This document shows positions 1 to 62,327 of a stretch of DNA of 62,327 nt, piece after piece. This DNA is from an uncultured Bacteroidales bacterium (GTDB taxonomy: Bacteria > Bacteroidota > Bacteroidia > Bacteroidales > UBA932): positions 1 to 62,327 of the forward strand of contig CALUQB010000014.1 in NCBI GenBank assembly GCA_944322815.1, read 5' to 3'. The position numbers and the translations under genes are program-made. Position 1 is the stretch's first letter, and each line of letters begins with the position of its first letter. Under the pieces are notes generated by a model. The model ran no database searches. It was not told the origin of the DNA and worked only from the letters and a program-made list of their open reading frames with translations.

Positions 1-261
1 GCGGCCGGCCTGCGCCACCGTCTCCGGGTCTATGCCCGCCGCTTTCAGCATGGCTTCCTGCTGTGCCTGCGCTGCCGCCATGTCAGGCATTCCGGCACCC
101 ATCTGCTCCATCAGATGTTCCTGCATGCCTTCGGGCATCTGGAATCCCGGGACGCTTCCGAACATGGCCTGCGCCTGTTCCATTGCTGCCTTCACGGCGG
201 CTTCCTGTGCCGCTCTTGCCATTTCCTCAGGACTTTGAGGATTTGCGTTTTCTTTTGTCAT
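1..261 (-). CDS. Hypothetical protein, N-terminal 87 residues only (cut by window edge)
   Basis: The reading frame starts at the ATG complementary to 259-261 and runs off the left edge with no stop. The visible part has no signal peptide. It is rich in Ala, Met, Gln and Glu: a charged helical stretch (about residues 10-32) is followed by a Met/Gly/Gln-rich segment. It is the last visible gene of the leftward ankyrin/TPR operon, 28 bp after the stop of the ankyrin gene at 290-1264, so it probably shares its transcript. I do not recognise the family. It is probably a cytoplasmic, mostly helical protein working with the ankyrin proteins; that role is inferred from position only. Confidence 0.6.
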   Translation of the reverse strand, partial: MTKENANPQSPEEMARAAQEAAVKAAMEQAQAMFGSVPGFQMPEGMQEHLMEQMGAGMPDMAAAQAQQEAMLKAAGIDPETVAQAGR

Positions 262-289
262 ATCGTCTTGATTATTAAAATGTGATACT

Positions 290-1264
290 CTATCCTTCTG
301 CTCCTGCTGTCAGCAGTATTTCCGTGATTTCGTTATAACCCCGTTCGCTGGCATAATACAATGCCGTATGCTGGAGATTGTCCGCAAGGTTTACGTCCGC
401 CCCATGCTCTACAAGGAGAGAGACAAACTCGTTGTTTCCTTCTCTGGCGGCAAGGATCAGGGGCGTTTCCCCGTTCCCGTTCTGCGCATCTGCCTGTGCA
501 TGTGCCGCTATCAGGTCGTTGCCTATGAACTTGTTTCCGGACCATGCGGCAAAATGCAGAGGGCTGTTTCCGTTTAGCTGGCTCCTGTTTGCATCCGCCC
601 CGGCATCGAGCAGGAGTTTGGCGACAGCAAGGTTGCCTTTCATGCAGGCAATGATCAGAGGGGTTTCTCCGTCGTCATTCGTTGCGTCTGTCATGTCGGG
701 GAATGTGGAAAGAAGCGAACGGACGATTTCCGACTGGCCGTTGAAGGCCGCCTGATGAAGCGGTGTGTTGCCATGTGTGTCGGCAGTGCTTCCTGTGGAC
801 AGACGTTCCACCACTTCACGCAATCCGTGTGCGGTGGCGTAGTCTATAGCCTTGTGTCCCGTATTGTCTGCGATTTCAGTGTCCGCTCCCTGTTCGATCA
901 GAAACATGGCGGTATCGGTACGTCTGTTCTCAAGCAGACGGATTAAAGGAGTACGCCCTTCATTGTCCGTGGCATCCAACTCGGCTCCATATTGCACAAG
1001 TTTCCCGATAATTTCCTTGTTCCCGCTTCTGGAAGCGGCGTGAAGAGGAGTTTCCGACAGGTTGTTGGAGACGAAAACATCTGCATCATTGTCAAGGAGT
1101 AGATTGACTATATCCCTGAAACCTTTCAGGCAGGCATAATATAGAGGCGTGTTGCCTTCTGCATCACGCTTGTTCACGTCGATGCCGCCTTTCTTCAGGA
1201 ATATCTGTACAATGCCTTTCTGTCCGTTACGGCAGGCATTCAGGAAAGTCATATTGTTGTCCAT
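290..1264 (-). CDS. Ankyrin-repeat protein (324 aa)
   Basis: Nearly the whole protein consists of about nine ankyrin repeats with the usual GxTPLxxA, LLxxGADxN and NEGRTPL-type signatures, from about residue 5 to 322. There is no signal peptide or membrane segment, so it should be cytoplasmic. Ankyrin repeats bind proteins; no catalytic domain is attached. It lies 7 bp after the upstream ankyrin gene (1272-2852), so the two are cotranscribed and possibly translationally coupled. Tandem ankyrin genes beside a small TPR-like protein recall immunity or adaptor modules of effector systems, but no toxin is visible. The partner is unknown. Confidence 0.85.
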   Translation of the reverse strand: MDNNMTFLNACRNGQKGIVQIFLKKGGIDVNKRDAEGNTPLYYACLKGFRDIVNLLLDNDADVFVSNNLSETPLHAASRSGNKEIIGKLVQYGAELDATDNEGRTPLIRLLENRRTDTAMFLIEQGADTEIADNTGHKAIDYATAHGLREVVERLSTGSTADTHGNTPLHQAAFNGQSEIVRSLLSTFPDMTDATNDDGETPLIIACMKGNLAVAKLLLDAGADANRSQLNGNSPLHFAAWSGNKFIGNDLIAAHAQADAQNGNGETPLILAAREGNNEFVSLLVEHGADVNLADNLQHTALYYASERGYNEITEILLTAGAEG

Positions 1265-1271
1265 ATCTTTC

Positions 1272-2852
1272 TCAGTTGTATTTCAATAAGAATTTTACAA
1301 GGGATTCGTCGTTCTTCTTCGCTGCAATGGCCAGGGCTGTCAGCCCCTCATTGTTCACGGCGTTCACGTCCGGTGTGCCGAAGTCCATCACGAGGGAGGC
1401 TGCTTCCTTCGAGCCGCTCGTCGAGCTGGCTGCGATATAATGCAGCATGGTATTGCCCCATTTGTCTCTGGCGTTGATGTTTGCACCGGCTTCAAGCAGG
1501 GTTTCAAGTGTCTCGGCATCCTGTTCCGTGCAGGTCCGCCCGCCGTATGGATATGATCTTGGCAGAGCCGCAAAACGCGGGATGTTGCCGTTCCAGAATC
1601 GTCCTCCGTAGAGATTCATTGCAGGAGTCTGCCCCTGCCGGTTGGCGGCATTCACATCTGCCCCGATCTCCACGAGATAGCGTACAGCCCAGACTCCCGT
1701 GTCATATCCGGCTCCGCGGCAGGCGACGGACAAGGCCGTGTTTCCCTCCTTGTCGGCAGGACTTTCCGGGTTCCATCCGCATTCTGTCAGGCACTGGAGA
1801 AAATGCAGGCAAGTCTCTTTGTCTTCATGGCGATGGCCGTTTCGGTTCATCCACACGGCAAAGGCCGTCCGTTCTTCCGCATCCTTGAAATCAGGGTCGG
1901 CACCGCCTCTGAGCAGCATTTCTGCGGCGGTGAAGTTCTCCCATATCAAGGCGCATCCTAAAGGCGACTTGCCTTGGAAGTCATGGAATTTTTCATCTTC
2001 GCAAATGGCTTGCGGATCTGCACCGGAACGCAACAGGGCATCCAGCGCCGTGTCATCCTTGTACCATAATGCCTGGAAGATGTCCAGTCCCCCGGCAAGT
2101 GCAGCCAGTTCGTCCGTTTCGGGATCCTGTCCGGACAGCAATGCCCCGATTTTACGTGCACCGCTTTCCACGGCTATGTCAAAGGCTGTCTTCCCGATGC
2201 TGTCCTTTTCTTCCGGGTCTATCTGTCCGTTTTCCAGAATGAGCTTTGCCGTGTGGCAGCATTGTCTGTCCGATTCCCGCAGGTTTTCCAGTTCGGCATA
2301 AGTTTCCTGCTTGGATTTGTCCGAGTACCACCGTTGGAAAAAATCCTCTATCCGTCTTTCCGTGCGCCTGATCTCATCTGCAATAAGTCCGGCAGACAGG
2401 CAGATGACGTGCATCACGTTTCTGCCGCTCCTGTCTGTAGAATCAATACGGTTCCCTGATGTCAGAATGACATCGGCCATCAGGAAATTGCGGTTGCGCA
2501 CGGCTTCTATCAGGGCGGTCGTGTCTTTGCCGGAACGTGGCACTCTCGCCCCTTTGGACAGAAGCAGGCCGGCGATGTCGGCATCGTCCGGTCGGGAACC
2601 GCGTCGTGCCATGACGCACAACGGTGTGTCGCCGTCGTTGTTTTTCACGTTGGGGTCCGCGCCCCTGTCCAGCAGGATACCCACGGCAGTCATGTCTGCA
2701 AAATGGCAGGCCGTATGCAGCGGGGTATTGTTTTTCCGGCTTTCGTCCAGGCTGTCAAGCGGGACATCCCGGTAGGCTTCGTATAATCCGGAAGGTCCCG
2801 AATCATGGGAAGTGTGCAGCCCGTAGATTTCTTTATTGGTTATCATTGTCAT
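1272..2852 (-). CDS. Ankyrin-repeat protein (526 aa)
   Basis: Ankyrin repeats occupy about residues 41-165 and again from about 205 to the C terminus, with NTPLHTA, GADPNVKN, GKTAFDIA and GNTMLHYI-type motifs. A charged, probably helical insertion (about 165-205, with Arg/Glu/Gln-rich coiled-coil character) divides the two arrays. There is no signal peptide, so a cytoplasmic scaffold or binding protein is expected. The start overlaps the end of the upstream gene (2833-3324) by 20 bp, which implies coupled translation. An ATG two codons downstream is an alternative start. No enzymatic domain is seen. The operon partners suggest a shared, uncharacterised role under the TetR regulator at 3482-4093. 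Confidence 0.85.
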   Translation of the reverse strand: MTMITNKEIYGLHTSHDSGPSGLYEAYRDVPLDSLDESRKNNTPLHTACHFADMTAVGILLDRGADPNVKNNDGDTPLCVMARRGSRPDDADIAGLLLSKGARVPRSGKDTTALIEAVRNRNFLMADVILTSGNRIDSTDRSGRNVMHVICLSAGLIADEIRRTERRIEDFFQRWYSDKSKQETYAELENLRESDRQCCHTAKLILENGQIDPEEKDSIGKTAFDIAVESGARKIGALLSGQDPETDELAALAGGLDIFQALWYKDDTALDALLRSGADPQAICEDEKFHDFQGKSPLGCALIWENFTAAEMLLRGGADPDFKDAEERTAFAVWMNRNGHRHEDKETCLHFLQCLTECGWNPESPADKEGNTALSVACRGAGYDTGVWAVRYLVEIGADVNAANRQGQTPAMNLYGGRFWNGNIPRFAALPRSYPYGGRTCTEQDAETLETLLEAGANINARDKWGNTMLHYIAASSTSGSKEAASLVMDFGTPDVNAVNNEGLTALAIAAKKNDESLVKFLLKYN

Positions 2853-3324
2853 TTTGAGAGTTGATTAATGTTTCAATATGCTTGTATTTCGCGCCCAGCC
2901 GGAAGGAAATGGCCTTGACTTCATTGTATAAATGCAGTTTGAAAGAGGCTTCCGCCTTCAGGCGCAGGATACGCAAATATGCCAGCGGCTCGGGAGTGCC
3001 TTGCGGTATGGGGCAGAACGGCGGTTCCTCGTCATGGAGGTAACGGAGGAACGTTTCAGGAAGTCTTTCCGTGCCGTGGCCGACATTCACAGGTACAAGG
3101 CGTTCGGCTTCACAAAGCAGCCTGTGGCACTCATCGTACCATCCCACCATGAAACAGCAGAGGGCTTTGTTGTACAGTAACTTGAAATCCTTGACCTTAA
3201 GGTGGTCAAAGCATATATAGGCGGAAGCAAAAGCCTTGTTGCTTAGGAATGAAACTCCGGCAGCGAACAGCTTGTCCGCCTCTTCCTCAGGCAAGGCGTT
3301 GGGGGTATTTGCAAACAGTGTCAC
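2833..3324 (-). CDS. TPR-like helical protein (163 aa), first gene of the ankyrin operon
   Basis: A short all-helical protein. Residues about 15-65 resemble a tetratricopeptide-type helix pair (an aromatic/Ala-rich helix followed by a YNKALCCFMVGWYDE-type helix); a second helical pair lies near residues 105-160. The start is a GTG at 3322-3324; no in-frame ATG precedes the conserved-looking region. It is the first gene downstream of the promoter at 3374-3403, and its end overlaps the next ankyrin gene by 20 bp. TPR-like proteins are chaperones or adaptors, so it may act together with the two ankyrin proteins. The family is not recognised with confidence. Confidence 0.65.
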   Translation of the reverse strand: MTLFANTPNALPEEEADKLFAAGVSFLSNKAFASAYICFDHLKVKDFKLLYNKALCCFMVGWYDECHRLLCEAERLVPVNVGHGTERLPETFLRYLHDEEPPFCPIPQGTPEPLAYLRILRLKAEASFKLHLYNEVKAISFRLGAKYKHIETLINSQNDNDNQ

Positions 3325-3373
3325 GTCCTTTGTGGTATTTGTTGTCTATCTGCTGAAAGTAAATTCATATATG

Positions 3374-3403
3374 CAAATATAAACAAAGGGACGCAAAAAC
3401 AAA
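3374..3403 (-). promoter_or_regulatory. Bacteroidota-type promoter of the TPR/ankyrin operon
   Basis: On the minus strand TTTG (complement of 3400-3403) is followed after 18 bp by TATATTTG (complement of 3374-3381). This matches TTTG-N19-TAnnTTTG with one base less spacing. The predicted start of transcription, near 3367, gives a leader of about 43 nt before the GTG of the first operon gene. Confidence 0.65.
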
Positions 3404-3419
3404 CCAACTGGTCTGTTTT
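3396..3419. promoter_or_regulatory. Candidate TetR operator
   Basis: A 24-bp palindrome with 11-bp arms (3396-3406 and 3409-3419) matching at 10 of 11 positions around a 2-bp centre; the core reads ACCAACTGGT. It covers the -33 box (3400-3403) of the leftward ankyrin operon promoter, and the TetR gene ends 63 bp away. Binding there would block RNA polymerase. Confidence 0.55.
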
Positions 3420-3481
3420 GTTGTAAAAAAACTCCTTATATGGATAATATGCAGGTACGTGGTTGTGCCGGAAACCAGGCT

Positions 3482-4093
3482 TCAGGCTTTCAGCAACGAG
3501 TAAATGAAATGGAGTCTTTGCGACAGTTGTCTGGTATTCAATCCTTGAAAGAAAGACTGCTCGAAAGAAATGCCGAAAAAGACTTGCCAAAACATCGAGG
3601 CAGTTTCTTCCACATCCAGATCCTGACGTATTTCTCCGTTTTCTTTTGCATTTTGGAGGGCAGACTTCCACAACTGGAGATTCTGATCAAATATGGCGGC
3701 CAACTTTTTCTCCACATTCGGATAATACAACCGTACCTGCATCAGCAGATGGTAGTAGTAGAAATTGAAGCAGCAATCGTTGGGATTGTTGCCGTCATCG
3801 AGCATTTGCACAAGGCGGTTCATGGTATTTTCCACCCCATTTACATATTGGTCGATAAACTCCGAAAATGAACCTGCCGTGAACTGAAATTTGTTCTCCA
3901 ACTGCTGGGTGCGAAATACATATTTGTCCACCACCGCCACGAACAGGTCCTGCTTGAGAGGGAAATAATAAATCAGCCCGGCCTTTGACAGTCCGCAGGC
4001 TTTTGCTATTTCCATTTGGGTGGCTTTTTCATAGTTCATTTTGGCGAATACCCGTAATGCCTTTTCCAATACTTCTTCCCTGTTGGTAAACAT
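3482..4093 (-). CDS. TetR/AcrR family transcriptional regulator
   Basis: The N terminus is a typical TetR DNA-binding domain: the first helices (about residues 5-25), then a helix-turn-helix with the TQMEIAKACGLSKAGLIYYF-type recognition segment (about 27-46). The C-terminal ligand and dimer domain is helical and aromatic-rich. The start at 4091-4093 is preferred over the in-frame ATG at 4165 because a -10-like TATCTTCG lies between them (about 4110-4125), and because the HTH sits at the usual distance from the shorter N terminus (203 aa, a normal length). A palindrome on the neighbouring promoter (3396-3419) makes the ankyrin/TPR operon its most likely target. The ligand is unknown. Confidence 0.88.
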   Translation of the reverse strand: MFTNREEVLEKALRVFAKMNYEKATQMEIAKACGLSKAGLIYYFPLKQDLFVAVVDKYVFRTQQLENKFQFTAGSFSEFIDQYVNGVENTMNRLVQMLDDGNNPNDCCFNFYYYHLLMQVRLYYPNVEKKLAAIFDQNLQLWKSALQNAKENGEIRQDLDVEETASMFWQVFFGISFEQSFFQGLNTRQLSQRLHFIYSLLKA

Positions 4094-4231
4094 ATTTTTT
4101 CTGTTATTTTCTTTGATGGACGAAGATACGGAATTTTCTATTTTCAGACATTTGTATGCCTGCAAATTTTTTTTGCGTTATAATATACCCCCGTGTCTTA
4201 GAAAGCGTATTTTGCCATAACGGCATATACG

Positions 4232-4266
4232 AAAAAATCCTTGAAGTAGTTGGACTTCAAGGATTT
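4232..4266 (-). terminator. Rho-independent terminator after tRNA-Asp
   Basis: A perfect 12-bp inverted repeat (4235-4246 and 4255-4266) with an 8-nt loop. Read leftward it ends in a run of six T. It lies 21 bp after the 3' end of tRNA-Asp. Confidence 0.85.
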
Positions 4267-4287
4267 GCTTTAATTTGCCAAAACTTT

Positions 4288-4364
4288 TGGCGGTGCGGAC
4301 GGGACTCGAACCCGCGACCCCCGGCGTGACAGGCCGGTATTCTAACCAGCTGAACTACCGCACC
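4288..4364 (-). tRNA. tRNA-Asp (GTC)
   Basis: A complete cloverleaf on the minus strand: 7-bp acceptor stem GGTGCGG/CCGCACC, D-arm with AGTTCAGCTGG, anticodon loop CTGTCAC (anticodon GTC), T-arm GGTTCGAGTCC, discriminator G and an encoded CCA (4288-4290). A terminator follows at 4232-4266. It separates the TetR/ankyrin block from the housekeeping genes to its right. Confidence 0.97.
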
Positions 4365-4495
4365 ATTTTTAAGAACTTGCTTGTGCTTTTCAGAGGTGTT
4401 TCCCTGATTGCGGATGCAAAGATAGGTAAAATTTCTGACCCTCCAAATTTTTTTTGAAAAAATTGCAAAAAATGCGATCGTGAAAAATAAAAAAA

Positions 4496-4523
4496 AGCCG
4501 GAGCGGCAGAATCCGTTCCGGCT
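4496..4523 (-). terminator. Terminator of hsp20
   Basis: GCCGGAGCGG/CCGTTCCGGC stem (4497-4506 and 4513-4522, one G-T pair) with a 6-nt loop, followed in the leftward direction by a run of eight T. It begins 10 bp after the hsp20 stop codon. Confidence 0.9.
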
Positions 4524-4531
4524 CATACTGA

Positions 4532-4960
4532 TTATTCAATGGTGATAACTCTCTTGCTGTCTTCAGGTTTGGTCTTTTCGATCTTAGGGATGATGACATT
4601 CAGCACACCGTTCTCGACTTTCGCACTGATCTTTTCCCTCTCGACATCATCAGGCAGCACCATAGTCTGCTGGAATTTGCTGTAAGAGAATTCGCGACGG
4701 AGGTAATGTCCGTTTTTCTTCTCTTCTTTCTCATCGACTTTCTTTTCCATCTCAATGGCCAGATTCCCGTTTTCATCGATATGGACTTTGAAGTCTTCCT
4801 TTTTCATGCCAGGAGCGGCCACTTCGATTTCGTAGCTGTTCTCGTTTTCCAATACGTTGATGGCAGGAGCCGTAGCATTTGTTCTGACCATCCAGTCGTT
4901 GTCAAAGAAATCATTGAAAATGTCAGGCAACCAATTCTGGTTTTTTCTAACAGGTACCAT
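4532..4960 (-). CDS. Hsp20/alpha-crystallin small heat shock protein
   Basis: A 142-aa small heat shock protein, an ATP-independent chaperone that holds unfolding proteins in the cytoplasm. The alpha-crystallin domain spans about residues 30-135: NVLENENSYEIEVAAPG opens it, the LRREFSYSKFQQTMVLPDDV segment follows, and the A-x-x-x-NGVLxVxIPK motif closes it. The short N-terminal arm (NWLPDIFNDFFD) is typical of Bacteroidota members. A strong AGGAG ribosome binding site lies about 8 bp upstream of the start (complement of roughly 4969-4973). It is monocistronic, with its own terminator, and divergent from uvrA. No CIRCE or other heat-shock operator could be recognised. Confidence 0.95.
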   Translation of the reverse strand: MVPVRKNQNWLPDIFNDFFDNDWMVRTNATAPAINVLENENSYEIEVAAPGMKKEDFKVHIDENGNLAIEMEKKVDEKEEKKNGHYLRREFSYSKFQQTMVLPDDVEREKISAKVENGVLNVIIPKIEKTKPEDSKRVITIE

Positions 4961-5004
4961 AGTTTTATCTCCTATAATTTTAAATTGTTCTAAATATAAT
5001 TCTC

Positions 5005-5036
5005 AGGGCATCAGCCCTTTGTGCTTTTTCAAGCAC
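5005..5036. other. Two adjacent short hairpins between hsp20 and uvrA
   Basis: AGGGC-ATCA-GCCCT (5005-5018) is followed directly by GTGCTT-TTTC-AAGCAC (5021-5036). The first core (AGGGCATCA-GCCCT) is almost the same as a core repeated twice in the element at 24261-24424. The rest of the 230-bp divergent gap holds a -7-like TATATTTG (5162-5169) for uvrA, without a clear -33 box. Confidence 0.45.
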
Positions 5037-5190
5037 GACTTGAGAAATATCAATTGCCGTGCCGCAGGCGATTCGTGCCGCGGAAGAAGAAAAAAAGGAA
5101 AATATGTCACCGGGACTTGCCAATTTGTCTGTTTCGGGGTGTCAGAATGTCCGAAAAACATTATATTTGAAGTTGATTTCATGAGAGAAT

Positions 5191-8028
5191 ATGGGTGAAG
5201 AAGGAAACATACTGATAAAAGGGGCGAAGGTGAATAACCTGAAAAACGTGACTGTCGGGATTCCGCGCGGCAAGTTCGTTGTCATCACGGGTATTTCCGG
5301 ATCCGGGAAATCATCATTGGCCTTTGATACATTGTTTGCAGAAGGCCAGCGGCGCTTTGCGGAAAGCTTGTCGTCCTATGCGAGACAGTTCCTGGGCAGG
5401 ATGGTGAAGCCTGATGTGGAACAGATAGAAGGCATACCTCCGGCTATCGCCATAGAGCAGAAAGTGAACACGAGGAATCCCAGGTCTACCGTAGCTACCA
5501 GTACTGAAATTTATGATTATCTGAGAATCATTTTCGCCAGAATCGGACGGACTTATTCACCGATATCGGGAGAGGAGGTGAAATGCCATACGGCCAATGA
5601 TGTTCTTGAGTACATCTTTTCTTCGCATGCCTGTACAATATATATATTGTCCGACCTGAAATGGAGTGAAAGGGAGGATAAGGTCGAACTGATGCTGGCT
5701 TTGAAAGAGGAAGGGTATTCGAGATTCTATTCCGGCGGACAGGTCATCAGGATAGAGGAAATGATGCAGAGGGCGGAGAGCGGTGACTATCCTGAGGAAC
5801 TTTATCTTCTGGTGGACAGGCTGCGTATGCCGGGTGATGACGTGCGGATGACCGATATGGAGAAGTCTGACCTGGATACGAGACTGCGTTCATCCATTGC
5901 CACGGCTTTTGAAAAGGGTGACGGTACCCTGTATCTCAAGGCGGACGATGCTGCTCTCCGCCGGTTCGTGAGCCGGTTCGAGGCTGACGGGATGACTTTT
6001 CAGGAACCTGACGAGTATATGTTCAGTTTCAACAGTCCTCTCGGAGCCTGTCCTGACTGTGGCGGCCTGGGGCAGATCATCGGTATCAGCGAGGAACTGG
6101 TCGTGCCGGACAAGAGCAAAAGCATTTACGATGGGGCCATAGCATGCTGGAGAGGGGAGAAGATGAGCTGGTTCAAGGATCAGATGGTGAAAAATGCCTA
6201 CAAACATGACCTTCGCGTGTTCGAGCCGTACTGCAACCTTTCGGAAAATGAAAGGGATCTGGTATGGAACGGTTTCAAGGCCGATACTGAAGAGGAATCC
6301 ATCATCGGTCTGAATGAGTTCTTCAAATGGGTCGAGTCGAACAAGTACAAGATCCAATATAAGTACATGCTCAGCAGGTATTCAGGCAGGACTGTCTGCC
6401 GTACTTGTGGCGGAAGCAGGCTCAGGAAAGATGCCCTGTACGTGAGGGTCGGCGGCAAGAACATACATGAACTCCTGTGTATGAACGTGGACCAGCTTTA
6501 CGGTTTCTTTTCTTCGCTTAAGCTGACTGAATATGAGAAGACTGTCGTGTCGAAGGCAGTCGATGAGATATTGTCTCGCCTGCAGTACATCAGGGATGTC
6601 GGCCTCTCATACCTTACACTGAACAGGACTTCGAACACATTGTCCGGCGGCGAAAGCCAGAGGATAAACCTGGTGACGGCTCTGGGCAGTTCCCTGGTCG
6701 GGTCGATGTATATACTGGACGAACCGAGCATAGGCCTGCACCCGCGCGACACGGACAGGCTTATATCGGTGCTGAGAAAGCTCCGGGACATAGGGAATAC
6801 CGTGGTTGTGGTAGAACATGACGAAGAGATCATGAGGGCGGCGGATCTGCTCATAGATATCGGTCCGAAAGCCGGAGTGAACGGAGGACAGATAGTCTTC
6901 GAAGGCCGGCTCGGTCCGCAGATCAGCCAGGAGCAGATAGACAGGTCGCTGACTCTGCAGTATCTTTCCGGACAGAGATCCAGATATGTCAGGGAAAAAC
7001 GGACTCCGGTATATTCGATTCAGGTGGAAGGCGCCATGGAGCACAATCTGAAAGATATCGATGTGAAATTTCCGTTGGGTGTCCTGACTGTGGTCACAGG
7101 TGTCAGCGGAAGCGGAAAGTCCTCTCTTGTCGGCGATATCCTGTACCCGGCACTGTTCAGGCATATAAACCATACCGGCTCTGCTCCAGGCACATTCCGC
7201 AAGCTTTCAGGAAACCTCGACCGTATCAGCCAGGTGGAGTATGTCGACCAGAATCCGATAGGCAAGAGCTCTCGCTCCAATGCCGTCACATACCTGAAGG
7301 TATATGACGATATCAGGAAGCTGCTCTCCGAGCAGCAATATGCGAAAATAAACGGATATACACCTTCGCACTTTTCTTTCAATATCGACGGAGGACGTTG
7401 TCCGGAATGTCAGGGTGAGGGTTTCGTGAAGATAGAAATGCAGTTCATGGCTGATGTGACCATGGTTTGCGAGGCTTGTGGAGGAAAACGTTTCAAGCCT
7501 GATATACTGGAAGTCCGCTACAAGGGAAAGAACATAGATGATATTCTGAACATGAGCGTGGAAGAGGCGGTGGATTTCTTCTCGTCCCAGCCGGAGCCGG
7601 CCGTAAAGAAAATAGCTGAAAGGCTGCAGCCTCTGATGGATGTCGGCCTGTCCTATATCAAGCTCGGTCAGAGCAGCAGTACGCTCAGCGGGGGAGAGAG
7701 CCAGAGGATAAAACTGGCATACTTCCTTTCGATGAATGATTCCATGTCCAGAAACAGGGACCAGCACATCCTTTTCATATTCGACGAGCCTACTACAGGC
7801 CTGCATTTCTATGATGTGGAGAAGCTTCTCAAATCGTTTGACGCCCTGCTTTCGAAAGGACATTCGATAGTGGTGGTGGAGCACAATCCGGATGTTATCA
7901 AGGCCGCTGACTGGGTGATAGATCTCGGACCTGAGGCCGGAGACGGAGGCGGTCGTGTCGTCTTCGAAGGTACACCTGAGAGTCTGATGGAGTCAGGCGG
8001 GACTTATACGGCAAAATACCTTAAATAA
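5191..8028 (+). CDS. uvrA: Excinuclease ABC subunit A
   Basis: UvrA is the DNA-damage-sensing ATPase of nucleotide excision repair; it loads UvrB at lesions. The 945-aa length is normal. There are two ABC modules: Walker A [14 protein letters not shown] near residues 35-48 and [14 protein letters not shown] near 640, and two LSGGESQRI signatures followed by DEPSIGLHP and DEPTTGLHF Walker B motifs. Zinc fingers of the CPDCGG...CRTCGG and CPECQG...CEACGG type interrupt the modules. ATG 5191 gives the standard N terminus. A TATATTTG box lies about 22 bp upstream. waaA follows 8 bp later and is probably cotranscribed. Many Bacteroidota carry more than one UvrA paralogue. Confidence 0.95.
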
Positions 8029-8036
8029 TTCATATC

Positions 8037-9302
8037 ATGTACACTTTGTTGATCTGTATCGCATCTCTTGTACTCAGGGTCATAGCTCTGTGGAATGACA
8101 AAATCCGTCTTTTCGTCGACGGCCGGAAGAATCTGCTCTCCAGGATAGAGACTGCAGTGAAAGGTCATGATGACATAATATGGTTTCACGTGGCTTCAAT
8201 GGGCGAGTTTGAGGAAGCGCGTCCGGTGATGGAGGAAGTGCGCAGAAGGTATCCCCAGAAGAAGATCCTGCTGACTATCTTTTCACCGTCAGGGTACAGT
8301 CATCGCAAGAACTGGAAAACTGTGGACTGGGTATTCTATCTTCCTCTTGATACCTGGTTCAATGCCAGGAAATTCATCAGGATAGTCCGCCCGTCGAAGG
8401 CTGTCTTCACGATAGGTGAATTCTGGTTCAATTATCTCGGTCAGCTGAAACGCCATCATGTGGATACTTATATCATGTCGCTTCTCGCTTCGAAGGATTC
8501 TCCATATCTCAAATGGTATGGCTGGCCGTATCGCAGGGCGTTGAGGTCCGTCTACAAATGTGTAATGGTGAAGAATCATGAGACAAAGGACGTACTTGAA
8601 GGTTTCGGCTGCAGGAATGTGGAAGTGACCGGCGATGCCAGATTCGACAGAGTAATGAAGATCGCTGCCGAAGACTGGCACGACAAGATAGTGGAGACTT
8701 GGGCAGACGGCAAAAAAGTGGCGATAGCCGGCAGTACCGGAAGTAAGGATGACGAACTGTTCATCTCTCTTCTGAAAGACTATCCTGAAGACAAGTTCAT
8801 GTTCGTCCCTCATGAGCTGGATGAAGGTCCGGTAAGACATATCCTGGATTCGGCTCCGGGAAAGTCGATATTATATACAGATGTAGAATATGTATTCTCT
8901 TCAGGTATTCCTGACAATGCCAGATCAGGTGTGATGGAAACCATGAAGCAGGCCCAGGTGCTGGTAGTCAATAAAATCGGTATGCTGTCCCGTCTGTATC
9001 GTTATGGATGGTGTGCACTGATAGGCGGCGGTTTCGAGAATCTTCCACACAGTGTCATGGAGGCTGCCGTATATGGTATCCCGGTAGCCATGGGACCGCA
9101 ATATCACAAGAACAAGCAGTTTGTCGATCTCATGCGGCTCGGTGCCGCTGATTCCGTATCAAATGAGAAGGACATACATGACTGGTTCGGGAAGTACCAC
9201 GGCGATGCCGCACTGCTGGAGCAGGCCGGCAGGATCACGGAAGAATACTGTCGTGACAATGCCGGTGCCACCGGACGGATCACTGATATCATTTTGGGGT
9301 GA
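8037..9302 (+). CDS. waaA: 3-deoxy-D-manno-octulosonic acid (Kdo) transferase
   Basis: WaaA/KdtA transfers Kdo from CMP-Kdo to lipid A precursor at the inner face of the cytoplasmic membrane, starting LPS core synthesis. The N terminus carries a single hydrophobic anchor (residues 1-17). The N-terminal Rossmann domain contains the conserved SMGEFEEARP motif with the catalytic Glu. The C-terminal domain has AGSTG, a glycine-rich GGGFENLPHS segment and an EAAVYGIPVAMGP nucleotide-sugar binding motif. At 421 aa it matches the family. It lies 8 bp after uvrA and convergent with the fimbrial pair. Confidence 0.93.
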   Translation: MYTLLICIASLVLRVIALWNDKIRLFVDGRKNLLSRIETAVKGHDDIIWFHVASMGEFEEARPVMEEVRRRYPQKKILLTIFSPSGYSHRKNWKTVDWVFYLPLDTWFNARKFIRIVRPSKAVFTIGEFWFNYLGQLKRHHVDTYIMSLLASKDSPYLKWYGWPYRRALRSVYKCVMVKNHETKDVLEGFGCRNVEVTGDARFDRVMKIAAEDWHDKIVETWADGKKVAIAGSTGSKDDELFISLLKDYPEDKFMFVPHELDEGPVRHILDSAPGKSILYTDVEYVFSSGIPDNARSGVMETMKQAQVLVVNKIGMLSRLYRYGWCALIGGGFENLPHSVMEAAVYGIPVAMGPQYHKNKQFVDLMRLGAADSVSNEKDIHDWFGKYHGDAALLEQAGRITEEYCRDNAGATGRITDIILG

Positions 9303-9334
9303 CAAGTCCGTCATGGACTGATGCCGTGACAGTA

Positions 9335-10909
9335 TCAGTCGATGACCAGGACTATCATTTCCGCATCGTTTATCGGGTAGCCGGCTTCCATGTAGAGCAG
9401 TCCGCTACCCCTTGATTTCGTATACAGGGTCACAGACTTTCCGTCTTCACTGATTTCGTAGTCATAAATTCCCCGGTTTTTGTCATATTCAAGCTCCTCG
9501 ATCCCGATATCAAAGGCCGCATCATCAGGAAAATAATCAACCTGAAAACTGATGATGTCACCTTGTCTGCACCTTATGAAATTACCAGGGAATATTTTCA
9601 TGTAGTATGGACGGAATTCCACGTTTATCAGGCATTCGGCCGAGCATTCGTTTCCTGTTCCGGAATGGCATCGGACAGTGCAGGAGCCTTCTCCACGGGC
9701 AGTGACTTCTCCGTTATCTGAAACTGTAGCCACGGATGTGTCATCGCTTTCCCATCGCAGCATCTCCTGCGTGATATTCCCTGGAGACATGAATGCCTGT
9801 ATTCTGACTGTTTCCCCGATGTATGTCAGCGAAAGGTCTGTGTACGACAGCTCCAGCGACTGTCCCGCAACTTCAATTCCTGATTTGTCTATACGCCATT
9901 CCGTACCCTCAAGTCCGGATCCGGACGGCACTATGCATATTCTGTATTCGACATTCCTGCATACGTCGAAGTTCGATGGATTTTCGCCCGGATAGAACCG
10001 GTATATCAGATATTCTCCAGGCTTGGACTGATATGACGGAGACAGATATTCAGCCTTGATTTCGATATAGGAGCAGAAATTTTTGGCCGACTCACTGTCC
10101 GGAAGTACTTTCAGAGACTCGTCATCGTTTCCGGGGAGCAGGTCTCCCTGCATGTTTTCAAGCATGTACAGGCAGACTTCTCCGCTGAGCCCGTCTATGT
10201 TTGTCAGGTTCAATGCGTCCGTTTCGTAGTCTTTCCGCAGGAAGCCGGATGGAAAAAAGTCGAAAGGGTCGCGGATGTGATTTCTGCTGAAGGGGTATAC
10301 AGAACGCGGACACCCTTCGACTTGTATGCTTCTTATCTTGAATTCCACATTTTCATCCAGTCTTCTCCTGTCCACCTTGAGAGAAATCTTCGCCATCAGT
10401 CTTTCCAGCGGGACAGTGATTTCGTCTCCGGTGATTCTTACGTTTTCCAGATATCCGCTCATCGGCATGCCTATGGAATAATCGTCAGGATATGCCATGT
10501 AGTATCGCAGGTTTTCCAGTCCGTCCATGCTGGCGACATCGACTTCATACCCGAAGTTCGCGCAGGCATATATGGAATATGTCCCGTTTTTGACCAGATC
10601 AATGTTCCATGAGAATCCTTGAGGGGCATTTTGTCCGGACTGGACATTCAGGTATGCCGCACCTTCCAGTATCCCGTAAGAATTGAACACGAAAACGTTG
10701 ATATCCGATATTTCCGTTTCATCGGGATCCATGGCCTTGGTTTTCGGTTCTGCGCTGCAGAATCTGATTACAGCAGTTTCTCTATCCGTTTCCGACAGAT
10801 TTTCCGGTGACATCTCGCTGCATGAAGGCAGATACAGGCAGGTGATCACTGCCGCTATGTACATGAGGTTTCCTGAAACGAACCTCCGATAGTTTGAGTG
10901 TCGGTCCAT
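9335..10909 (-). CDS. Fimbrillin-like lipoprotein with a BIG2 domain
   Basis: A 524-aa surface protein. An N-terminal signal ends in a lipobox (PSC, about residue 30). The middle region (about 45-340) resembles Mfa/FimB and DUF4906-type fimbrial subunits: ISDINVFVFNSYG, MPMSG and VPLERLMAKISLKVD motifs of the first beta-sandwich. Residues about 350-430 form a bacterial Ig-like BIG2 domain (LSLTYIGETV...VTARGEGSCTVRC). It follows the FimB/Mfa2-like gene by 17 bp and is probably an accessory or tip subunit or an anchor of surface pili; the exact role is not clear. Only a weak hairpin (9316-9340) separates it from waaA. Confidence 0.8.
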   Translation of the reverse strand: MDRHSNYRRFVSGNLMYIAAVITCLYLPSCSEMSPENLSETDRETAVIRFCSAEPKTKAMDPDETEISDINVFVFNSYGILEGAAYLNVQSGQNAPQGFSWNIDLVKNGTYSIYACANFGYEVDVASMDGLENLRYYMAYPDDYSIGMPMSGYLENVRITGDEITVPLERLMAKISLKVDRRRLDENVEFKIRSIQVEGCPRSVYPFSRNHIRDPFDFFPSGFLRKDYETDALNLTNIDGLSGEVCLYMLENMQGDLLPGNDDESLKVLPDSESAKNFCSYIEIKAEYLSPSYQSKPGEYLIYRFYPGENPSNFDVCRNVEYRICIVPSGSGLEGTEWRIDKSGIEVAGQSLELSYTDLSLTYIGETVRIQAFMSPGNITQEMLRWESDDTSVATVSDNGEVTARGEGSCTVRCHSGTGNECSAECLINVEFRPYYMKIFPGNFIRCRQGDIISFQVDYFPDDAAFDIGIEELEYDKNRGIYDYEISEDGKSVTLYTKSRGSGLLYMEAGYPINDAEMIVLVID

Positions 10910-10926
10910 GATGTTCGAAGCTTTTG

Positions 10927-12018
10927 TCAGAATTCTATTTCAGTTTCCGGACGCTGATACCACGGCTCTACAGTCCCGTTGATTGTCACGGTCTCGCCGG
11001 AGACGGGAATGCATGGATCTGTCACCCCGGTCTGCCTGATGGTGATGTCGAATATGTACCTGCAGTTCCGTTCTATCCCCGAATGCCATGCAGACATTCC
11101 GAATTCACCTCTGTTTATGTTTAAAGGGTAATAATATCTTCTCCCTTTTATGTCTCCTGCGATGACCAGCCTGGTAAACGGTGTGCCTTCCGTATCTTCT
11201 TCGCTGCCGTTCGGATAGCAGTAAAGTCTGATTTCCGGATATATGGCTTCCGTGCCTATGTCTTCATTGAATTCCGCATAGACCATTTCCGGATGTTCCA
11301 TGCGTTTCATGGATTCTGTCGGGTATCCGTCCGTATTCATCGGGGCTGACGGGGTGTTGATTCCGTCAGGAACCAGAGTCACCAGCGAGTTTATGTTTGT
11401 CAGGTATGCAGATGCATTTTCCAGTCGGGCATCCGGGTACGGCCTGTCGCTGAAGTCGCATTTTATGGATCTGACATACACTTCAGACATGGCGGGACTG
11501 ACAGGCATGTTGAAACTGCCGTCATCCGTGGCAGTGATGTGTATTACTCCGCTCATCAGGGGAAACTCAGGATCTTCCAGCCGAAGATCGGTATATATTC
11601 CGGCTACGCTTTCAAAGGATGAGATGCTGTTCCATTCATAGTCTTTTTCCTGAGGATTGACTATCGCAGTAACGATTTTCTTTCCCTTTCTCGAAGCAGC
11701 GTCAATATACGGCTCATTTCCTGCCGTGAGTCTCTGGTAAGAGTCTATTCTCCGTAGTCCGTCATCATTGAATATGAATACATCCACTGCCTTTCCTCTG
11801 ATATTCCTGTCCTGCCAGCCCGATTCGGAACTTATGTGTAATTTCAGTTTCCATTGTTTCCCTTCTGACAGCGGGAGTGCATCCGGTACTTCTGCGCTGC
11901 ATGATAAGAAAATAAAGGCCGGAATAAGTATAAGCAAGGCATTTGCCGAACGGCAGAAAGTAGATGAGGAAAGAATCCGGCCTTTTTTGCTGCTGGTATG
12001 TTTTGTAAAATTTCGCAT
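10927..12018 (-). CDS. FimB/Mfa2-type fimbrial anchor lipoprotein
   Basis: A 363-aa lipoprotein with a long signal (lipobox FLSC near residues 37-40). It shows the layout of FimB/Mfa2 fimbrial anchor proteins of Bacteroidales: an early VDVFIFNDDGLRRIDSYQ strand pair, ATDDGSFNMPVSPAMSEVYVR, and near the C terminus the RRYYYPLNINRGEF...IERNCRYIFDITI pattern characteristic of this family. These proteins anchor or terminate pili on the outer membrane. It is first in a two-gene unit with 9335-10909. A TAGTTTTG -7-like box (complement of 12036-12043) lies 17 bp before the start, without a clear -33 box. No major fimbrillin gene is adjacent. Confidence 0.8.
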   Translation of the reverse strand: MRNFTKHTSSKKGRILSSSTFCRSANALLILIPAFIFLSCSAEVPDALPLSEGKQWKLKLHISSESGWQDRNIRGKAVDVFIFNDDGLRRIDSYQRLTAGNEPYIDAASRKGKKIVTAIVNPQEKDYEWNSISSFESVAGIYTDLRLEDPEFPLMSGVIHITATDDGSFNMPVSPAMSEVYVRSIKCDFSDRPYPDARLENASAYLTNINSLVTLVPDGINTPSAPMNTDGYPTESMKRMEHPEMVYAEFNEDIGTEAIYPEIRLYCYPNGSEEDTEGTPFTRLVIAGDIKGRRYYYPLNINRGEFGMSAWHSGIERNCRYIFDITIRQTGVTDPCIPVSGETVTINGTVEPWYQRPETEIEF

Positions 12019-12176
12019 TTCGTTTTCCTTTTCCGCAAAACTACCACATGCGGACGAAACGGAATGTTAAAAAAAGAAAAAGATGAAAATTTCTTTTTTT
12101 GAACGAATTATTTATCTTTTTTTAAGTGTAAGCCGCCTTTTTGTGCCAATTTTAATGTTTTATTAAAAATATTTTT

Positions 12177-12184
12177 TACATTTG
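12177..12184 (+). promoter_or_regulatory. -7 promoter element of the DUF47 gene
   Basis: TACATTTG matches TAnnTTTG. It overlaps a possible TTG start codon at 12182, so transcription would begin downstream of that codon. This favours the ATG at 12206 as the true start. The -33 box is not clear. Confidence 0.45.
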
Positions 12185-12205
12185 GTCACAGCAGATGAAT
12201 ATACC

Positions 12206-12865
12206 ATGACCTTTTTAAGACGATTCAGGAGACTGGTTTCTCCGCGGACACATTTCCAGCCTATTTTTTCCCAGCAGGTTGCATATATCCGGCAGGCATC
12301 GAAGGCTTTGCTTCAGATGATGAAGACAGAAGATGTTTCTGAACGGAAACGTCTGGAAAAAGAAGTGAAAATGTGTGAAATACAGGGTGACGCCATGCTT
12401 ACGGAGTTCTATGAGCAGCTGAATGACAAGTATGTTTCGATTTTGCACACTTCAGACCTTCAGACGGTGGCCATGAATATTGACAATATCTTGGACAATA
12501 TAAATGATTCTGCCAAGGCTATCCTGATATATATGCCTGAGAAGATCGATGTCCAGCTGGTTGAGCTGGCAGAATATATTCATGCGGAGGCTGACGCGAT
12601 GTCTCTGATTGTGACCGGCATGGATGACATGAAGAAGAAATTTTCCGAGATGACGATACAGTGTGACAGGATCACGGAGCTGGAGCATGCGGCTGATGAT
12701 ACGTATGAAGAGTATGTGGGCTACATCTTCCAGAACGAAACTGATGCCATAGAACTGATGAAGTCGAAGAATATCGCTGAAATGCTTGAAGCTACGACTG
12801 ATACCGCGAAGGTATTTTCTGATCATATCAGAAAACTTCTGCTGCGGTATGTGATTGAAAGATGA
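12206..12865 (+). CDS. DUF47/PhoU-like phosphate transport regulator
   Basis: A 219-aa all-helical protein of the DUF47 (PhoU-like, Pit-accessory) family, with long helices carrying metal-binding acidic patches (EKEVKMCEIQGDAM near residues 45-58, and ITELEHAADDTYEEY near 157-171) typical of the family. It usually sits beside a PiT-type phosphate permease and modulates it. No permease gene is present on either side here. The ATG at 12206 is preferred over the TTG at 12182 because the promoter -7 box overlaps the latter. The stop codon lies inside the first copy of the 46-bp nqrF-end repeat. Confidence 0.85.
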   Translation: MTFLRRFRRLVSPRTHFQPIFSQQVAYIRQASKALLQMMKTEDVSERKRLEKEVKMCEIQGDAMLTEFYEQLNDKYVSILHTSDLQTVAMNIDNILDNINDSAKAILIYMPEKIDVQLVELAEYIHAEADAMSLIVTGMDDMKKKFSEMTIQCDRITELEHAADDTYEEYVGYIFQNETDAIELMKSKNIAEMLEATTDTAKVFSDHIRKLLLRYVIER

Positions 12866-12907
12866 CTTTGTTTCCAGTCGGAAATCAGGCGCCGAAGTTA
12901 TCGTAGA
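12862..12907 (+). repeat. 46-bp direct repeat, copy 1 (copy of the nqrF 3' end)
   Basis: This copy matches 13079-13124 at 45 of 46 positions. Read on the minus strand it encodes the last residues of NqrF (YDNFGA) and the stop. The only difference falls in the third base of a Gly codon, so the encoded end is unchanged. It overlaps the DUF47 stop codon. Confidence 0.9.
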
Positions 12908-13078
12908 TTACTTTGGCGTTTTTTGTAATTTATTAATAGTCAAAAGAAAAACACCGTCAAAATTTGATTGGGTACAAACGGGGGACAAAAATAAAAATAG
13001 CGTATCAAAGGAAAACAAGGTAAGATATAGCCTTTCAAAATAATAAAAGCCCCTGATTTTCAGGGGCTTTGTGTTTTT
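12908..13078. other. 171-bp gap between the two nqrF-end repeats
   Basis: AT-rich, with no convincing gene: the 62-codon frame 12855-13043 starts inside the neighbouring gene and resembles nothing known. It contains a GGGTACAAACGGGGGACAAA stretch and ends in a terminator (13046-13070). It may be what remains of an integrated element whose ends were the two repeats. Confidence 0.4.
13046..13070. terminator. Terminator between DUF47 and nqrF
   Basis: An 11-bp perfect stem (AAAGCCCCTGA/TCAGGGGCTTT) with a 3-nt loop. GTGTTTTT follows on the plus strand and TTATTATTTT on the minus strand, so it can serve both convergent units. Confidence 0.88.
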
Positions 13079-13124
13079 ATGACTTTGTTTCCAGTCGGAA
13101 ATCAGGCTCCGAAGTTATCGTAGA
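13079..13124 (+). repeat. 46-bp direct repeat, copy 2 (true nqrF 3' end)
   Basis: This copy covers the last codons of the intact nqrF gene, its stop codon (13102-13104) and 23 bp downstream. The partner copy is at 12862-12907. Confidence 0.9.
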
Positions 13125-14370
13125 GGATGTTCTCAGGCGGAACGCCGAGACTGTCGAGCAGATTCACCACTGACGATGACATCATAGGAGGTCCGCACAT
13201 CAGGTAGAGTGCATCCTCCGGTGTTTCATGCTGTTTCAGATATGTCTCGTAAAGAACAGTATGTACGAAACCTGCGGTGTATGCCACTCCGGCAGCATCA
13301 GCTGCAGGGTCAGGTCTGTCAAGAGCCAAATGGAACTTGAAGTTCGGGAATTCCTTTTCGAGAGCATGATAGTCATCCAGATAGAATGCCTCTTTCAGAC
13401 TCCTGGCTCCGTAGAAGAAGTTCACTTTTCTGGTAGTTTTCTCAGTCTTGAACAAGTGCATGATATGGCTTCTCATAGGTGCCATACCTGCACCGCCGCC
13501 GATGAAGATCAGTTCCTGGTCGGCAGGCAGATTGTCAGGAAGGAAGAATTCTCCGTAAGGACCTGAGATCGTTACCTTGTCCCCTGGTTTGAGAGAGAAG
13601 ATGTATGATGAACATACGCCCGGATTGACCGGAAGGAATTTTTTCGTAGCGCGGTCCACAGGCGGAGTGGCTATCCTGACATTCAGTTTGATGATATCGC
13701 CTTCCGCAGGGTAGCAGGCCATGGAGTATGCGCGTAGGGTAGGGGTAGTGTTCACCATCTTGAGGTCGAAGACGCCCATTTTCTCCCAGTCTTCACGATA
13801 CTGTTCGTCCACATCTATGTTCCTGTAATCTACAGTTACCGCAGGTACGTCCACCTGTATATAGCCGCCTGGGCGGAAATGCAGATGCTCTCCTTCAGGA
13901 AGCTTTACGACGAATTCCTTGATGAATGTAGCTACATTGTGATTCGATATGACTTCGCATTCCCATTTTCTGACGCTCAGCGCAGACTCCGGAACTACGA
14001 TTTTCAGATTTTCCTTCACTTTCACCTGGCATCCCAGTCTCCAGTGATCGAGTATCTGCTTTCTGCTGAAGAAGCCTACCTCTGTAGGAAGAATAGTGCC
14101 GCCGCCTTCCACTACACGGCATTTGCATTGGCCGCAGCTTCCTTTTCCTCCGCATGCAGACGGAAGGAATATCTTCTGTTCGGCCAGAGTCGCCAGAAGA
14201 GAGCCGCCAGGAGTCACTTCCACCTCTTTCTGCCCGTCATTGATACTGATGGTGACTTTTCCCGATGGAGTCAGCTTGATCTTCACATACAGAAGCAGAG
14301 CCACCAGGATGAGGGTGACAACAACTATTGCTATCACCGCAATGATTATGGTAGATACTAAATTTTCCAT
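13102..14370 (-). CDS. nqrF: Na+-translocating NADH:quinone reductase subunit F
   Basis: NqrF oxidises NADH and feeds electrons into the sodium pump. The 422-aa protein has an N-terminal membrane helix (about 5-28), a 2Fe-2S ferredoxin domain with CGGKGSCGQC and a later Cys (about 72-115), and a ferredoxin-reductase-like FAD/NADH domain with RAYSMACYP (FAD), GGGAGMAPMRSH (NADH) and the C-terminal CGPPMM motif. It ends in DNFGA like most members. It is last in the six-gene nqrABCDEF operon, 18 bp after nqrE, and ends before the terminator at 13046-13070. Confidence 0.97.
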   Translation of the reverse strand: MENLVSTIIIAVIAIVVVTLILVALLLYVKIKLTPSGKVTISINDGQKEVEVTPGGSLLATLAEQKIFLPSACGGKGSCGQCKCRVVEGGGTILPTEVGFFSRKQILDHWRLGCQVKVKENLKIVVPESALSVRKWECEVISNHNVATFIKEFVVKLPEGEHLHFRPGGYIQVDVPAVTVDYRNIDVDEQYREDWEKMGVFDLKMVNTTPTLRAYSMACYPAEGDIIKLNVRIATPPVDRATKKFLPVNPGVCSSYIFSLKPGDKVTISGPYGEFFLPDNLPADQELIFIGGGAGMAPMRSHIMHLFKTEKTTRKVNFFYGARSLKEAFYLDDYHALEKEFPNFKFHLALDRPDPAADAAGVAYTAGFVHTVLYETYLKQHETPEDALYLMCGPPMMSSSVVNLLDSLGVPPENILYDNFGA

Positions 14371-14388
14371 TTCTTGTAATCTCCTGAA

Positions 14389-15006
14389 TTAAAGCTGGAT
14401 CCCCATGAAGGTCATGAACGATATGGCCATGAGTCCGACAGTGATGAATGTGATTCCGAGACCTTTGAGCGCGGCAGGGACATTCGAGTATTCCATCTTT
14501 TCCCTGATGGCAGCCAGTGTCACTATGGCCAGGAACCAGCCGATACCTGAACCGAGTGCGTAGACTGTGGCTTCACCTACGTTTACGAAATCACGTTCCT
14601 GCATGAAGAGGGAGCCGCCGAGGATGGCACAGTTCACTGCTATCAGCGGAAGGAAGATACCGAGCTGCGAATATAGTGTAGGAGCGAACTTCTCCACTAC
14701 CATTTCCACAAGCTGGGTGAATGCCGCCACTACCGCGATGAAGACGATGAAGCTGAGGAAGCTCAGGTCGATGTCTGCGAATGAGTCTCCGAGCCATCTC
14801 GAGAGTGCTCCTGGTTTCAGCACGAATTCGTTCAGCAGATAGTTTATGGGAAGTGTGGCCAGAAGGACGAATACTACAGCAACACCCAAACCGGTAGCCG
14901 TTTTCACACTTTTTGATACCGCCAGATATGAACACATACCGAGAAAGTAGGCGAATATCATGTTGTCAACGAAAATTGACTTTACAAACAAGCTTATATA
15001 TTCCAT
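14389..15006 (-). CDS. nqrE: Na+-translocating NADH:quinone reductase subunit E
   Basis: A 205-aa integral membrane subunit with six hydrophobic helices. NqrE and NqrD form the membrane core that binds the 2Fe-2S cluster between them and takes part in sodium translocation. The start [30 protein letters not shown] and the conserved Cys in FLGMC and AVNCAILGG are typical. It is fifth in the nqr operon, with 18-bp gaps to both nqrD and nqrF. The length matches the family (about 198-205 aa). Confidence 0.96.
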
Positions 15007-15024
15007 TTCGATTCGAGTTTGATG

Positions 15025-15648
15025 TTATTTTTCCTGAAGGTCTTTCTGGATGCTTCTCTGGATCCATACGATGATGCCCAGGAGTATCAGAGCCATAGGC
15101 GGCAGGATGATGAGACCGTTGTCCATGTAACCTGCGTCGTAGAATGACTGAGGGATGATCCTCATGCCGAACAGTGTACCGGATCCGAGGATTTCACGGA
15201 AGAAGGCCACTACCACGAGGATGAGACCGTATCCGGCGCCGTTGGCGAGCCCGTCAAGAAGTGACGGGATAGGCTTGTTGCCAAGGGCAAAAGCCTCGAT
15301 ACGGCCCATCACGATACAGTTCGTAATGATAAGTCCCACATAAACCGACAGAGTTTTGCTGACACTGTATGCGTATGCTTTCAGAATCTGGTCCACCAGA
15401 ATCACCATCAGCGAAACCACTACCAGCTGGACTATGATCCTGATACGGTTAGGTATGGTGTTTCTCAGGATGGAAGCTACAAAGCTGGACAGACCTGTCA
15501 CGATGATCACGGAGAGAGCCATCACACAAGCGCCTTCCATCTGGACAGTCACTGCCAGTGAGGAGCAGATACCGAGGACAAGCACGGTGACCGGGTTGCC
15601 CTTGAATATCGGCTTCAACAATACTTCTTTATAATTTATATCACTCAT
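15025..15648 (-). CDS. nqrD: Na+-translocating NADH:quinone reductase subunit D
   Basis: A 207-aa membrane subunit homologous to NqrE, with six predicted helices and conserved Cys in VLGICSSLAV and IITNCIVMGR. These residues coordinate the intramembrane iron-sulfur cluster together with NqrE. The N-terminal VLLKPIFKGNPVTVLVLGIC segment is characteristic. It starts 3 bp after the nqrC stop codon (15652), so translation is probably coupled. Confidence 0.96.
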   Translation of the reverse strand: MSDINYKEVLLKPIFKGNPVTVLVLGICSSLAVTVQMEGACVMALSVIIVTGLSSFVASILRNTIPNRIRIIVQLVVVSLMVILVDQILKAYAYSVSKTLSVYVGLIITNCIVMGRIEAFALGNKPIPSLLDGLANGAGYGLILVVVAFFREILGSGTLFGMRIIPQSFYDAGYMDNGLIILPPMALILLGIIVWIQRSIQKDLQEK

Positions 15649-15651
15649 TTC

Positions 15652-16542
15652 CTATTCCTCCACGTTTACATTGGTTTCTACTGCTGCAGCAGTGCTGACT
15701 GAATCCTGTGGCTCTGCCAGGCCGGAAACTGTCATGGTGCTGTCAGCCGCGGACACGGCCTGATGTGCAGCTGCGGACTCTGCAAGATACGGCTTGTAAT
15801 ATTTGGCCCACAGATTTATGCTCTTTCCGAGTGCCTGCGAAGTGATGGTGGCGCCGCTTATGGCATCTACGCTGTGTTCCGGCTCGGTGATGGCACTGGC
15901 TTTAGCTACAGTGAAGACCACGTCACCATCCAGGTTGAATGTCTTTCCGTGGAAAGCATTGTAGAAAGGAGCATCGGCGATCTTGGCTCCGAGTCCAGGA
16001 GTTTCTCCCTTATGGTCGAAGACAGCCCCGTCGATGGTCTTTCCGTCTTCATTTATGGCGAGATATCCCCAGATAGGACCCCACAGACCTGCTCCGTAGC
16101 ATGGTATGACAGTCACGTCTTTGCCGTTTATGTCGAAGACATATACCGGCAGTGCCAGAGTGGATACCAGATCGCTTTGTCCGTCTTCGATTTTCTTGAT
16201 GATATCATTCTGCTTTTTCAGGTCGGATGTGCTTGTCACCTGAATGTCCTTGACATTTTCCTTTCCGGTGTTCATCTCACCGACCTTCTCTCCGAGACCG
16301 TTCACGAAAAACGCATCCTCTATCTTCTCTGCGTAGAGTCCGAGCACGTCTGCGCCTTCTTCTATCACCATGGTCTCGTCAGCCTGGGAAGCCGCCCCGA
16401 GAAGCTTGCTGATGGTTTCGAGCTTGACATTCTCGTTCTGTTTGCCCTGCAGACTCATAGCCACGAAAGCCAGAATCGCAGCGACCAGTACCACGAGAAT
16501 GGTCGAATATATTACTGTATATACATTACCGTTAGTATTCAT
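15652..16542 (-). CDS. nqrC: Na+-translocating NADH:quinone reductase subunit C
   Basis: NqrC carries a covalently bound FMN on the periplasmic side. A single N-terminal membrane helix (about 8-28) precedes an FMN-binding domain; the attachment motif is SGATIT (in DAISGATITSQALG, near residue 230), with flavin on the Thr. A hydrophilic C-terminal tail of about 40 residues (Ala/Ser/Val/Glu-rich) extends beyond the usual end near LAKYYKPYL; most NqrC proteins are about 230-260 aa, this one 296. It lies 11 bp after nqrB. Confidence 0.95.
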   Translation of the reverse strand: MNTNGNVYTVIYSTILVVLVAAILAFVAMSLQGKQNENVKLETISKLLGAASQADETMVIEEGADVLGLYAEKIEDAFFVNGLGEKVGEMNTGKENVKDIQVTSTSDLKKQNDIIKKIEDGQSDLVSTLALPVYVFDINGKDVTVIPCYGAGLWGPIWGYLAINEDGKTIDGAVFDHKGETPGLGAKIADAPFYNAFHGKTFNLDGDVVFTVAKASAITEPEHSVDAISGATITSQALGKSINLWAKYYKPYLAESAAAHQAVSAADSTMTVSGLAEPQDSVSTAAAVETNVNVEE

Positions 16543-16553
16543 ACCTTGATAAT

Positions 16554-17750
16554 TTAAGCGATTTTAACTTTCCGTGCTTTCCTTTTCAGTGAGACCTCCA
16601 CTACATAGTGGTCGATCAGAGGTGCGAAGGTGTTCATAAGCAGGATGGCGAGCATCATGCCTTCCATGTATCCCGGATTGAACAGCCTTACAGTCACTGT
16701 AAGCGCTCCCACCAGGAAACCGTAGATCCATTTTCCTGTCTCTGTCTGTGCAGATGTCACAGGGTCTGTGGCCATGAAGACTGTACCGAAAGCGAAACCG
16801 CCGAGTACAAGATGATACCATGCAGGAAGCTGCAGGTACGGTGTGGTACCCAATGCGTTCGCAAGGAAGCCAATGGCAAGTGCTCCGATGACTGAAGACA
16901 GCATGATCTTCCAGCTTGCCACACCTGTCCAGATAAGCAGAATCGCGCCCAGAAGGATGGCTATGACAGAAGTCTCGCCGACTGCACCGCCGATGTTTCC
17001 TATGAAGAGGTCCATGAATGAGATGCCTGCACTTTCAAGTCCCTGGATACCCTGGCCGGCATGTACCAGCGGAGTGGCCCCGGAGAATCCGTCCACGACA
17101 CCGTTGCCGCATGCATAGGCGGTACCGTCCGTGAGGTATCTGGTCAGGCCTCCTGTCCAGATAGTGTCACCGGACATCTTGCTCGGATATGAGAAGAACA
17201 GGAAGGCGCGGCACAGAAGGGCCGGATTCCAGATGTTCATTCCGGTGCCTCCGAAGATTTCCTTTCCGATGATCACTGCGAATGCCACAGCTATGGCGAG
17301 CATCCAGAGAGGAACATCAACAGGGACGATCAGAGGTATGAGCATACCTGTGACGAGATAGCCTTCATTCACCTGATGTCCCCTGAGCTGGGCTGAAATG
17401 AATTCGATTCCAAGACCCACGATGTAGGACACGAGATACAGAGGAAGTATTCTCAGAAAGCCGTACCATACCATCTGCCAAAAGCCCCAGCCAAGACCGA
17501 AAGCCTCATTGTGCTGGTATCCTGTATTCCAGATACCGAAAAGCAGGCTCGGTACAAGTGCGAGCACGACTATGATCATGACCCTTTTCAGGTCCACAGC
17601 GTCTTTTACATGCGTTCCCTTGGCGGTAACGGTTCCGGGAACATACAGAAATGATTCAAAAGCTTCGAATGTCGAATGCAGGAAGCTCAGCTTGCCGCCT
17701 TCACTGAAGGTCGGTTTGATTTTATGCATGAATTTGACTAATCCGTTCAT
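16554..17750 (-). CDS. nqrB: Na+-translocating NADH:quinone reductase subunit B
   Basis: NqrB is the largest membrane subunit, with about ten helices. It holds a covalent FMN on a Thr in the SGAT motif (here DGFSGATPLVHAG, near residue 225) as well as riboflavin, and it contributes most of the sodium path. The 398-aa length is normal. Conserved segments include GGTGMNIWNPALLCRAFLFFSYP and the C-terminal FNPGYMEGMMLAILLMNTFAP. It lies 11 bp after nqrA, with the rest of the operon following. Confidence 0.96.
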   Translation of the reverse strand: MNGLVKFMHKIKPTFSEGGKLSFLHSTFEAFESFLYVPGTVTAKGTHVKDAVDLKRVMIIVVLALVPSLLFGIWNTGYQHNEAFGLGWGFWQMVWYGFLRILPLYLVSYIVGLGIEFISAQLRGHQVNEGYLVTGMLIPLIVPVDVPLWMLAIAVAFAVIIGKEIFGGTGMNIWNPALLCRAFLFFSYPSKMSGDTIWTGGLTRYLTDGTAYACGNGVVDGFSGATPLVHAGQGIQGLESAGISFMDLFIGNIGGAVGETSVIAILLGAILLIWTGVASWKIMLSSVIGALAIGFLANALGTTPYLQLPAWYHLVLGGFAFGTVFMATDPVTSAQTETGKWIYGFLVGALTVTVRLFNPGYMEGMMLAILLMNTFAPLIDHYVVEVSLKRKARKVKIA

Positions 17751-17761
17751 ACCTTCAGAGT

Positions 17762-19120
17762 TTATGCCATTTCTTTCAACATGAGGTTAATGCCGTCGCT
17801 GAGTATGGACTGGATGCCTATCTTCGACGGGCAGACGAACTCGCAGAGTGCGAGATCCTCTTCGATGACTTCGTAAATGCCGAACTTCTCCATCTTATCT
17901 ATATCCTGGGCCAGGCAGGCTTTGAGGAGATATACCGGATAGATGTCCATAGGGAGGACTTTCGAATATACGCTGGAAAGGACGAATGCGCGCGGTTCAC
18001 CGTGCGTATTGGTATCCATTTCGTATTTTTTGTTCGGAGTCAGCCATGAGAAATATGCCTTTGATGCGCTGAACTGACTGGTCCTGAATGGTTTCGCCCA
18101 GCCGAAAAGTTCGCATTCAGTGCCTTCCTTGATGAGGGTTATCTGATTGTCGTAGAATCCGAGGAAACCGTCCTTGCCGACATTCGTGCCTGTGAGTACG
18201 TCTCCGCTGATGAAACGTATGTCATCGTTCGAGTTGTCGTAATATTCGGCGATGTCTTTCATGGACATACCTGCGATTCCCTTTACGTATGAAGGATCCA
18301 CGGCTTTCGGCCCGGTGACAGCCACCAGTCTGCCGAGATCGTATTTTCCCGTATTGAAAAGTTTTCCGATTGCAGCCACCATCATCAAAGAAGTGGTCCA
18401 GATGATGTCGCCTTTCATGACAGGGGAGATGTGACTGATCTGGACACCTACGTTGCCTGCCGGATGTTTTCCTCCGAAGATATGAGGAATGATATTTTCA
18501 AGCTTGTGGAAAGGCGTGCCTGAATAGTTTTCCCTGTTGAAGGATACGTGGATCCTGCCTTTTGTCAGCTTTGCCAGAGCATTGATACCTGTCTGGATGT
18601 CGTTGAAATCGTCTCTCAGAGCGAATTCGGGATTGGCGGCGAGAGGCGCCGTAGAGAATGCCGAGATGAAGATATCCTTCGGTTTGTCGGAAGGTTTTGC
18701 GACTATTCCGTAAGGCCTCTGAATGAGAGCCGGCCATAGTCCGCTTTTGAGAAGACGCTCCCTGATCTGTTCTCCGTCCAGTGAAGCAACTTTTTCGATA
18801 CCGAAATCCTCATACTTCTGATCCTTGTCCGCCTTGATGCGGATTTCCAGCAGTTTCCTCTTTTCTCCACGCACTATTTCAGTCACAGTGCCGCTTACAG
18901 GAGAAGTGAAAAGAATCTCTGGAGACAGTTTGTCGGCAAATACAGGGGATCCGGCGAGTACGGTGTCTCCTTCTTTTACAAGAAGCCTTGGGACAAGACC
19001 TCTGAAATCAGTCGGTTTGACAGCCACAACGTCAGGAATTACCACCTTCTTTGCTTTCTGGGCCGCTGATCCCGCTATCGGGATGTCCAGCCCTCTTTTC
19101 AATTCGATGATGTTAGACAT
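17762..19120 (-). CDS. nqrA: Na+-translocating NADH:quinone reductase subunit A
   Basis: NqrA is the cytoplasmic subunit at the quinone-reducing end of the pump and the first gene of the operon. The start at 19118-19120 gives MSNIIELKRGLDIPIAG, the normal N terminus, and a 452-aa protein; the open frame further upstream would overlap the divergent uvrD gene and lacks family features. Conserved parts include DFRGLVPRLLVKEGDTVLAG, the SPVSGTVTEI biotin-like loop, and a Cys-containing CEFVCPSKIGIQSIL segment near the C terminus. A TATCTTCG -7-like box lies upstream in the 73-bp gap shared with uvrD. Confidence 0.95.
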   Translation of the reverse strand: MSNIIELKRGLDIPIAGSAAQKAKKVVIPDVVAVKPTDFRGLVPRLLVKEGDTVLAGSPVFADKLSPEILFTSPVSGTVTEIVRGEKRKLLEIRIKADKDQKYEDFGIEKVASLDGEQIRERLLKSGLWPALIQRPYGIVAKPSDKPKDIFISAFSTAPLAANPEFALRDDFNDIQTGINALAKLTKGRIHVSFNRENYSGTPFHKLENIIPHIFGGKHPAGNVGVQISHISPVMKGDIIWTTSLMMVAAIGKLFNTGKYDLGRLVAVTGPKAVDPSYVKGIAGMSMKDIAEYYDNSNDDIRFISGDVLTGTNVGKDGFLGFYDNQITLIKEGTECELFGWAKPFRTSQFSASKAYFSWLTPNKKYEMDTNTHGEPRAFVLSSVYSKVLPMDIYPVYLLKACLAQDIDKMEKFGIYEVIEEDLALCEFVCPSKIGIQSILSDGINLMLKEMA

Positions 19121-19193
19121 TATATAAACCGTTTTTGCGTTTTTCAGAAAACCGTCGCGAAGATACTTAAATTTTTCGTAATTTCGCGCCATT

Positions 19194-21650
19194 ATGGAAA
19201 ACAAAATCAGTACTATTTTCGAAGGGTTAAATGATGAGCAGGAGAAGGCTGTACGTTGCATTGAAGGGCCGGTGCTCATAGTAGCCGGAGCAGGGTCCGG
19301 AAAGACCAGGGTTCTGACCAGCAGGATAGCCCACATATTGGGGACAGGCTGTCCTCCGGAGAAGATTCTCGCATTGACTTTCACGAAGAAGGCAGCCACG
19401 GAAATGAAGGAGAGAATAGCTCTGATGGTAGGGGAGAAGTCGGCCAGACGACTGTATATGGGGACGTTCCATTCCGTTTTCATCAGATTTCTCAGGGAAT
19501 TTGCCGACAGTCTTGGTTACAAGAAGGACTTTACCATTTACGACACGAGTGATTCCACGAGTGCCATAAAGACATGTCTGAAAGAGCTCCAGCTCGATGA
19601 GAAGGTCTACAAGCCGAAAGATGTCCTCAGCCGCATATCCATGGCGAAGAACAATCTCGTCACCGCAGAGGCCTATGCCAGGAACACTCAGGCCATCCAG
19701 AACGACGCCGCCGCCAGGAAACCGAAAATACATGAGATCTACAGACAGTATGCACTGAAGTGCAGACAGTCCAATGTCATGGATTTCGATGACATCCTCC
19801 TGAACATGAACATCCTGTTGAGAGACAATCCGCAGGCACTGGAGTCCATAGCTTCCAGATTTCTGTATATCATGGTGGACGAGTACCAGGATACGAACTT
19901 TTCGCAGTACCTTATCCTGAAAAAACTCTCGATGATACATAAGAACATTTGCGTGGTAGGCGATGATTCGCAGTCCATCTATGCGTTCAGGGGAGCGAAG
20001 ATAGAGAACATATTGAATTTCAGGAAAGACTATCCGGAATGCCACCTGTTCAGGCTGGAGAGGAATTACCGTTCTACCAGAACGATAGTGGAAGCTGCCA
20101 ATTCTCTGATAGCCAGAAATTCCGCCCGTATACCGAAGAAATGCTGGTCCGGAGGGGAGGAAGGCGATAAAATCAAGCTTATAAGCGCCTATACGGAGCA
20201 GGAGGAAGCGATACTGGTGGCAGGGGAAATACTTTCGAGGATTCATTCGGATTCCGCTTCGTACAAGGATTTCGCCATACTTTACAGGACCAATTCCCAG
20301 TCCAGGGCTCTGGAAGAAGCGCTCAGGCGCCGGAATCTTCCGTACCGGATCTATTCCGGCAATTCTTTCTTCGACAGGATGGAAGTAAAGGATCTGATGG
20401 CCTATTTCAAACTGGCGTCCAATATCGATGATGACGAATCGTTCAAGAGGATAGTGAACAAACCGGCCAGAGGTATAGGCAACACATCCCTCGCGGCTCT
20501 TTCGGCAGCTGCCATGGACAAGGGGACAACGCTTTTCCGCACTGTCTTTTCCGATGATCTTGACAGTTTCGGTCTGAAAGGCGCCGCAGTGGACAAGCTC
20601 AGGCTTTTCTGCTCCATGATTACCGGCTATGCCTCCAGGATTCTCAAGGAGGATGCGGGAGATCTGGCAGTATCCATAGCTGTCGAGTCCGGGATTCTCG
20701 GATTTTACAAGAGTGACACGAGTATCGAAGGGCAGTCTAAGACTGCCAATGTCGAAGAGCTTCTGAACAGCGTCAAGACATTTGTCGAAGAGCGCAAGAA
20801 CGAATATTTCGAAGAGATGCTGGCTGATGCTGCGGAAGAAGTGGAGATTTCGGCTCAGGATCTCCCTGTCGTCACTCTGGGGGATTTCCTGGAAAATGTC
20901 TCGCTGCTGAGCGCTGTCGATGTCGAGGATGACGAGGATTCGGACAACAAGGTCACGCTGATGACAGTCCATTCATCGAAAGGACTTGAGTTCCCGTATG
21001 TGTTCGTGACAGGTATGGAAGAGAATCTTTTCCCTTCCGGAGGTTTCCTGGCTTCTGAAAGCGATATCGAGGAAGAACGCAGGCTGTTTTACGTGGCGGT
21101 GACCAGGGCCATGAAGGCTGTCTGGCTGTCATTCGCCACCACCAGGATGCGGAATGGAAAGCATGAATCGAATTATCCGAGCCGCTTTATACGGGAAATC
21201 GACAGAAAATATATTCTCAATCCGCTCTCCAATGCCTCTGATGCGACGGATTCGGACAGTATGGCTGATGCTCATCAAGATAGGGCAGTGGGACGGTTCT
21301 CTGCCAATTCCGGTTTTCGCAGATACGGAGGAGACGGCCCTGCCGGTCCACGGCAGTCCCGGCAGCAGTCCTTGCCTGAGACTGACGACAGGAAGTCTTC
21401 AGGAGTGACACCGTTCCGCAAGCCTCTTCAGGTCGTGAGACCGAAGGCTGATGATTATGATTTCCAGCCATCTCCTATAAATCAGCTCGCTGCAGGACAA
21501 CGTATCGAGCACAACCGTTTCGGTTTCGGCTATATTAAGGAAATTTCAGGAAATGCCGCCGGTCGCAAGGCCAGAATAGCATTCGATGACTATGGAGAGA
21601 AGATACTGATGCTGAATTATGCCAAAATCAGGATAGTCGATGGGGACTGA
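19194..21650 (+). CDS. pcrA: ATP-dependent DNA helicase, UvrD/PcrA type
   Basis: A superfamily 1A 3'-5' helicase (818 aa) for repair and clearing of stalled replication or transcription. It has the Q-motif (GLNDEQEKAV), Walker A AGAGSGKTRVLTSRI (about 33-47), motif Ia TFTKKAATEM, Walker B VDEYQDT, motif III GDDSQSIYAFRGA, motif IV RLERNYRST, motif V TVHSSKGLEFPYVF and motif VI RRLFYVAVTRA. A C-terminal Tudor-like segment (GQRIEHNRFGFGYIKEI, about 765-815) is the part of PcrA/UvrD that contacts RNA polymerase. The product is probably one of several UvrD-like helicases. It ends before the bidirectional terminator at 21700-21731. Confidence 0.95.
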   Translation: MENKISTIFEGLNDEQEKAVRCIEGPVLIVAGAGSGKTRVLTSRIAHILGTGCPPEKILALTFTKKAATEMKERIALMVGEKSARRLYMGTFHSVFIRFLREFADSLGYKKDFTIYDTSDSTSAIKTCLKELQLDEKVYKPKDVLSRISMAKNNLVTAEAYARNTQAIQNDAAARKPKIHEIYRQYALKCRQSNVMDFDDILLNMNILLRDNPQALESIASRFLYIMVDEYQDTNFSQYLILKKLSMIHKNICVVGDDSQSIYAFRGAKIENILNFRKDYPECHLFRLERNYRSTRTIVEAANSLIARNSARIPKKCWSGGEEGDKIKLISAYTEQEEAILVAGEILSRIHSDSASYKDFAILYRTNSQSRALEEALRRRNLPYRIYSGNSFFDRMEVKDLMAYFKLASNIDDDESFKRIVNKPARGIGNTSLAALSAAAMDKGTTLFRTVFSDDLDSFGLKGAAVDKLRLFCSMITGYASRILKEDAGDLAVSIAVESGILGFYKSDTSIEGQSKTANVEELLNSVKTFVEERKNEYFEEMLADAAEEVEISAQDLPVVTLGDFLENVSLLSAVDVEDDEDSDNKVTLMTVHSSKGLEFPYVFVTGMEENLFPSGGFLASESDIEEERRLFYVAVTRAMKAVWLSFATTRMRNGKHESNYPSRFIREIDRKYILNPLSNASDATDSDSMADAHQDRAVGRFSANSGFRRYGGDGPAGPRQSRQQSLPETDDRKSSGVTPFRKPLQVVRPKADDYDFQPSPINQLAAGQRIEHNRFGFGYIKEISGNAAGRKARIAFDDYGEKILMLNYAKIRIVDGD

Positions 21651-21699
21651 GAGGACAGTCCCTGTCCCTCCCTGTTCCGAATCCGGTCCGGCAATAAAT

Positions 21700-21731
21700 A
21701 AAAAGACACTCTGAATTTCAGAGTGTCTTTT
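21700..21731. terminator. Bidirectional terminator between uvrD and tRNA-Arg
   Basis: A perfect 13-bp inverted repeat (AAAGACACTCTGA/TCAGAGTGTCTTT) with a short AATT-type loop and T-rich flanks on both strands. It ends uvrD rightward and tRNA-Arg leftward. Confidence 0.85.
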
Positions 21732-21734
21732 GAG

Positions 21735-21808
21735 TGACCCCAACAGGATTCAAACCTGTAACCTTTTGATCCGTAGTCAAATGCTCTATTCAGTTAAGCT
21801 ATGGGGCC
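21735..21808 (-). tRNA. tRNA-Arg (ACG)
   Basis: A 74-nt cloverleaf on the minus strand. The acceptor GGCCCCA/TGGGGTC has one G-T pair; the anticodon stem is TTTGA/TCAAA with loop CTACGGA (anticodon ACG, read as ICG after deamination); the T-arm is AGGTTTGAATCCT; the discriminator is A. The CCA end is not encoded, in contrast to tRNA-Asp in this window. It may be cotranscribed with rplS, which ends 30 bp upstream. Confidence 0.95.
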
Positions 21809-21837
21809 GGATTCAGGCCGAAGCCTGATATGCTGTC

Positions 21838-22218
21838 TTAAGCGTTTTCCTCTTTGATGAATGCAAGTTTCTTTTCCTTGATTCTGGCTTTCTTACCTGA
21901 GAGTTCCCTGAGGTAGAAGATTCTTGCCCTGCGGACTTTTCCGACTTTGTTCAGTTCGATAGACTCGATGAACGGAGAAGCAAAAGGGAAGATCCTTTCA
22001 ACACCCACACCGCTTGAGATCTTTCTTACTGTAAAGGTTTTTGTAGCCGGAGAAGCTCCTCTCAACTGGATGACAACACCTTTGAATTTCTGGAGTCTTT
22101 CCTTATCGCCTTCCTTGATTCTGTAAGTGACTGTGATAGTGTCACCGGCTTTGAATTTAGGATAGGTGGCCACTTTTTCATTGGCAAACGCCTGCTCTAC
22201 AACTTTAATCAAATCCAT
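21838..22218 (-). CDS. rplS: 50S ribosomal protein L19
   Basis: A 126-aa protein of the large ribosomal subunit, located at the 30S-50S interface. The L19 features are clear: [45 protein letters not shown], and [23 protein letters not shown]. It stands alone rather than behind trmD, and reads toward tRNA-Arg. A consensus promoter lies upstream (22292-22322). Its leader is about 67 nt long. Confidence 0.98.
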
Positions 22219-22291
22219 TGCTTTCTAATTTTTAGTGGCAACGTTGCGTATTCCTTTTCCTTCGCAAGAGGTTGCTTTTATTTTGGGACTG

Positions 22292-22322
22292 CAAAAGTAC
22301 AAATAAATTTTTACTTAGCAAA
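22292..22322 (-). promoter_or_regulatory. Consensus promoter of rplS
   Basis: On the minus strand TTTG (complement of 22319-22322), exactly 19 bp, then TACTTTTG (complement of 22292-22299). This fits TTTG-N19-TAnnTTTG fully. Transcription should start near 22285. Confidence 0.8.
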
Positions 22323-22363
22323 TTTTTTTGAAAAAATTGTAGTGGTATTATCTGGAAACATGT

Positions 22364-23539
22364 TTAGAACATGTCCCTGAGTCTGTCAAAGAAGTTTTTG
22401 TCCTCCTTTGAAGGATTCGGCCTGAAACTTTCGCTTGATGCCAGCCTGGCCATGAGATCCTTTTCTTCGCGGCTGATCTTCTTAGGTATCCATACTACGA
22501 ATTTCACGTACATGTCTCCCGTGCCATAGCCGTTCACGGTAGGCAGCCCCTTGCCTTTCAGCCTGATGACAGAGCCTGACTGGGTACCCGGCTCCACCTT
22601 TACGCTGTATTTCCCGTCCAGACACGGAATTTCTACCGTCGCTCCCATGACAGCTTCCGGAATGGAAATGATCTTAGTGTAGACGAGGTTGTTCCCGTCC
22701 CTTTTTATTTCAGGATGTTCGATCTCGTTTATCACGATGAGCAGGTCCCCGTTGATGCCGTTGTTTTTGGCACAATGCCCCTGTCCGCGCATGGTAAGCT
22801 GCATTCCGTCTTCGACACCTGCCGGTATTCTGACTCTGACGGTCTCTTTCTTGCGGACAAGTCCTGTACCTGAGCATGTGTGGCAAGGGTTGGTCACTAT
22901 CTTGCCTTCACCGTTACACTGCTGGCAGGTAGAATAGGTCACGGTCTGCCCGAAGAAACTGTTGACCACCCTCTTGATCTGGCCCGTGCCTTTGCATGAA
23001 GGGCAGGTCTTGATGTCGGAGCTGTTTCTGGCACCTTTCCCGTTACAGTCAGGACATGGTACGTTCCGTTCTATCTGGATGTCTTTTTCAGCCCCCTTGG
23101 CTATTTCCTCCAGGGTTAGCTGTACTCTTACACGGATGTCGCGGCCTTTGTACACTCTCTGTCCGCCTTGCTGCTTGTGCGAGTCATCGCCTCCGAATCC
23201 GCTGAAGCCTCCGAATCCTCCGAAACCCCCGCCGAATCCGCCTCCGAAGAGGTCTCTGAGGATATCGTTCAGGTTTCCGAAACCTCCGCTGAAATCAGGT
23301 CCGGCCTGACCGTCCAGACCTGCATGGCCGAACTGGTCGTATTTTGCCCTCTTTTCCTTGTTGCTCAGTACATCGTATGCTTCGGCAGCCTCCTTGAACT
23401 TCTCTTCGGCTTCCTTGTTCCCTGGATTCTTGTCCGGGTGATACTGTATCGCCTTTTTCCTGTATGCTTTCTTTATCTCCTCGTCCGTAGCGTTCCTGCT
23501 GACTCCGAGGACTTCATAGTAATCTCTTTTCTCAGCCAT
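22364..23539 (-). CDS. dnaJ: Chaperone protein DnaJ
   Basis: A type I Hsp40 co-chaperone (391 aa) that stimulates DnaK ATPase and delivers unfolded clients. It has a J-domain with the HPD motif (YHPDKNPGN, about 33-41), a long Gly/Phe region with GGFGGFGGF repeats (about 80-115), four zinc-binding CxxCxGxG motifs ([32 protein letters not shown]) and a C-terminal substrate-binding domain. A very strong ribosome binding site precedes it (23545-23552). It lies 15 bp after grpE, in the same transcript. dnaK is not in this window. Confidence 0.98.
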
Positions 23540-23544
23540 GATTA

Positions 23545-23552
23545 CACCTCCT
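23545..23552 (-). promoter_or_regulatory. Strong Shine-Dalgarno of dnaJ
   Basis: AGGAGGTG lies five bases before the dnaJ ATG. Most genes in this window lack so strong a site, so dnaJ is expected to be translated efficiently relative to grpE. Confidence 0.75.
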
Positions 23553-23554
23553 GA

Positions 23555-24172
23555 TTAGATTCCTACGACCACTTTTGCAAATCTTATCACTTTTCCGTTC
23601 AGAGTATATCCCGTCTGCACCACATCGAAAACCTTTCCTTTTTTCTCTTCTTCCTGGACAGGGAACTGCGCCACGGCCTCATGAAGGTCGGTATCGAATT
23701 CCGCTCCCAGGGCTTCAATCTTGCTGAGTCCTTTCGTCTGGAGATAGCCGGTGAGTTTGCCGTATATCAGTTCGGTTCCTTCCTTCGCAGCAGGATTGTC
23801 ATCGGACTTGGCCAGGGCATCCATCGCTCTTTCGCAGTCGTCCAGAACCGGAAGCAGCCCTTTTATGGTGTCTTCGGCTGCCACGTTCACCAGGTTCAGT
23901 TTTTCCTGCGAAGTCCTTCTTCTGAAATTGTCGAACTCCGCCATCAGCCTGATATAGTCATCCTTTTCCTTTGCTAATTTGTCAGTCAGCTCACGGATCT
24001 GTTTTTCCAGAGCCTCTGTCCCGGACTTTTCCTTTTTCTCTTTTCTGGACCCGCGTTTGGTTTCGGATGATTTTTCCTTTTCGCCTTCCGGAGTCTCCGG
24101 GAGCTCTTTTTCGAGTTCCTTATCCTGTCCTTCGATATTTTCCTGTGACATATCTTTTACTTCTTTTTTCAT
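23555..24172 (-). CDS. grpE: Nucleotide exchange factor GrpE
   Basis: GrpE releases ADP from DnaK. The N-terminal third is charged and disordered (Glu/Lys-rich, about 1-60). A long coiled-coil helix follows (ELTDKLAKEKDDYIRLMAEFDNFRRRT), then the signature GLLPVLDDCERAM and the C-terminal beta domain ending VVQTGYTLNGKVIRFAKVVVG. Possible starts lie at 24184, 24172 and 24151. I give 24172 (MKKEVKDMSQ) because a GAAGAGA sequence lies upstream, but the start at 24151 (MSQENI) is also plausible. Operon with dnaJ. Confidence 0.95.
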   Translation of the reverse strand: MKKEVKDMSQENIEGQDKELEKELPETPEGEKEKSSETKRGSRKEKKEKSGTEALEKQIRELTDKLAKEKDDYIRLMAEFDNFRRRTSQEKLNLVNVAAEDTIKGLLPVLDDCERAMDALAKSDDNPAAKEGTELIYGKLTGYLQTKGLSKIEALGAEFDTDLHEAVAQFPVQEEEKKGKVFDVVQTGYTLNGKVIRFAKVVVGI

Positions 24173-24260
24173 GATCAGATACAATTAGTCTCTTCCGGCA
24201 ATACAAATTATCTGCCACCTTTTCCATTCTGTCATTTTGTCAGTATAGCCACTCTCCGCA

Positions 24261-24424
24261 GACCAAGGGCATCAGGCCCTCCCCTTGTTGAAAAAAGCAG
24301 ACACCGAGGTGTCCGCGACCGGAGGGAGCGAAAGCGCCCCTGAAAGGGGCAGCGGGCGATGCCCGCGGGGTTAGGACCAAGGGCATCAGGCCCTCCTCTT
24401 TTTTGCAAAAAAAGAGGAGGGCCT
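24261..24424. repeat. GC-rich intergenic repeat element with stacked palindromes
   Basis: The 315-bp gap between grpE and the transporter holds no real gene. A 22-bp sequence occurs twice in the same orientation (24261-24282 and 24375-24396). Between the copies are four short palindromes: GACACC-GA-GGTGTC (24300-24313), GCCCC-TGAAA-GGGGC (24336-24350), GCGGGC-GAT-GCCCGC (24352-24366) and AGGGC-type cores within the 22-mers. A long hairpin CCCTCCTCTTTTTT/AAAAAAAGAGGAGGG (about 24391-24423) closes it and may act as a terminator of the leftward transporter operon. The 64-codon frame through it is repeat-derived and not a gene. Confidence 0.65.
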
Positions 24425-24499
24425 TCGCGGCCATCCTCTTTCTCCGGATCAGAAATTATCCGATTGGTTTGATGTATTAAGGATTTGGTATTGAAATTA

Positions 24500-25981
24500 T
24501 CAAGCCTCGATCTTCTTGTATTTAGGAACCAGAGCCTTCATGATAGCCCATGCTATCAGGTAAGCCACTGCACATCCGCAGAATACGATCATGTATCCGG
24601 CTGATTTTCCTTCGAACCCGAGGAACTGGAATGCAGCCCCTGCTTCCTGTGAATATGTGAACAGGGCGCCGGCTCCTTTCTGTATGAAGAACGATCCTAT
24701 ACCGCCGGCCATGCCGCCGATACCGGTGATGGTAGATATGGCTGATTTAGGGAACATGTCACCGATGGTCGAGAAAAGGTTTGCTGACCATGCCTGGTGT
24801 CCTGCTCCGGCCAGACCGATGATAAGGGCCGGCCACCATGCCGAATATGCTCCTGCGCCCTGGGCGAACAATGCCGGAAGCGGAAGGAATGCGAAGATAA
24901 GCATCGCAAGCATACGGCCGTTGTATGGATTCATGCCTTTCTTTTCCACGAAAAGTTTAGGCAGATAACCTCCGAAAATGGACAATATCGTCACTATAGC
25001 ATAGAGAGTGGTGATAAGGGCTACTCCCATTCCTGAACTGGATGCATATCCATACTGGTCGGAGAAGTATGCAGGAGCCCAGAACAGATAGAACCACCAG
25101 ACACCGTCGGTGAAGAATTTGCCGACGATGAAAGACCAGGTCTGCCTGTATGTGAAGCATTTCCACAGAGAGATGCTTTTCTCCTTCGCACCGTCAGCCT
25201 CTGCAGCCTTTGCATTTTCTTCGTCTGTATAGTCCTGGTTTATGTATTCAAGTTCGGCCTTGTTCACGAATTTGGATTTTTCAGGCTTGTTGTACATGAA
25301 TACCCAGAATCCCATCCAGATATAACCGAGAGCACCGATGATGACGAATGCCATCTCCCAGCCTCCTCCTACGCCCTGGTCCTTGAAGAACTGTGCGAGA
25401 AGCGGAATGCTGGCAGGAGCTATGAGTGCTCCGATGGATGCACCTGAATTGAATATTGAAGTGGCGAATGCCCTGTCTTTCTTAGGGAAATATTCTGCTG
25501 TCACCTTGATGGCTGCAGGGAAGTTTCCTGCTTCACCGAGAGCGAGGACGCATCTTGCTGCGAGGAAGAGCCATACACTGGTGGATGCTATGGCGAGGGC
25601 AGCCGTCGAACCGGCTTCCACTGCTGTCATCGCGGCAGCGTTGTCATAGCCTTCGATATGTACTGTCAGCCAGCCGCAGATGGCGTGGAGGCAGGCTCCG
25701 GTAGACCAGATGCCGATAGACCACAGATAGCCTTTTTTCGTTCCCATCCAGTCCACGAATTTTCCGGCAAAGAGCATGCAGATGGCATACACTATAGAAA
25801 ATATGGCAGTGATGGTACCGTAGTCGTTGTCTGTCCAGTGGAATTCAGGGGCGATGAAGTCTTTCCAGGTCAGAGAGAGAACCTGTCTGTCGAGATAGTT
25901 TACGGTAGTAGCCACGAAAAGCAACACGACCATCCACCATCTCCAGTTGGTCATCAGTTTTTTAGTAGTTGATTGTTCCAT
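24500..25981 (-). CDS. MFS hexuronate transporter, ExuT type
   Basis: A 493-aa major facilitator of the anion:cation symporter branch with about 12 membrane segments. The N-terminal VATTVNYLDRQVLSLTWKD is the family hallmark (NYLDR), and GEAGNFPAAIKVTAEYFPKKDRAFATSIFNSGASIGALIAP is the central loop region. The closest family is hexuronate (glucuronate/galacturonate) transporters. A hydrophilic central loop (about 230-265) is longer than usual. It is the last gene of the kdgK-eda-transporter operon, which fits hexuronate uptake. The exact substrate is inferred from the context. Confidence 0.88.
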   Translation of the reverse strand: MEQSTTKKLMTNWRWWMVVLLFVATTVNYLDRQVLSLTWKDFIAPEFHWTDNDYGTITAIFSIVYAICMLFAGKFVDWMGTKKGYLWSIGIWSTGACLHAICGWLTVHIEGYDNAAAMTAVEAGSTAALAIASTSVWLFLAARCVLALGEAGNFPAAIKVTAEYFPKKDRAFATSIFNSGASIGALIAPASIPLLAQFFKDQGVGGGWEMAFVIIGALGYIWMGFWVFMYNKPEKSKFVNKAELEYINQDYTDEENAKAAEADGAKEKSISLWKCFTYRQTWSFIVGKFFTDGVWWFYLFWAPAYFSDQYGYASSSGMGVALITTLYAIVTILSIFGGYLPKLFVEKKGMNPYNGRMLAMLIFAFLPLPALFAQGAGAYSAWWPALIIGLAGAGHQAWSANLFSTIGDMFPKSAISTITGIGGMAGGIGSFFIQKGAGALFTYSQEAGAAFQFLGFEGKSAGYMIVFCGCAVAYLIAWAIMKALVPKYKKIEA

Positions 25982-25996
25982 TCTTGATTTTTTATG

Positions 25997-26042
25997 GAAA
26001 TGAGGGCCCCTCAGGAAACTGGCCTTGAGTCACCCTCATTCC
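25997..26042. other. Hairpin in the eda-transporter gap
   Basis: GGAAATGAGGG (about 25996-26006) pairs with CCCTCATTCC (26033-26042) apart from one bulged A. The 26-nt loop can form a smaller inner stem. It lies in the 71-bp gap, ends in no T run, and may stabilise or process the transcript between eda and the transporter. Confidence 0.4.
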
Positions 26043-26052
26043 GTGGTTAAAA

Positions 26053-26718
26053 TTATCGTACTTCCTTGATGATCTGGAGCGCTCCCTTGCAGAGTTCGGT
26101 AATCTTGCTCCATTCCTTGGCGGCGATCACGTCCTTAGGGAAAAGGTTGCTGCCCATTCCCACGCAAGTGACTCCGGCCTTGAACCAGCCTTCGAGATTC
26201 TCCCTGGTCGGTTTCACTCCGCCTGTAACCATGATCTGGCTCCATGGCATAGGAGCGCGGAGTCCTTTCACGAAAGCAGGTCCGAGGACATCGCCCGGGA
26301 ATACTTTGCAGAGGTCGCATCCAAGTTCCTGAGCCTTTCCTATTTCCGAAACCGAACCGCATCCCGGGCAGTATGGGATAAGCCTGCGGTTGCATATAGG
26401 TGCTATTTCAGGATTGAAAAGCGGACCAACTACGAAGTTCGCGCCTAACTGGATGTAAAGGGCTGCCGTAGCAGGATCCACTACGGAACCTACACCGAGA
26501 ATCATTCCCGGAAGTTCCTTGTTGGCGAATTTTACAAGCTCGCCGAAGACTTCCTGTGCGAAGTCACCGCGGTTTGTGAATTCGAAAGCCCTCACGCCGC
26601 CTTCATAGCAGGCTTTGACCACGTTTTTGGCGATTTCGAGGTCTGCATTATAGAAGACAGGAACCATTCCTGTTTCCTTGACAGCTGCGAGAACTTCAAG
26701 TTTGCTGTATTTTGCCAT
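26053..26718 (-). CDS. eda: KDPG/KHG aldolase
   Basis: 2-Dehydro-3-deoxy-6-phosphogluconate aldolase cleaves KDPG into pyruvate and glyceraldehyde 3-phosphate, the last step of hexuronate breakdown. The TIM barrel (221 aa) contains the Schiff-base Lys in [14 protein letters not shown] and the phosphate-binding [11 protein letters not shown] segment. The start at 26716-26718 (MAKYSKLEV) is preceded by AAGGAG at a good distance; a longer frame beginning at 26772 overlaps kdgK and lacks a ribosome binding site. It lies 25 bp after kdgK. Confidence 0.95.
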
Positions 26719-26743
26719 GTCTGTACTCCTTAATAATATTATA

Positions 26744-27784
26744 CTATCTTGAAACCCTTCCGGAGCCGTCACCTTTCATGAGGTTCTCGACTTCGGCTAC
26801 GGTCACCTGGTTGTAGTCGCCGAAAATGGTATGTTTCAGGCATGATGCGGCTACCGCGAAATTAAGGGCCTTCTGGTCATCGCCCGTGTAGGTGAGAAGT
26901 CCGTAGATAAGTCCGCCCATGAATGAATCTCCGCCGCCCACGCGGTCTACGATGTGGGTGATGTCGTATCTTGGAGACTGGTACAGCTTTGTGCCGTCAT
27001 AAAGCACTCCGCCCCATGTGTTGTGGTTTGCATTGATGGAACCCCTGAGTGTGATGATGACTTTCTTTGCTTTAGGGAATTTGGCCATCAGCTGCTTGCA
27101 TACGCTTTCGAATTCCGCTGCATTCACCTCGCCTTTGGTAGCTGTGACATCGAATCCTTCAGGTTTGATGCCGAATACCTTTTCAGCGTCTTCTTCGTTT
27201 CCGAGAATCACGTCGCAACCCTCTACCAGAGCCGGCATCACTTCAGATGCAGTCTTTCCGTATTTCCAGAGATTTTTCCTGTAGTTGAGGTCGCATGAAA
27301 CGGTTACGCCCAGTTTGTTGGCTGCCTTGATGGCTTCGAGGCACACGTCTGCCGCACCCTGGCTGATGGCAGGAGTGATACCTGTCCAGTGGAACCAGTC
27401 TGCACCTTCGAAAACCTTTTCCCAGTCGATCATTCCCTTCTCTATTTCCGAGATGGCAGAGTGCGCCCTGTCATATACGACCTTGCTTGCACGTGCCACA
27501 GCACCTGTTTCAAGGAAATAGATTCCAAGTCTGTCACCGCCGTATACGCAATAGTTGGTACCTACGCCATAGCTGTGCAGATCCTTGATGCAGCTGGCTG
27601 CGATGTCGTTCTTTGGAAAACGGGTCACGAATTCAGTCTCTATGCCGTAATTGGCAAGTGAAACCGCTACGTTTGCTTCTCCGCCGCCGAATGTGGCAGC
27701 AAATTCTTTTGATTGGGAGAATCTCAGATACCCCGGGGTGGAAAGTCTGAGCATTATCTCACCGAATGTGATAACTTTAGGCAT
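26744..27784 (-). CDS. kdgK: 2-Dehydro-3-deoxygluconokinase (PfkB family)
   Basis: KDG kinase phosphorylates 2-keto-3-deoxygluconate to KDPG, the substrate of the next gene product, Eda. It is a PfkB/ribokinase fold (346 aa) with the N-terminal [12 protein letters not shown] and [15 protein letters not shown] signature, and the second signature [16 protein letters not shown] holding the catalytic Asp. The operon kdgK-eda-transporter encodes the shared lower part of glucuronate and galacturonate catabolism. A TATATTTG box (complement of 27831-27838) lies 47 bp upstream, with a palindromic operator behind it. Confidence 0.93.
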
Positions 27785-27852
27785 TGTATAAAATTTAGAT
27801 AGTTAAATAGTCATTTAGTGTTTATCCTTGCAAATATAAAAAATAATTTTCA

Positions 27853-27874
27853 TTTCCGTGTGCGGTAACGGAAA
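27853..27874. promoter_or_regulatory. Candidate LacI operator between kdgK and lacI-type gene
   Basis: A 22-bp inverted repeat, TTTCCGT-N8-ACGGAAA. Two TATATTTG boxes face outward from it: complement of 27831-27838 for kdgK and 27881-27888 for the regulator. The 19-bp spacing would put both -33 boxes at 27858-27861, inside the palindrome. Neither -33 matches TTTG, which suits a regulated promoter pair. Confidence 0.55.
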
Positions 27875-27954
27875 AAATTGTATATTTGAATATCCGAAAA
27901 ATATACGATAATTTAGTATAATTGTACGCTTAAAAGATCTGACTGGTATTTAAC

Positions 27955-29013
27955 ATGGGTGAGGGGAACAAAATAACCATAAACGATGTCGCGAAAGCCG
28001 CCGGAGTTTCCAAAGGGACTGTCGACAGGGTCCTTCACGACAGGGGGGAAGTGTCTGCCAAAAGCAAGGAGAAGATCCTGAAAGTGATACAGGAGCTTGG
28101 CTACAGACCGAATTTCTATGCATCCATTCTGGCATCCAAGAAGAATTTCCACATATCATGCCTCATTCCGGAGTTCAATGACGGGGAGTTCTGGGAACTG
28201 ACGGAAAAGGGTATAGACCAGGGACGCGAATATGCAGGCCGGTTCGGTATAGACATAAGTGCGGTGATGTACGACCAGTATGACCTGGATTCATTCCAGA
28301 ATGCATGCGCCAGGGTACTTGATTCCGCACCTTCCGGAGTCGTCATAGCGCCCATGTTCAGAAACGAGACCCTGAAGTTCGCGAAGGATCTTTCGGAGAG
28401 GCATATACCTTATGTATATATAGATTCGAAACTGGAAGATGACGGTTATCTGGCATATTACGGTATGCCCATGTACCAGAGCGGCTATCTCTGCGCCGAC
28501 ATACTTACGAACGGACGGGATGTCAGGAAACTGCATATCATAAGGATAGCCAGGGACAAGAGGGGGCTTTCCGACCCTACCATCACCAGGCGGACCGGAC
28601 TTATCGACTATATATCGGAACATTATCCTGAATGCCGGATAGAGAACACGTTCATTGATCCCAAGAATGTCGCATCGCGGTATGAAGTGCTGGATGCCAT
28701 GTTCGCCGCCGATCCTGACCCTTTCAAATATATCGTGATGTGCAATTCCAGGGTCCATTTCGTGGCCGACTATCTCAGGGACAGGGGTATCCGTACATGC
28801 AGGGTGGTAGGATTCGATGTTCTGGAAAGAAACCTGGCTGCACTTCGTGAAGGCTATGTCCAGGCCCTTATCGCCCAGCACTCCGACAGACAGGCCGCTG
28901 CCGCGATCACTGCCGTCACCGATTATCTGATTCTGCACGAGTCACCTGCCAGGAAAGACAATTATACGCAGATGGATATCCTGAACAAGTATAACTGCGA
29001 CTATTATATCTGA
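27955..29013 (+). CDS. LacI family transcriptional regulator
   Basis: A 352-aa repressor-type protein. The LacI helix-turn-helix is at residues 5-30 (ITINDVAKAAGVSKGTVDRVLHDRG), with the hinge region LGYRPNFYASILASKK, and a periplasmic-binding-protein-like ligand domain follows (about 65-345). It is divergent from kdgK-eda-transporter and shares a 170-bp regulatory gap with a palindrome. It is therefore the probable regulator of the hexuronate operon and of itself, with a pathway intermediate such as KDG a reasonable inducer. The GTVDRVLHDRG recognition helix is the variant common in Bacteroidota sugar regulators. Confidence 0.92.
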   Translation: MGEGNKITINDVAKAAGVSKGTVDRVLHDRGEVSAKSKEKILKVIQELGYRPNFYASILASKKNFHISCLIPEFNDGEFWELTEKGIDQGREYAGRFGIDISAVMYDQYDLDSFQNACARVLDSAPSGVVIAPMFRNETLKFAKDLSERHIPYVYIDSKLEDDGYLAYYGMPMYQSGYLCADILTNGRDVRKLHIIRIARDKRGLSDPTITRRTGLIDYISEHYPECRIENTFIDPKNVASRYEVLDAMFAADPDPFKYIVMCNSRVHFVADYLRDRGIRTCRVVGFDVLERNLAALREGYVQALIAQHSDRQAAAAITAVTDYLILHESPARKDNYTQMDILNKYNCDYYI

Positions 29014-29153
29014 TGAAGGTTTCGGGTCCCTTCCGGGACAATAGCGGTGTATCATAAATGCAAACCGCTACGTTATTATAGGGATTCGGGCGAAGTCATT
29101 TACGAAAGTAAACTCCTGTCGCCCTCACCCTCAATACCTTGACCCTCTTATAT

Positions 29154-30812
29154 TTATTTCGTGGCGTTCTCAAGCTTCTTCATAATGGAGAAGATGAAAA
29201 TCGCAGAAATCAGACAGAGCGCGATGAGCAGTGTCCAGACACCCCAGAGCGGAACCTTGTCCCAGAGAAGTGCCGGGATGGAAACCAGATAGTTTCCGAT
29301 GGCAGTGGCCGCGAACCAGCATCCCATCATCATTCCCTTGTATTTAGGAGGAGCTACCTTCGAGACGAAAGATATTCCCATAGGGGAGAGGAGCAGTTCG
29401 GCGAATGTAAGTACCAGATATGTGGATATCAGCCAGTTCGGAGATACAAGCACATCGCTGACATTTCCTCCGAGCTCTTTCGGAGAAGCCAGGCCCATGG
29501 ACGCTACTGTCAGGATAAGGAAGCCGATGGCGGCCACAAGCATACCCATACCTATCTTGCGCGGAGCTGAAGGTTCCTTGCCCTTTTTGGCCAGAGAGCC
29601 GAAAATGGCGAGGGATACCGGAGTGAGGGCTACCACGAAGAACGGGTTGAACTGCTGGAAGTCTGACGGCTGGATGTCGAGAACCGGATCCATTGTCGAA
29701 TAGATGGCGTATGCTCCGCCCCAGAGAGCGACGGTAGCTATGGCAGATATCGTTTTCCCCTTGCTTGTCTCGGATTGGAAAACGCTGAACAGCGTATAGA
29801 TGGAAACGGCTATCAGGAAAAGGCTCCAGATATTGAATCCTATTCTGGTAAATCCTTCGGCTACATGCTGTGTGTAGTCCCTGGCGAAAATGGTCATGGT
29901 GGCACCGTTCTGGTGGAATGCCATCCAGAAGAAGATCACGACAGCGAAGACGAGCAGCAGGGCCACGATACGGCTCTTCGTCTGCTGCGGCGTAAGTTCC
30001 TGCTCTGCGATATGTGCGGCCTCTGCCTGTTTTGCATTCACATCGGCATGCTTGAACCAAGGCCTGCAGAAAAAGTATATCAGCACTGAAATGACCAGAG
30101 ATATGCACGCAACGCCGAAACCGTAGCTGTATGAAGTGGAAAGCTTGTCTATATAGAGCTGGCTGAATGCAGTCAGATCCGAAGCACCTGTCATGGAATA
30201 AGCGAGATCGGCCAGTCTGGACGAATTCTCTGCAGTGATGGTGCCGTCCAGGAACTGGTGGGCGAGGGAAGGAATGCTGGCATCATAGTAGAGACCGTCT
30301 TTCCCGAGGAAATAGTTGGTCACGTATTTGGCCATGCTTGGCGCGAACATCGCACCGATATTGATGGCCATGTAGAACAGGCTGAAAGCCGCGTCCCTTT
30401 TGCTGGAATACCGTGGATCGTCATACAGGTTTCCGACCATCACCTGCAGGTTTCCCTTGAACAGGCCGGTTCCGACCGCTATCAGGGCCAGTGCCCCGAA
30501 CATGGCGGCCTTGCCTACAGCATCGGCTCCTGTAGGAATCGCCAGGAAAAGATATCCGAGGAACATGACCCCGATGCCTGTGAGCACGCATTTGCCGAAT
30601 CCTATCTTGTCGGCGAGCCAGCCTCCGAAGAGCGGCATGAAATATACTCCTGCCAGGAAAATGGCGTAAATCTGACCCGCTACCGCTGCGTTGAAGCCGA
30701 ACTTGGCCTGAAGGAACAGCATGAAAATGGCCAGCATCGTGTAGTACCCGAACCTTTCGCCTGTATTGGCGAGGGCAAGGGCGAACAGTCCTTTTGGTTG
30801 ACCTTTGAACAT
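29154..30812 (-). CDS. Proton-dependent oligopeptide transporter (POT family)
   Basis: A 552-aa peptide:proton symporter of the PTR2/POT family that imports di- and tripeptides. The E-R-F-x-Y-Y proton motif is near residues 19-24 (GERFGYYTMLAIF), and the second POT signature GTGLFKGNLQVMVGNLYDDP near residue 112. About 14 membrane helices are expected, with a large insertion region (about 165-225) between the bundles. A TACCTTTG -7-like box (complement of 30856-30863) lies upstream. It is monocistronic and convergent with lacI. It could act downstream of the peptidases in this window, for example PepD at 32999-34453. Confidence 0.93.
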   Translation of the reverse strand: MFKGQPKGLFALALANTGERFGYYTMLAIFMLFLQAKFGFNAAVAGQIYAIFLAGVYFMPLFGGWLADKIGFGKCVLTGIGVMFLGYLFLAIPTGADAVGKAAMFGALALIAVGTGLFKGNLQVMVGNLYDDPRYSSKRDAAFSLFYMAINIGAMFAPSMAKYVTNYFLGKDGLYYDASIPSLAHQFLDGTITAENSSRLADLAYSMTGASDLTAFSQLYIDKLSTSYSYGFGVACISLVISVLIYFFCRPWFKHADVNAKQAEAAHIAEQELTPQQTKSRIVALLLVFAVVIFFWMAFHQNGATMTIFARDYTQHVAEGFTRIGFNIWSLFLIAVSIYTLFSVFQSETSKGKTISAIATVALWGGAYAIYSTMDPVLDIQPSDFQQFNPFFVVALTPVSLAIFGSLAKKGKEPSAPRKIGMGMLVAAIGFLILTVASMGLASPKELGGNVSDVLVSPNWLISTYLVLTFAELLLSPMGISFVSKVAPPKYKGMMMGCWFAATAIGNYLVSIPALLWDKVPLWGVWTLLIALCLISAIFIFSIMKKLENATK

Positions 30813-30908
30813 AATATTTATCTGATTAATTGATTTGTTGCAGGTATAAGCCCGACAAAGGTAGTAAAATAAATTTTTTACTTGACGAACTCTTGTCTAA
30901 AAAAACCT

Positions 30909-30916
30909 TATCTTTG
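30909..30916 (+). promoter_or_regulatory. -7 promoter element of the acyltransferase gene
   Basis: TATCTTTG matches TAnnTTTG, 20 bp before the ATG at 30937. A TTG lies further upstream but not at the ideal 19-bp spacing. The leader would be very short. Confidence 0.5.
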
Positions 30917-30936
30917 TCAGAATCGAGACCTGGAAT

Positions 30937-31857
30937 ATGAAGAATTGGAGTTCGGAGTTGAAGATAAGGCTGATTCTTTCAGTCATGAGGCTGTTCGGCA
31001 GACTGCCTCTGGGTTTTCATTATTTCTGGGGGTCCCTGGTGGCCTGGGTGATGAAGGATGTCATGCAGTACAGGCTTGATGTCGTTCTGACGAACATAGC
31101 CAGATCCTTTCCCGAGATGGATTACCGGACAGTGAAAAAGACTGCGGCGGCGTTTTACCGTCATCTTGGCGAAGTCTTCGCCGAGGCCGTATGGTTCAGC
31201 GGTTCCGACTACGGACGGATTCACGAATCGGAGATATGCAGATACACGAATCTGGAAGTCCTCTGCCGTGCTTATGAAAACTCTCCAAGCGTCACCGTCC
31301 TGTATTCCCACTGCGGGAACTGGGAGCTTCTCGGCGGCCTATGGTGTTACAACTATGATCCCGGCGTACGGTATCCCGGAGACGAGAACTGCGTCAAGGT
31401 GGTTTACAAAAAGCTCAGGAATGATGTCTGGGATGAGGTCTTCAAAAGGAACAGGTCGCATCCCATCAGGATAGAAGGCGGCTTTGACGGAGAAATAGAG
31501 TCAGGACAGATATTGCGTTATGCCATCAGGAACAGAGACAGAAAGCTTATCTACATTTATCCTACGGACCAGTACCCTTATGCCACTCCGCACGATGCGG
31601 GGATTTTCCTCAACCAGGAAACCAGGGTGATGCTGGGAAGCGCCGGCCTTGCCCACAAGCTGGGCATGAGCGTGCTTTATCTCAGGATGGTTCCCGTATC
31701 GAAAGGCCATTATGAGCTGACATTCGTCCCTATATGCGAGAATGCTTCCGACATGGAGCCGGAAGCCATCATGAGAAAGTATCTGGACCTGCTGGAAGCC
31801 GATATCCGGGAGACTCCGTATAACTGGCTCTGGAGTCATAAGAGATGGAAACGCTGA
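30937..31857 (+). CDS. Lipid A biosynthesis (LpxL/HtrB-type) acyltransferase
   Basis: A 306-aa membrane-associated acyltransferase of the LpxL/HtrB family, which adds a secondary acyl chain to Kdo-lipid A. It has an N-terminal hydrophobic segment (about 20-42), the catalytic HxGNWE motif as YSHCGNWELLGG (His and Glu, near residue 127), and a YPTDQYPYA segment near residue 210 that holds conserved Asp and Gln. It ends in WLWSHKRWKR, typical of this family. It is followed by the DUF4831 gene 28 bp downstream. The exact acyl donor cannot be told. Confidence 0.9.
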   Translation: MKNWSSELKIRLILSVMRLFGRLPLGFHYFWGSLVAWVMKDVMQYRLDVVLTNIARSFPEMDYRTVKKTAAAFYRHLGEVFAEAVWFSGSDYGRIHESEICRYTNLEVLCRAYENSPSVTVLYSHCGNWELLGGLWCYNYDPGVRYPGDENCVKVVYKKLRNDVWDEVFKRNRSHPIRIEGGFDGEIESGQILRYAIRNRDRKLIYIYPTDQYPYATPHDAGIFLNQETRVMLGSAGLAHKLGMSVLYLRMVPVSKGHYELTFVPICENASDMEPEAIMRKYLDLLEADIRETPYNWLWSHKRWKR

Positions 31858-31885
31858 AACGATATCATTAAGGACACTATAACTG

Positions 31886-32971
31886 ATGATTAATTTTACT
31901 GTGACTATGAGAATGATAGCTTTGACCGCACTGTTTCTGGCGGTGCAGTGCCCGGTTTTTGCCGGAGATGACGATTCCGTATACATGGGCAAGGACCCTG
32001 TCGGGACAGTGGCTTATTCGCTGCCGTCTACCGTGATAACGATGGAAGTCCAGGCTGAATGCGAAAAATTCTATGCCGGTCCTTATGCGAAGTATGCATC
32101 GAAATATCTTGGAGTCGATGTCAGGACGGAAGATGAAGTGCATTATACGCTGTCCGGGCTGAAAATGACGCCGTATGTCGAGGCTGACATGTCCAGGCGC
32201 TTTCTTCTGGATCTGAACGATACGCAGGGTCATGCAGCTTTTCTCAGCCTTTCCGCCTCCGGCCTGGTCTCTACAGCCGATGCGCTCCCGGCCCGTTCCG
32301 GTTCGTGGCGTTTCCCTGTCATCGCTCCGGGAGACTATTCCGACAAGGCCATGACAGCCAAGCTGACTACAGAAGCCGCTACCCTATATAAGAGTGTGAA
32401 AGACGACTCTTATTACGGCAGGGTCGCCATGCAGCTGGATATGCTGGTGGAGAAATCCGAGGAAGAACGTGCTGCCGAGATCGCACGGATCATATTTTCC
32501 CTGAGAGAACAGCGTATGAGCATAGTCACAGGCGATACCGATGCCACATACAGCGGTTCGGCCATGGGGGCCGCCCTGGCTGAAATCACGAGACTCGAAC
32601 AGGAATATCTTTCGCTTTTCATCGGTTATTCCGAGTACGGCACGCAGAGCTGCGTATTCGACATGGTGCCTGACAAGGACAGGGAGAACCAGATGTACAT
32701 AGCCTTCAGATTCTCGGAAACGGCAGGTATCCTGCCTGCGGACAATCTGTCAGGCAGACCTGTGGTCATGGAAATCAGGCCTGAAAACATCACGCAGCCT
32801 CAGTCCGACAAGCAGAAAGCGAAAAAAACGAATGTGCCTGTGATAGTTTACCGTGTTCCTGCCGTATGCGGGATCAGGGTCATGGACGGAAAAAGCGTCC
32901 TGATAGACACCAGATTCCCGGTTTACCAGCTCGGAGAGGAAACTTCCATACCTGCAAATGCCAAACTGTAA
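31886..32971 (+). CDS. DUF4831 family protein
   Basis: A 361-aa exported protein of the DUF4831 family, found mostly in Bacteroidota and of unknown function. A signal peptide covers about residues 8-26, with cleavage after VFAG; the true start may be at the second Met (MRMIALTALF). The VDVRTEDEVHYTLSGLKMTPYVEAD segment and the ARIIFSLREQRMSIVTGD segment are typical. It is probably cotranscribed with the acyltransferase upstream, which hints at an envelope role, but that is inference. pepD follows 27 bp later. Confidence 0.85.
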   Translation: MINFTVTMRMIALTALFLAVQCPVFAGDDDSVYMGKDPVGTVAYSLPSTVITMEVQAECEKFYAGPYAKYASKYLGVDVRTEDEVHYTLSGLKMTPYVEADMSRRFLLDLNDTQGHAAFLSLSASGLVSTADALPARSGSWRFPVIAPGDYSDKAMTAKLTTEAATLYKSVKDDSYYGRVAMQLDMLVEKSEEERAAEIARIIFSLREQRMSIVTGDTDATYSGSAMGAALAEITRLEQEYLSLFIGYSEYGTQSCVFDMVPDKDRENQMYIAFRFSETAGILPADNLSGRPVVMEIRPENITQPQSDKQKAKKTNVPVIVYRVPAVCGIRVMDGKSVLIDTRFPVYQLGEETSIPANAKL

Positions 32972-32998
32972 CGGAAAACGATTTAAAACCATATTGTC

Positions 32999-34453
32999 AT
33001 GACTATAAAAGATTTGAATCCTGCTGTTGTCTGGAACAACTTTTACGCTCTGACCAGAATCCCGCGCCCATCCAAGAAAGAGGCCAGGGCGGTAGAGTAT
33101 CTGTATGAATTCGGAAAATCCCTGGGGCTTGAGACCATAAGGGATGAAATCGGCAATATCATCATCCGAAAACCTGCAACTCCCGGCATGGAGAACAGAA
33201 AAGGGGTCATATTGCAGGGACATTGCGACATGGTTCCCCAGAAAAATCCCGATGTGGAGCACGATTTCGAGAAAGATCCGATAGAAACCTGGATAGACGG
33301 GGAATGGGTGAAGGCGAAAGGTACCACACTCGGAGCCGACAACGGTATCGGCGTGGCCATGGCCTTGTCCGTGCTCCAGTCTGATGACATCAAACATGGC
33401 CCTGTGGAAGTGCTGGTCACCATAGACGAGGAGACCGGAATGACGGGAGCGCGAGAACTGAAGCCTGGAGTACTGAAAGGCGACATACTGATCAATCTGG
33501 ATTCCGAAACGGAGGGAGAACTTTACATAGGCTGCGCCGGCGGTCTGGATGCCACGGCCGAAATTCCGTATTCTACGGAAAATGTGCCTGCCGGTTATAC
33601 TGCTTACGATCTGAAAGTTTCCGGATGCCAGGGTGGACATTCAGGTATGGATATCATACTGTACCGTGCCAATGCGAACAAGGTTCTGGCCAGGGTGCTG
33701 CTGCCATTGCTGCGTGACCATGATGTCCTGCTCTCTTCTTTCGAGGGAGGGAACATGAGAAACGCCATTCCGAGAGACGCCCATGCATCCGTACTTGTTC
33801 CGGAAGGACGGACTGCCGGGGTGGAGGAATATGTCGGGAAGATGCAGTCGGTGATCAGGTCGGAATATACCGTTACTGATCCGCAGCTTCAGATAAGCCT
33901 TTCAGCTGCAGGGCTTCCTTCCGTCTGCATCTGCCGCGAAGATGCTCTCAGATGCATTCGCGCCCTGTCCGTATCTCCGGAAGGCGTGGAAAGGATGAGC
34001 GACCAGATGCCAGGCCTGGTGGAGACATCGAACAATACGGCCATAGCCAGGACTGAGGACGGGAAGTTCGTCATCAAGACCCTGATGAGAAGCTCCGTGG
34101 ATTCCGCCAAGGATCTTCTGGCTGAAAAGATGAGGGCGGTCATCGAACTGGCAGGAGGAAAGGTGGAATTCACCGGAGGATATTCAGGCTGGGCTCCGAA
34201 CAGTTCCTCTCCGATACTTCATGCCATGAAATCCGTATATGAGAACCTGTACGGGAACACGCCTGCCGTACTGGCTATCCATGCAGGACTCGAGTGCGGT
34301 ATCATCAGCGGAAACTATCCTCATCTCGACATGGTTTCATGCGGACCGACCATCATGAGTCCGCATTCGCCTGACGAAAGACTCAACATCCCGTCAGTGG
34401 AAAAATGCTGGAATTTCCTGAAGGCGGCCCTTGAAGCCATTCCGGAAAAATAA
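32999..34453 (+). CDS. pepD: Aminoacyl-histidine dipeptidase
   Basis: A 484-aa M20-family metallodipeptidase (PepD) that hydrolyses Xaa-His and related dipeptides in the cytoplasm. Zinc and catalytic motifs are visible: QGHCDMVPQ (His and following Asp), GADNGIGVAM (Asp), DEETGMTG (Glu pair), and DSETEGELYIGCAGG. The dimerisation domain contains GCQGGHSGMDI, and HAGLECGI lies near the C terminus. It may complete peptide breakdown after import by the POT carrier at 29154-30812. The rpsF promoter begins at its stop codon. Confidence 0.94.
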   Translation: MTIKDLNPAVVWNNFYALTRIPRPSKKEARAVEYLYEFGKSLGLETIRDEIGNIIIRKPATPGMENRKGVILQGHCDMVPQKNPDVEHDFEKDPIETWIDGEWVKAKGTTLGADNGIGVAMALSVLQSDDIKHGPVEVLVTIDEETGMTGARELKPGVLKGDILINLDSETEGELYIGCAGGLDATAEIPYSTENVPAGYTAYDLKVSGCQGGHSGMDIILYRANANKVLARVLLPLLRDHDVLLSSFEGGNMRNAIPRDAHASVLVPEGRTAGVEEYVGKMQSVIRSEYTVTDPQLQISLSAAGLPSVCICREDALRCIRALSVSPEGVERMSDQMPGLVETSNNTAIARTEDGKFVIKTLMRSSVDSAKDLLAEKMRAVIELAGGKVEFTGGYSGWAPNSSSPILHAMKSVYENLYGNTPAVLAIHAGLECGIISGNYPHLDMVSCGPTIMSPHSPDERLNIPSVEKCWNFLKAALEAIPEK

Positions 34454-34484
34454 TTTGATATTACGGAAATAATAGCTATCTTTG
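34454..34484 (+). promoter_or_regulatory. Consensus promoter of rpsF-rpsR-rplI
   Basis: TTTG (34454-34457), 19 bp, TATCTTTG (34477-34484): a full match to the Bacteroidota promoter. Transcription should start near 34490, so the mRNA begins within the leader hairpin. Confidence 0.85.
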
Positions 34485-34486
34485 CA

Positions 34487-34521
34487 GCCCATTCGTGGAA
34501 AAATTTTCGCCGCGAGTGGGC
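34487..34521 (+). promoter_or_regulatory. Leader hairpin of the rpsF operon, possible S6:S18-type element
   Basis: GCCCATTCGTGG (34487-34498) pairs along its whole length (two G-U pairs) with CCGCGAGTGGGC (34510-34521), leaving an 11-nt loop that ends in TTCG next to CCG. It lies at the very start of the mRNA. Autoregulatory S6:S18 leaders are known upstream of rpsF in many bacteria, but I cannot confirm the family match. Confidence 0.5.
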
Positions 34522-34553
34522 ATTTCATTTACTAACAATTAATTATAAACAAA

Positions 34554-34892
34554 ATGATCAAACAGTACGAGACCGTTTTCATTGCAACTCCCGTTTTGTC
34601 TGAGGCTCAGATGAAGGAAGCGGTTGCCAAGTACACGGGCTTCATCAAGGAGAATGGTGGAGAAATCGTGTATGAAGAGGATTGGGGGCTCAAACAGCTC
34701 GCTTATCCTATCCAGAAGAGGACTTCAGGTTTTTATTACCTTATCGAATTCAAGGCTGATTCACAGCTGGTAGCTGCCCTTGAGACCCAGTACCGCCGTG
34801 ACGAGAGGATCATCAGGTTCCTGACTTTCGCTATGGACAAGCATGCCGTGGCATATGCCGAGAAAAGAAGGGCAAACAAACAGGCTAAATAA
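34554..34892 (+). CDS. rpsF: 30S ribosomal protein S6
   Basis: A 112-aa protein of the small subunit platform that binds S18 and 16S rRNA. The family features are clear: [20 protein letters not shown] at the N terminus, [25 protein letters not shown], then [15 protein letters not shown]. It is the first gene of rpsF-rpsR-rplI, with a 60-nt leader holding a perfect hairpin. A consensus promoter precedes it. Confidence 0.98.
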
Positions 34893-34904
34893 GGAGGAGC
34901 AATC

Positions 34905-35171
34905 ATGGCACAGAACAATGAAATACGTTATCTCAACCCTCCTACAGTCGAGGTGAAGAGAAAGAAATACTGCCGTTTCAAAAAGGCCGGTATCAAATAT
35001 GTAGACTACAAGGATGCTGAATTCCTCAAGAAATTCCTGAACGAGCAGGGAAAGATCCTTCCTCGCCGTATCACCGGAACTTCCCTGAAATTCCAGAGGA
35101 AAGTGGCACAGGCTGTGAAGAGAGCAAGGCATCTTGCACTTCTTCCATATGTAACAGACCTTTTGAAATAA
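34905..35171 (+). CDS. rpsR: 30S ribosomal protein S18
   Basis: An 88-aa S18 protein, the partner of S6 on the platform. It contains [41 protein letters not shown] and the basic C-terminal [21 protein letters not shown] strong AAGGAGGAGC ribosome binding site lies in the 12-bp gap after rpsF. A Cys occurs in the N-terminal KYCRF position, but the second Cys of a zinc pair is absent, so it is of the zinc-free type. Confidence 0.98.
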
Positions 35172-35185
35172 GCGGAGGAAACATT

Positions 35186-35632
35186 ATGGAGATTATATTG
35201 AAGAAAGAAGTGGCTAACCTTGGCCATGCCGATGATATCGTAAACGTGAAGAACGGCTATGCCGTGAACTATCTTATCCCTCAGGGATATGCCATCATGG
35301 CTACACCTTCTGCAAAGAAGATCCTCGCTGAGAATATCCGCCAGCGTGCCCACAAGGAAGCCAAGCTCCGTTCGGATGCAGAGGCACTTGCAGCCAAGCT
35401 CGCCGACATGACAGTAAAGGTTTCCGCAAAGGTCAGCGAAAACGGCAAGATTTACGGTTCCGTGACTACTATCCAGATCGCCGATGCTCTCGTGGCTGCC
35501 GGAGTGGAAGTAGACAAGAAGGACATCACTATCCTCGCTGATTCCGTAAAGGAAATCGGAGTGTACGAGGCTTCAGTGAAGTGCTACAAGGACATCAAGG
35601 GAACTTTCAAATTCGAAGTGGTTGCTGAATAA
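35186..35632 (+). CDS. rplI: 50S ribosomal protein L9
   Basis: A 148-aa protein of the large subunit that bridges from the L1 side of the ribosome. It has the N-terminal domain with EVANLGHADDIVNVKNGYAVNYLIPQGYA, a central helix, and the C-terminal domain (GKIYGSVTTIQIADAL...DKKDI). A GGAGG-type ribosome binding site lies in the 14-bp gap after rpsR. A terminator follows at 35652-35688. Confidence 0.98.
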   Translation: MEIILKKEVANLGHADDIVNVKNGYAVNYLIPQGYAIMATPSAKKILAENIRQRAHKEAKLRSDAEALAAKLADMTVKVSAKVSENGKIYGSVTTIQIADALVAAGVEVDKKDITILADSVKEIGVYEASVKCYKDIKGTFKFEVVAE

Positions 35633-35651
35633 TTTCAGTACCTTATAAGTG

Positions 35652-35688
35652 AGAACGGGTGGTCTGCGGATCACCCGTTTTGTTTTTT
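35652..35688 (+). terminator. Terminator of the rpsF operon
   Basis: An 8-bp stem AACGGGTG/CACCCGTT (35654-35661 and 35672-35679), followed by TTGTTTTTT. It begins 20 bp after the rplI stop codon. The rest of the 363-bp gap up to 35995 holds another long-loop hairpin (GGAGGCC/GGCCTCC, 35749-35791) and the promoter of the next locus. Confidence 0.85.
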
Positions 35689-35837
35689 ATCTCTGAACTG
35701 GACCTGATATCCCTGAACGGAACGGTGCTTCTTCAAAATACGGATTTTGGAGGCCCCTGTATGCTTACAGATTGAAAGTGGAAAGGCCTCCGCCCCATGG
35801 CCGGGCATAAAATGTATCTAAAATATTACGGCTAAAA

Positions 35838-35868
35838 TTTGCATTTTTTAATAATTCCCATAATTTTG
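35838..35868 (+). promoter_or_regulatory. Consensus promoter of the protease/SusCD locus
   Basis: TTTG (35838-35841), exactly 19 bp, TAATTTTG (35861-35868): a full Bacteroidota promoter match. The leader of about 120 nt is AT-rich and includes a 15-codon frame (35910-35957) of uncertain meaning. Confidence 0.75.
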
Positions 35869-35995
35869 TATGCGTTTTTGCTTACAATTGTTAAGGGAAA
35901 AAGTGAGAGATGTTAATGGCATGGTTCACATATTCACGAAATAGTAAGAAAATTTAAATATAAGGTTTAAAAGTTTAACTAAAAGGTCCTATCTT

Positions 35996-37114
35996 ATGAA
36001 AAAAAATTATTTGCTCTATCTTGCAGTTTCGCTGATAGCTCCGGTTGTGTTTTCCTGCACGAAACCCGAAGACGAGCTTGATGAAGGCTTGGATGTGGCG
36101 TCGGATGCTGTACTCGTATTGAGTGAGACAGCGATTGAAGTGCCATCCGGGGGGGGGTCACAATCAATAGCTTACCAGCTTAAGGAGACAGTCGAGGGAG
36201 CCTCGATTGAAGCGGTATCTTCCGAAAGCTGGGTAAATCAGTTCAATTACGACGTTGACGGCGTCATATCTTTTTACGTAGAGCCTAATGAAGGTCCTGA
36301 CAGATCAGCTACTGTCACAGTACTCTACGGCGAGACATCTCCTTGTTCATTTACCGTCACTCAGCCGGACCCTAAGAAAGTTCCGGATTCGTTTTTAGAC
36401 AACACTACATGGACAGCCATCAAATGCGATTTTGACAGGGAAAGGTCGCTCTTTTATTATTGCGACACCGAAACGCATGATTTCTCATGGCAATACAATC
36501 CGGATGATCCGGACAATCCTATAAGATACATCACGGCAGGCAAGTTCGCTGCAGATTATGCTGCGGCGTGGAATGCTGCATATCCTGACGATCCGAAGAC
36601 TACGGATTATTTCCTTACATTCGAGTTTACTGACCCGACAACTACCGAAGACGGCAGCGGCACTTATTGTGACGTCGAATTCCGTTATAACGAAGCCGGA
36701 AAGCCGACCATCCTGATGAGCAACGGAGCATCCACCCCTGCCGGCGCTGCCACGATATTGAGTGTCACCGGTACATATACTTACGACAGGGCTTCAAGTA
36801 TGCTGATCGTGGATGATGAGGCTATCAAGCAGAGGATATATGACGATGCCGGAAATCTTATGGACATAATCGTGCTCCCGAGAGAGACACTTATACATGT
36901 GGAGAAATCAGGGGAATATCTTATCCTCAGGGTCGAAAAGACAGCATGGCCTCATCCTGATTTCGCTGTGGACACTTATATTCCGGAGTCCAAAGACCAG
37001 CCAAGTTTTGGTTTCAACCTTAACAATTTCGACCTGTCACAGGAGTTCTGCATCTACGGAGGTCTGACTTACACCTTCAAGCCTTGGACCCCTGAAGAGT
37101 CTGATGAACAGTAA
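35996..37114 (+). CDS. Lipoprotein with N-terminal BACON-like domain
   Basis: A 372-aa surface lipoprotein, first gene of the 14-gene locus. The signal ends in the lipobox VVFSC (Cys near residue 21). Residues about 38-125 look like a BACON/Ig-type domain (LSETAIEVPSGGG, a WVNQF segment, then PDRSATVTVLY...CSFTVTQP). The C-terminal region (about 130-370) has several Asp/Trp/Tyr-rich beta segments and is not recognised. A nine-G tract (36149-36157) encodes Gly52-54. Gaining or losing one G would stop translation within about 11 codons, so expression may switch. The next gene follows after 26 bp. Confidence 0.85.
   Translation: MKKNYLLYLAVSLIAPVVFSCTKPEDELDEGLDVASDAVLVLSETAIEVPSGGGSQSIAYQLKETVEGASIEAVSSESWVNQFNYDVDGVISFYVEPNEGPDRSATVTVLYGETSPCSFTVTQPDPKKVPDSFLDNTTWTAIKCDFDRERSLFYYCDTETHDFSWQYNPDDPDNPIRYITAGKFAADYAAAWNAAYPDDPKTTDYFLTFEFTDPTTTEDGSGTYCDVEFRYNEAGKPTILMSNGASTPAGAATILSVTGTYTYDRASSMLIVDDEAIKQRIYDDAGNLMDIIVLPRETLIHVEKSGEYLILRVEKTAWPHPDFAVDTYIPESKDQPSFGFNLNNFDLSQEFCIYGGLTYTFKPWTPEESDEQ
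36149..36157 (+). repeat. G9 homopolymer tract inside the first gene of the locus
   Basis: Nine consecutive G encode Gly52-Gly54. Loss of one G leads to TAG at 36168-36170; gain of one leads to TAA at 36181-36183. It is a candidate slipped-strand phase-variation site. Confidence 0.6.
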
Positions 37115-37140
37115 AAACAACTAAAAATAAACCGAATATT

Positions 37141-39174
37141 ATGAAAACTAAAGGTATTTTGGCTTTTGCCCTGGCAGGAGCCTTCATGGCGTCTTTCGGC
37201 GCACTGACTTCGTGCGAGCAGACTCCTGACGAATTGGAAGATGCTCCGGTAGTCACATTGGAAAGAGTTTCCGAGGAACTTACATCCGTAACTTTCAGGA
37301 TAAGTGCGACCAATGCCGAGAAAGTGGCATATCTGAAACAGGACAACCTGTCCTCCGTACCGAGTGCCAGAGCGATCGTCACTGCAGGTACAGAGGTTTC
37401 GGCATCAGGATCACAGGATGTCACTCTGGAAGACTGTACTCCTGGAGAACAGTATTATGTCGTTGCTGCTGCCATCTCTGAAAGCGGCAAGTATTCCGAG
37501 GTTGCGACCTTGTCTCTTACGGCAGCGGGAACTGACTGTACTTTCACCATTGAAATAGTTTCAGAGCTGGATGAAGCGGTATCATACATCGTTTCCCCTT
37601 CCGATGACCAGGTAAGCTACCTGACTTCGGTGCTGCCTGCGTCGACATACGGTGAAGCTTCGGACGAGAAGATTTTCTCGGACATAATCGCTTCCATATC
37701 GGCTTCAGCCGAGGCGGCCGGACAGTCACTTTCAGAATATCTGGCAGCTAACGCCAACAAGGGACAGAAACAGATAGTCTTCGACAATCTGACACCTGAA
37801 ACGAACTATGTGGTAGTAGCCGTAGGCGTCGATGCCGAAGGCGTACAGTCTACCCCTGTAGCAAGGGAAACGGCTGCCACTATAGCCGAGATTCCGGAAA
37901 TGACATTCGAACTGTCGGTAACTGACATTACTGCCTACTCTGCACATTTTTCAGTCATTCCGAGCGATGATAACAGCAGGTACGTATGGATTTATGCGAA
38001 TGCTTCGAATTTCCCTGACGTGACTTATCCAAGTACTCCGGACGGCCTGAGCCAGGAAGATGCAAACAAGATCGCAGACAAACATATCGAAGGTCAGAAG
38101 GGCTATCTGGATGCAGGTTATGGATTAAGTACAGGCTCGCAGAGTTACGATCTGCCTCTTTCTTCGGATACCAAATTCTATCTTTTCGCTTTTGCTTATG
38201 AACCGGGTCTGGGAAGACAAAGTGACTGCAAGGCTATAGCTTTTGAAACATTGCATGGCTTTTCCGCTGATGAATTTGATGTTGATGTGACTTTCAAGAC
38301 TATTACTTCAACTACTATCAGTGCTTCCGTAGCGACGAAAGATGAAGGAATGAACGGTACATACTGGGGCGCAACTGCTATCCCTAAAGCTGAATATGAT
38401 AAACAGGACGCTTTGGATTATGTAGACAAGATGATTGAAGATCAGGTAACAATGCAGGTTGAAGCTGGTAATGTCAATTATACCAGAGCTGATGCTGTAG
38501 AGTCTTTGGTTTCCCAATATGTCATGTTCCTCGGTCCTGAGGAGACCATAGATGTTATGAATCTGACTCCTGCTACCGAGTATTATCTTGCGATCATTCC
38601 TGTAACCAGCGGCGGTGAAGTTACCGAGACTGTAAGAACGTATGAATTCACCACTCTTTCTTCAAGTGATCAAGGCCCATCCTGCGACATAGAACTTGTA
38701 GGTATGTACAATGCAGATAAAGTCGCTGAACTTGGTATTTTTAATAATTTTACTCCGCAATACGAGAATACTTACTATATAGCTGCTTTAAAAGTCACAA
38801 AAGGCGAAGGAGCCGCTAAGGTCCAGTATGCTTCATCCATGGGTGGCGATTTTACTGATCCTGACGGAAATCCTGAAGGATATTGGACAGATGACTGGTA
38901 TATGAACATACTCCAGTGGACGGAAATACCTCAGGAGAATTTCGATGAAAACGGAGTAGCTTATATCTTCTTGCTTCAAGTATACTACAATGTTTTTACC
39001 CCTGTTGTAGGCAATCAGATTACCACTATAGCCATTGCTGCTGATGATGCTGGTACTTGGGGTGAGTCAGGGCGAGTATTCTATTTTGCATACGATACTT
39101 CAGATGAGCGGCTCGGTGACCCTAATGAGTTGAAGGCTCTTGTAGACAAACTTAATGCTGCTGAAATGCAGTAA
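37141..39174 (+). CDS. Surface lipoprotein with fibronectin III-like repeats (677 aa)
   Basis: A lipoprotein (lipobox LTSC near residue 22-25). At least three fn3-like repeats lie at about residues 35-125, 130-245 and 250-380, each with a TxxxYVVVAAxxxxG or YYxAIIPV-type closing strand, and a fourth at about 385-505. The C-terminal 170 residues (after SSDQGPSC) form another beta-rich domain not recognised. Such proteins usually bind ligands or partners on the cell surface. From about 38200 onward the codon choice becomes clearly more AT-rich than in the first half, as if that part had another origin. An attenuator-like hairpin follows the gene. Confidence 0.8.
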   Translation: MKTKGILAFALAGAFMASFGALTSCEQTPDELEDAPVVTLERVSEELTSVTFRISATNAEKVAYLKQDNLSSVPSARAIVTAGTEVSASGSQDVTLEDCTPGEQYYVVAAAISESGKYSEVATLSLTAAGTDCTFTIEIVSELDEAVSYIVSPSDDQVSYLTSVLPASTYGEASDEKIFSDIIASISASAEAAGQSLSEYLAANANKGQKQIVFDNLTPETNYVVVAVGVDAEGVQSTPVARETAATIAEIPEMTFELSVTDITAYSAHFSVIPSDDNSRYVWIYANASNFPDVTYPSTPDGLSQEDANKIADKHIEGQKGYLDAGYGLSTGSQSYDLPLSSDTKFYLFAFAYEPGLGRQSDCKAIAFETLHGFSADEFDVDVTFKTITSTTISASVATKDEGMNGTYWGATAIPKAEYDKQDALDYVDKMIEDQVTMQVEAGNVNYTRADAVESLVSQYVMFLGPEETIDVMNLTPATEYYLAIIPVTSGGEVTETVRTYEFTTLSSSDQGPSCDIELVGMYNADKVAELGIFNNFTPQYENTYYIAALKVTKGEGAAKVQYASSMGGDFTDPDGNPEGYWTDDWYMNILQWTEIPQENFDENGVAYIFLLQVYYNVFTPVVGNQITTIAIAADDAGTWGESGRVFYFAYDTSDERLGDPNELKALVDKLNAAEMQ

Positions 39175-39228
39175 TCAGTCTGATGACTTTTTAATGAGTA
39201 TTGTGAAATAACTCTGAATAATCAAGAG

Positions 39229-39280
39229 GAGAGGGGGGCTGGCCGGAGACTCTTCCCAAAGTCCCCCTCTCATCTTTTCT
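39229..39280 (+). terminator. Intra-locus terminator or attenuator
   Basis: GAGAGGGGG (39229-39237) pairs perfectly with CCCCCTCTC (39263-39271) around a 25-nt loop, followed by ATCTTTTCTTTT. It lies in the 120-bp gap before the DUF6029 gene, the longest gap in the locus. It could end the first two-gene transcript or attenuate the rest. Confidence 0.6.
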
Positions 39281-39294
39281 TTTGAAATATAGTT

Positions 39295-40941
39295 ATGAAT
39301 TTGAAGCTGGTATCAGTGGTCTTTGCCGGTCTTTTATCCTGCTTGTATGCCAATGCACAGATCAGACTCGGACCTGGACAGATTTCTGCAAGTCTTGAAT
39401 CCAATTCAGTGTATTATATCAACGATGAAACCATCGGAGAAGCGCCTGAGGACAAGTTCGGTACCAACAATTACCTGAAATTGGACTATACGCTGGGCCG
39501 ATTCTCCGCCGGAGTGCAGGTGGAAGCCTATATGCCGGCCCTGTATGGATATGAACTCGGGGAACAGCCCGATGTGAAGAAGTTTTTTCTTGCCGGCAAA
39601 TATATCCAATGGACAGATGAAAGTTTCGAGGTCCTTGTCGGAGACATTTATGACCAGTTCGGCAACGGACTGATATTCCGCAGTTATGAAGATCGCCAGC
39701 TCGGCCTGAACAATTCCCTGGAAGGCATCAGGGGAATTTACCGTCTGTCCGACTATCTTACCGTAAAAGGTCTGTACGGGCGGCCGAGACTGTATACCGA
39801 TTATGCCGGTTCCTGGGTGCGCGGGGCTGACCTGAGTCTTTCCATAGCTGACATTTTCGGCTGGGATGCCCTTTATCTGAATCTTGAAGGCAGCTATATA
39901 AACCGGTATGAGGCTTTGGACAAGGATCCGAATATGGATTTCGCTGCCTATTACCGTCTTGATACCCCTTATCTGGACATGTTTTCCTCCAGCCTGGATT
40001 TCACTTGGAATTCCCTGTCCCTCAAAGGGGAATTTGCTTGGAAAAGCAAGGATATAACCCCTAATGTCTCTACCAGGGCACAGGAAGGCATGGCTGTTTA
40101 TGCGGAGGCCTTGTACAACTGGAAAACCCTCAGTTTCTCGGCGACTTACCGTATGCTGGACAATATGGGTACGAGTCTCTCCCTTTACGGCAGCGGTACG
40201 GGAAACATGTTGAACTATCTGCCGGCACTTACACGTCAGTACACGTACATGCTGGCGAATCTGAATCCTCATCAGGTGAACAATTCCAATGTCCTGCATC
40301 CGGCTGCAGGTATCACCATGGGTGAACATGCCGCACAGGCTGATATATTCTATTCCCTGCGGAACAAATCCGTACGTCACAGATATTGGAATTTCCATCT
40401 CAACTGGTCCTGCGCCTATACTCTCAAGACAGACGCCGGACAGATGCACAAACTCTGGAACGATATCAATTTCGATGTAGAACGTCAGTGGAGCAGGTCT
40501 CTGAAGACTATTTTCCTGTACTCAAGGCAGGAAGTCTGCTCTTTGTTCGGTTTCGACAAGAAACCGTATGCCTCGGACATATTCGTAGCTGACATTACCT
40601 GGAAGTTCGGCGGCAAGTATTCGCTCCGCGGCGAACTCCAGTATCTTTTGTGTGAAAACGACAGGAGCGAGTGGTCTTCCGGTCACTGCGAGGGCGACTG
40701 GGTGGCAGCCCTTCTGGAATTCAGCTTGGCTCCGAGGTGGAGTCTTTATGTCAGTGACATGTACAACATCGGCATGTCCAAGATACACTACTATGATGCC
40801 GGAGTGAGCTATGCGAAAGGCCGGACCAGGGTGCAGCTAGGTTACGGACGTCACAGGGCCGGATATGTATGCTCCGGTGGCGTATGCCGCTATTCCCCTG
40901 CATATACGGGAGCGAATCTGATGCTTACTACGGCATTCTGA
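39295..40941 (+). CDS. DUF6029 family outer-membrane protein
   Basis: A 548-aa protein predicted to be an outer-membrane beta-barrel of the DUF6029 family. A signal peptide (residues 1-21, ending ANAQ) is followed by the family opening IRLGPGQISASLESNSVYYI and FGTNNYLKLDYTLGRFSAGVQVEAYMPALYGY. The VGDIYDQFGNGLIFRSYEDRQLGLNNSLEG segment is typical. Many amphipathic strands follow and the last strand ends in an aromatic residue (TTAF). Its function is unknown. In this group of genes it is next to an Omp28-type protein, an arrangement that suggests a common complex. Confidence 0.85.
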   Translation: MNLKLVSVVFAGLLSCLYANAQIRLGPGQISASLESNSVYYINDETIGEAPEDKFGTNNYLKLDYTLGRFSAGVQVEAYMPALYGYELGEQPDVKKFFLAGKYIQWTDESFEVLVGDIYDQFGNGLIFRSYEDRQLGLNNSLEGIRGIYRLSDYLTVKGLYGRPRLYTDYAGSWVRGADLSLSIADIFGWDALYLNLEGSYINRYEALDKDPNMDFAAYYRLDTPYLDMFSSSLDFTWNSLSLKGEFAWKSKDITPNVSTRAQEGMAVYAEALYNWKTLSFSATYRMLDNMGTSLSLYGSGTGNMLNYLPALTRQYTYMLANLNPHQVNNSNVLHPAAGITMGEHAAQADIFYSLRNKSVRHRYWNFHLNWSCAYTLKTDAGQMHKLWNDINFDVERQWSRSLKTIFLYSRQEVCSLFGFDKKPYASDIFVADITWKFGGKYSLRGELQYLLCENDRSEWSSGHCEGDWVAALLEFSLAPRWSLYVSDMYNIGMSKIHYYDAGVSYAKGRTRVQLGYGRHRAGYVCSGGVCRYSPAYTGANLMLTTAF

Positions 40942-40977
40942 TTCCATGAACTGAAAAATATTTAAACATTATATAAT

Positions 40978-42099
40978 ATGAAACGTCTTTTTCAATTTGC
41001 ATTTTTGTCCGCTGCGGCTGTTGCCCTGGTTTCCGGAATGGCATCTTGCAGCAAGGGCGGTGACGATACGCAATTATCTGAATATCTCAAGATAGTCCCT
41101 GACAAGACTGTCATCATGTCTGACGGCTTCGATGCCGCCACACTGTCGGTGGAGTATGATGGGGTGGATGTCACAGGTGAGGCTGTCGTATTCAATTCCG
41201 ACGGGACCGAAGCGGCGCTCCAGGATTCCAGATTCACTACGGAAACGTCTGGAACATATTCATTCTATGCCACGTACAACGGCGAAAGATCACACGAAGT
41301 GACGATAACCGCGATAGATTCCGCTTTGCCTGAAATTCCTGAAGATCCTCAGCCGGAGAGCACCGATTTCGTCAGAAGGGTGCTTCTTCTTCAGTTTACG
41401 GGAACTGCCTGCGGAAACTGTCCTTACGTGATGGCGGCGCTCGATCGTCTTTCCACTTCACCTGTGCGGGAAGACTATGTGAGAGTAGCCTGCCATTCTT
41501 ACAACGGTGATGATCCTGCATATTATTCCGGTCCTCTTGCCCGCTCGCAGGATGTTCCCGGTTATCCTCATCTGACACTGGATCTCGACAAGAATCTGTT
41601 CGTGCAGTCAAACGCCAATTCCGATGTGGTTTATGCTACCTGTGCCGGTTTTATTCAGAACGAGCTTGAAGACCGTCCGGCTTCGGCAGGAATAGCTGCC
41701 TGTGCTGCCGTCAGCGGAGAAAATGTGATAGTTTCCATGTCAGTGAAAGCGGCCAGGGCCGGACAGTACAAAGTCGGAGCATGGCTGGTGGAAAACGGTA
41801 TATATGCACAGCAGGCAGGTACGTCGAACGAGTCATATTATACTCATAGCGACTGTCTCCGTTATGCGCAATACACAGGTTCGGGGACAAAGGCCGACTA
41901 TAGCGGGGAATCACTCGGGAAACTCGATGCCGGAGAAGAAGCGGAGTATTCTTTCTCCATTCCTGTCGATGAAGGCTGGAAAATCGAAAACTGCCATCTG
42001 GTGCTCATAGTTTCCGCTGCGGAAGGAAGTTCCTACTATGTAAACAATGTGGCTTCCCTCAAGATAGGCGGAACAGTATCATACGAATATGAAGAATAG
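40978..42099 (+). CDS. Omp28-related lipoprotein with thioredoxin-like fold
   Basis: A 373-aa lipoprotein (lipobox MASC, Cys24). Residues about 125-250 resemble the Omp28/thioredoxin-like domain: VLLLQFTGTACGNCPYVMAALDRL has a redox CGNC pair (Cys145, Cys148), then a PGYPHLTLD segment that stands in for the cis-Pro loop. The N-terminal domain (about 30-115) is Ig-like. The Omp28-type C-terminal domain (about 255-373) is beta-rich. It probably acts on disulfides of surface proteins or binds them. The next gene starts 16 bp downstream. Confidence 0.87.
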   Translation: MKRLFQFAFLSAAAVALVSGMASCSKGGDDTQLSEYLKIVPDKTVIMSDGFDAATLSVEYDGVDVTGEAVVFNSDGTEAALQDSRFTTETSGTYSFYATYNGERSHEVTITAIDSALPEIPEDPQPESTDFVRRVLLLQFTGTACGNCPYVMAALDRLSTSPVREDYVRVACHSYNGDDPAYYSGPLARSQDVPGYPHLTLDLDKNLFVQSNANSDVVYATCAGFIQNELEDRPASAGIAACAAVSGENVIVSMSVKAARAGQYKVGAWLVENGIYAQQAGTSNESYYTHSDCLRYAQYTGSGTKADYSGESLGKLDAGEEAEYSFSIPVDEGWKIENCHLVLIVSAAEGSSYYVNNVASLKIGGTVSYEYEE

Positions 42100-42115
42100 G
42101 AATTACGGAAAGATT

Positions 42116-43465
42116 ATGAAAAAAACATATCTGTCAGCGGCATCTGCGGCATTGGCATTTGCTGCAGTCCTTCTTTCAGGATGTTCGGACGGCGGTCCGG
42201 AGTATGCAGACAAAGAGAATCTGTCTTTCGGTATAGAGCTGATATCTGTCGGTGCAAATGAAGTGACGGCGCAAATCCGCCATAACGGGACGGAAGATGT
42301 TACATACTATGCCTTTTGCTACAACGACTTCCACCAGGGAGAAACACTTGCCGTAGAGAAAGCCGTAGCAGCAGTGAAGGAATCAGGAACAGATATTTCC
42401 ACCTTGCTCAGCCGCGGTTCGGATACCGAGGTGACCTGCTCCGGACTCCAGTCCGGGACTTTGTACAGGCTTGTCGTCGTGGGTCTTGACGAACAGTACA
42501 ATATATACGGTACGCCGGCTTCTGTATTTTTCGATACCATAAAGGGAGCAGTCATTTATGAACCTAATCCGGACTGGACCGTTTCCTATCTCGGCAAGCA
42601 GGCTGCAAGTGACAACTCCGGTTATGGAGATGTCGTCCAGGTCATAACCTACGAGACGACTGACGGTTTTTTCGCTATAGCCGTTCCTCTTTCCGAATAT
42701 GAGGAGAAAGGGATCGAAGGCTGTATAACCGATGCTGTGGCCGAGAAAGAGGCGGAGTTCGCCAGACTGGAGGAGCAAGGCTATCTCGTGGACAGGTCGG
42801 ACTATGTCTACTACAATGCCACAGCCTTTATCCTTGATATGGAAGAAGGTGTGGAGTATGTGGGTATAGCGGCCGGTGTGGATGACAACTTCGAGCCTAC
42901 AGGCCTTTATGCCGTTTCCGCTCCTTTCTCTACGGAAGTGGTCGAGTATAGCGAAGCTTATGGAAAATGGCTGGGGACATGGACGATCAGCGGCTATTAT
43001 GAGGACGGGGACGGTCTGCATTCTATCGAATATGACATTAATATCGATTATCTCGTTCCTGACGAGACTTATTTGATCGACGGCTACCAGCCTGAAACGG
43101 CGATATCGCTTCCGTTCGTCCAGGCAGGCTTCGATGCCTCTACAGGCGGCCTTGTCTTCACCTCATCTTATGCAGGCGACAGGTATGATTCAAACGGGAC
43201 ATATTATACAATATATTTCTTTGCGACAAGGTCGCAGCAGAACAATGTCAGCTTCCTGAATACCCAGACTTCATATACTATCGCTACAGCCTCGATGACA
43301 GGGAATACGGCTGTCGTGAGAGCCAATGAAAATCTGACGGAATCCGGGGGAACACCGTTCAACGCTACGGAAATGCAGTTCGTGGCGTTCAGGAACGCCA
43401 ATCCTAATGATCCGGCACTCTTTACTTACGTGCCACGTTTCCCTTTCAATATGGAAAAGAAATAG
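42116..43465 (+). CDS. Surface lipoprotein with fn3-like and lipocalin-like domains (449 aa)
   Basis: The start at 42116 (MKKTYLSAAS) gives a clean lipoprotein signal (LSGC near residue 24); the ATG at 42089 lies within the upstream gene. An fn3-like domain spans about residues 38-140 (ITAxxVTYYAFCY...LYRLVVVGLDE). A second region opens with PNPDWTVSYLGK (about 147). The C-terminal domain (about 285-449) begins WLGTWTISG like a lipocalin and ends in PRFPFNMEKK. It is a paralogue of the gene at 55602-57125, with the same domain order and the same RFP-[FY] ending. Probable surface-exposed binding protein. Confidence 0.8.
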   Translation: MKKTYLSAASAALAFAAVLLSGCSDGGPEYADKENLSFGIELISVGANEVTAQIRHNGTEDVTYYAFCYNDFHQGETLAVEKAVAAVKESGTDISTLLSRGSDTEVTCSGLQSGTLYRLVVVGLDEQYNIYGTPASVFFDTIKGAVIYEPNPDWTVSYLGKQAASDNSGYGDVVQVITYETTDGFFAIAVPLSEYEEKGIEGCITDAVAEKEAEFARLEEQGYLVDRSDYVYYNATAFILDMEEGVEYVGIAAGVDDNFEPTGLYAVSAPFSTEVVEYSEAYGKWLGTWTISGYYEDGDGLHSIEYDINIDYLVPDETYLIDGYQPETAISLPFVQAGFDASTGGLVFTSSYAGDRYDSNGTYYTIYFFATRSQQNNVSFLNTQTSYTIATASMTGNTAVVRANENLTESGGTPFNATEMQFVAFRNANPNDPALFTYVPRFPFNMEKK

Positions 43466-43489
43466 CGTTATCGGGTAGAAGAAATAAAA

Positions 43490-46201
43490 ATGGAAAAAAT
43501 GAACAGATACAGTATTGTTTTGCCTGCGGCTGCGCTTTTTATGCTGGCTGCCTGTACGCAGGAACTGGTGATTGACAGCCCGGCTTCAGGATCTGTTGTA
43601 CCGGATGTACCGGTATCGGAGGATGCTGTGGTGCCAGGTGTGATGTCGGTAAAGGTTTCTGACGCATTGGCAGATGAACTGCTCGAATACGCAGATGCGG
43701 ACGGCGTTCTGAATGCGGATGGAGTGGCCTTGTTGTCAATACCTGGCGTAGAGGTGACCTCTGTCTCTACGGCATTCCGCATAGGCGGCAGATTCGAGCG
43801 GAGGCAGAAAGAAGCCGGTCTGCACAGATGGTTTCAGGTCCGCTACAATGAGGACGTTCCTGTGACCAAAGCTTCGGCCAATGCTGCCGGGTCCGAGGGC
43901 ATCGAGCTTGCGGAACCGGTGATGAAGAAAGTGTCGACATCGGTACAGATGAATGATCCGTACTATACCTCAGGATATCAGTGGCATTATCAAAATACTG
44001 GGTATAACTATGAAAACCAGAATGTCTTTACTCCGGGAGTCGATATAAAGCTCCAGCAGGCCTGGGATGCTTTCGGTGTCTACGGCAGCAAGGATGTCAT
44101 CGTGGCAGTTGTGGACCAGGGTGTCGACTACGAACACGAGGATCTTCATGACAACATGTGGGTGAACGAGCTTGAACTTAACGGGACTCCGGGAGTCGAT
44201 GACGATGGCAATGGCCTTATTGATGACATCTATGGCTATAACTTCGTTGCAAATTCGGCCGATATTGTTCCCCTCTTTCACGGGACGCACGTCGCCGGGA
44301 CCGTGGCTGCAGTGAACAACAACGGTAAGGGTGTATGCGGCGTGGCCGGCGGTGACGGATCTCCGGACAGCGGCGTGAAAATCATGGCGCTCCAGCTTCT
44401 TGATCCGAATTCAAGCTATGGCGGAGATACTTACAAGGCTTTCCAGTATGCTGCCGATATGGGAGCAGTGATATGCCAGAACAGTTGGGGGTACGCTTCA
44501 CCGGAAGCTCCGTTGACGGAAATGGACAAGACTGCTATCGATTATTTCGTGGAATATGCCGGGCTTGACGAGAACGGCAGGCAGGTCGGCCCTATGAGGG
44601 GAGGTCTGGTGACTTTTGCTGCCGGGAATAACCAGGCAGTTTCATGTTATCCTGCACGCTATGAAAAAGTGCTTTCCGTAGCGGCTGTCGGTCCGACCGG
44701 AAAATTCGGATATTATACGAATTACGGGGAATGGGTGGACATTTGCGGCCCTGGCGGAGACGGCAATATGAGCCTTTTATATGGAAACGTTTACAGCCTT
44801 GGTGCATACAACACTTACGAATACAATTACGGTACGTCCATGGCCTGCCCTCATGTTTCAGGAGTCGCAGCCCTTGTGCTTTCGACCAAAAAGCCTTCCG
44901 ACGGCTTTACCTGCAGCAATCTGTTCAAGCTTCTGGTCAACACTGCCGATCCTTCGATATACGATTACAATCAGGACAGGCTTGGAATGCTTGGAAGCGG
45001 TATGGTGGATGCTTATGCTGCCCTTGGGGCTGTCATCGACGGAACTACCGAGGCTTCTCCGGTAACTGATTTTTCAGTGGAGGCAGATGGCAACAGCCTC
45101 ATTTTCACAGTGGCGGTGCCTGAGAATACCGATTATTTCTATGTGCATTACGGCACTTCGAAATTTGCCGCGGATGATTTGTCCGCTACCGAAAGAGCGG
45201 AATATGAGGTAGTATCCCTTTCAGATGCTCCTGACGGCAGGAAAAGATTTGTACTCGAAGGTCTGGATTTCAGTACCGAGTACTGGTGCACCGTGGTTTC
45301 CGCAAATATGATCGGAGAGGAATCTTCGGCTCCCGAGCCGAAGAGCGTGCGGACCCTTGAGAACAGGGCGCCTGTCATCACGGCAGACCAGACCGGAGAC
45401 ATAAGGCTGCGCGCTTCCGAAATCATCGTGAGGACCTATACTGTCCAGGAACCGGACGGTCAGGAATACGAGATAGAGTGGAATTATGGCGGGAATCAGG
45501 CTGCCCTTGAGTTCTCCAAACTTTCAGACAGGGCGGTACAGCTGACCATTGATGCCTTGCATTCGGAACCCGGGGATTTTGTATGCGGCATAATCGTTAC
45601 CGATGAGGCAGGATTGTCCACCACCATGGATATTCCATATACGGTCTTGGAGAACAATGTACCGAAATTCCTCGGAAGCAAGGACATCGCACTCGACGGT
45701 GAGGGGATGGAAGCCATTTTCAACCCATACGACTGCTTCTATGATGCCGATGCCGACGAACTTCAGTTCAAGTATAGCCAGACCGGATCCGATATCGTAG
45801 CCATCGAGGAGCTGGAAAACGGCCTGGTGCGTCTGAAAGCGCTCTCCGGCGGCAGCGTGCGCATAGCGATAACAGCTACCGACCCGAAAGGGGCATCAGT
45901 GGCAGGTGGAGTATCGGTGACAGTCCGCAGCTCTGCTTCGACAGGAAATGCGGTAACTACCGAGATGGACGTATATCCTAACCCTGCGAGAAATTTCGTA
46001 AAGGTCAGGACCGTCGAGTCCGGAATGTACGACGTGACCGTGGTTTCGGCATCCGGCAGTGTGGTTTATTCCGCTTCTTCCGCCATATCGTTGACTTCTC
46101 CTTTGGAGATAGACTTGACGAATGTGGCTCCGGGTACATACAGTGTGCTGCTGCACAAGGATGGTAAATTGGCTGCGTCCGGTAGTTTCGTAAGAATATA
46201 G
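43490..46201 (+). CDS. S8 (subtilisin) serine peptidase with type IX secretion C-terminal domain
   Basis: A 903-aa secreted or surface protease. It combines a lipobox (LAAC, Cys22) with a T9SS type A sorting domain (about 830-903, VYPNPARNFVKV to FVRI), an unusual pair. A prodomain (about 45-160) resembles the fervidolysin type. The catalytic triad is complete: Asp209 (VVDQGVD), His264 (HGTHVAGT) and Ser450 (GTSMACPHVSG); the oxyanion Asn is in FAAGNNQ. An fn3 domain (about 520-620) and Ig/cadherin-like domains (about 625-825) follow. The PorV-like gene starts 6 bp downstream and could carry this protein to the surface. Confidence 0.92.
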   Translation: MEKMNRYSIVLPAAALFMLAACTQELVIDSPASGSVVPDVPVSEDAVVPGVMSVKVSDALADELLEYADADGVLNADGVALLSIPGVEVTSVSTAFRIGGRFERRQKEAGLHRWFQVRYNEDVPVTKASANAAGSEGIELAEPVMKKVSTSVQMNDPYYTSGYQWHYQNTGYNYENQNVFTPGVDIKLQQAWDAFGVYGSKDVIVAVVDQGVDYEHEDLHDNMWVNELELNGTPGVDDDGNGLIDDIYGYNFVANSADIVPLFHGTHVAGTVAAVNNNGKGVCGVAGGDGSPDSGVKIMALQLLDPNSSYGGDTYKAFQYAADMGAVICQNSWGYASPEAPLTEMDKTAIDYFVEYAGLDENGRQVGPMRGGLVTFAAGNNQAVSCYPARYEKVLSVAAVGPTGKFGYYTNYGEWVDICGPGGDGNMSLLYGNVYSLGAYNTYEYNYGTSMACPHVSGVAALVLSTKKPSDGFTCSNLFKLLVNTADPSIYDYNQDRLGMLGSGMVDAYAALGAVIDGTTEASPVTDFSVEADGNSLIFTVAVPENTDYFYVHYGTSKFAADDLSATERAEYEVVSLSDAPDGRKRFVLEGLDFSTEYWCTVVSANMIGEESSAPEPKSVRTLENRAPVITADQTGDIRLRASEIIVRTYTVQEPDGQEYEIEWNYGGNQAALEFSKLSDRAVQLTIDALHSEPGDFVCGIIVTDEAGLSTTMDIPYTVLENNVPKFLGSKDIALDGEGMEAIFNPYDCFYDADADELQFKYSQTGSDIVAIEELENGLVRLKALSGGSVRIAITATDPKGASVAGGVSVTVRSSASTGNAVTTEMDVYPNPARNFVKVRTVESGMYDVTVVSASGSVVYSASSAISLTSPLEIDLTNVAPGTYSVLLHKDGKLAASGSFVRI

Positions 46202-46207
46202 AATATT

Positions 46208-47152
46208 ATGAAGAATATGAGAGTAAAACAGATTTTACTGGCTGCAGCATTTTTGACCGGCGGGACTTTTGCCGCCGAAGCACAGGAGAGTGCGGCCATG
46301 ACATTTATTGACAATGCCCTGAATCCGCGGATGGCGGCCATGGGCGGAGTCATGTCCGGACTTTCGGCCGATGCTTATGCCCAGTTCGGCAATATAGCGG
46401 CTGTCCCGCATTATGACGATACCTTTTCGGCAGGCGTTTCATATAGCGCATGGCAGCCGACAGCCTCAGCTTCGAATGTCGGAATTCTGGGGGCCATATA
46501 TAAAACAGGACGTTTCGGCGTATCTGTCGGGGCTTCTGCTTCGATAAATGCCCCGTACATGGGAATGGATGATTATGGAGTACCGACCGGAAAATACACT
46601 CCGACAGACTGGAGGGTAGGTGCCGGAGTCTCTTATCTTATCACTGATGATTTTTCGGCAGGTCTGGGACTCAATTATGCTTCCAGCAAGATTTCCGCAA
46701 AGTATCCTGCCTATTATACGGCCTTTGCCAGCCTGCAGCTGATGTACAGGATCGAAGATTTTTCTATTTCCCTTTCGGGAAACAACCTCGGTCTGCCGGT
46801 ATCCACGCATGCAGGGAACAAGTTCGACATACCGATGAACGGGGAATTGTCAGTGGCGTACGCCAATTCCTGGGATGAACACGAGCTTTCCGCAGTCGTG
46901 GACGGGCGCGTGTATTTCGGAGGTCCTCTTGCGGCAGGCGGTTCCGTGGGAGCGGAATATGGCTATGATTCTCTGGTCTATGTACGTGCAGGATATCATT
47001 ATGCCTCTGTCGGAAACGGCATCCCTTCGTTCGCATCGGCCGGCCTTGGTTTCCGCTTTTTCGGTGTGAACATAGATGCGGCCTATCTGTTCGGCTGGGG
47101 CAATTCGCCTCTCAAGCATACATTTACGGTAGGCGTAGGATATTCTTTCTGA
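46208..47152 (+). CDS. PorV/PorQ-like outer-membrane protein
   Basis: A 314-aa predicted FadL-like beta-barrel of the PorV/PorQ group. A signal peptide (about 1-26, ending AAEAQ) leads into AMTFIDNALNPRMAAMGGVMSGLSADAYAQFGN, the group's opening. Strands alternate to the end, which is an aromatic YSF. In the type IX system PorV hands cargo with a C-terminal sorting domain to the attachment machinery. The gene directly follows an S8 protease with such a domain, so a dedicated shuttle for that protease is plausible. A core T9SS gene set is not seen in the window. Confidence 0.8.
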   Translation: MKNMRVKQILLAAAFLTGGTFAAEAQESAAMTFIDNALNPRMAAMGGVMSGLSADAYAQFGNIAAVPHYDDTFSAGVSYSAWQPTASASNVGILGAIYKTGRFGVSVGASASINAPYMGMDDYGVPTGKYTPTDWRVGAGVSYLITDDFSAGLGLNYASSKISAKYPAYYTAFASLQLMYRIEDFSISLSGNNLGLPVSTHAGNKFDIPMNGELSVAYANSWDEHELSAVVDGRVYFGGPLAAGGSVGAEYGYDSLVYVRAGYHYASVGNGIPSFASAGLGFRFFGVNIDAAYLFGWGNSPLKHTFTVGVGYSF

Positions 47153-47219
47153 GTTCATTATGATTTTTATGAAGTGTTTCAAGATAAATTTTGAAGATAG
47201 TGCGGTTGTTATGACGGTA

Positions 47220-50200
47220 ATGAAAAAACTTTTTTCTGCTTTTATTTTGTTTCTCCCGCTTCTGTCTTGCGTATTGGCTTACGGACAGGAGACTGTGACC
47301 GTGACCGGTAATGTTACCGATGCCTCCAACGGCCTTCCGGTACCGTTTGCTTCGATACAGCTTAAGGATACCATGACCGGTGCGAGTACTGACGGCGATG
47401 GAAACTTCTCCATGGACATACCAGCCGATGGAGTCCTTATATTTTCTTCGATAGGTTACAAGACCGTGGAAATGGCCGTGCATGGAGCGGGCGTCCTGAA
47501 TGTAGTCCTGCATCCGGATACCGAAATGCTCGATGAAACCATAGTGGTGGCCTACGGTACTGCCACAAGGTCTTCTTTCACAGGCTCGGCTGCTGCAGTC
47601 GATTCCGACAAGCTTGCCGAACGTTCGGTGGCCAATGTTTCAAGCGCCCTTTCCGGTCAGGTTTCCGGAGTACAGGTCGTGCAGACGAGCGGAAAACCGG
47701 GTTCGGGTGCCACTATCAGGGTCAGAGGTATGGGTTCCATGTCTGCGTCCAACAATCCTCTCTATATCCTGGACGGTGTGCCGTATGATGGCAGCATAGA
47801 GAATATCAATCCTGCCGACATCGAGTCCATGACAGTGTTGAAGGATGCTGCTGCGAATGCCATATACGGAGCGAGAGGTGCAAACGGAGTGATACTCATC
47901 ACTACCAAGAAAGGCAAGTCGGGGGAGGCCAAGGTTACTTTGGATGCCAAGTGGGGTTCGAACAGAAGAATGGTGCCGAATTACGATGTGATAGACAATC
48001 CTGGTCAGTATTACGAACTGATGTACCGTTCGCTTTACAATTCGCAGATATATGCCGGGGCGACATCTTCGGAAGCATACAGATATGCGGACAGCGCCCT
48101 TCTCGATGCCGCCAACGGAGGAATCGGCTATCAGGTCTATACCGTGCCGATGGGAGAAAAACTTATCGGTACCAATTTCAAGCTCAATCCTAATGCTACT
48201 CTCGGATACAGTGACGGAGAGTACTATTATACTCCGGATGACTGGTATGATGAGATTTTCGGCAAGGGCAATCTGCGTCAGGAATACAATGCTACAGTAT
48301 CCGGAAGTACGGGGAAAATCAATTATTACGCAAGTTTCGGCTATCTTGACGATGACGGAATCATAGACAATTCTGGCTTTACGCGTTACACAGGCAGGGG
48401 CAAGGTCGATTACCAGGCCAAAGACTGGCTTCGCATCGGAACCAACATGAGTTACAGCCAGGCGACTTACTATGGCGATGCCGACGAGTCTTCCAATTCT
48501 TCGCTCAACTTGTTTTATGCCGTAAACATGGTGGCCCCGATATATCCGATGTATGTTCGCGATGCCGCCGGAAACATGCTTTACGAGAGCGCTACGGGCA
48601 CTCCGATATACGACAACGGTGCCAATTCCACCAATGCGCAGAGACCTTTTATGGGAAACTCCCGCGCAGGGGCCACGATAGACAACGACCGCTTTACCGA
48701 TATAAACACGACATTCAACGGTCAGTGGTACGCCCATGTGACACCGGTAGAGGGACTCACTCTGAGCGTGAACTACTCTCTCACCGAGTCCAATGACAGG
48801 GCCAACAGCCTTTCGAGCCGCTGGGGAAGCAGCAATGACGAATTCGACGGAAGCACGCTGGTCACTCATCAGAGGATTTCCGGTATCAATACCCAGTATC
48901 TCGCTACATACAAGACCACGATCGGAAGACACAATATCGAGGCTCTTGCGGGATATGAGCGTTATCGTCTGAAAATACAGATGCTTCAGGGTGCGAATGA
49001 CCATCTGTACAATCCGTTCATCGGCGAGCTTGGCAATGCCGGCGGTATTACCAACAGGGATACGGGTTCGTATACAAACAACTACATGACCGAGGGTATT
49101 CTGTCCAGGGTACAGTACAGCTACGGTGACAAGTATTTCTTCAGCGCATCATACAGGCATGATGCCTCATCACGCTTCGCCCGCGGTCACAGATGGGGTG
49201 ATTTCGGCAGTGCCGGAGGTGCCTGGCTGATTTCCGACGAGGGATTCATGTCCGGAACAAGGGGATGGCTCGACATGCTCAAACTCAAGGCCAGCTGGGG
49301 CGTGCAGGGAAATGACAATCTTTTGTATGCCAACGGTTCCTCCAATTATTACCCGTACGTCGACCAGTATACGGTCAGCTATTCCGAAACGACGGGTGAG
49401 TATTCCAAGACCATGTATTACAAGGGAAATGAAAATATTACCTGGGAAACTTCCTATGCGTTCAATACAGGACTGGATTTCTCGTTTTTCGGTGACAGAC
49501 TCGGCGGTACGGTAGAGTATTTCAACAGAAAGACGGTCGATCTGCTCTATAACCAGCCGGTGCCTAACTCTTCCGGTATCATGTCTGGTTCGATTCCCAC
49601 CAATGTAGGAAGCATCCTGAACCATGGCGTAGAACTCGATCTGTACGGAACGATAATATCCACAGACAAAGTAAACTGGAGTGCGAACATCAACCTTACG
49701 CACATTTCCAACAAGGTGCTTGATCTGGCTGAAGGTGTCAGGAATACGGGTATCAGGAGTTCTTCCAGCATTATCAGGATAGGAGGCTCGCTCTATGAAG
49801 CTTATTACAAGAGGTATGCTGGTGTGGATCCGAATACCGGTGCGGCACTTTATTACGTGGACCCGGACAATGGTGACTGGAGCACTACCACGGATTATTC
49901 GCTGGCTGCTCAGTCCGACTGCGGAGACACCATGGCCAAGGTTTACGGAGGATTCGGCACTACATTGAACCTTTACGGTTTCGATTTTTCAGCCCAGTTC
50001 TCATATCAGTTGGGCGGCCGTCTTTATGACGGAACATATCAGCAGCTGATGCACTCCGGGTGCTCGCAGATGGCAGGAACGAACTGGCACAATGACATCC
50101 TTGAATCCTGGTCTGCCGAGAATCCGGGTTCCATGATTCCGCGCCTTGATGCCGCGGACAATACCTACCAGAATGACAGCGACAGATTTCTGGTCAGCTC

Positions 50201-50441
50201 CGACTATTTGAGTATCAACAATGTCACGATAGGATATACTTTCCCCGAAAAGTGGATGCAGAAGCTGCATATAGCCAGCCTGCGTGTCTATGCCACAGGA
50301 GACAATCTGTGGGTATTTTCGGCACGGAAAGGGCTTGACCCGAGGATGTATTTCGGCGCTCTCGGAGGATCCCAGAGCAACGGCAGCTTTACCTATTCGG
50401 CCATGCGCAGCATATCAGGAGGTATAACTATCACATTCTAA
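47220..50441 (+). CDS. SusC/RagA family TonB-linked outer-membrane transporter
   Basis: A TonB-dependent importer of 1,073 aa. The start at 47220 (MKKLFSAFILF) gives a proper signal peptide; the frame upstream to 47160 would add 20 non-signal residues. After the signal come a carboxypeptidase-D-like regulatory domain (about 25-110), the plug domain with the SusC marker region (ETIVVAYGTATRSSFTGS and SGATIRVRGMGS...NPLYILDGVPYDG) and a barrel that ends in SGGITITF. It pairs with the SusD-like lipoprotein whose frame overlaps its stop codon. In this locus the cargo is probably peptide or protein fragments made by the S8 proteases. Confidence 0.95.
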   Translation: MKKLFSAFILFLPLLSCVLAYGQETVTVTGNVTDASNGLPVPFASIQLKDTMTGASTDGDGNFSMDIPADGVLIFSSIGYKTVEMAVHGAGVLNVVLHPDTEMLDETIVVAYGTATRSSFTGSAAAVDSDKLAERSVANVSSALSGQVSGVQVVQTSGKPGSGATIRVRGMGSMSASNNPLYILDGVPYDGSIENINPADIESMTVLKDAAANAIYGARGANGVILITTKKGKSGEAKVTLDAKWGSNRRMVPNYDVIDNPGQYYELMYRSLYNSQIYAGATSSEAYRYADSALLDAANGGIGYQVYTVPMGEKLIGTNFKLNPNATLGYSDGEYYYTPDDWYDEIFGKGNLRQEYNATVSGSTGKINYYASFGYLDDDGIIDNSGFTRYTGRGKVDYQAKDWLRIGTNMSYSQATYYGDADESSNSSLNLFYAVNMVAPIYPMYVRDAAGNMLYESATGTPIYDNGANSTNAQRPFMGNSRAGATIDNDRFTDINTTFNGQWYAHVTPVEGLTLSVNYSLTESNDRANSLSSRWGSSNDEFDGSTLVTHQRISGINTQYLATYKTTIGRHNIEALAGYERYRLKIQMLQGANDHLYNPFIGELGNAGGITNRDTGSYTNNYMTEGILSRVQYSYGDKYFFSASYRHDASSRFARGHRWGDFGSAGGAWLISDEGFMSGTRGWLDMLKLKASWGVQGNDNLLYANGSSNYYPYVDQYTVSYSETTGEYSKTMYYKGNENITWETSYAFNTGLDFSFFGDRLGGTVEYFNRKTVDLLYNQPVPNSSGIMSGSIPTNVGSILNHGVELDLYGTIISTDKVNWSANINLTHISNKVLDLAEGVRNTGIRSSSSIIRIGGSLYEAYYKRYAGVDPNTGAALYYVDPDNGDWSTTTDYSLAAQSDCGDTMAKVYGGFGTTLNLYGFDFSAQFSYQLGGRLYDGTYQQLMHSGCSQMAGTNWHNDILESWSAENPGSMIPRLDAADNTYQNDSDRFLVSSDYLSINNVTIGYTFPEKWMQKLHIASLRVYATGDNLWVFSARKGLDPRMYFGALGGSQSNGSFTYSAMRSISGGITITF

Positions 50442-50452
50442 TGATTGAGGAG

Positions 50453-52099
50453 ATGAAAATAAAGAAAACATATTATTCGGCGATTGCACTGGCATTGGTT
50501 TCCTGCTCTACGATGGATGAAATGCTGCCTGAGGGAATGTTCATGACTTCCCAGCAGGTGAACGATGCCGTAACTGCCATTCCGGACAGAGCCGAAGCGG
50601 ATCTGGCGGGCATATATTCCTTTGCCGGTCAGGCTCACAGTACGTTTACCACAAACGGTTCCATCCACAATGATTTCGGATATCCGTCAGTCTGCATGTT
50701 CCAGGATTGCAACGGTCCTGACATGGTCTGCGATAACAGCAACTATAACTGGATGTCTGTCAGCCACAACTATACTGACCGAAACGATGACTACATCGTC
50801 TGCTACATCCGCTATTCGTATTTTTACAACCAGATAGCCTTATGCAACAGCGTGCTTTCGGACATGTCCGGAATAAATCTGGACGAAGCTTCTTCGGAGC
50901 TGAGGCACAATGCAGGCCAGGCTCTCGCTGTCAGGGCTTTCGATTATCTGGGACTTGCCCCTTACTATTCTTTCAGGTATCAGGACAACCCGGATGCACT
51001 CAGCGTAAACCTCATGACTGAAGATACCAAGGATTATTACAACAACCCGAGAGTGACTCTCCGCGAGGTGTATGAGCTTATCATCAGCGATCTCGACAGG
51101 GCCATAGATTATCTGTCGGACTACAACAGGGGAGGAGACAAGTCCCGTGTAGACCAGAACGTGGCCTACGGACTCAGAGCCAGGGCATATCTGAATATGG
51201 GAATGTACGCCGAGGCGGCCGAAGATGCGGCCAAAGCCATGGAAGGATATACTCCGTATTCCATGACTGAGGTAGGGACTCCTGCATTCTGCAATATCAA
51301 TGATCATAACTGGATGTGGGGTATCATGCTTGAGTCTGACAATGTTGCCGGACTCGCGAGCTGGCCGGCGCATCTGGCTTCGTTTACCGCTACAGGCTAT
51401 ACGACGGCTACCGGCATGTACAAGCGCATCAACAAGCTTCTGTACGATAAAATCCCGGCTACGGACGTGCGTAAAGGCTGGTGGGTGAACGAGTCTCTCG
51501 ATTCGCCCCTGCTCTCGACCATTGAGTGGAACGGCCGTACAGGCAAGGCTATAGCGTCCATGACCATTCCTGATATCAAACTGCCGTTCAAGGAATATAC
51601 TACAGTGAAATTCGGACAGAAGCAAGGTATCGGAAGTACTGACAATGCCAGTGACTGGTGTATCATGAGGGTGGAGGAAATGATTCTCCTCAGGGCCGAA
51701 GGCCTGGCCATGAGCGGTCAGGAGGGATTGGCCAGGACAGAGCTTGAGAATTTCGTCAGAACCTACAGGGATCCTTCATATACATGCAGCGCCTCATCTG
51801 CCGAAGAGCTTCAGGAGGAAATATGGAAGCAGCGCAGGATAGAATTGTGGGGAGAAGGTTTTTCCATGTCGGATATCATGAGACTGAAAAAGCCGGTAGT
51901 GAGAATCCAGTCCGGCGTAGTGACCAACTGGCCGTCCGCTTATGGCTTCAACGTTGCGCCTGACGATCCGTATCTGCTTCTTCGCTTCCCTCAGAGGGAG
52001 ACGAATAACAACAAGGCCATACCGTCTTCATCGAACAAAAGCGGATCATTGCCAGTGGCAGGTCAGAGGGGAGATCTGAGAGATGGAGTTACCGACTGA
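50453..52099 (+). CDS. SusD/RagB family nutrient-binding lipoprotein
   Basis: The surface lid of the SusC channel, an alpha-helical TPR-type protein of about 548 aa. The start at 50453 (MKIKKTYYS) gives a lipobox (LVSC, Cys near residue 17). SusD features include LGHNAGQALAVRAFDYLGLAPYY-like helices (ALAVRAFDYLGLA near residue 160), ALAKAM-type TPR helices (YAEAAEDAAKAME), and a C-terminal EEIWKQRRIELWGEGFSMSDIMRLKKP segment. It forms a pair with the SusC gene (47220-50441). Ligand specificity cannot be read from sequence; the neighbours suggest peptides. Confidence 0.94.
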   Translation: MKIKKTYYSAIALALVSCSTMDEMLPEGMFMTSQQVNDAVTAIPDRAEADLAGIYSFAGQAHSTFTTNGSIHNDFGYPSVCMFQDCNGPDMVCDNSNYNWMSVSHNYTDRNDDYIVCYIRYSYFYNQIALCNSVLSDMSGINLDEASSELRHNAGQALAVRAFDYLGLAPYYSFRYQDNPDALSVNLMTEDTKDYYNNPRVTLREVYELIISDLDRAIDYLSDYNRGGDKSRVDQNVAYGLRARAYLNMGMYAEAAEDAAKAMEGYTPYSMTEVGTPAFCNINDHNWMWGIMLESDNVAGLASWPAHLASFTATGYTTATGMYKRINKLLYDKIPATDVRKGWWVNESLDSPLLSTIEWNGRTGKAIASMTIPDIKLPFKEYTTVKFGQKQGIGSTDNASDWCIMRVEEMILLRAEGLAMSGQEGLARTELENFVRTYRDPSYTCSASSAEELQEEIWKQRRIELWGEGFSMSDIMRLKKPVVRIQSGVVTNWPSAYGFNVAPDDPYLLLRFPQRETNNNKAIPSSSNKSGSLPVAGQRGDLRDGVTD

Positions 52100-52120
52100 T
52101 TATAGATAAGGAAAGATATT

Positions 52121-52999
52121 ATGAAATTGACAGGATATACCATAATCCCGCTTATGGCGGCTGTCCTTCTTTCCGTTTCCTGCAAAAAGGACGGATACAC
52201 TCCGGGAGGCGAGCAGAATTATTCAGGAGTGAATGTATATTTCGATGAGACGGCGATGGACCCGTCATATCCGTATTTTTCCATGCCTCTTTCTGCGTCC
52301 GAGCTGACTTTCACTCTTGAGAGGGATGATGCTCCGCGTCAGGATGAAAACGTGCCTATCCACTGGTCGTGCGCTTATCCGGAGGCTTTCGATATTCCGG
52401 AAAGCGTGTTTTTCGCCCAGGGTGTCATGTCTGCCGAGGTGACGGTATATTTTACGGGCGAAATGGAAGATTTCAAGGAATACAGGCTGTCTCTTTATGT
52501 GGATGAAGCTTATACCCAGCAGTATATAGAACAGACTACTTATCCGCGTATAGACGTGACTATCGTCCGTGAGGATTACGAGTTGTATCAGACAGGTATC
52601 TATACCTGCGGAGGTGTGATGATGGATCTTATTGACTGGGGCATCGATGCCGGCGGGTCCGACATCGTATCGAGGACTGTCGGCCTGGAATATTCCGAGA
52701 CACTCGATGCCTATCGTATCGATCCGTGGGGACATGGAAACTATATCAGGTTTTCCATTACCGACGAGAAAAACGAAGCAGGTCTGAATATCCTCAGCCT
52801 TGATGCCCAGACTTATCTCACCGGGGACGTCTATTTGGCGCCGGGGGACAGCGGTAATGAGACAGAGGAAGTGAACATTACTGCCAGGCTGGCCGGAGAT
52901 GCCACGTACAATATGAACAGAAGGGAATTTACATTCCCGTTCACATACGGCTATCCGGGACAGGATTCAGGTACAAACAATGATACATTCGGATGGTAA
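52121..52999 (+). CDS. DUF4843-like lipoprotein
   Basis: A 292-aa lipoprotein (lipobox VSC, Cys near 21). It resembles the DUF4843 proteins that commonly follow SusD genes: NVYFDETAMDPSYPYF near residue 36 and an Ig-like sandwich with FTLERDDAPRQDENVPIHWSC, then IDVTIVRED ending the first domain. The second part has WGHGNYIRFSI and a Thr/Asn-rich end. It probably extends the SusD surface binding platform. Its last 7 bp overlap the open frame of the second protease. Confidence 0.75.
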   Translation: MKLTGYTIIPLMAAVLLSVSCKKDGYTPGGEQNYSGVNVYFDETAMDPSYPYFSMPLSASELTFTLERDDAPRQDENVPIHWSCAYPEAFDIPESVFFAQGVMSAEVTVYFTGEMEDFKEYRLSLYVDEAYTQQYIEQTTYPRIDVTIVREDYELYQTGIYTCGGVMMDLIDWGIDAGGSDIVSRTVGLEYSETLDAYRIDPWGHGNYIRFSITDEKNEAGLNILSLDAQTYLTGDVYLAPGDSGNETEEVNITARLAGDATYNMNRREFTFPFTYGYPGQDSGTNNDTFGW

Positions 53000-53019
53000 T
53001 CAAGATACTGAAACAGAAT

Positions 53020-55044
53020 ATGAGAAGATATTGCGTAACATTTGCTGCAGTAGCGGGGCTTCTTTCCACGGCCCTCTCGTGCAGCATAGACCCATTGGAA
53101 GGAGGAAACGGTGCGGGGGAGGCGGTTTTCCCGTCTGCCAAGATAGTGAATGTGCAGGATGACCCGGTGGAGGGTTCCTTGCTGGTGAGGCTGAAGGATT
53201 TGTCGGCTTACGAAGCTCTTCGGCAGAAACTTGCAGCTTCCGGTGTGACTCTTGCTCCCATGTACAGAGGACTTTCCGCACCTGCGACGAAGGTAGGGTC
53301 TCCTGAGGCAGGGCTTGCCTGCTGGTGCAGGCTAGAATTCAGCAGCAATGCCGATTTGGACAGCCTTGCATATGCGGTAGCCGCTTACGACGAAGTCGGA
53401 AAAGTCCAGTTCAACAACAGGATGAAAGTAGCGTCCGACGGCAGGTCCTATCCGATCACGAGATCAGCGTCAGCTTCCGTATCGTCAGCTCCGTTCAATG
53501 ATCCGGAACTCGGGCTGCAGTGGCATTATTACAATGACGGCAGCACCGATATTGCCCCTACGGCAAGACGTGGAGCCGATATCAACGTGACTGATGCCTG
53601 GAGGCTCGAAACGGGTAGACCGGAAGTCATCGTGGCGGTATGCGACCTCGGCGTCCAGTGGAACCATCCTGATCTCGCCGCCAACATGTGGGTGAATGTC
53701 AAGGAGAAGAACGGTGTCGAAGGCCAGACTGATGACGACAACGAGTATGTGGATGATATCTACGGCTACAATTTCGTGGATGATACAGGTGAAATAGACT
53801 GGAGTTCGCCTGGCAATACCGGACATGGGACACACGTTGCCGGTACTGTCGCCGCAGTCAATAACAACGGTATCGGTGTCGCCGGTGTGGCCGGAGGCGA
53901 CGGTTCTCCGGACAGCGGTGTCAGGATCATGGCTCTGCAGATTTTCAACGGAGACAGAGGGGCTTCGGTGGACAAATGCTGCGAGGCGATAAAGTATGCT
54001 GCAGACATGGGTGCCTGCATATTGCAGTGTTCCTGGGGAAACCAGACGCAGTTTACCGGAGATGATGACTTTGCAAGTCAGAACGCAGAGGCGGAAGCTC
54101 TCGAATATTTTATAAATCACAGAGGGAACTGCGATGCCCTGCCTGATGGCAATATCGCGATTTTCGCTTCCGGGAATGATGCCTGGAACAGGGCCGCCTA
54201 TCCGGGTGCCGGCAGAGACTGTATTTCAGTGACAGCCGTGGCTTCGGACGGACTTCCTGCATACTACACGAATTACGGTCCCGGCTGCAATATAGCGGCT
54301 CCGGGAGGCGAATACTTTACCGGAGGCATGATCGACAGCGAGACCGGCTGTGTGCTTTCCACGATGCCGACGGAACCTATAGACTATACTGAAGGAGGGG
54401 AGACTCTTCAGACCGTTACCGACTATGGATATATGCAGGGTACCTCCATGGCTTGCCCTCATGTGTCCGGCGTGGCGGCTTTGGGTCTCTCGTATGCCCT
54501 TACTCTCGGCAAGACATTTACCAAGGATCAGTTCGTGTCCATGCTGCTTACTTCCGTCAATGACATAGACAGCCGTCTTTTCGGCACCAAGCAGACTTTG
54601 GTGACTTCCGCAAGCGGAGTACAGTCAATGGGCGACCTCGATCTTACCGCTTACGTGGGAAAGATGGGTACCGGTACGATCGACGCCTGGAGACTGCTGA
54701 TGCAGATAGAAGGTACTCCATGTCTTATGGCTGAAGTGGGCCGTTCGCAGAGGCTCAGTCTGGATTCGATATTCGGCGGCGGCTCATCCGGCCTGTCATA
54801 TATCGAGAATGTCACCATTTCCGATGAGGACTATGAGGCTCTCGGGTTGCTGACTCCTCCGGTCATCAAGGGTGGTTCCCTGCTGATACAGCCTGAAAAG
54901 GCAGGAGCCGCAAAGCTTACCGTTACCGCCATTGCCGGAGCCGGGACCCCGAGCAACGGCCAGACGATAGGCGGTTCATATATTACAAAGGAGATATCGG
55001 TCATTGCAAGAGGCATTAGCAACGGTAATGGCGGGTGGCTGTAG
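53020..55044 (+). CDS. S8 (subtilisin) serine peptidase, lipoprotein without sorting domain
   Basis: A second subtilase of 674 aa. The start at 53020 (MRRYCVTFAAV) gives a lipoprotein signal (TALSC, Cys near 21). A prodomain (about 40-130) resembles the fervidolysin N-terminal domain. The catalytic triad is complete: Asp209 (VCDLGVQ), His269 (HGTHVAGT) and Ser476 (GTSMACPHVSG), with the oxyanion Asn in FASGNDA. The core is close to the first protease (43490-46201), including the AAVNNNG and GGDGSPDSGV loops. The C-terminal domain (about 540-674) is short, and there is no type IX sorting domain. It would stay anchored by its lipid. Confidence 0.92.
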   Translation: MRRYCVTFAAVAGLLSTALSCSIDPLEGGNGAGEAVFPSAKIVNVQDDPVEGSLLVRLKDLSAYEALRQKLAASGVTLAPMYRGLSAPATKVGSPEAGLACWCRLEFSSNADLDSLAYAVAAYDEVGKVQFNNRMKVASDGRSYPITRSASASVSSAPFNDPELGLQWHYYNDGSTDIAPTARRGADINVTDAWRLETGRPEVIVAVCDLGVQWNHPDLAANMWVNVKEKNGVEGQTDDDNEYVDDIYGYNFVDDTGEIDWSSPGNTGHGTHVAGTVAAVNNNGIGVAGVAGGDGSPDSGVRIMALQIFNGDRGASVDKCCEAIKYAADMGACILQCSWGNQTQFTGDDDFASQNAEAEALEYFINHRGNCDALPDGNIAIFASGNDAWNRAAYPGAGRDCISVTAVASDGLPAYYTNYGPGCNIAAPGGEYFTGGMIDSETGCVLSTMPTEPIDYTEGGETLQTVTDYGYMQGTSMACPHVSGVAALGLSYALTLGKTFTKDQFVSMLLTSVNDIDSRLFGTKQTLVTSASGVQSMGDLDLTAYVGKMGTGTIDAWRLLMQIEGTPCLMAEVGRSQRLSLDSIFGGGSSGLSYIENVTISDEDYEALGLLTPPVIKGGSLLIQPEKAGAAKLTVTAIAGAGTPSNGQTIGGSYITKEISVIARGISNGNGGWL

Positions 55045-55069
55045 AATGTGATGTTATTTTTTGCAGATT

Positions 55070-55552
55070 ATGATTAAAATGATTAGGAACTTTTTATACT
55101 TTCTGGCAGCATCTTTTCTTGTGCTGGGAACGGTTTCTTGCTCTGAAAAAATCGACACCGGTACGGATATTTCCGGACAGTGGCATTTGACGGATACAGG
55201 AGGACTGATCGAGGATCAGAATATGGCTATCGATGTCTATATCTCTTTCGATTCAGGAAATTTCAGCCTTTATCAGAAAGTCGGAGAGGACTTGCTCCGT
55301 TACTGGTATTATGACGGTACATATTCCGTTTCCGGCGACAATGTGCTTACCGGGCGATATACGGATGGAACAAGACTTGGCGGAGCACGCGGACTCGGCT
55401 ATTCGGTTTCCTTGTCCGGTGACGAGCTGACACTTACAGAGGTCGCTTCAGGGGAAGTGAGCGTGTACAGGCGTGCTGAGATACCGTCGGATGTCATCGA
55501 CAATGCCGTGCCTCCGGTCAGATCCGGTGACAGGCCGGCTCCGGTATTGTAA
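55070..55552 (+). CDS. Small lipocalin-like lipoprotein (160 aa)
   Basis: A short lipoprotein (lipobox GTVSC near residue 23). The mature part opens with ISGQWHLTDTGG and shows repeated beta strands (ISFDSGNFSLYQKV, RYWYYDGTYSVSGDNVLTG) that suit a lipocalin or similar small barrel. A Pro/Arg-rich tail closes it. The ATG at 55070 is given; 55079 is an alternative. It lies 25 bp after the second protease and 49 bp before the fn3 lipoprotein. It may be an inhibitor or ligand-binding partner of the proteases, but this is inferred from position only. Confidence 0.7.
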   Translation: MIKMIRNFLYFLAASFLVLGTVSCSEKIDTGTDISGQWHLTDTGGLIEDQNMAIDVYISFDSGNFSLYQKVGEDLLRYWYYDGTYSVSGDNVLTGRYTDGTRLGGARGLGYSVSLSGDELTLTEVASGEVSVYRRAEIPSDVIDNAVPPVRSGDRPAPVL

Positions 55553-55601
55553 CATTGAATCTTTAATTTGAAATCAAGAACAAATAAAAATTGTTATCAG
55601 T

Positions 55602-57125
55602 ATGAAAAAAATGAAATTTTTGGGATGTGCAGCTGCGTTTGCGTTGGCTGCATGGAACTTCTCCGCTTGTGACAATCCGCATGAGGAGCCTGACAATGGG
55701 CCGAGCGATGCCCGTTACCGTGTGTCAGTCAATGAGGCGTCTCTGACTTATAATTCCGTAGAAGTCAGCGTTTCCTGTTCAGGAGAATCTGCCGGCACCT
55801 GGTACTGTTTCGTGACAGAGGATACCGAGTCTTCGATAGATCAGGTCATCGCATCCCAGGTTGCAAGCCTGAACGGCAATATCCAGCCTGTCCTGAAGGC
55901 CGGCAATGCTTCCGTGACCTTTAGCGACCTCACCAAGAGGACTGCCTACAGGGTCGTAGTTACGGGCCTTTCAGCTGACGGAACTACCGACGGGACTCCT
56001 GATGAAGAAGAGTTCGTGACTCCTCTTCCTGAGGGTGAATGGGTGAAGAATCCGAACTGGGAGTGCTCATACAAGGAACGTACGGACATGGTGCTGGACG
56101 AGCAGCTTGGAACTACGATGTACGCCGATGTCCTGGATTTCGTAGTGAAAGGCGGAACAGACTTTTATCTTCCTGCCAAGGTGTCGCTTTCAGACTGGGA
56201 GGAAGTGTATAGTTCCGATATCAACACTTTCGCCAAGTCTCAGATAGCTGTAGTCAAAGAAGAAATCGCATACAGGCTGCAGATGGGTCAGGCTACCAGA
56301 TGGGCAGACTATCTTTCCGATGCCAGCATGTCAGGCTCTCTGGGAGGTATTCTTGATTCTGACGAACAGTGGTATGCTGCCATGATAGGCGTGGACCTCG
56401 ACGGCAACCCTACCGGACTTTACGCCATGTCAGAACTTTTCACTCCTCAGGAGGAAGCGGCTACCGCCGAATACAACCAGTGGCTTGGAACATGGCAAGT
56501 GACAGGTCCGGATGAGGCCGGCCAGGGTACTCTTACCCAGACCATAGTTATCACGGCAGATGAAAACAACTATCAGTATGAGGTGTCAGGATGGCAGAGC
56601 AATTTCGATGATATCGACTTCCCTCCATTCCACGCTCTTTATGACAAAACAGCCCAGACCCTGTCCTTCATGTCGGAAGATGCCATCTGGCCTGTAGATC
56701 TTCATGATTTGAATCTCGATCCGGATATCCAGCAATACGGAAAGGCGAACATAGGTTTCTTTGGTGTCTACCTGAACAACTCCGGCAACAACAATCCGGT
56801 CATGGGCGGTACTTATCCTATAGGAATAGCTACCATGACAGAGCCTGGAAAGGCCGATGTGGAAGGCCAGACGGTGGAAATAGGCGAGAATTATGAAGAA
56901 GTGCAGCTTATCTACATGGGATGGGCGGCTGATTTGCTTGAAAAACCGGGATATGTTTTCACATTCGACTATCGTGTTCCACGTTTCCCTTATACCATGA
57001 CAAAGGTATCGGATGCCCAGCAATCCGTAAAGGTTTCTTCATCCGCCGAGCGTAGGAGCGGATCTGTAAAGATTTCCCGCGCATCGGTCATATCCCATCC
57101 GCTTCCGCATTTTGTGATTTATTAA
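55602..57125 (+). CDS. Surface lipoprotein with fn3-like and lipocalin-like domains (507 aa)
   Basis: A lipoprotein (lipobox FSAC near residue 23), paralogue of the gene at 42116-43465: an fn3-like domain (about 38-143, ending AYRVVVTGLSADG), then a NPNWECSYKER segment that parallels NPDWTVSYLGK, a middle region with WYAAMIGVDLDGNPTGLYAMSELF, and a C-terminal lipocalin-like part opening WLGTWQVTG. The shared RFPYTM motif is here followed by an extra tail of about 40 basic and Ser-rich residues (SVKVSSSAERRSGSVKISR), which the paralogue lacks. The next gene begins with overlapping GTG/ATG codons 1-4 bp downstream. Confidence 0.8.
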   Translation: MKKMKFLGCAAAFALAAWNFSACDNPHEEPDNGPSDARYRVSVNEASLTYNSVEVSVSCSGESAGTWYCFVTEDTESSIDQVIASQVASLNGNIQPVLKAGNASVTFSDLTKRTAYRVVVTGLSADGTTDGTPDEEEFVTPLPEGEWVKNPNWECSYKERTDMVLDEQLGTTMYADVLDFVVKGGTDFYLPAKVSLSDWEEVYSSDINTFAKSQIAVVKEEIAYRLQMGQATRWADYLSDASMSGSLGGILDSDEQWYAAMIGVDLDGNPTGLYAMSELFTPQEEAATAEYNQWLGTWQVTGPDEAGQGTLTQTIVITADENNYQYEVSGWQSNFDDIDFPPFHALYDKTAQTLSFMSEDAIWPVDLHDLNLDPDIQQYGKANIGFFGVYLNNSGNNNPVMGGTYPIGIATMTEPGKADVEGQTVEIGENYEEVQLIYMGWAADLLEKPGYVFTFDYRVPRFPYTMTKVSDAQQSVKVSSSAERRSGSVKISRASVISHPLPHFVIY

Positions 57126-57129
57126 AGTG

Positions 57130-57618
57130 ATGAAAAAATTCATTTCAATAATATCGGCTATCCTCCTGGCTTCACATCTGGTTTCGGCACAGACTCTTCC
57201 GGATGTGAAGGTGGAGGATATATCAGGCGAGACTGTCAGCATACGTTCCGTAGTCAAAGACAAGCCGGTGATCATCTCTTTCTGGGGTGTAACATGCAAG
57301 CCTTGCATTGCGGAGCTGAATGCTTTGAACGATGTCATGGAAGACTGGCTCACACAGGTGGATTTCGATATCATAGCCGTGTCTGTCGATGACAGCCGTT
57401 TTCTTGCCAGGGCAAAATCGATGACTCAGGGCTACGGCTGGCAGTTCCACTGCGTGTTCGACAAGAACCAGGATCTGAAGCGTGCGATGAACGTATCCCT
57501 GACTCCTCAGACTTTCATCGTTGACAAGTCGGGACAAATCGTGTATTCGCATTCAGGTTATACTCCTGGCAGCGAGACGGAACTTCTCGACAAATTGCTT
57601 GAGATTTCCGCGGAGTAG
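57130..57618 (+). CDS. TlpA-like extracytoplasmic thioredoxin
   Basis: A 162-aa exported thioredoxin-fold protein. A signal peptide (about 1-20, ending VSAQ) precedes the TlpA/AhpC-type domain: PVIISFWGVTCKPCIAELNALN holds the redox pair Cys56 and Cys59 (CKPC), and a cis-Pro lies in VSLTPQTFIVDKSG. It would reduce disulfides outside the cytoplasm. It is the last gene of the locus and, with the CGNC Omp28-type protein, the second redox protein there; the extracellular proteases or their substrates are possible targets. The ATG at 57130 is chosen over the GTG at 57127. The bidirectional terminator follows. Confidence 0.93.
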   Translation: MKKFISIISAILLASHLVSAQTLPDVKVEDISGETVSIRSVVKDKPVIISFWGVTCKPCIAELNALNDVMEDWLTQVDFDIIAVSVDDSRFLARAKSMTQGYGWQFHCVFDKNQDLKRAMNVSLTPQTFIVDKSGQIVYSHSGYTPGSETELLDKLLEISAE

Positions 57619-57622
57619 CAAT

Positions 57623-57660
57623 AAAAAAACCGGCCGGAATCGATTCGGCCGGTTTTTTTT
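57623..57660. terminator. Bidirectional terminator ending the protease locus
   Basis: AAAACCGGCCG/CGGCCGGTTTT stem with a 9-nt GAATCGATT loop, with a run of T on both strands. It serves the rightward locus and the leftward acyl-CoA ligase operon. Confidence 0.93.
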
Positions 57661-57671
57661 TATGATGTCCG

Positions 57672-59378
57672 TTACTTCCCGGTTTCGCCTGATGACGTTT
57701 TCTCTCCTTCTGTCTTTCTCTCCGGGGCTGTTTCTTCCTTCTTGTATTTGTAGCGGCGGATTTTATGTGTGGCAGTCTTTTCGAAAGGTTCCTTCACGAC
57801 TTCCACATCGTTTATTTTGGACGATTTGTTCACGTGGCGGTTCACGTAGTTCAGGATGGCCTGCTTGCGTGCTTCCAGTTTCTCGAAGAACTGGTCTTCC
57901 CCTTCCTGATTCCAGTTTATGATGTTGTCGTTGAACTGAACCAGGGCTACAAGCCTTCCGTTCCGTTCGAGTACTACGGATTCGTTGACATCGTCCATGT
58001 TGTTGATGACGCTTTCGATTTCTTCAGGGTAGATATTTTCTCCTGACGGGCCCAGAATCATGTTGCTGAGACGGCCCTTGATGTAATATCTTCCCTTTTC
58101 GTCCACTGTCGCCAGGTCGTTGGTCCTGAACCAGCCGTCATCGGTGAAGACCGAGCGGGTACGCGCAGGATCCCTGTAGTAGCCCAGCATCACGTTGTCA
58201 CCCTTGCACACTATTTCACCTTCCCCTGTTTCGGGATTTACGTTCAGAAGCTTGACTGTCACACCGTAGGCGGCCACTCCGGTCGAACCCGGCTTCGTGT
58301 ATCTGACTCCCGCATTGCAGATGAGCGGGGCAGTCTCGGTCAGACCGTATCCTATGGCATACGGGAACCTGGCTTTCTTCAGGAATTCCTCTACCTTGAT
58401 GTCAAGTTTCGAACCGCCGATGCCGAAGAATTTCAGGCGGCCTCCGAAGGTGGCTTTCAGTTTCATTCCTATGAGCCTGCACAGCAGGGTAGGAGTGTGC
58501 CGTTTCATCCATTTGAGCACGCGGCTGCGCCTGATGGTCGGCAGGACACTGTTCTTGTATATCTTCTCTATGATGAGAGGGACAGACAGCATCACCGTAG
58601 GACGGACCGTCTTCATGGCTGAAAGCAGCACTGTAGGTGTCGGAGGTTTCTGTATATAGTAGACGCATGCTCCGACGAAAATAGGGTAGAGCACACCTAT
58701 GCTCAGTTCGTAGGTGTGGGCCATCGGCAGTATGGAGAGCCAGACATCCTTTTCGGTACATTTGTGTGCGTGAAGGGAGGCTATGATGTTCTGGCACAGG
58801 TTTCTGTGGCTGAGCATCACGCCTTTCGCATTTCCGGTGGTACCGGAGGTGTAGATGAGTGTGGCGATGTCGTCAGGGAAAGGCTGGGCTGTTTTCCCGT
58901 CGCATGTGAAAGCATCGTCGTTCCTCTTTATGATTTCGAAAGTCTCGATGTCTATCACCAGATCCATCTTGTCAGAGCATTCCCGGCTCAGTTTCGGCAG
59001 GAGTTTCTTCGAAATGAAGATGGCCTTGCTTCCCGAGTGGTTCAGGATGTTCGTGACTTCGTTTTCCGATGAATCCGGCAGTATCGGCACGGAAATGCGC
59101 CCGAAAGGTACCAGGGAAAACATGGCTACTGTCCAGTTCGGCATGTTCTGCGACAGGATGGCTACCTTGTCTCCAGCCCCGATGCCGTAACGCGAGAGCC
59201 TGTGGGAGATTTCATCGCATTTTTTCTTGAAACTGCCGTATGTGTATCCCATGTCGGAATCCAGCATCACTGACATCCGGTTTTTCTCGTACAATGCTGT
59301 CGAGTATTCGTAAAGCTTCGCCAATGTGTCTATGTACCGTTCGCGGAGCTTGAGTATTTTCCTTGAAATGAAATTCAT
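57672..59378 (-). CDS. AMP-dependent acyl-CoA synthetase (long-chain fatty acid type)
   Basis: A 568-aa ANL-family enzyme that activates a fatty acid with ATP and links it to CoA. The P-loop signature IYTSGTTGNAKGVMLSH (about 171-187), the YGLTETAPLICN motif (about 330-341), the YYRDPARTRSVFTDDGWFRTNDLA motif and a catalytic Lys near ETATHKIRRYKYKK are visible. The C terminus is charged and Glu-rich. It lies 38 bp after a PlsC-like acyltransferase, which could use its product. Last gene of the parE operon. Confidence 0.9.
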   Translation of the reverse strand: MNFISRKILKLRERYIDTLAKLYEYSTALYEKNRMSVMLDSDMGYTYGSFKKKCDEISHRLSRYGIGAGDKVAILSQNMPNWTVAMFSLVPFGRISVPILPDSSENEVTNILNHSGSKAIFISKKLLPKLSRECSDKMDLVIDIETFEIIKRNDDAFTCDGKTAQPFPDDIATLIYTSGTTGNAKGVMLSHRNLCQNIIASLHAHKCTEKDVWLSILPMAHTYELSIGVLYPIFVGACVYYIQKPPTPTVLLSAMKTVRPTVMLSVPLIIEKIYKNSVLPTIRRSRVLKWMKRHTPTLLCRLIGMKLKATFGGRLKFFGIGGSKLDIKVEEFLKKARFPYAIGYGLTETAPLICNAGVRYTKPGSTGVAAYGVTVKLLNVNPETGEGEIVCKGDNVMLGYYRDPARTRSVFTDDGWFRTNDLATVDEKGRYYIKGRLSNMILGPSGENIYPEEIESVINNMDDVNESVVLERNGRLVALVQFNDNIINWNQEGEDQFFEKLEARKQAILNYVNRHVNKSSKINDVEVVKEPFEKTATHKIRRYKYKKEETAPERKTEGEKTSSGETGK

Positions 59379-59416
59379 GATAACAGTAAATTGGCCGGAA
59401 CCGTTCCGTTTCCGGG

Positions 59417-59968
59417 CTAATGAGTGATGTAGTTCTCAGGGAACTTGCCTGTCAGGTGCATTCCCTCGTAGATTTCCTGTATGCGCTTCATGTCGGCTTT
59501 CGCATCATCTGTAAGTTCCACCTTTTCTCCGCGGCCTACATGTTTCGTGCCCCAGTCGAAATAGCTGAGATATACCGGGACTCCGGTTTCCCTGGCTATG
59601 GTATGGAATCCGGTCTTCCAGTGTCTGACAGGTTTGCGGGTCCCTTCCGGAGCTATGGCCAGATGAAGCCTGTCCGTATGGTTCATTTCATGGATGACGC
59701 TGAGTACCAGACTGGCGGCGTTTTTCCTGTCCACAGGCAGCCCGCCAAGCTTTCTGAGCAGCCATCCGAGAGGCCCTACGAAGAACTCCTTCTTGATCAT
59801 GACATAGGCCTTGCCTCCTACTGAAGTGTAGTACAGGTATGAAATGGCAAAATCCCATATAGAGGTGTGCGGCACACCCAGCAATATGCATTTGGGCTCA
59901 GGAGCCGGACCGCTGTCAACTGTCCATCCGAAAGCTTTCAATAAGAATCCGCAAAATTTTCTCCACAT
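59417..59968 (-). CDS. 1-Acyl-glycerol-3-phosphate-type acyltransferase (PlsC-like)
   Basis: A 183-aa acyltransferase of the PlsC/lysophospholipid superfamily, shorter than the usual 240 aa. The catalytic HxxxxD motif appears as HTSIWD (near residue 34), and the second motif APEGTRKP near residue 108 binds the phosphate. A GGLPVDRKN segment lies between. No membrane anchor is evident. It would acylate a lysophospholipid or similar acceptor. It follows parE by 37 bp and precedes the acyl-CoA ligase by 38 bp. Confidence 0.87.
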   Translation of the reverse strand: MWRKFCGFLLKAFGWTVDSGPAPEPKCILLGVPHTSIWDFAISYLYYTSVGGKAYVMIKKEFFVGPLGWLLRKLGGLPVDRKNAASLVLSVIHEMNHTDRLHLAIAPEGTRKPVRHWKTGFHTIARETGVPVYLSYFDWGTKHVGRGEKVELTDDAKADMKRIQEIYEGMHLTGKFPENYITH

Positions 59969-60005
59969 AATCGTTCCATGTAATTATTACACCCTTTGAG
60001 TGATG

Positions 60006-61919
60006 TCAGATATTGATGTCATCCAGCTCTTCCTCGGACTTGAGGTTCTGCCGGATGAAATTCTGCCTGTCTATGGTGTTGTCACCCATATAGAATTCCA
60101 GCAGGTCGGCTATGGATTCCTCATCGCTGAGACTTACGGTGTCAAGCCTGATGTTTTCGCCGATGAATTCCCTGAATTCCGTATCGGAGATTTCTCCAAG
60201 ACCTTTGAACCTGGTGATCTGTATTCCTGTTTTCAGGGCCTTTACGGCTGCATCCCGTTCGCCGATATCGTAGCAGTAGCGTATCTCCTTCTTGTTCCTC
60301 ACCCTGAACAGCGGGGTCTGGAGTATGTACACATGCCCCCTTCTGACCAGTTCCGGGTAGTATTTCAGGAAAAAGGTCAGTACCAGCATCCTGATGTGCA
60401 TCCCGTCATCATCGGCATCAGTCGCCACGATGATATTGTTGTATCTCAGGTCTGCCATGTCATCCTCGACTCCGAGTGCGTTTATCAGCAGGTTCAGCTC
60501 TTCGTTTTCCGCTACCTTTTTCCGGCTGACCTTGTAGCAGTTCACCGGTTTGCCCCTCAGGCTGAATACGGCCTGGGTCGTGGCGTTGCGTGCCTTCGTG
60601 ATGGTACCGCTTGCGGAATCTCCCTCCGTGATGAAGATACTGGTCTTTTCCGCCAGTTCCTGTTTGCTTGCAGGAAGCTTGTCGTTGTAGTGGATGCTGC
60701 AGTCGCGCAGTTTCTTGTTGTATATATTGGCGCGCTTGCTGCGCTCCCGGGTCTTTTTCTGGATGCCGGAGATTTCCTTCCTTTCCTGCTCCGAAGACAC
60801 GATTTTCTCCTGTATGGCGGCAGCCACTTCCTTGTGGATGTGCAGGTAGTTGTCCAGATTCGTCTTGATGAAGTCGTTTACATAGCTCCTGATGGTAGGT
60901 CCGTGTTCGATGACCGTGTTGCCTTCCTCATCCTTCCGTGACTCCTCCCACATGTAAGTGGAGCCGAGCTTGATTTTCGTCTGGGACTCGAAACGCGGCT
61001 CCTGAATGCCTATGCTTATGGCTCCGGCTATTCCCTGACGTATATCTTCCGGAGCATAATCCTTCTTGTAGAACTCTTTCAGAGTCTTTACCACCGCTTC
61101 GCGCAATGCTGCCAGGTGGGTGCCTCCGTCCCTGGTGTTCTGTCCGTTCACGAACGATGAAATGTTCTCTCCGTAACTGTTGCCGTGAGTCAGCACCACT
61201 TCTATGTCTTCCCCTTCCAGATGGATGGGCGGATAAAGCGGCTCTTCCGACATGTTTTCGTTCACCAGGTCCAGAAGTCCGTTCTTCGAACTGTAGGCTG
61301 TCCCGTTCAGTGTCAGTGTCAGGCCTTTTTTCAGGTATGAGTAGTTTTTCAGCAGGGTCTCCACGAATTCGGGATTGTATGCGAAGTCTCCGAAGAGTTC
61401 GGAATCGGCGACATATTTCACCAGAGTGCCGTTCTTCTCTTTCGACTCCCGTTTCCCTGAATCTTTCAGCACCCCTCTCGAATATTCGGCGAAAGAGGAT
61501 TCCCCGTTCCTGAAAGACTCTATATAGAAATATTCGGACAATGCGTTCACCGCTTTCGTACCTACTCCGTTCAGACCGACCGATTTCTTGAAGACCTTGT
61601 TGTCGAACTTTCCTCCGGTGTTCAGGTTGCTGGTAGCCTTGACCACGGAATCGAGTGGGATACCACGTCCGTAGTCCCTGACAGTCACTGTCTTTCCGTC
61701 AATGTTTATCACGATGTTCTTTCCGAAACCGGATGTGAACTCATCCACGGAATTGTCGATGATCTCTTTCAGAAGTACATATATGCCGTCTCCGGGATTC
61801 GCTCCTCCGCCGAGGTTTCCGATGTACATTCCGGCCCTTTTCCTGATGTGTTCGTTCCATTCCAGGGTCTTGATGTTGTCATCGGTATATTCGGAAGTAT
61901 TCGTGATGATGTCTGCCAT
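60006..61919 (-). CDS. parE: DNA topoisomerase IV subunit B (ParE)
   Basis: The ATPase subunit of topoisomerase IV, which decatenates chromosomes. The 637-aa length fits ParE rather than the longer GyrB. It has the GHKL ATPase motifs EIIDNSVDEF, DYGRGIP and NGVGTKAVNALS, a central transducer domain, and the TOPRIM domain with ITEGDSASGT and DADDDGMHIR metal sites. In most Bacteroidota parC follows or lies near; here the next genes are an acyltransferase and an acyl-CoA ligase. A TAAATTTG -7-like box (complement of 61937-61944) lies upstream, facing the promoter of the small lipoprotein gene. Confidence 0.95.
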   Translation of the reverse strand: MADIITNTSEYTDDNIKTLEWNEHIRKRAGMYIGNLGGGANPGDGIYVLLKEIIDNSVDEFTSGFGKNIVINIDGKTVTVRDYGRGIPLDSVVKATSNLNTGGKFDNKVFKKSVGLNGVGTKAVNALSEYFYIESFRNGESSFAEYSRGVLKDSGKRESKEKNGTLVKYVADSELFGDFAYNPEFVETLLKNYSYLKKGLTLTLNGTAYSSKNGLLDLVNENMSEEPLYPPIHLEGEDIEVVLTHGNSYGENISSFVNGQNTRDGGTHLAALREAVVKTLKEFYKKDYAPEDIRQGIAGAISIGIQEPRFESQTKIKLGSTYMWEESRKDEEGNTVIEHGPTIRSYVNDFIKTNLDNYLHIHKEVAAAIQEKIVSSEQERKEISGIQKKTRERSKRANIYNKKLRDCSIHYNDKLPASKQELAEKTSIFITEGDSASGTITKARNATTQAVFSLRGKPVNCYKVSRKKVAENEELNLLINALGVEDDMADLRYNNIIVATDADDDGMHIRMLVLTFFLKYYPELVRRGHVYILQTPLFRVRNKKEIRYCYDIGERDAAVKALKTGIQITRFKGLGEISDTEFREFIGENIRLDTVSLSDEESIADLLEFYMGDNTIDRQNFIRQNLKSEEELDDINI

Positions 61920-61968
61920 AAAAACACATTATTCCGCAAATTTAGTAAAAAATCCGTTATTCTCAGGA

Positions 61969-61999
61969 TTTGGAAAATGGAAAATTATCCATATATTTG
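61969..61999 (+). promoter_or_regulatory. Consensus promoter of the truncated lipoprotein gene
   Basis: TTTG (61969-61972), exactly 19 bp, TATATTTG (61992-61999): a full Bacteroidota promoter match. It lies 23 bp upstream of the ATG at 62023. Confidence 0.8.
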
Positions 62000-62022
62000 C
62001 CAGCCAATAATTTCTTAACCAA

Positions 62023-62277
62023 ATGAGACGAATAGGATTTCTTTTATCTTTCGTAGCATTGCTGATGATATCCTGTGCGAAAGAGACTGTCACCGTGGAC
62101 GGTGGCGGTACTGCACGGATGGGGGAAGTGACCATAGCCCTCACATCCTCGGACGGACATCAGAATGCTGTTCCTGTGAAGTCTACCGTAGAAGTTCCCG
62201 AAGTCAGCGATTTCAAGATCGAAATTTTCAACGCCGGAGGCGTGCGGCTGCGGGAGTTTGACACTTTGCAATCATAA
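62023..62277 (+). CDS. Short DUF4493-like lipoprotein, probably truncated (84 aa)
   Basis: A lipoprotein (lipobox MISC, Cys near residue 18). The mature part contains the opening of DUF4493-type surface proteins: GEVTIALTSSDG near residue 34 and SDFKIEIFNAGGVRLREFDTL near 62. It stops after about 84 residues, whereas the family normally continues for several hundred residues after this point. A terminator directly follows. The promoter is perfect, so a short peptide may still be made. It could be a remnant of a longer gene left by recombination, or a natural mini-version. Confidence 0.65.
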   Translation: MRRIGFLLSFVALLMISCAKETVTVDGGGTARMGEVTIALTSSDGHQNAVPVKSTVEVPEVSDFKIEIFNAGGVRLREFDTLQS

Positions 62278-62299
62278 TAAGAAATGGTAAATAATTGAG

Positions 62300-62325
62300 A
62301 GACTTTCTGATGAAAGTCTTTTTTT
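62300..62325 (+). terminator. Terminator after the truncated lipoprotein gene
   Basis: AGACTTTC/GAAAGTCT stem (62300-62307 and 62312-62319) with a TGAT loop, followed by a run of T to 62325, 22 bp after the stop codon. Confidence 0.85.
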
Positions 62326-62327
62326 GT

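Follow-up and report, generated by a model that had tools for sequence, protein, structure and literature searches.

A SusC/SusD locus with two subtilase lipoproteins, a PorV-family barrel and a TlpA, DUF6029 and Omp28 gene set in a Bacteroidales genome

The locus lies in a window of 62,327 nucleotides, the whole stretch of DNA analysed (contig CALUQB010000014.1, assembly GCA_944322815.1, uncultured gut Bacteroidales bacterium). It consists of 14 open reading frames on one strand at 35996-57618, called with a simple longest-ORF script and no gene finder. The gaps run from -11 to +120 bp, in agreement with a sequence-only reading that had described a one-direction, 14-gene locus with mostly short gaps. 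The features are as follows.

35652..35681, + strand: terminator-like hairpin behind the upstream gene (stem of 13 pairs, then a T-rich tail)
35838..35868, + strand: Bacteroidota-type promoter TTTG-N19-TAATTTTG, exact match
35996..37114, + strand: g01, lipoprotein with a weak BACON match (PF13004, E 2.8e-5, just under cut-off; lipobox FSC by eye)
37141..39174, + strand: g02, fn3-repeat lipoprotein (PF00041, E 3.8e-6; lipobox TSC by eye)
39295..40941, + strand: g03, DUF6029 outer-membrane barrel (PF19494, E 1.4e-157; AF2 pLDDT 82.7; no close solved fold)
40870..40887, + strand: CSGGVC pair of g03 (C526, C531)
40978..42099, + strand: g04, Omp28 lipoprotein (PF11551, E 1e-26), CxxC as CGNC at 41410-41421
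42089..43465, + strand: g05, lipoprotein with a layout like g13 (no Pfam match; lipobox by eye; kept in relatives)
43490..46201, + strand: g06, subtilase with lipobox and T9SS CTD (45971-46168) (PF00082, E 5.8e-43; PF16361; PF18962; triad D209/H264/S450)
46208..47152, + strand: g07, PorV-like 14-strand barrel
47160..50441, + strand: g08, SusC/RagA TonB-dependent transporter (TIGR04056, E 1.3e-231)
50441..52099, + strand: g09, SusD/RagB lipoprotein (PF14322, SusD-like_3; PF07980, SusD_RagB)
52121..52999, + strand: g10, lipoprotein in DUF4843 position (kept in relatives)
52993..55044, + strand: g11, second subtilase lipoprotein, no CTD match (PF00082, E 6.2e-39; D218/H278/S485 motifs; lipobox by eye)
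55061..55552, + strand: g12, Lipocalin_4 lipoprotein (PF13648)
55602..57125, + strand: g13, lipoprotein (no Pfam match; kept in relatives)
57127..57618, + strand: g14, TlpA/ResA-like thioredoxin (PF00578, E 3.1e-19), CxxC as CKPC at 57295-57306

The promoter motif, which we take to be the Bacteroidota consensus, has five exact matches in the window against 0.32 expected, and zero within 35996-57618. The 14 genes are probably transcribed together. Against the explanation preferred below stand the terminator-like sites inside the locus, which exceed expectation (26 versus 14.8 in shuffles).

The gene list of the sequence-only reading was correct overall, including SusC, SusD and the TlpA-like thioredoxin; only its DUF4843 label for g10 found no Pfam or NCBIfam match. 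It had overlooked a type A T9SS C-terminal domain (CTD) on g06, the cysteine pair of DUF6029 and the missing T9SS translocon. The two S8 lipoprotein proteases it had named, g06 and g11, both have intact Asp/His/Ser residues and a lipobox. DUF6029 (526 bits, cut-off 27) and Omp28 (94.3 bits, cut-off 34.9; NCBIfam NF033782 under its cut-off) were likewise recovered. At E<=0.01, none of the 14 proteins hit a glycosidase or lyase family in Pfam or NCBIfam, again as had been read; in the same databases none hit a regulator family. Tandem SusC and SusD thus stand without the carbohydrate-active enzymes and in-locus regulator of a polysaccharide-utilisation locus (PUL), and the description of a PUL form with proteases replacing glycosidases, a PorV-family gene of its own, and redox proteins as part of the locus was upheld.

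Proteases combined with SusC/SusD have precedents. In P. gingivalis, unlike here, the proteases of the RagAB system are encoded elsewhere and exported by the T9SS. RagAB is likewise a transporter of the SusCD type and has been implicated in taking up protein (PMC11817032). A peptidase-bearing SusCD locus free of CAZymes has already been published: the SusD-like protein BT3013 of B. thetaiotaomicron belongs to an uncharacterised PUL with the M60-like peptidase BT3015 and no CAZymes, and BT4240-50 of the same species joins SusCD to the surface peptidase BT4244 but also has glycoside hydrolases (PMC11992087). These loci share SusCD plus peptidase with the one described here; their peptidases are M60-like metallopeptidases, and, unlike in the present locus, no CTD, PorV-like barrel or DUF6029 is mentioned in the sections of that source which describe them (PMC11992087).

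Thirteen of the 14 genes occur in the same order in two genomes of the same genus (G223 and G229), which is more than chance, and g14 (TlpA) is missing at the locus position in both. Beyond these two genomes the locus splits into two modules found separately. Module 1, SusC-SusD-lipoprotein(s)-subtilase-PorV-like barrel, turns up again both within the family and outside it, so that the genes are not simply dispersed in relatives, a possibility the sequence-only reading had raised. Stretches surrounding the PorV-like gene were taken from 24 of the 29 loci available in relatives (G219, G284, G124, G093 and G115 were left out, as were L090 to L095 from the reading). A SusC or SusD homologue was present in 21 of 25 PorV-like loci; in some relatives (e.g. 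L078, L023, L024) SusD had no match and was assigned from its place in the locus. Module 2, TlpA-DUF6029-Omp28, is a phylum-wide thiol cassette. Homologues of the subtilases, SusC and SusD were found near DUF6029 in 0 of 8 loci of other families (stretches of 4 to 20 kb); conversely, the stretches fetched from G112 and G081 held module 1 and no DUF6029. The redox set therefore need not serve protein use, and the idea of one self-contained system gave way to that of a composite.

The CTD of g06 spans residues 828-892 (PF18962, E 2.9e-7; TIGR04183, 26.3 bits against a cut-off of 23). The TIGR04183 match recurred at E<=0.01 in all 26 aligned g06-type proteins, which are homologues picked near a PorV-like gene and not blindly, with two from G045; the G223 copy, split over two stretches, was left out. 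A lipobox was found in 25 of these 26 proteins (24 with a narrower pattern), and in 3 of 14 CTD proteins of SprA-bearing relatives, these three all coming from one genus and being one and the same small protein. The g06 type thus carries the CTD of T9SS cargo and has a lipobox where such cargo has a plain Sec signal.

Directly downstream, g07 matched the PorV/PorQ family NF033709 with 117.7 bits (cut-off 90), confirming the PorV-like barrel of the sequence-only reading. On the PorV equivalog NF033710 it scored 67.8 bits, below the curated cut-off of 250, and nine PorV proteins of SprA-bearing relatives scored 206-418 bits, three of them over it. In a tree, g07 and 25 relatives stood apart from these nine with a support of 100/100. 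The AF2 model (pLDDT 87.4) is a 14-strand barrel of PorV/FadL fold, and a fold search placed T9SS complex chains 8gl6_F and 6h3i_F at the top of the PDB matches, the best coming from the T9SS complex with bound RemA CTD. Assignment of g07 as BamG was rejected: the fold search put a chain of the BamADG complex no higher than rank 27, and NF053685, with matches in 4 of 26 relatives, did not match g07.

The source genome has one CTD protein and one PorV-like gene. Across the loci compared, a CTD protein directly adjoins the PorV-like gene in 24 of 26 cases, comprising 23 full subtilases and one 188-aa CTD remnant without protease. There are 45 CTD matches in 28 genomes, and 34 of them have a PorV-like gene no more than 3.2 kb away, with G284, G124 and G093 counted via coordinates; the rough expectation is 0.4% per CTD, and the proximity is more than chance. 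In two loci the ORF caller missed the PorV-like gene, and these were read directly: the pair is present in L178 (CTD 24.7 bits, over the TIGR04183 and under the Pfam cut-off), and a g06/g07-type pair is not present in L179. The association has exceptions, which count against the preferred explanation: PorV-like genes stand without a CTD neighbour in f166 (three loci) and f18 (one locus), and 11 of the 45 CTDs lie more than 3.2 kb from any PorV-like gene, although one of them (G081) adjoins a PorV-like gene found later by profile.

A working T9SS in the source organism was rejected, as neither SprA nor GldM/PorM was found in its genome. SprA was found in 0 of 25 own-genus genomes; it was over cut-off in 48 of 299 family genomes (49 matching genomes in all, none of the own genus). 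Nine of the family's 25 genera have it, as do all 16 genomes searched from other families. The 95 family genomes whose g07 match is strong (about E<=1e-14) include none of the 48, where g07 matches reach 1.6e-12 at best. Among 28 SprA-lacking genomes, GldM was found only in G217 and G112 (over cut-off) and G231 (below). The PorU sortase was not found in the source genome either, but this was dropped as evidence because four of five SprA-bearing controls also lacked an over-cut-off match. Since SprA was not found, a PorV-family g07 cannot mean T9SS secretion here, and most likely the g06 CTD does not serve passage through a T9SS translocon. That the pair is confined to SprA-lacking genomes holds within the family and was rejected beyond it: in other families, five of six genomes with a lipobox-CTD subtilase and PorV-like pair have SprA (G830, G1056, G913, G885, G982). 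This speaks against the preferred explanation, and the pair may have begun with the T9SS.

The CTD might then be a vestige of former T9SS cargo, a plain beta-sandwich after the loss of SprA, with g07 a FadL-type channel carried along. The distribution of SprA, missing from the genus yet widespread around it, is in line with this, as are the modest scores of the g06 CTD (26-31 bits). We nevertheless consider it unlikely: lipobox and CTD also occur together in genomes of other families that have SprA, so the lipobox did not come after the loss of SprA; the CTD end motifs and a g07-type neighbour persist in five families; and G217 keeps a CTD piece beside its g07 homologue with the protease gone, a piece not listed in the genome search at E<=0.001. 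It also seems improbable that g07, by itself or together with g08 or BAM, serves as an export route in which the PorV-family barrel helps the lipoprotein protease across the outer membrane. FadL-type barrels are narrow, and g11 and the other lipoproteins without a CTD match are presumably surface-bound without g07. A parallel may be drawn with the Myxococcus protease PopC, a subtilisin. Its secretion needs a TonB-dependent transporter (PMC6434023), PorV shuttles CTD cargo in the T9SS, and the crossing of surface lipoproteins in Bacteroidota is described as unsolved (PMC12578637); all of this favours export.

We favour a holding role, in which the CTD would keep g06 on the g07 barrel. A comparable case is the T9SS of P. 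gingivalis, where PorU and PorZ retain their CTD. In its attachment complex these two surface proteins are held by the barrels PorV and PorQ (PMC8545088); the enzyme here differs in being a subtilase with a lipobox, in a genome where SprA, GldM and PorU were not found. In BamG-BamH and Bt1926-Bt1927, too, a surface lipoprotein goes with a barrel that serves as its platform or putative anchor (PMC12578637, PMC12611786), a pairing like that proposed here, with the difference that g07 is PorV-like and not BamG. If true, gut Bacteroidota have PUL-like protein loci in which a PorV-type barrel retains a protease although no T9SS is present, and PorV/CTD recognition, uncoupled from SprA, could be studied in a simple system.

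The second module centres on DUF6029, a large barrel found in 98 of 395 genomes searched. Copies were read from 49 of the other 97 genomes (29 best-scoring loci and 20 hand-picked lower-scoring ones), and all 67 copies carry Cx[GNS]G[VI]C at the C-terminal end, 23-24 residues from the C-terminus. The motif cysteines are the only ones beyond residue 40 in 44 of 67, and g03 has five further cysteines besides C526/C531. The AF2 model places the motif in a beta-hairpin that adjoins the last strand; the fold search was uninformative, with TM-scores <=0.49 among the 50 matches listed. TlpA lies directly upstream in 42 of 67 copies in a joint run (28/47 in the first set, 15/20 in the second) and an exported CxxC protein directly downstream in 40 of 67, with an Omp28-like neighbour in 21 of 47; these counts vary with the rule applied.

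The upstream TlpA and the hairpin position could also mean that the redox genes act in assembly, with TlpA doing no more than setting the disulfide of DUF6029 and Omp28 in biogenesis and the CxGGxC-type pair being a structural disulfide. This is a real possibility, though we lean against it, given the strictness of the motif in sequence and place and the downstream partner that repeatedly has its own CxxC and export signal. A role of DUF6029 as a polysaccharide-export porin, as proposed for DUF6029-like barrels paired with OPX proteins, seems very unlikely: many of 28 OPX-linked barrels are HHpred-similar to DUF6029 (PMC9603273), but the recurrent neighbours here are thioredoxin-type genes (counts cover TlpA and CxxC genes), and the cysteine pair would be left unexplained.

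Instead, periplasmic TlpA, DUF6029 in the outer membrane and Omp28 as a surface lipoprotein may form a thiol-redox set. Disulfide exchange would run between TlpA and either the invariant DUF6029 pair or Omp28. The three together would keep a surface thiol active, probably opening substrate disulfides ahead of cutting. Of the marks of a trans-envelope thiol relay of the DsbD/CcdA type, the sequences display the conserved cysteine motif. By Pfam, g04 and g14 are members of the Omp28 lipoproteins and TlpA/ResA thioredoxins; the literature searched revealed no connection between these families and an outer-membrane barrel that carries cysteines.

Taken together, we put the chances at about even that this is one operon for surface protein use, built of a protease/import module and a thiol-redox module. 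Surface lipoproteins would bind the substrate, which we infer to be foreign protein, g06 and g11 would cut it, and SusC/SusD would import the resulting peptides. The missing TlpA in both nearest relatives and the 25 of 67 DUF6029 copies without TlpA directly upstream weigh against this. The operon may join two little-known devices of the outer membrane: a protease that is anchored by lipid and has its own barrel to dock on, and a second barrel possibly carrying sulfur-based redox chemistry across the membrane. More tentatively, and with some doubt, sequence comparison suggests that TlpA-DUF6029-Omp28 could be a phylum-wide relay moving thiol redox equivalents between periplasm and surface via the barrel, wired in Cryptobacteroides into a protein-eating operon whose lipidated subtilase would use a T9SS-type domain to dock on a PorV-family barrel dedicated to it, without the T9SS translocon. 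The cysteine motif would give a first testable function to a widespread barrel that only one paper in the literature searched mentions by name. In one DUF6029 locus (L036), a thioredoxin with a T9SS CTD stands in place of Omp28.

In our genome (2.68 Mb in 64 contigs, 93.9% complete), the stretch 35996-57618 of contig C14 was filled by 14 ORFs on the same strand (g01-g14), separated by gaps of -11 to +120 bp. Two features were found ahead of it:
End at 35681: terminator-like hairpin of 13 pairs, before the locus
35838-35868: exact match to a Bacteroidota-type promoter, before g01
Exact promoter matches in the window numbered five against 0.32 expected, with none inside 35996-57618 when the window was scanned with the same exact pattern, and terminator-like sites were commoner than in shuffles (26 vs 14.8). 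As the hairpin and promoter precede g01 and no promoter match lies within the locus, its sequence suggests that it is likely a single transcript. The sequence-only reading had observed the locus well, and its statement that there is no glycosidase was borne out, with no carbohydrate enzyme matched among the locus proteins; its DUF4843 label, at the position of lipoprotein g10, found no support. PMC11992087 has already reported a SusCD locus that includes a peptidase but lacks CAZymes. The part of the present locus worth follow-up is its two outer-membrane devices.

The first device centers on g07, which matched NF033709 (PorV/PorQ family) above its cut-off and scored 67.8 bits against the PorV equivalog cut-off of 250. 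Its predicted model (pLDDT 87.4, 14 long strands) best matched chain F, which we take to be PorV, of the T9SS complexes 8gl6 (RemA-CTD bound) and 6h3i. In the tree, 26 PorV-like sequences were separated from nine PorV of relatives bearing the translocon SprA with support of 100/100; these nine scored 206-418 bits on the PorV model, three of them over the cut-off.

The 26 PorV-like genes lie in 25 loci, namely the window and 24 fetched ones. Direct adjacency to a protein with a T9SS C-terminal sorting domain (CTD) was found for 24, with 23 full subtilases and one remnant as neighbors; of the other two, one had an intervening gene and one was about 6 kb from the CTD protein. All 26 aligned CTD proteins matched TIGR04183 at E<=0.01, 25 carried a lipobox (24 by a narrower pattern), and 25 had a complete catalytic triad, the exception being the remnant. 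In 28 SprA-lacking genomes, coordinates placed a PorV-like gene no more than 3.2 kb from 34 of 45 CTD matches, and a CTD equally close to 33 of 39 PorV-like genes; the rough chance of this is 0.4% per CTD. Our genome has one of each; in G081, a further CTD adjoined a PorV-like gene detected by profile only. By the same lipobox rule, 11 of 14 CTD proteins of SprA-bearing relatives had no lipobox, and the remaining three were one small protein of one genus. Four loci of SprA-bearing relatives from one genus (L116, L117, L120 and L121) had PorV next to a CTD protein of 225-241 aa. From adjacency, co-retention and the precedent of the sortase PorU with PorV, we infer that the subtilase g06 may dock on g07 through its CTD. 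Among the matches listed for the open-licence literature, no title or abstract beginning described a CTD protease that is lipidated and has a PorV of its own.

The order of g01-g13 was identical in G223 and G229, with only g14 (TlpA) missing at that place. G217 had SusCD, g10, subtilase, g12 and g13, and a divergent 188-aa CTD remnant next to its PorV-like gene. The order SusC, SusD, lipoprotein(s), CTD-bearing subtilase and PorV-like gene was found in G112 and G081 (SusD of the latter assigned by position) and again further out in the family; DUF6029 was not found in the fetched stretches of these two genomes. Overall, 21 of the 25 PorV-like loci had a SusC or SusD homolog. Eight named records encoded a g07 relative, five of them from Candidatus Cryptobacteroides and the other three contigs of uncultured Bacteroidales, so our genome very probably belongs to Cryptobacteroides.

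SprA was found in none of 25 own-genus genomes; all 16 genomes from the order's other families had it. Within the family, it exceeded the cut-off in 48 of 299 genomes, spread over 9 of 25 genera and never in our genus, and none of these 48 was among the 95 genomes with strong g07 matches. The motor protein GldM was not found in our genome. GldM-type matches occurred in SprA-lacking G217, G112 and G231, and SprA-bearing G047, G053, G060 and G065 had no PorU match over the cut-off, which leaves PorU of little value as a marker. In families f3, f128, f141 and f159, too, a PorV-like gene adjoined a subtilase with lipobox and CTD; the PorV-like genes in three loci of f166 and one of f18 had no such neighbor. 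SprA was present in five of six genomes with the pair outside the family (G830, G885, G1056, G913 and, in pieces, G982; not G815), and these five speak against the strict reading that the pair occurs only in SprA-lacking genomes. Since the pair also occurs in SprA-bearing genomes of other families, it probably predates the loss of SprA and was retained afterwards.

The second device joins TlpA and Omp28 to DUF6029, which was found in 98 of 395 genomes and 65 of 171 genera across the phylum and, in the open-licence literature searched, in one paper (PMC9603273). We read 67 copies (18 aligned, 29 from phylum loci and 20 chosen lower-scoring ones). Cx[GNS]G[VI]C occurred in every copy, with the first of its two cysteines placed 23-24 residues from the C-terminal end; the motif pair were the sole cysteines beyond residue 40 in 44 copies, g03 (the copy in this locus) not among them. 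In the model, the motif lies in the hairpin that joins the two final long strands, a loop that would be extracellular by usual barrel topology. In 42 of the 67 copies the gene immediately upstream encoded TlpA, and in 40 of the 67 the one immediately downstream encoded a CxxC protein that had a lipobox or a CTD. Six of seven downstream neighbors tested were Omp28 by Pfam; the seventh (L036, 3922-4728), directly after DUF6029, was an AhpC-TSA thioredoxin carrying a T9SS CTD. CTD-bearing CxxC proteins also directly followed DUF6029 in L191, L192 and L198, and stood two genes on in L194-L196; in these loci, such proteins replace lipoproteins or accompany them. Lipobox and CTD represent two different export routes, which argues that this third member acts at the surface. 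No subtilase or SusCD homolog was found in the fetched stretch of eight DUF6029 loci from other families; thus, the cassette is not bound to protein use. Nothing relevant on Omp28 with TlpA or with a selenoprotein was found in the open-licence literature.

Together, the binding lipoproteins would capture a substrate protein, the subtilases would cut it, and SusCD would take in the resulting peptides, while the thiol set could hold a surface dithiol reduced and so open disulfide-rich substrates.

Our genome has three DUF6029 copies, the other two also beside SusC and Omp28 genes. The second locus (L023, G000:C22:15001-35000, 5251-20000) contains SusC, SusD by position, TlpA, DUF6029, three Omp28-like lipoproteins and two large lipoproteins. 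The third (L024, G000:C25:1-20000, 5323-20000) contains Omp28, DUF6029, a BACON lipoprotein, SusC, SusD by position, a PKD_2 lipoprotein and a Met-zincin (PF16313) metalloprotease; here, too, a protease accompanies SusC and the redox barrel. In L033, an 848-aa protein with three Omp28 stretches (4299-6845) adjoins DUF6029. A third Peptidase_S8_N subtilase of our genome (L025, G000:C3:25001-45000, 8634-10757) lies near several large putative lipoproteins.
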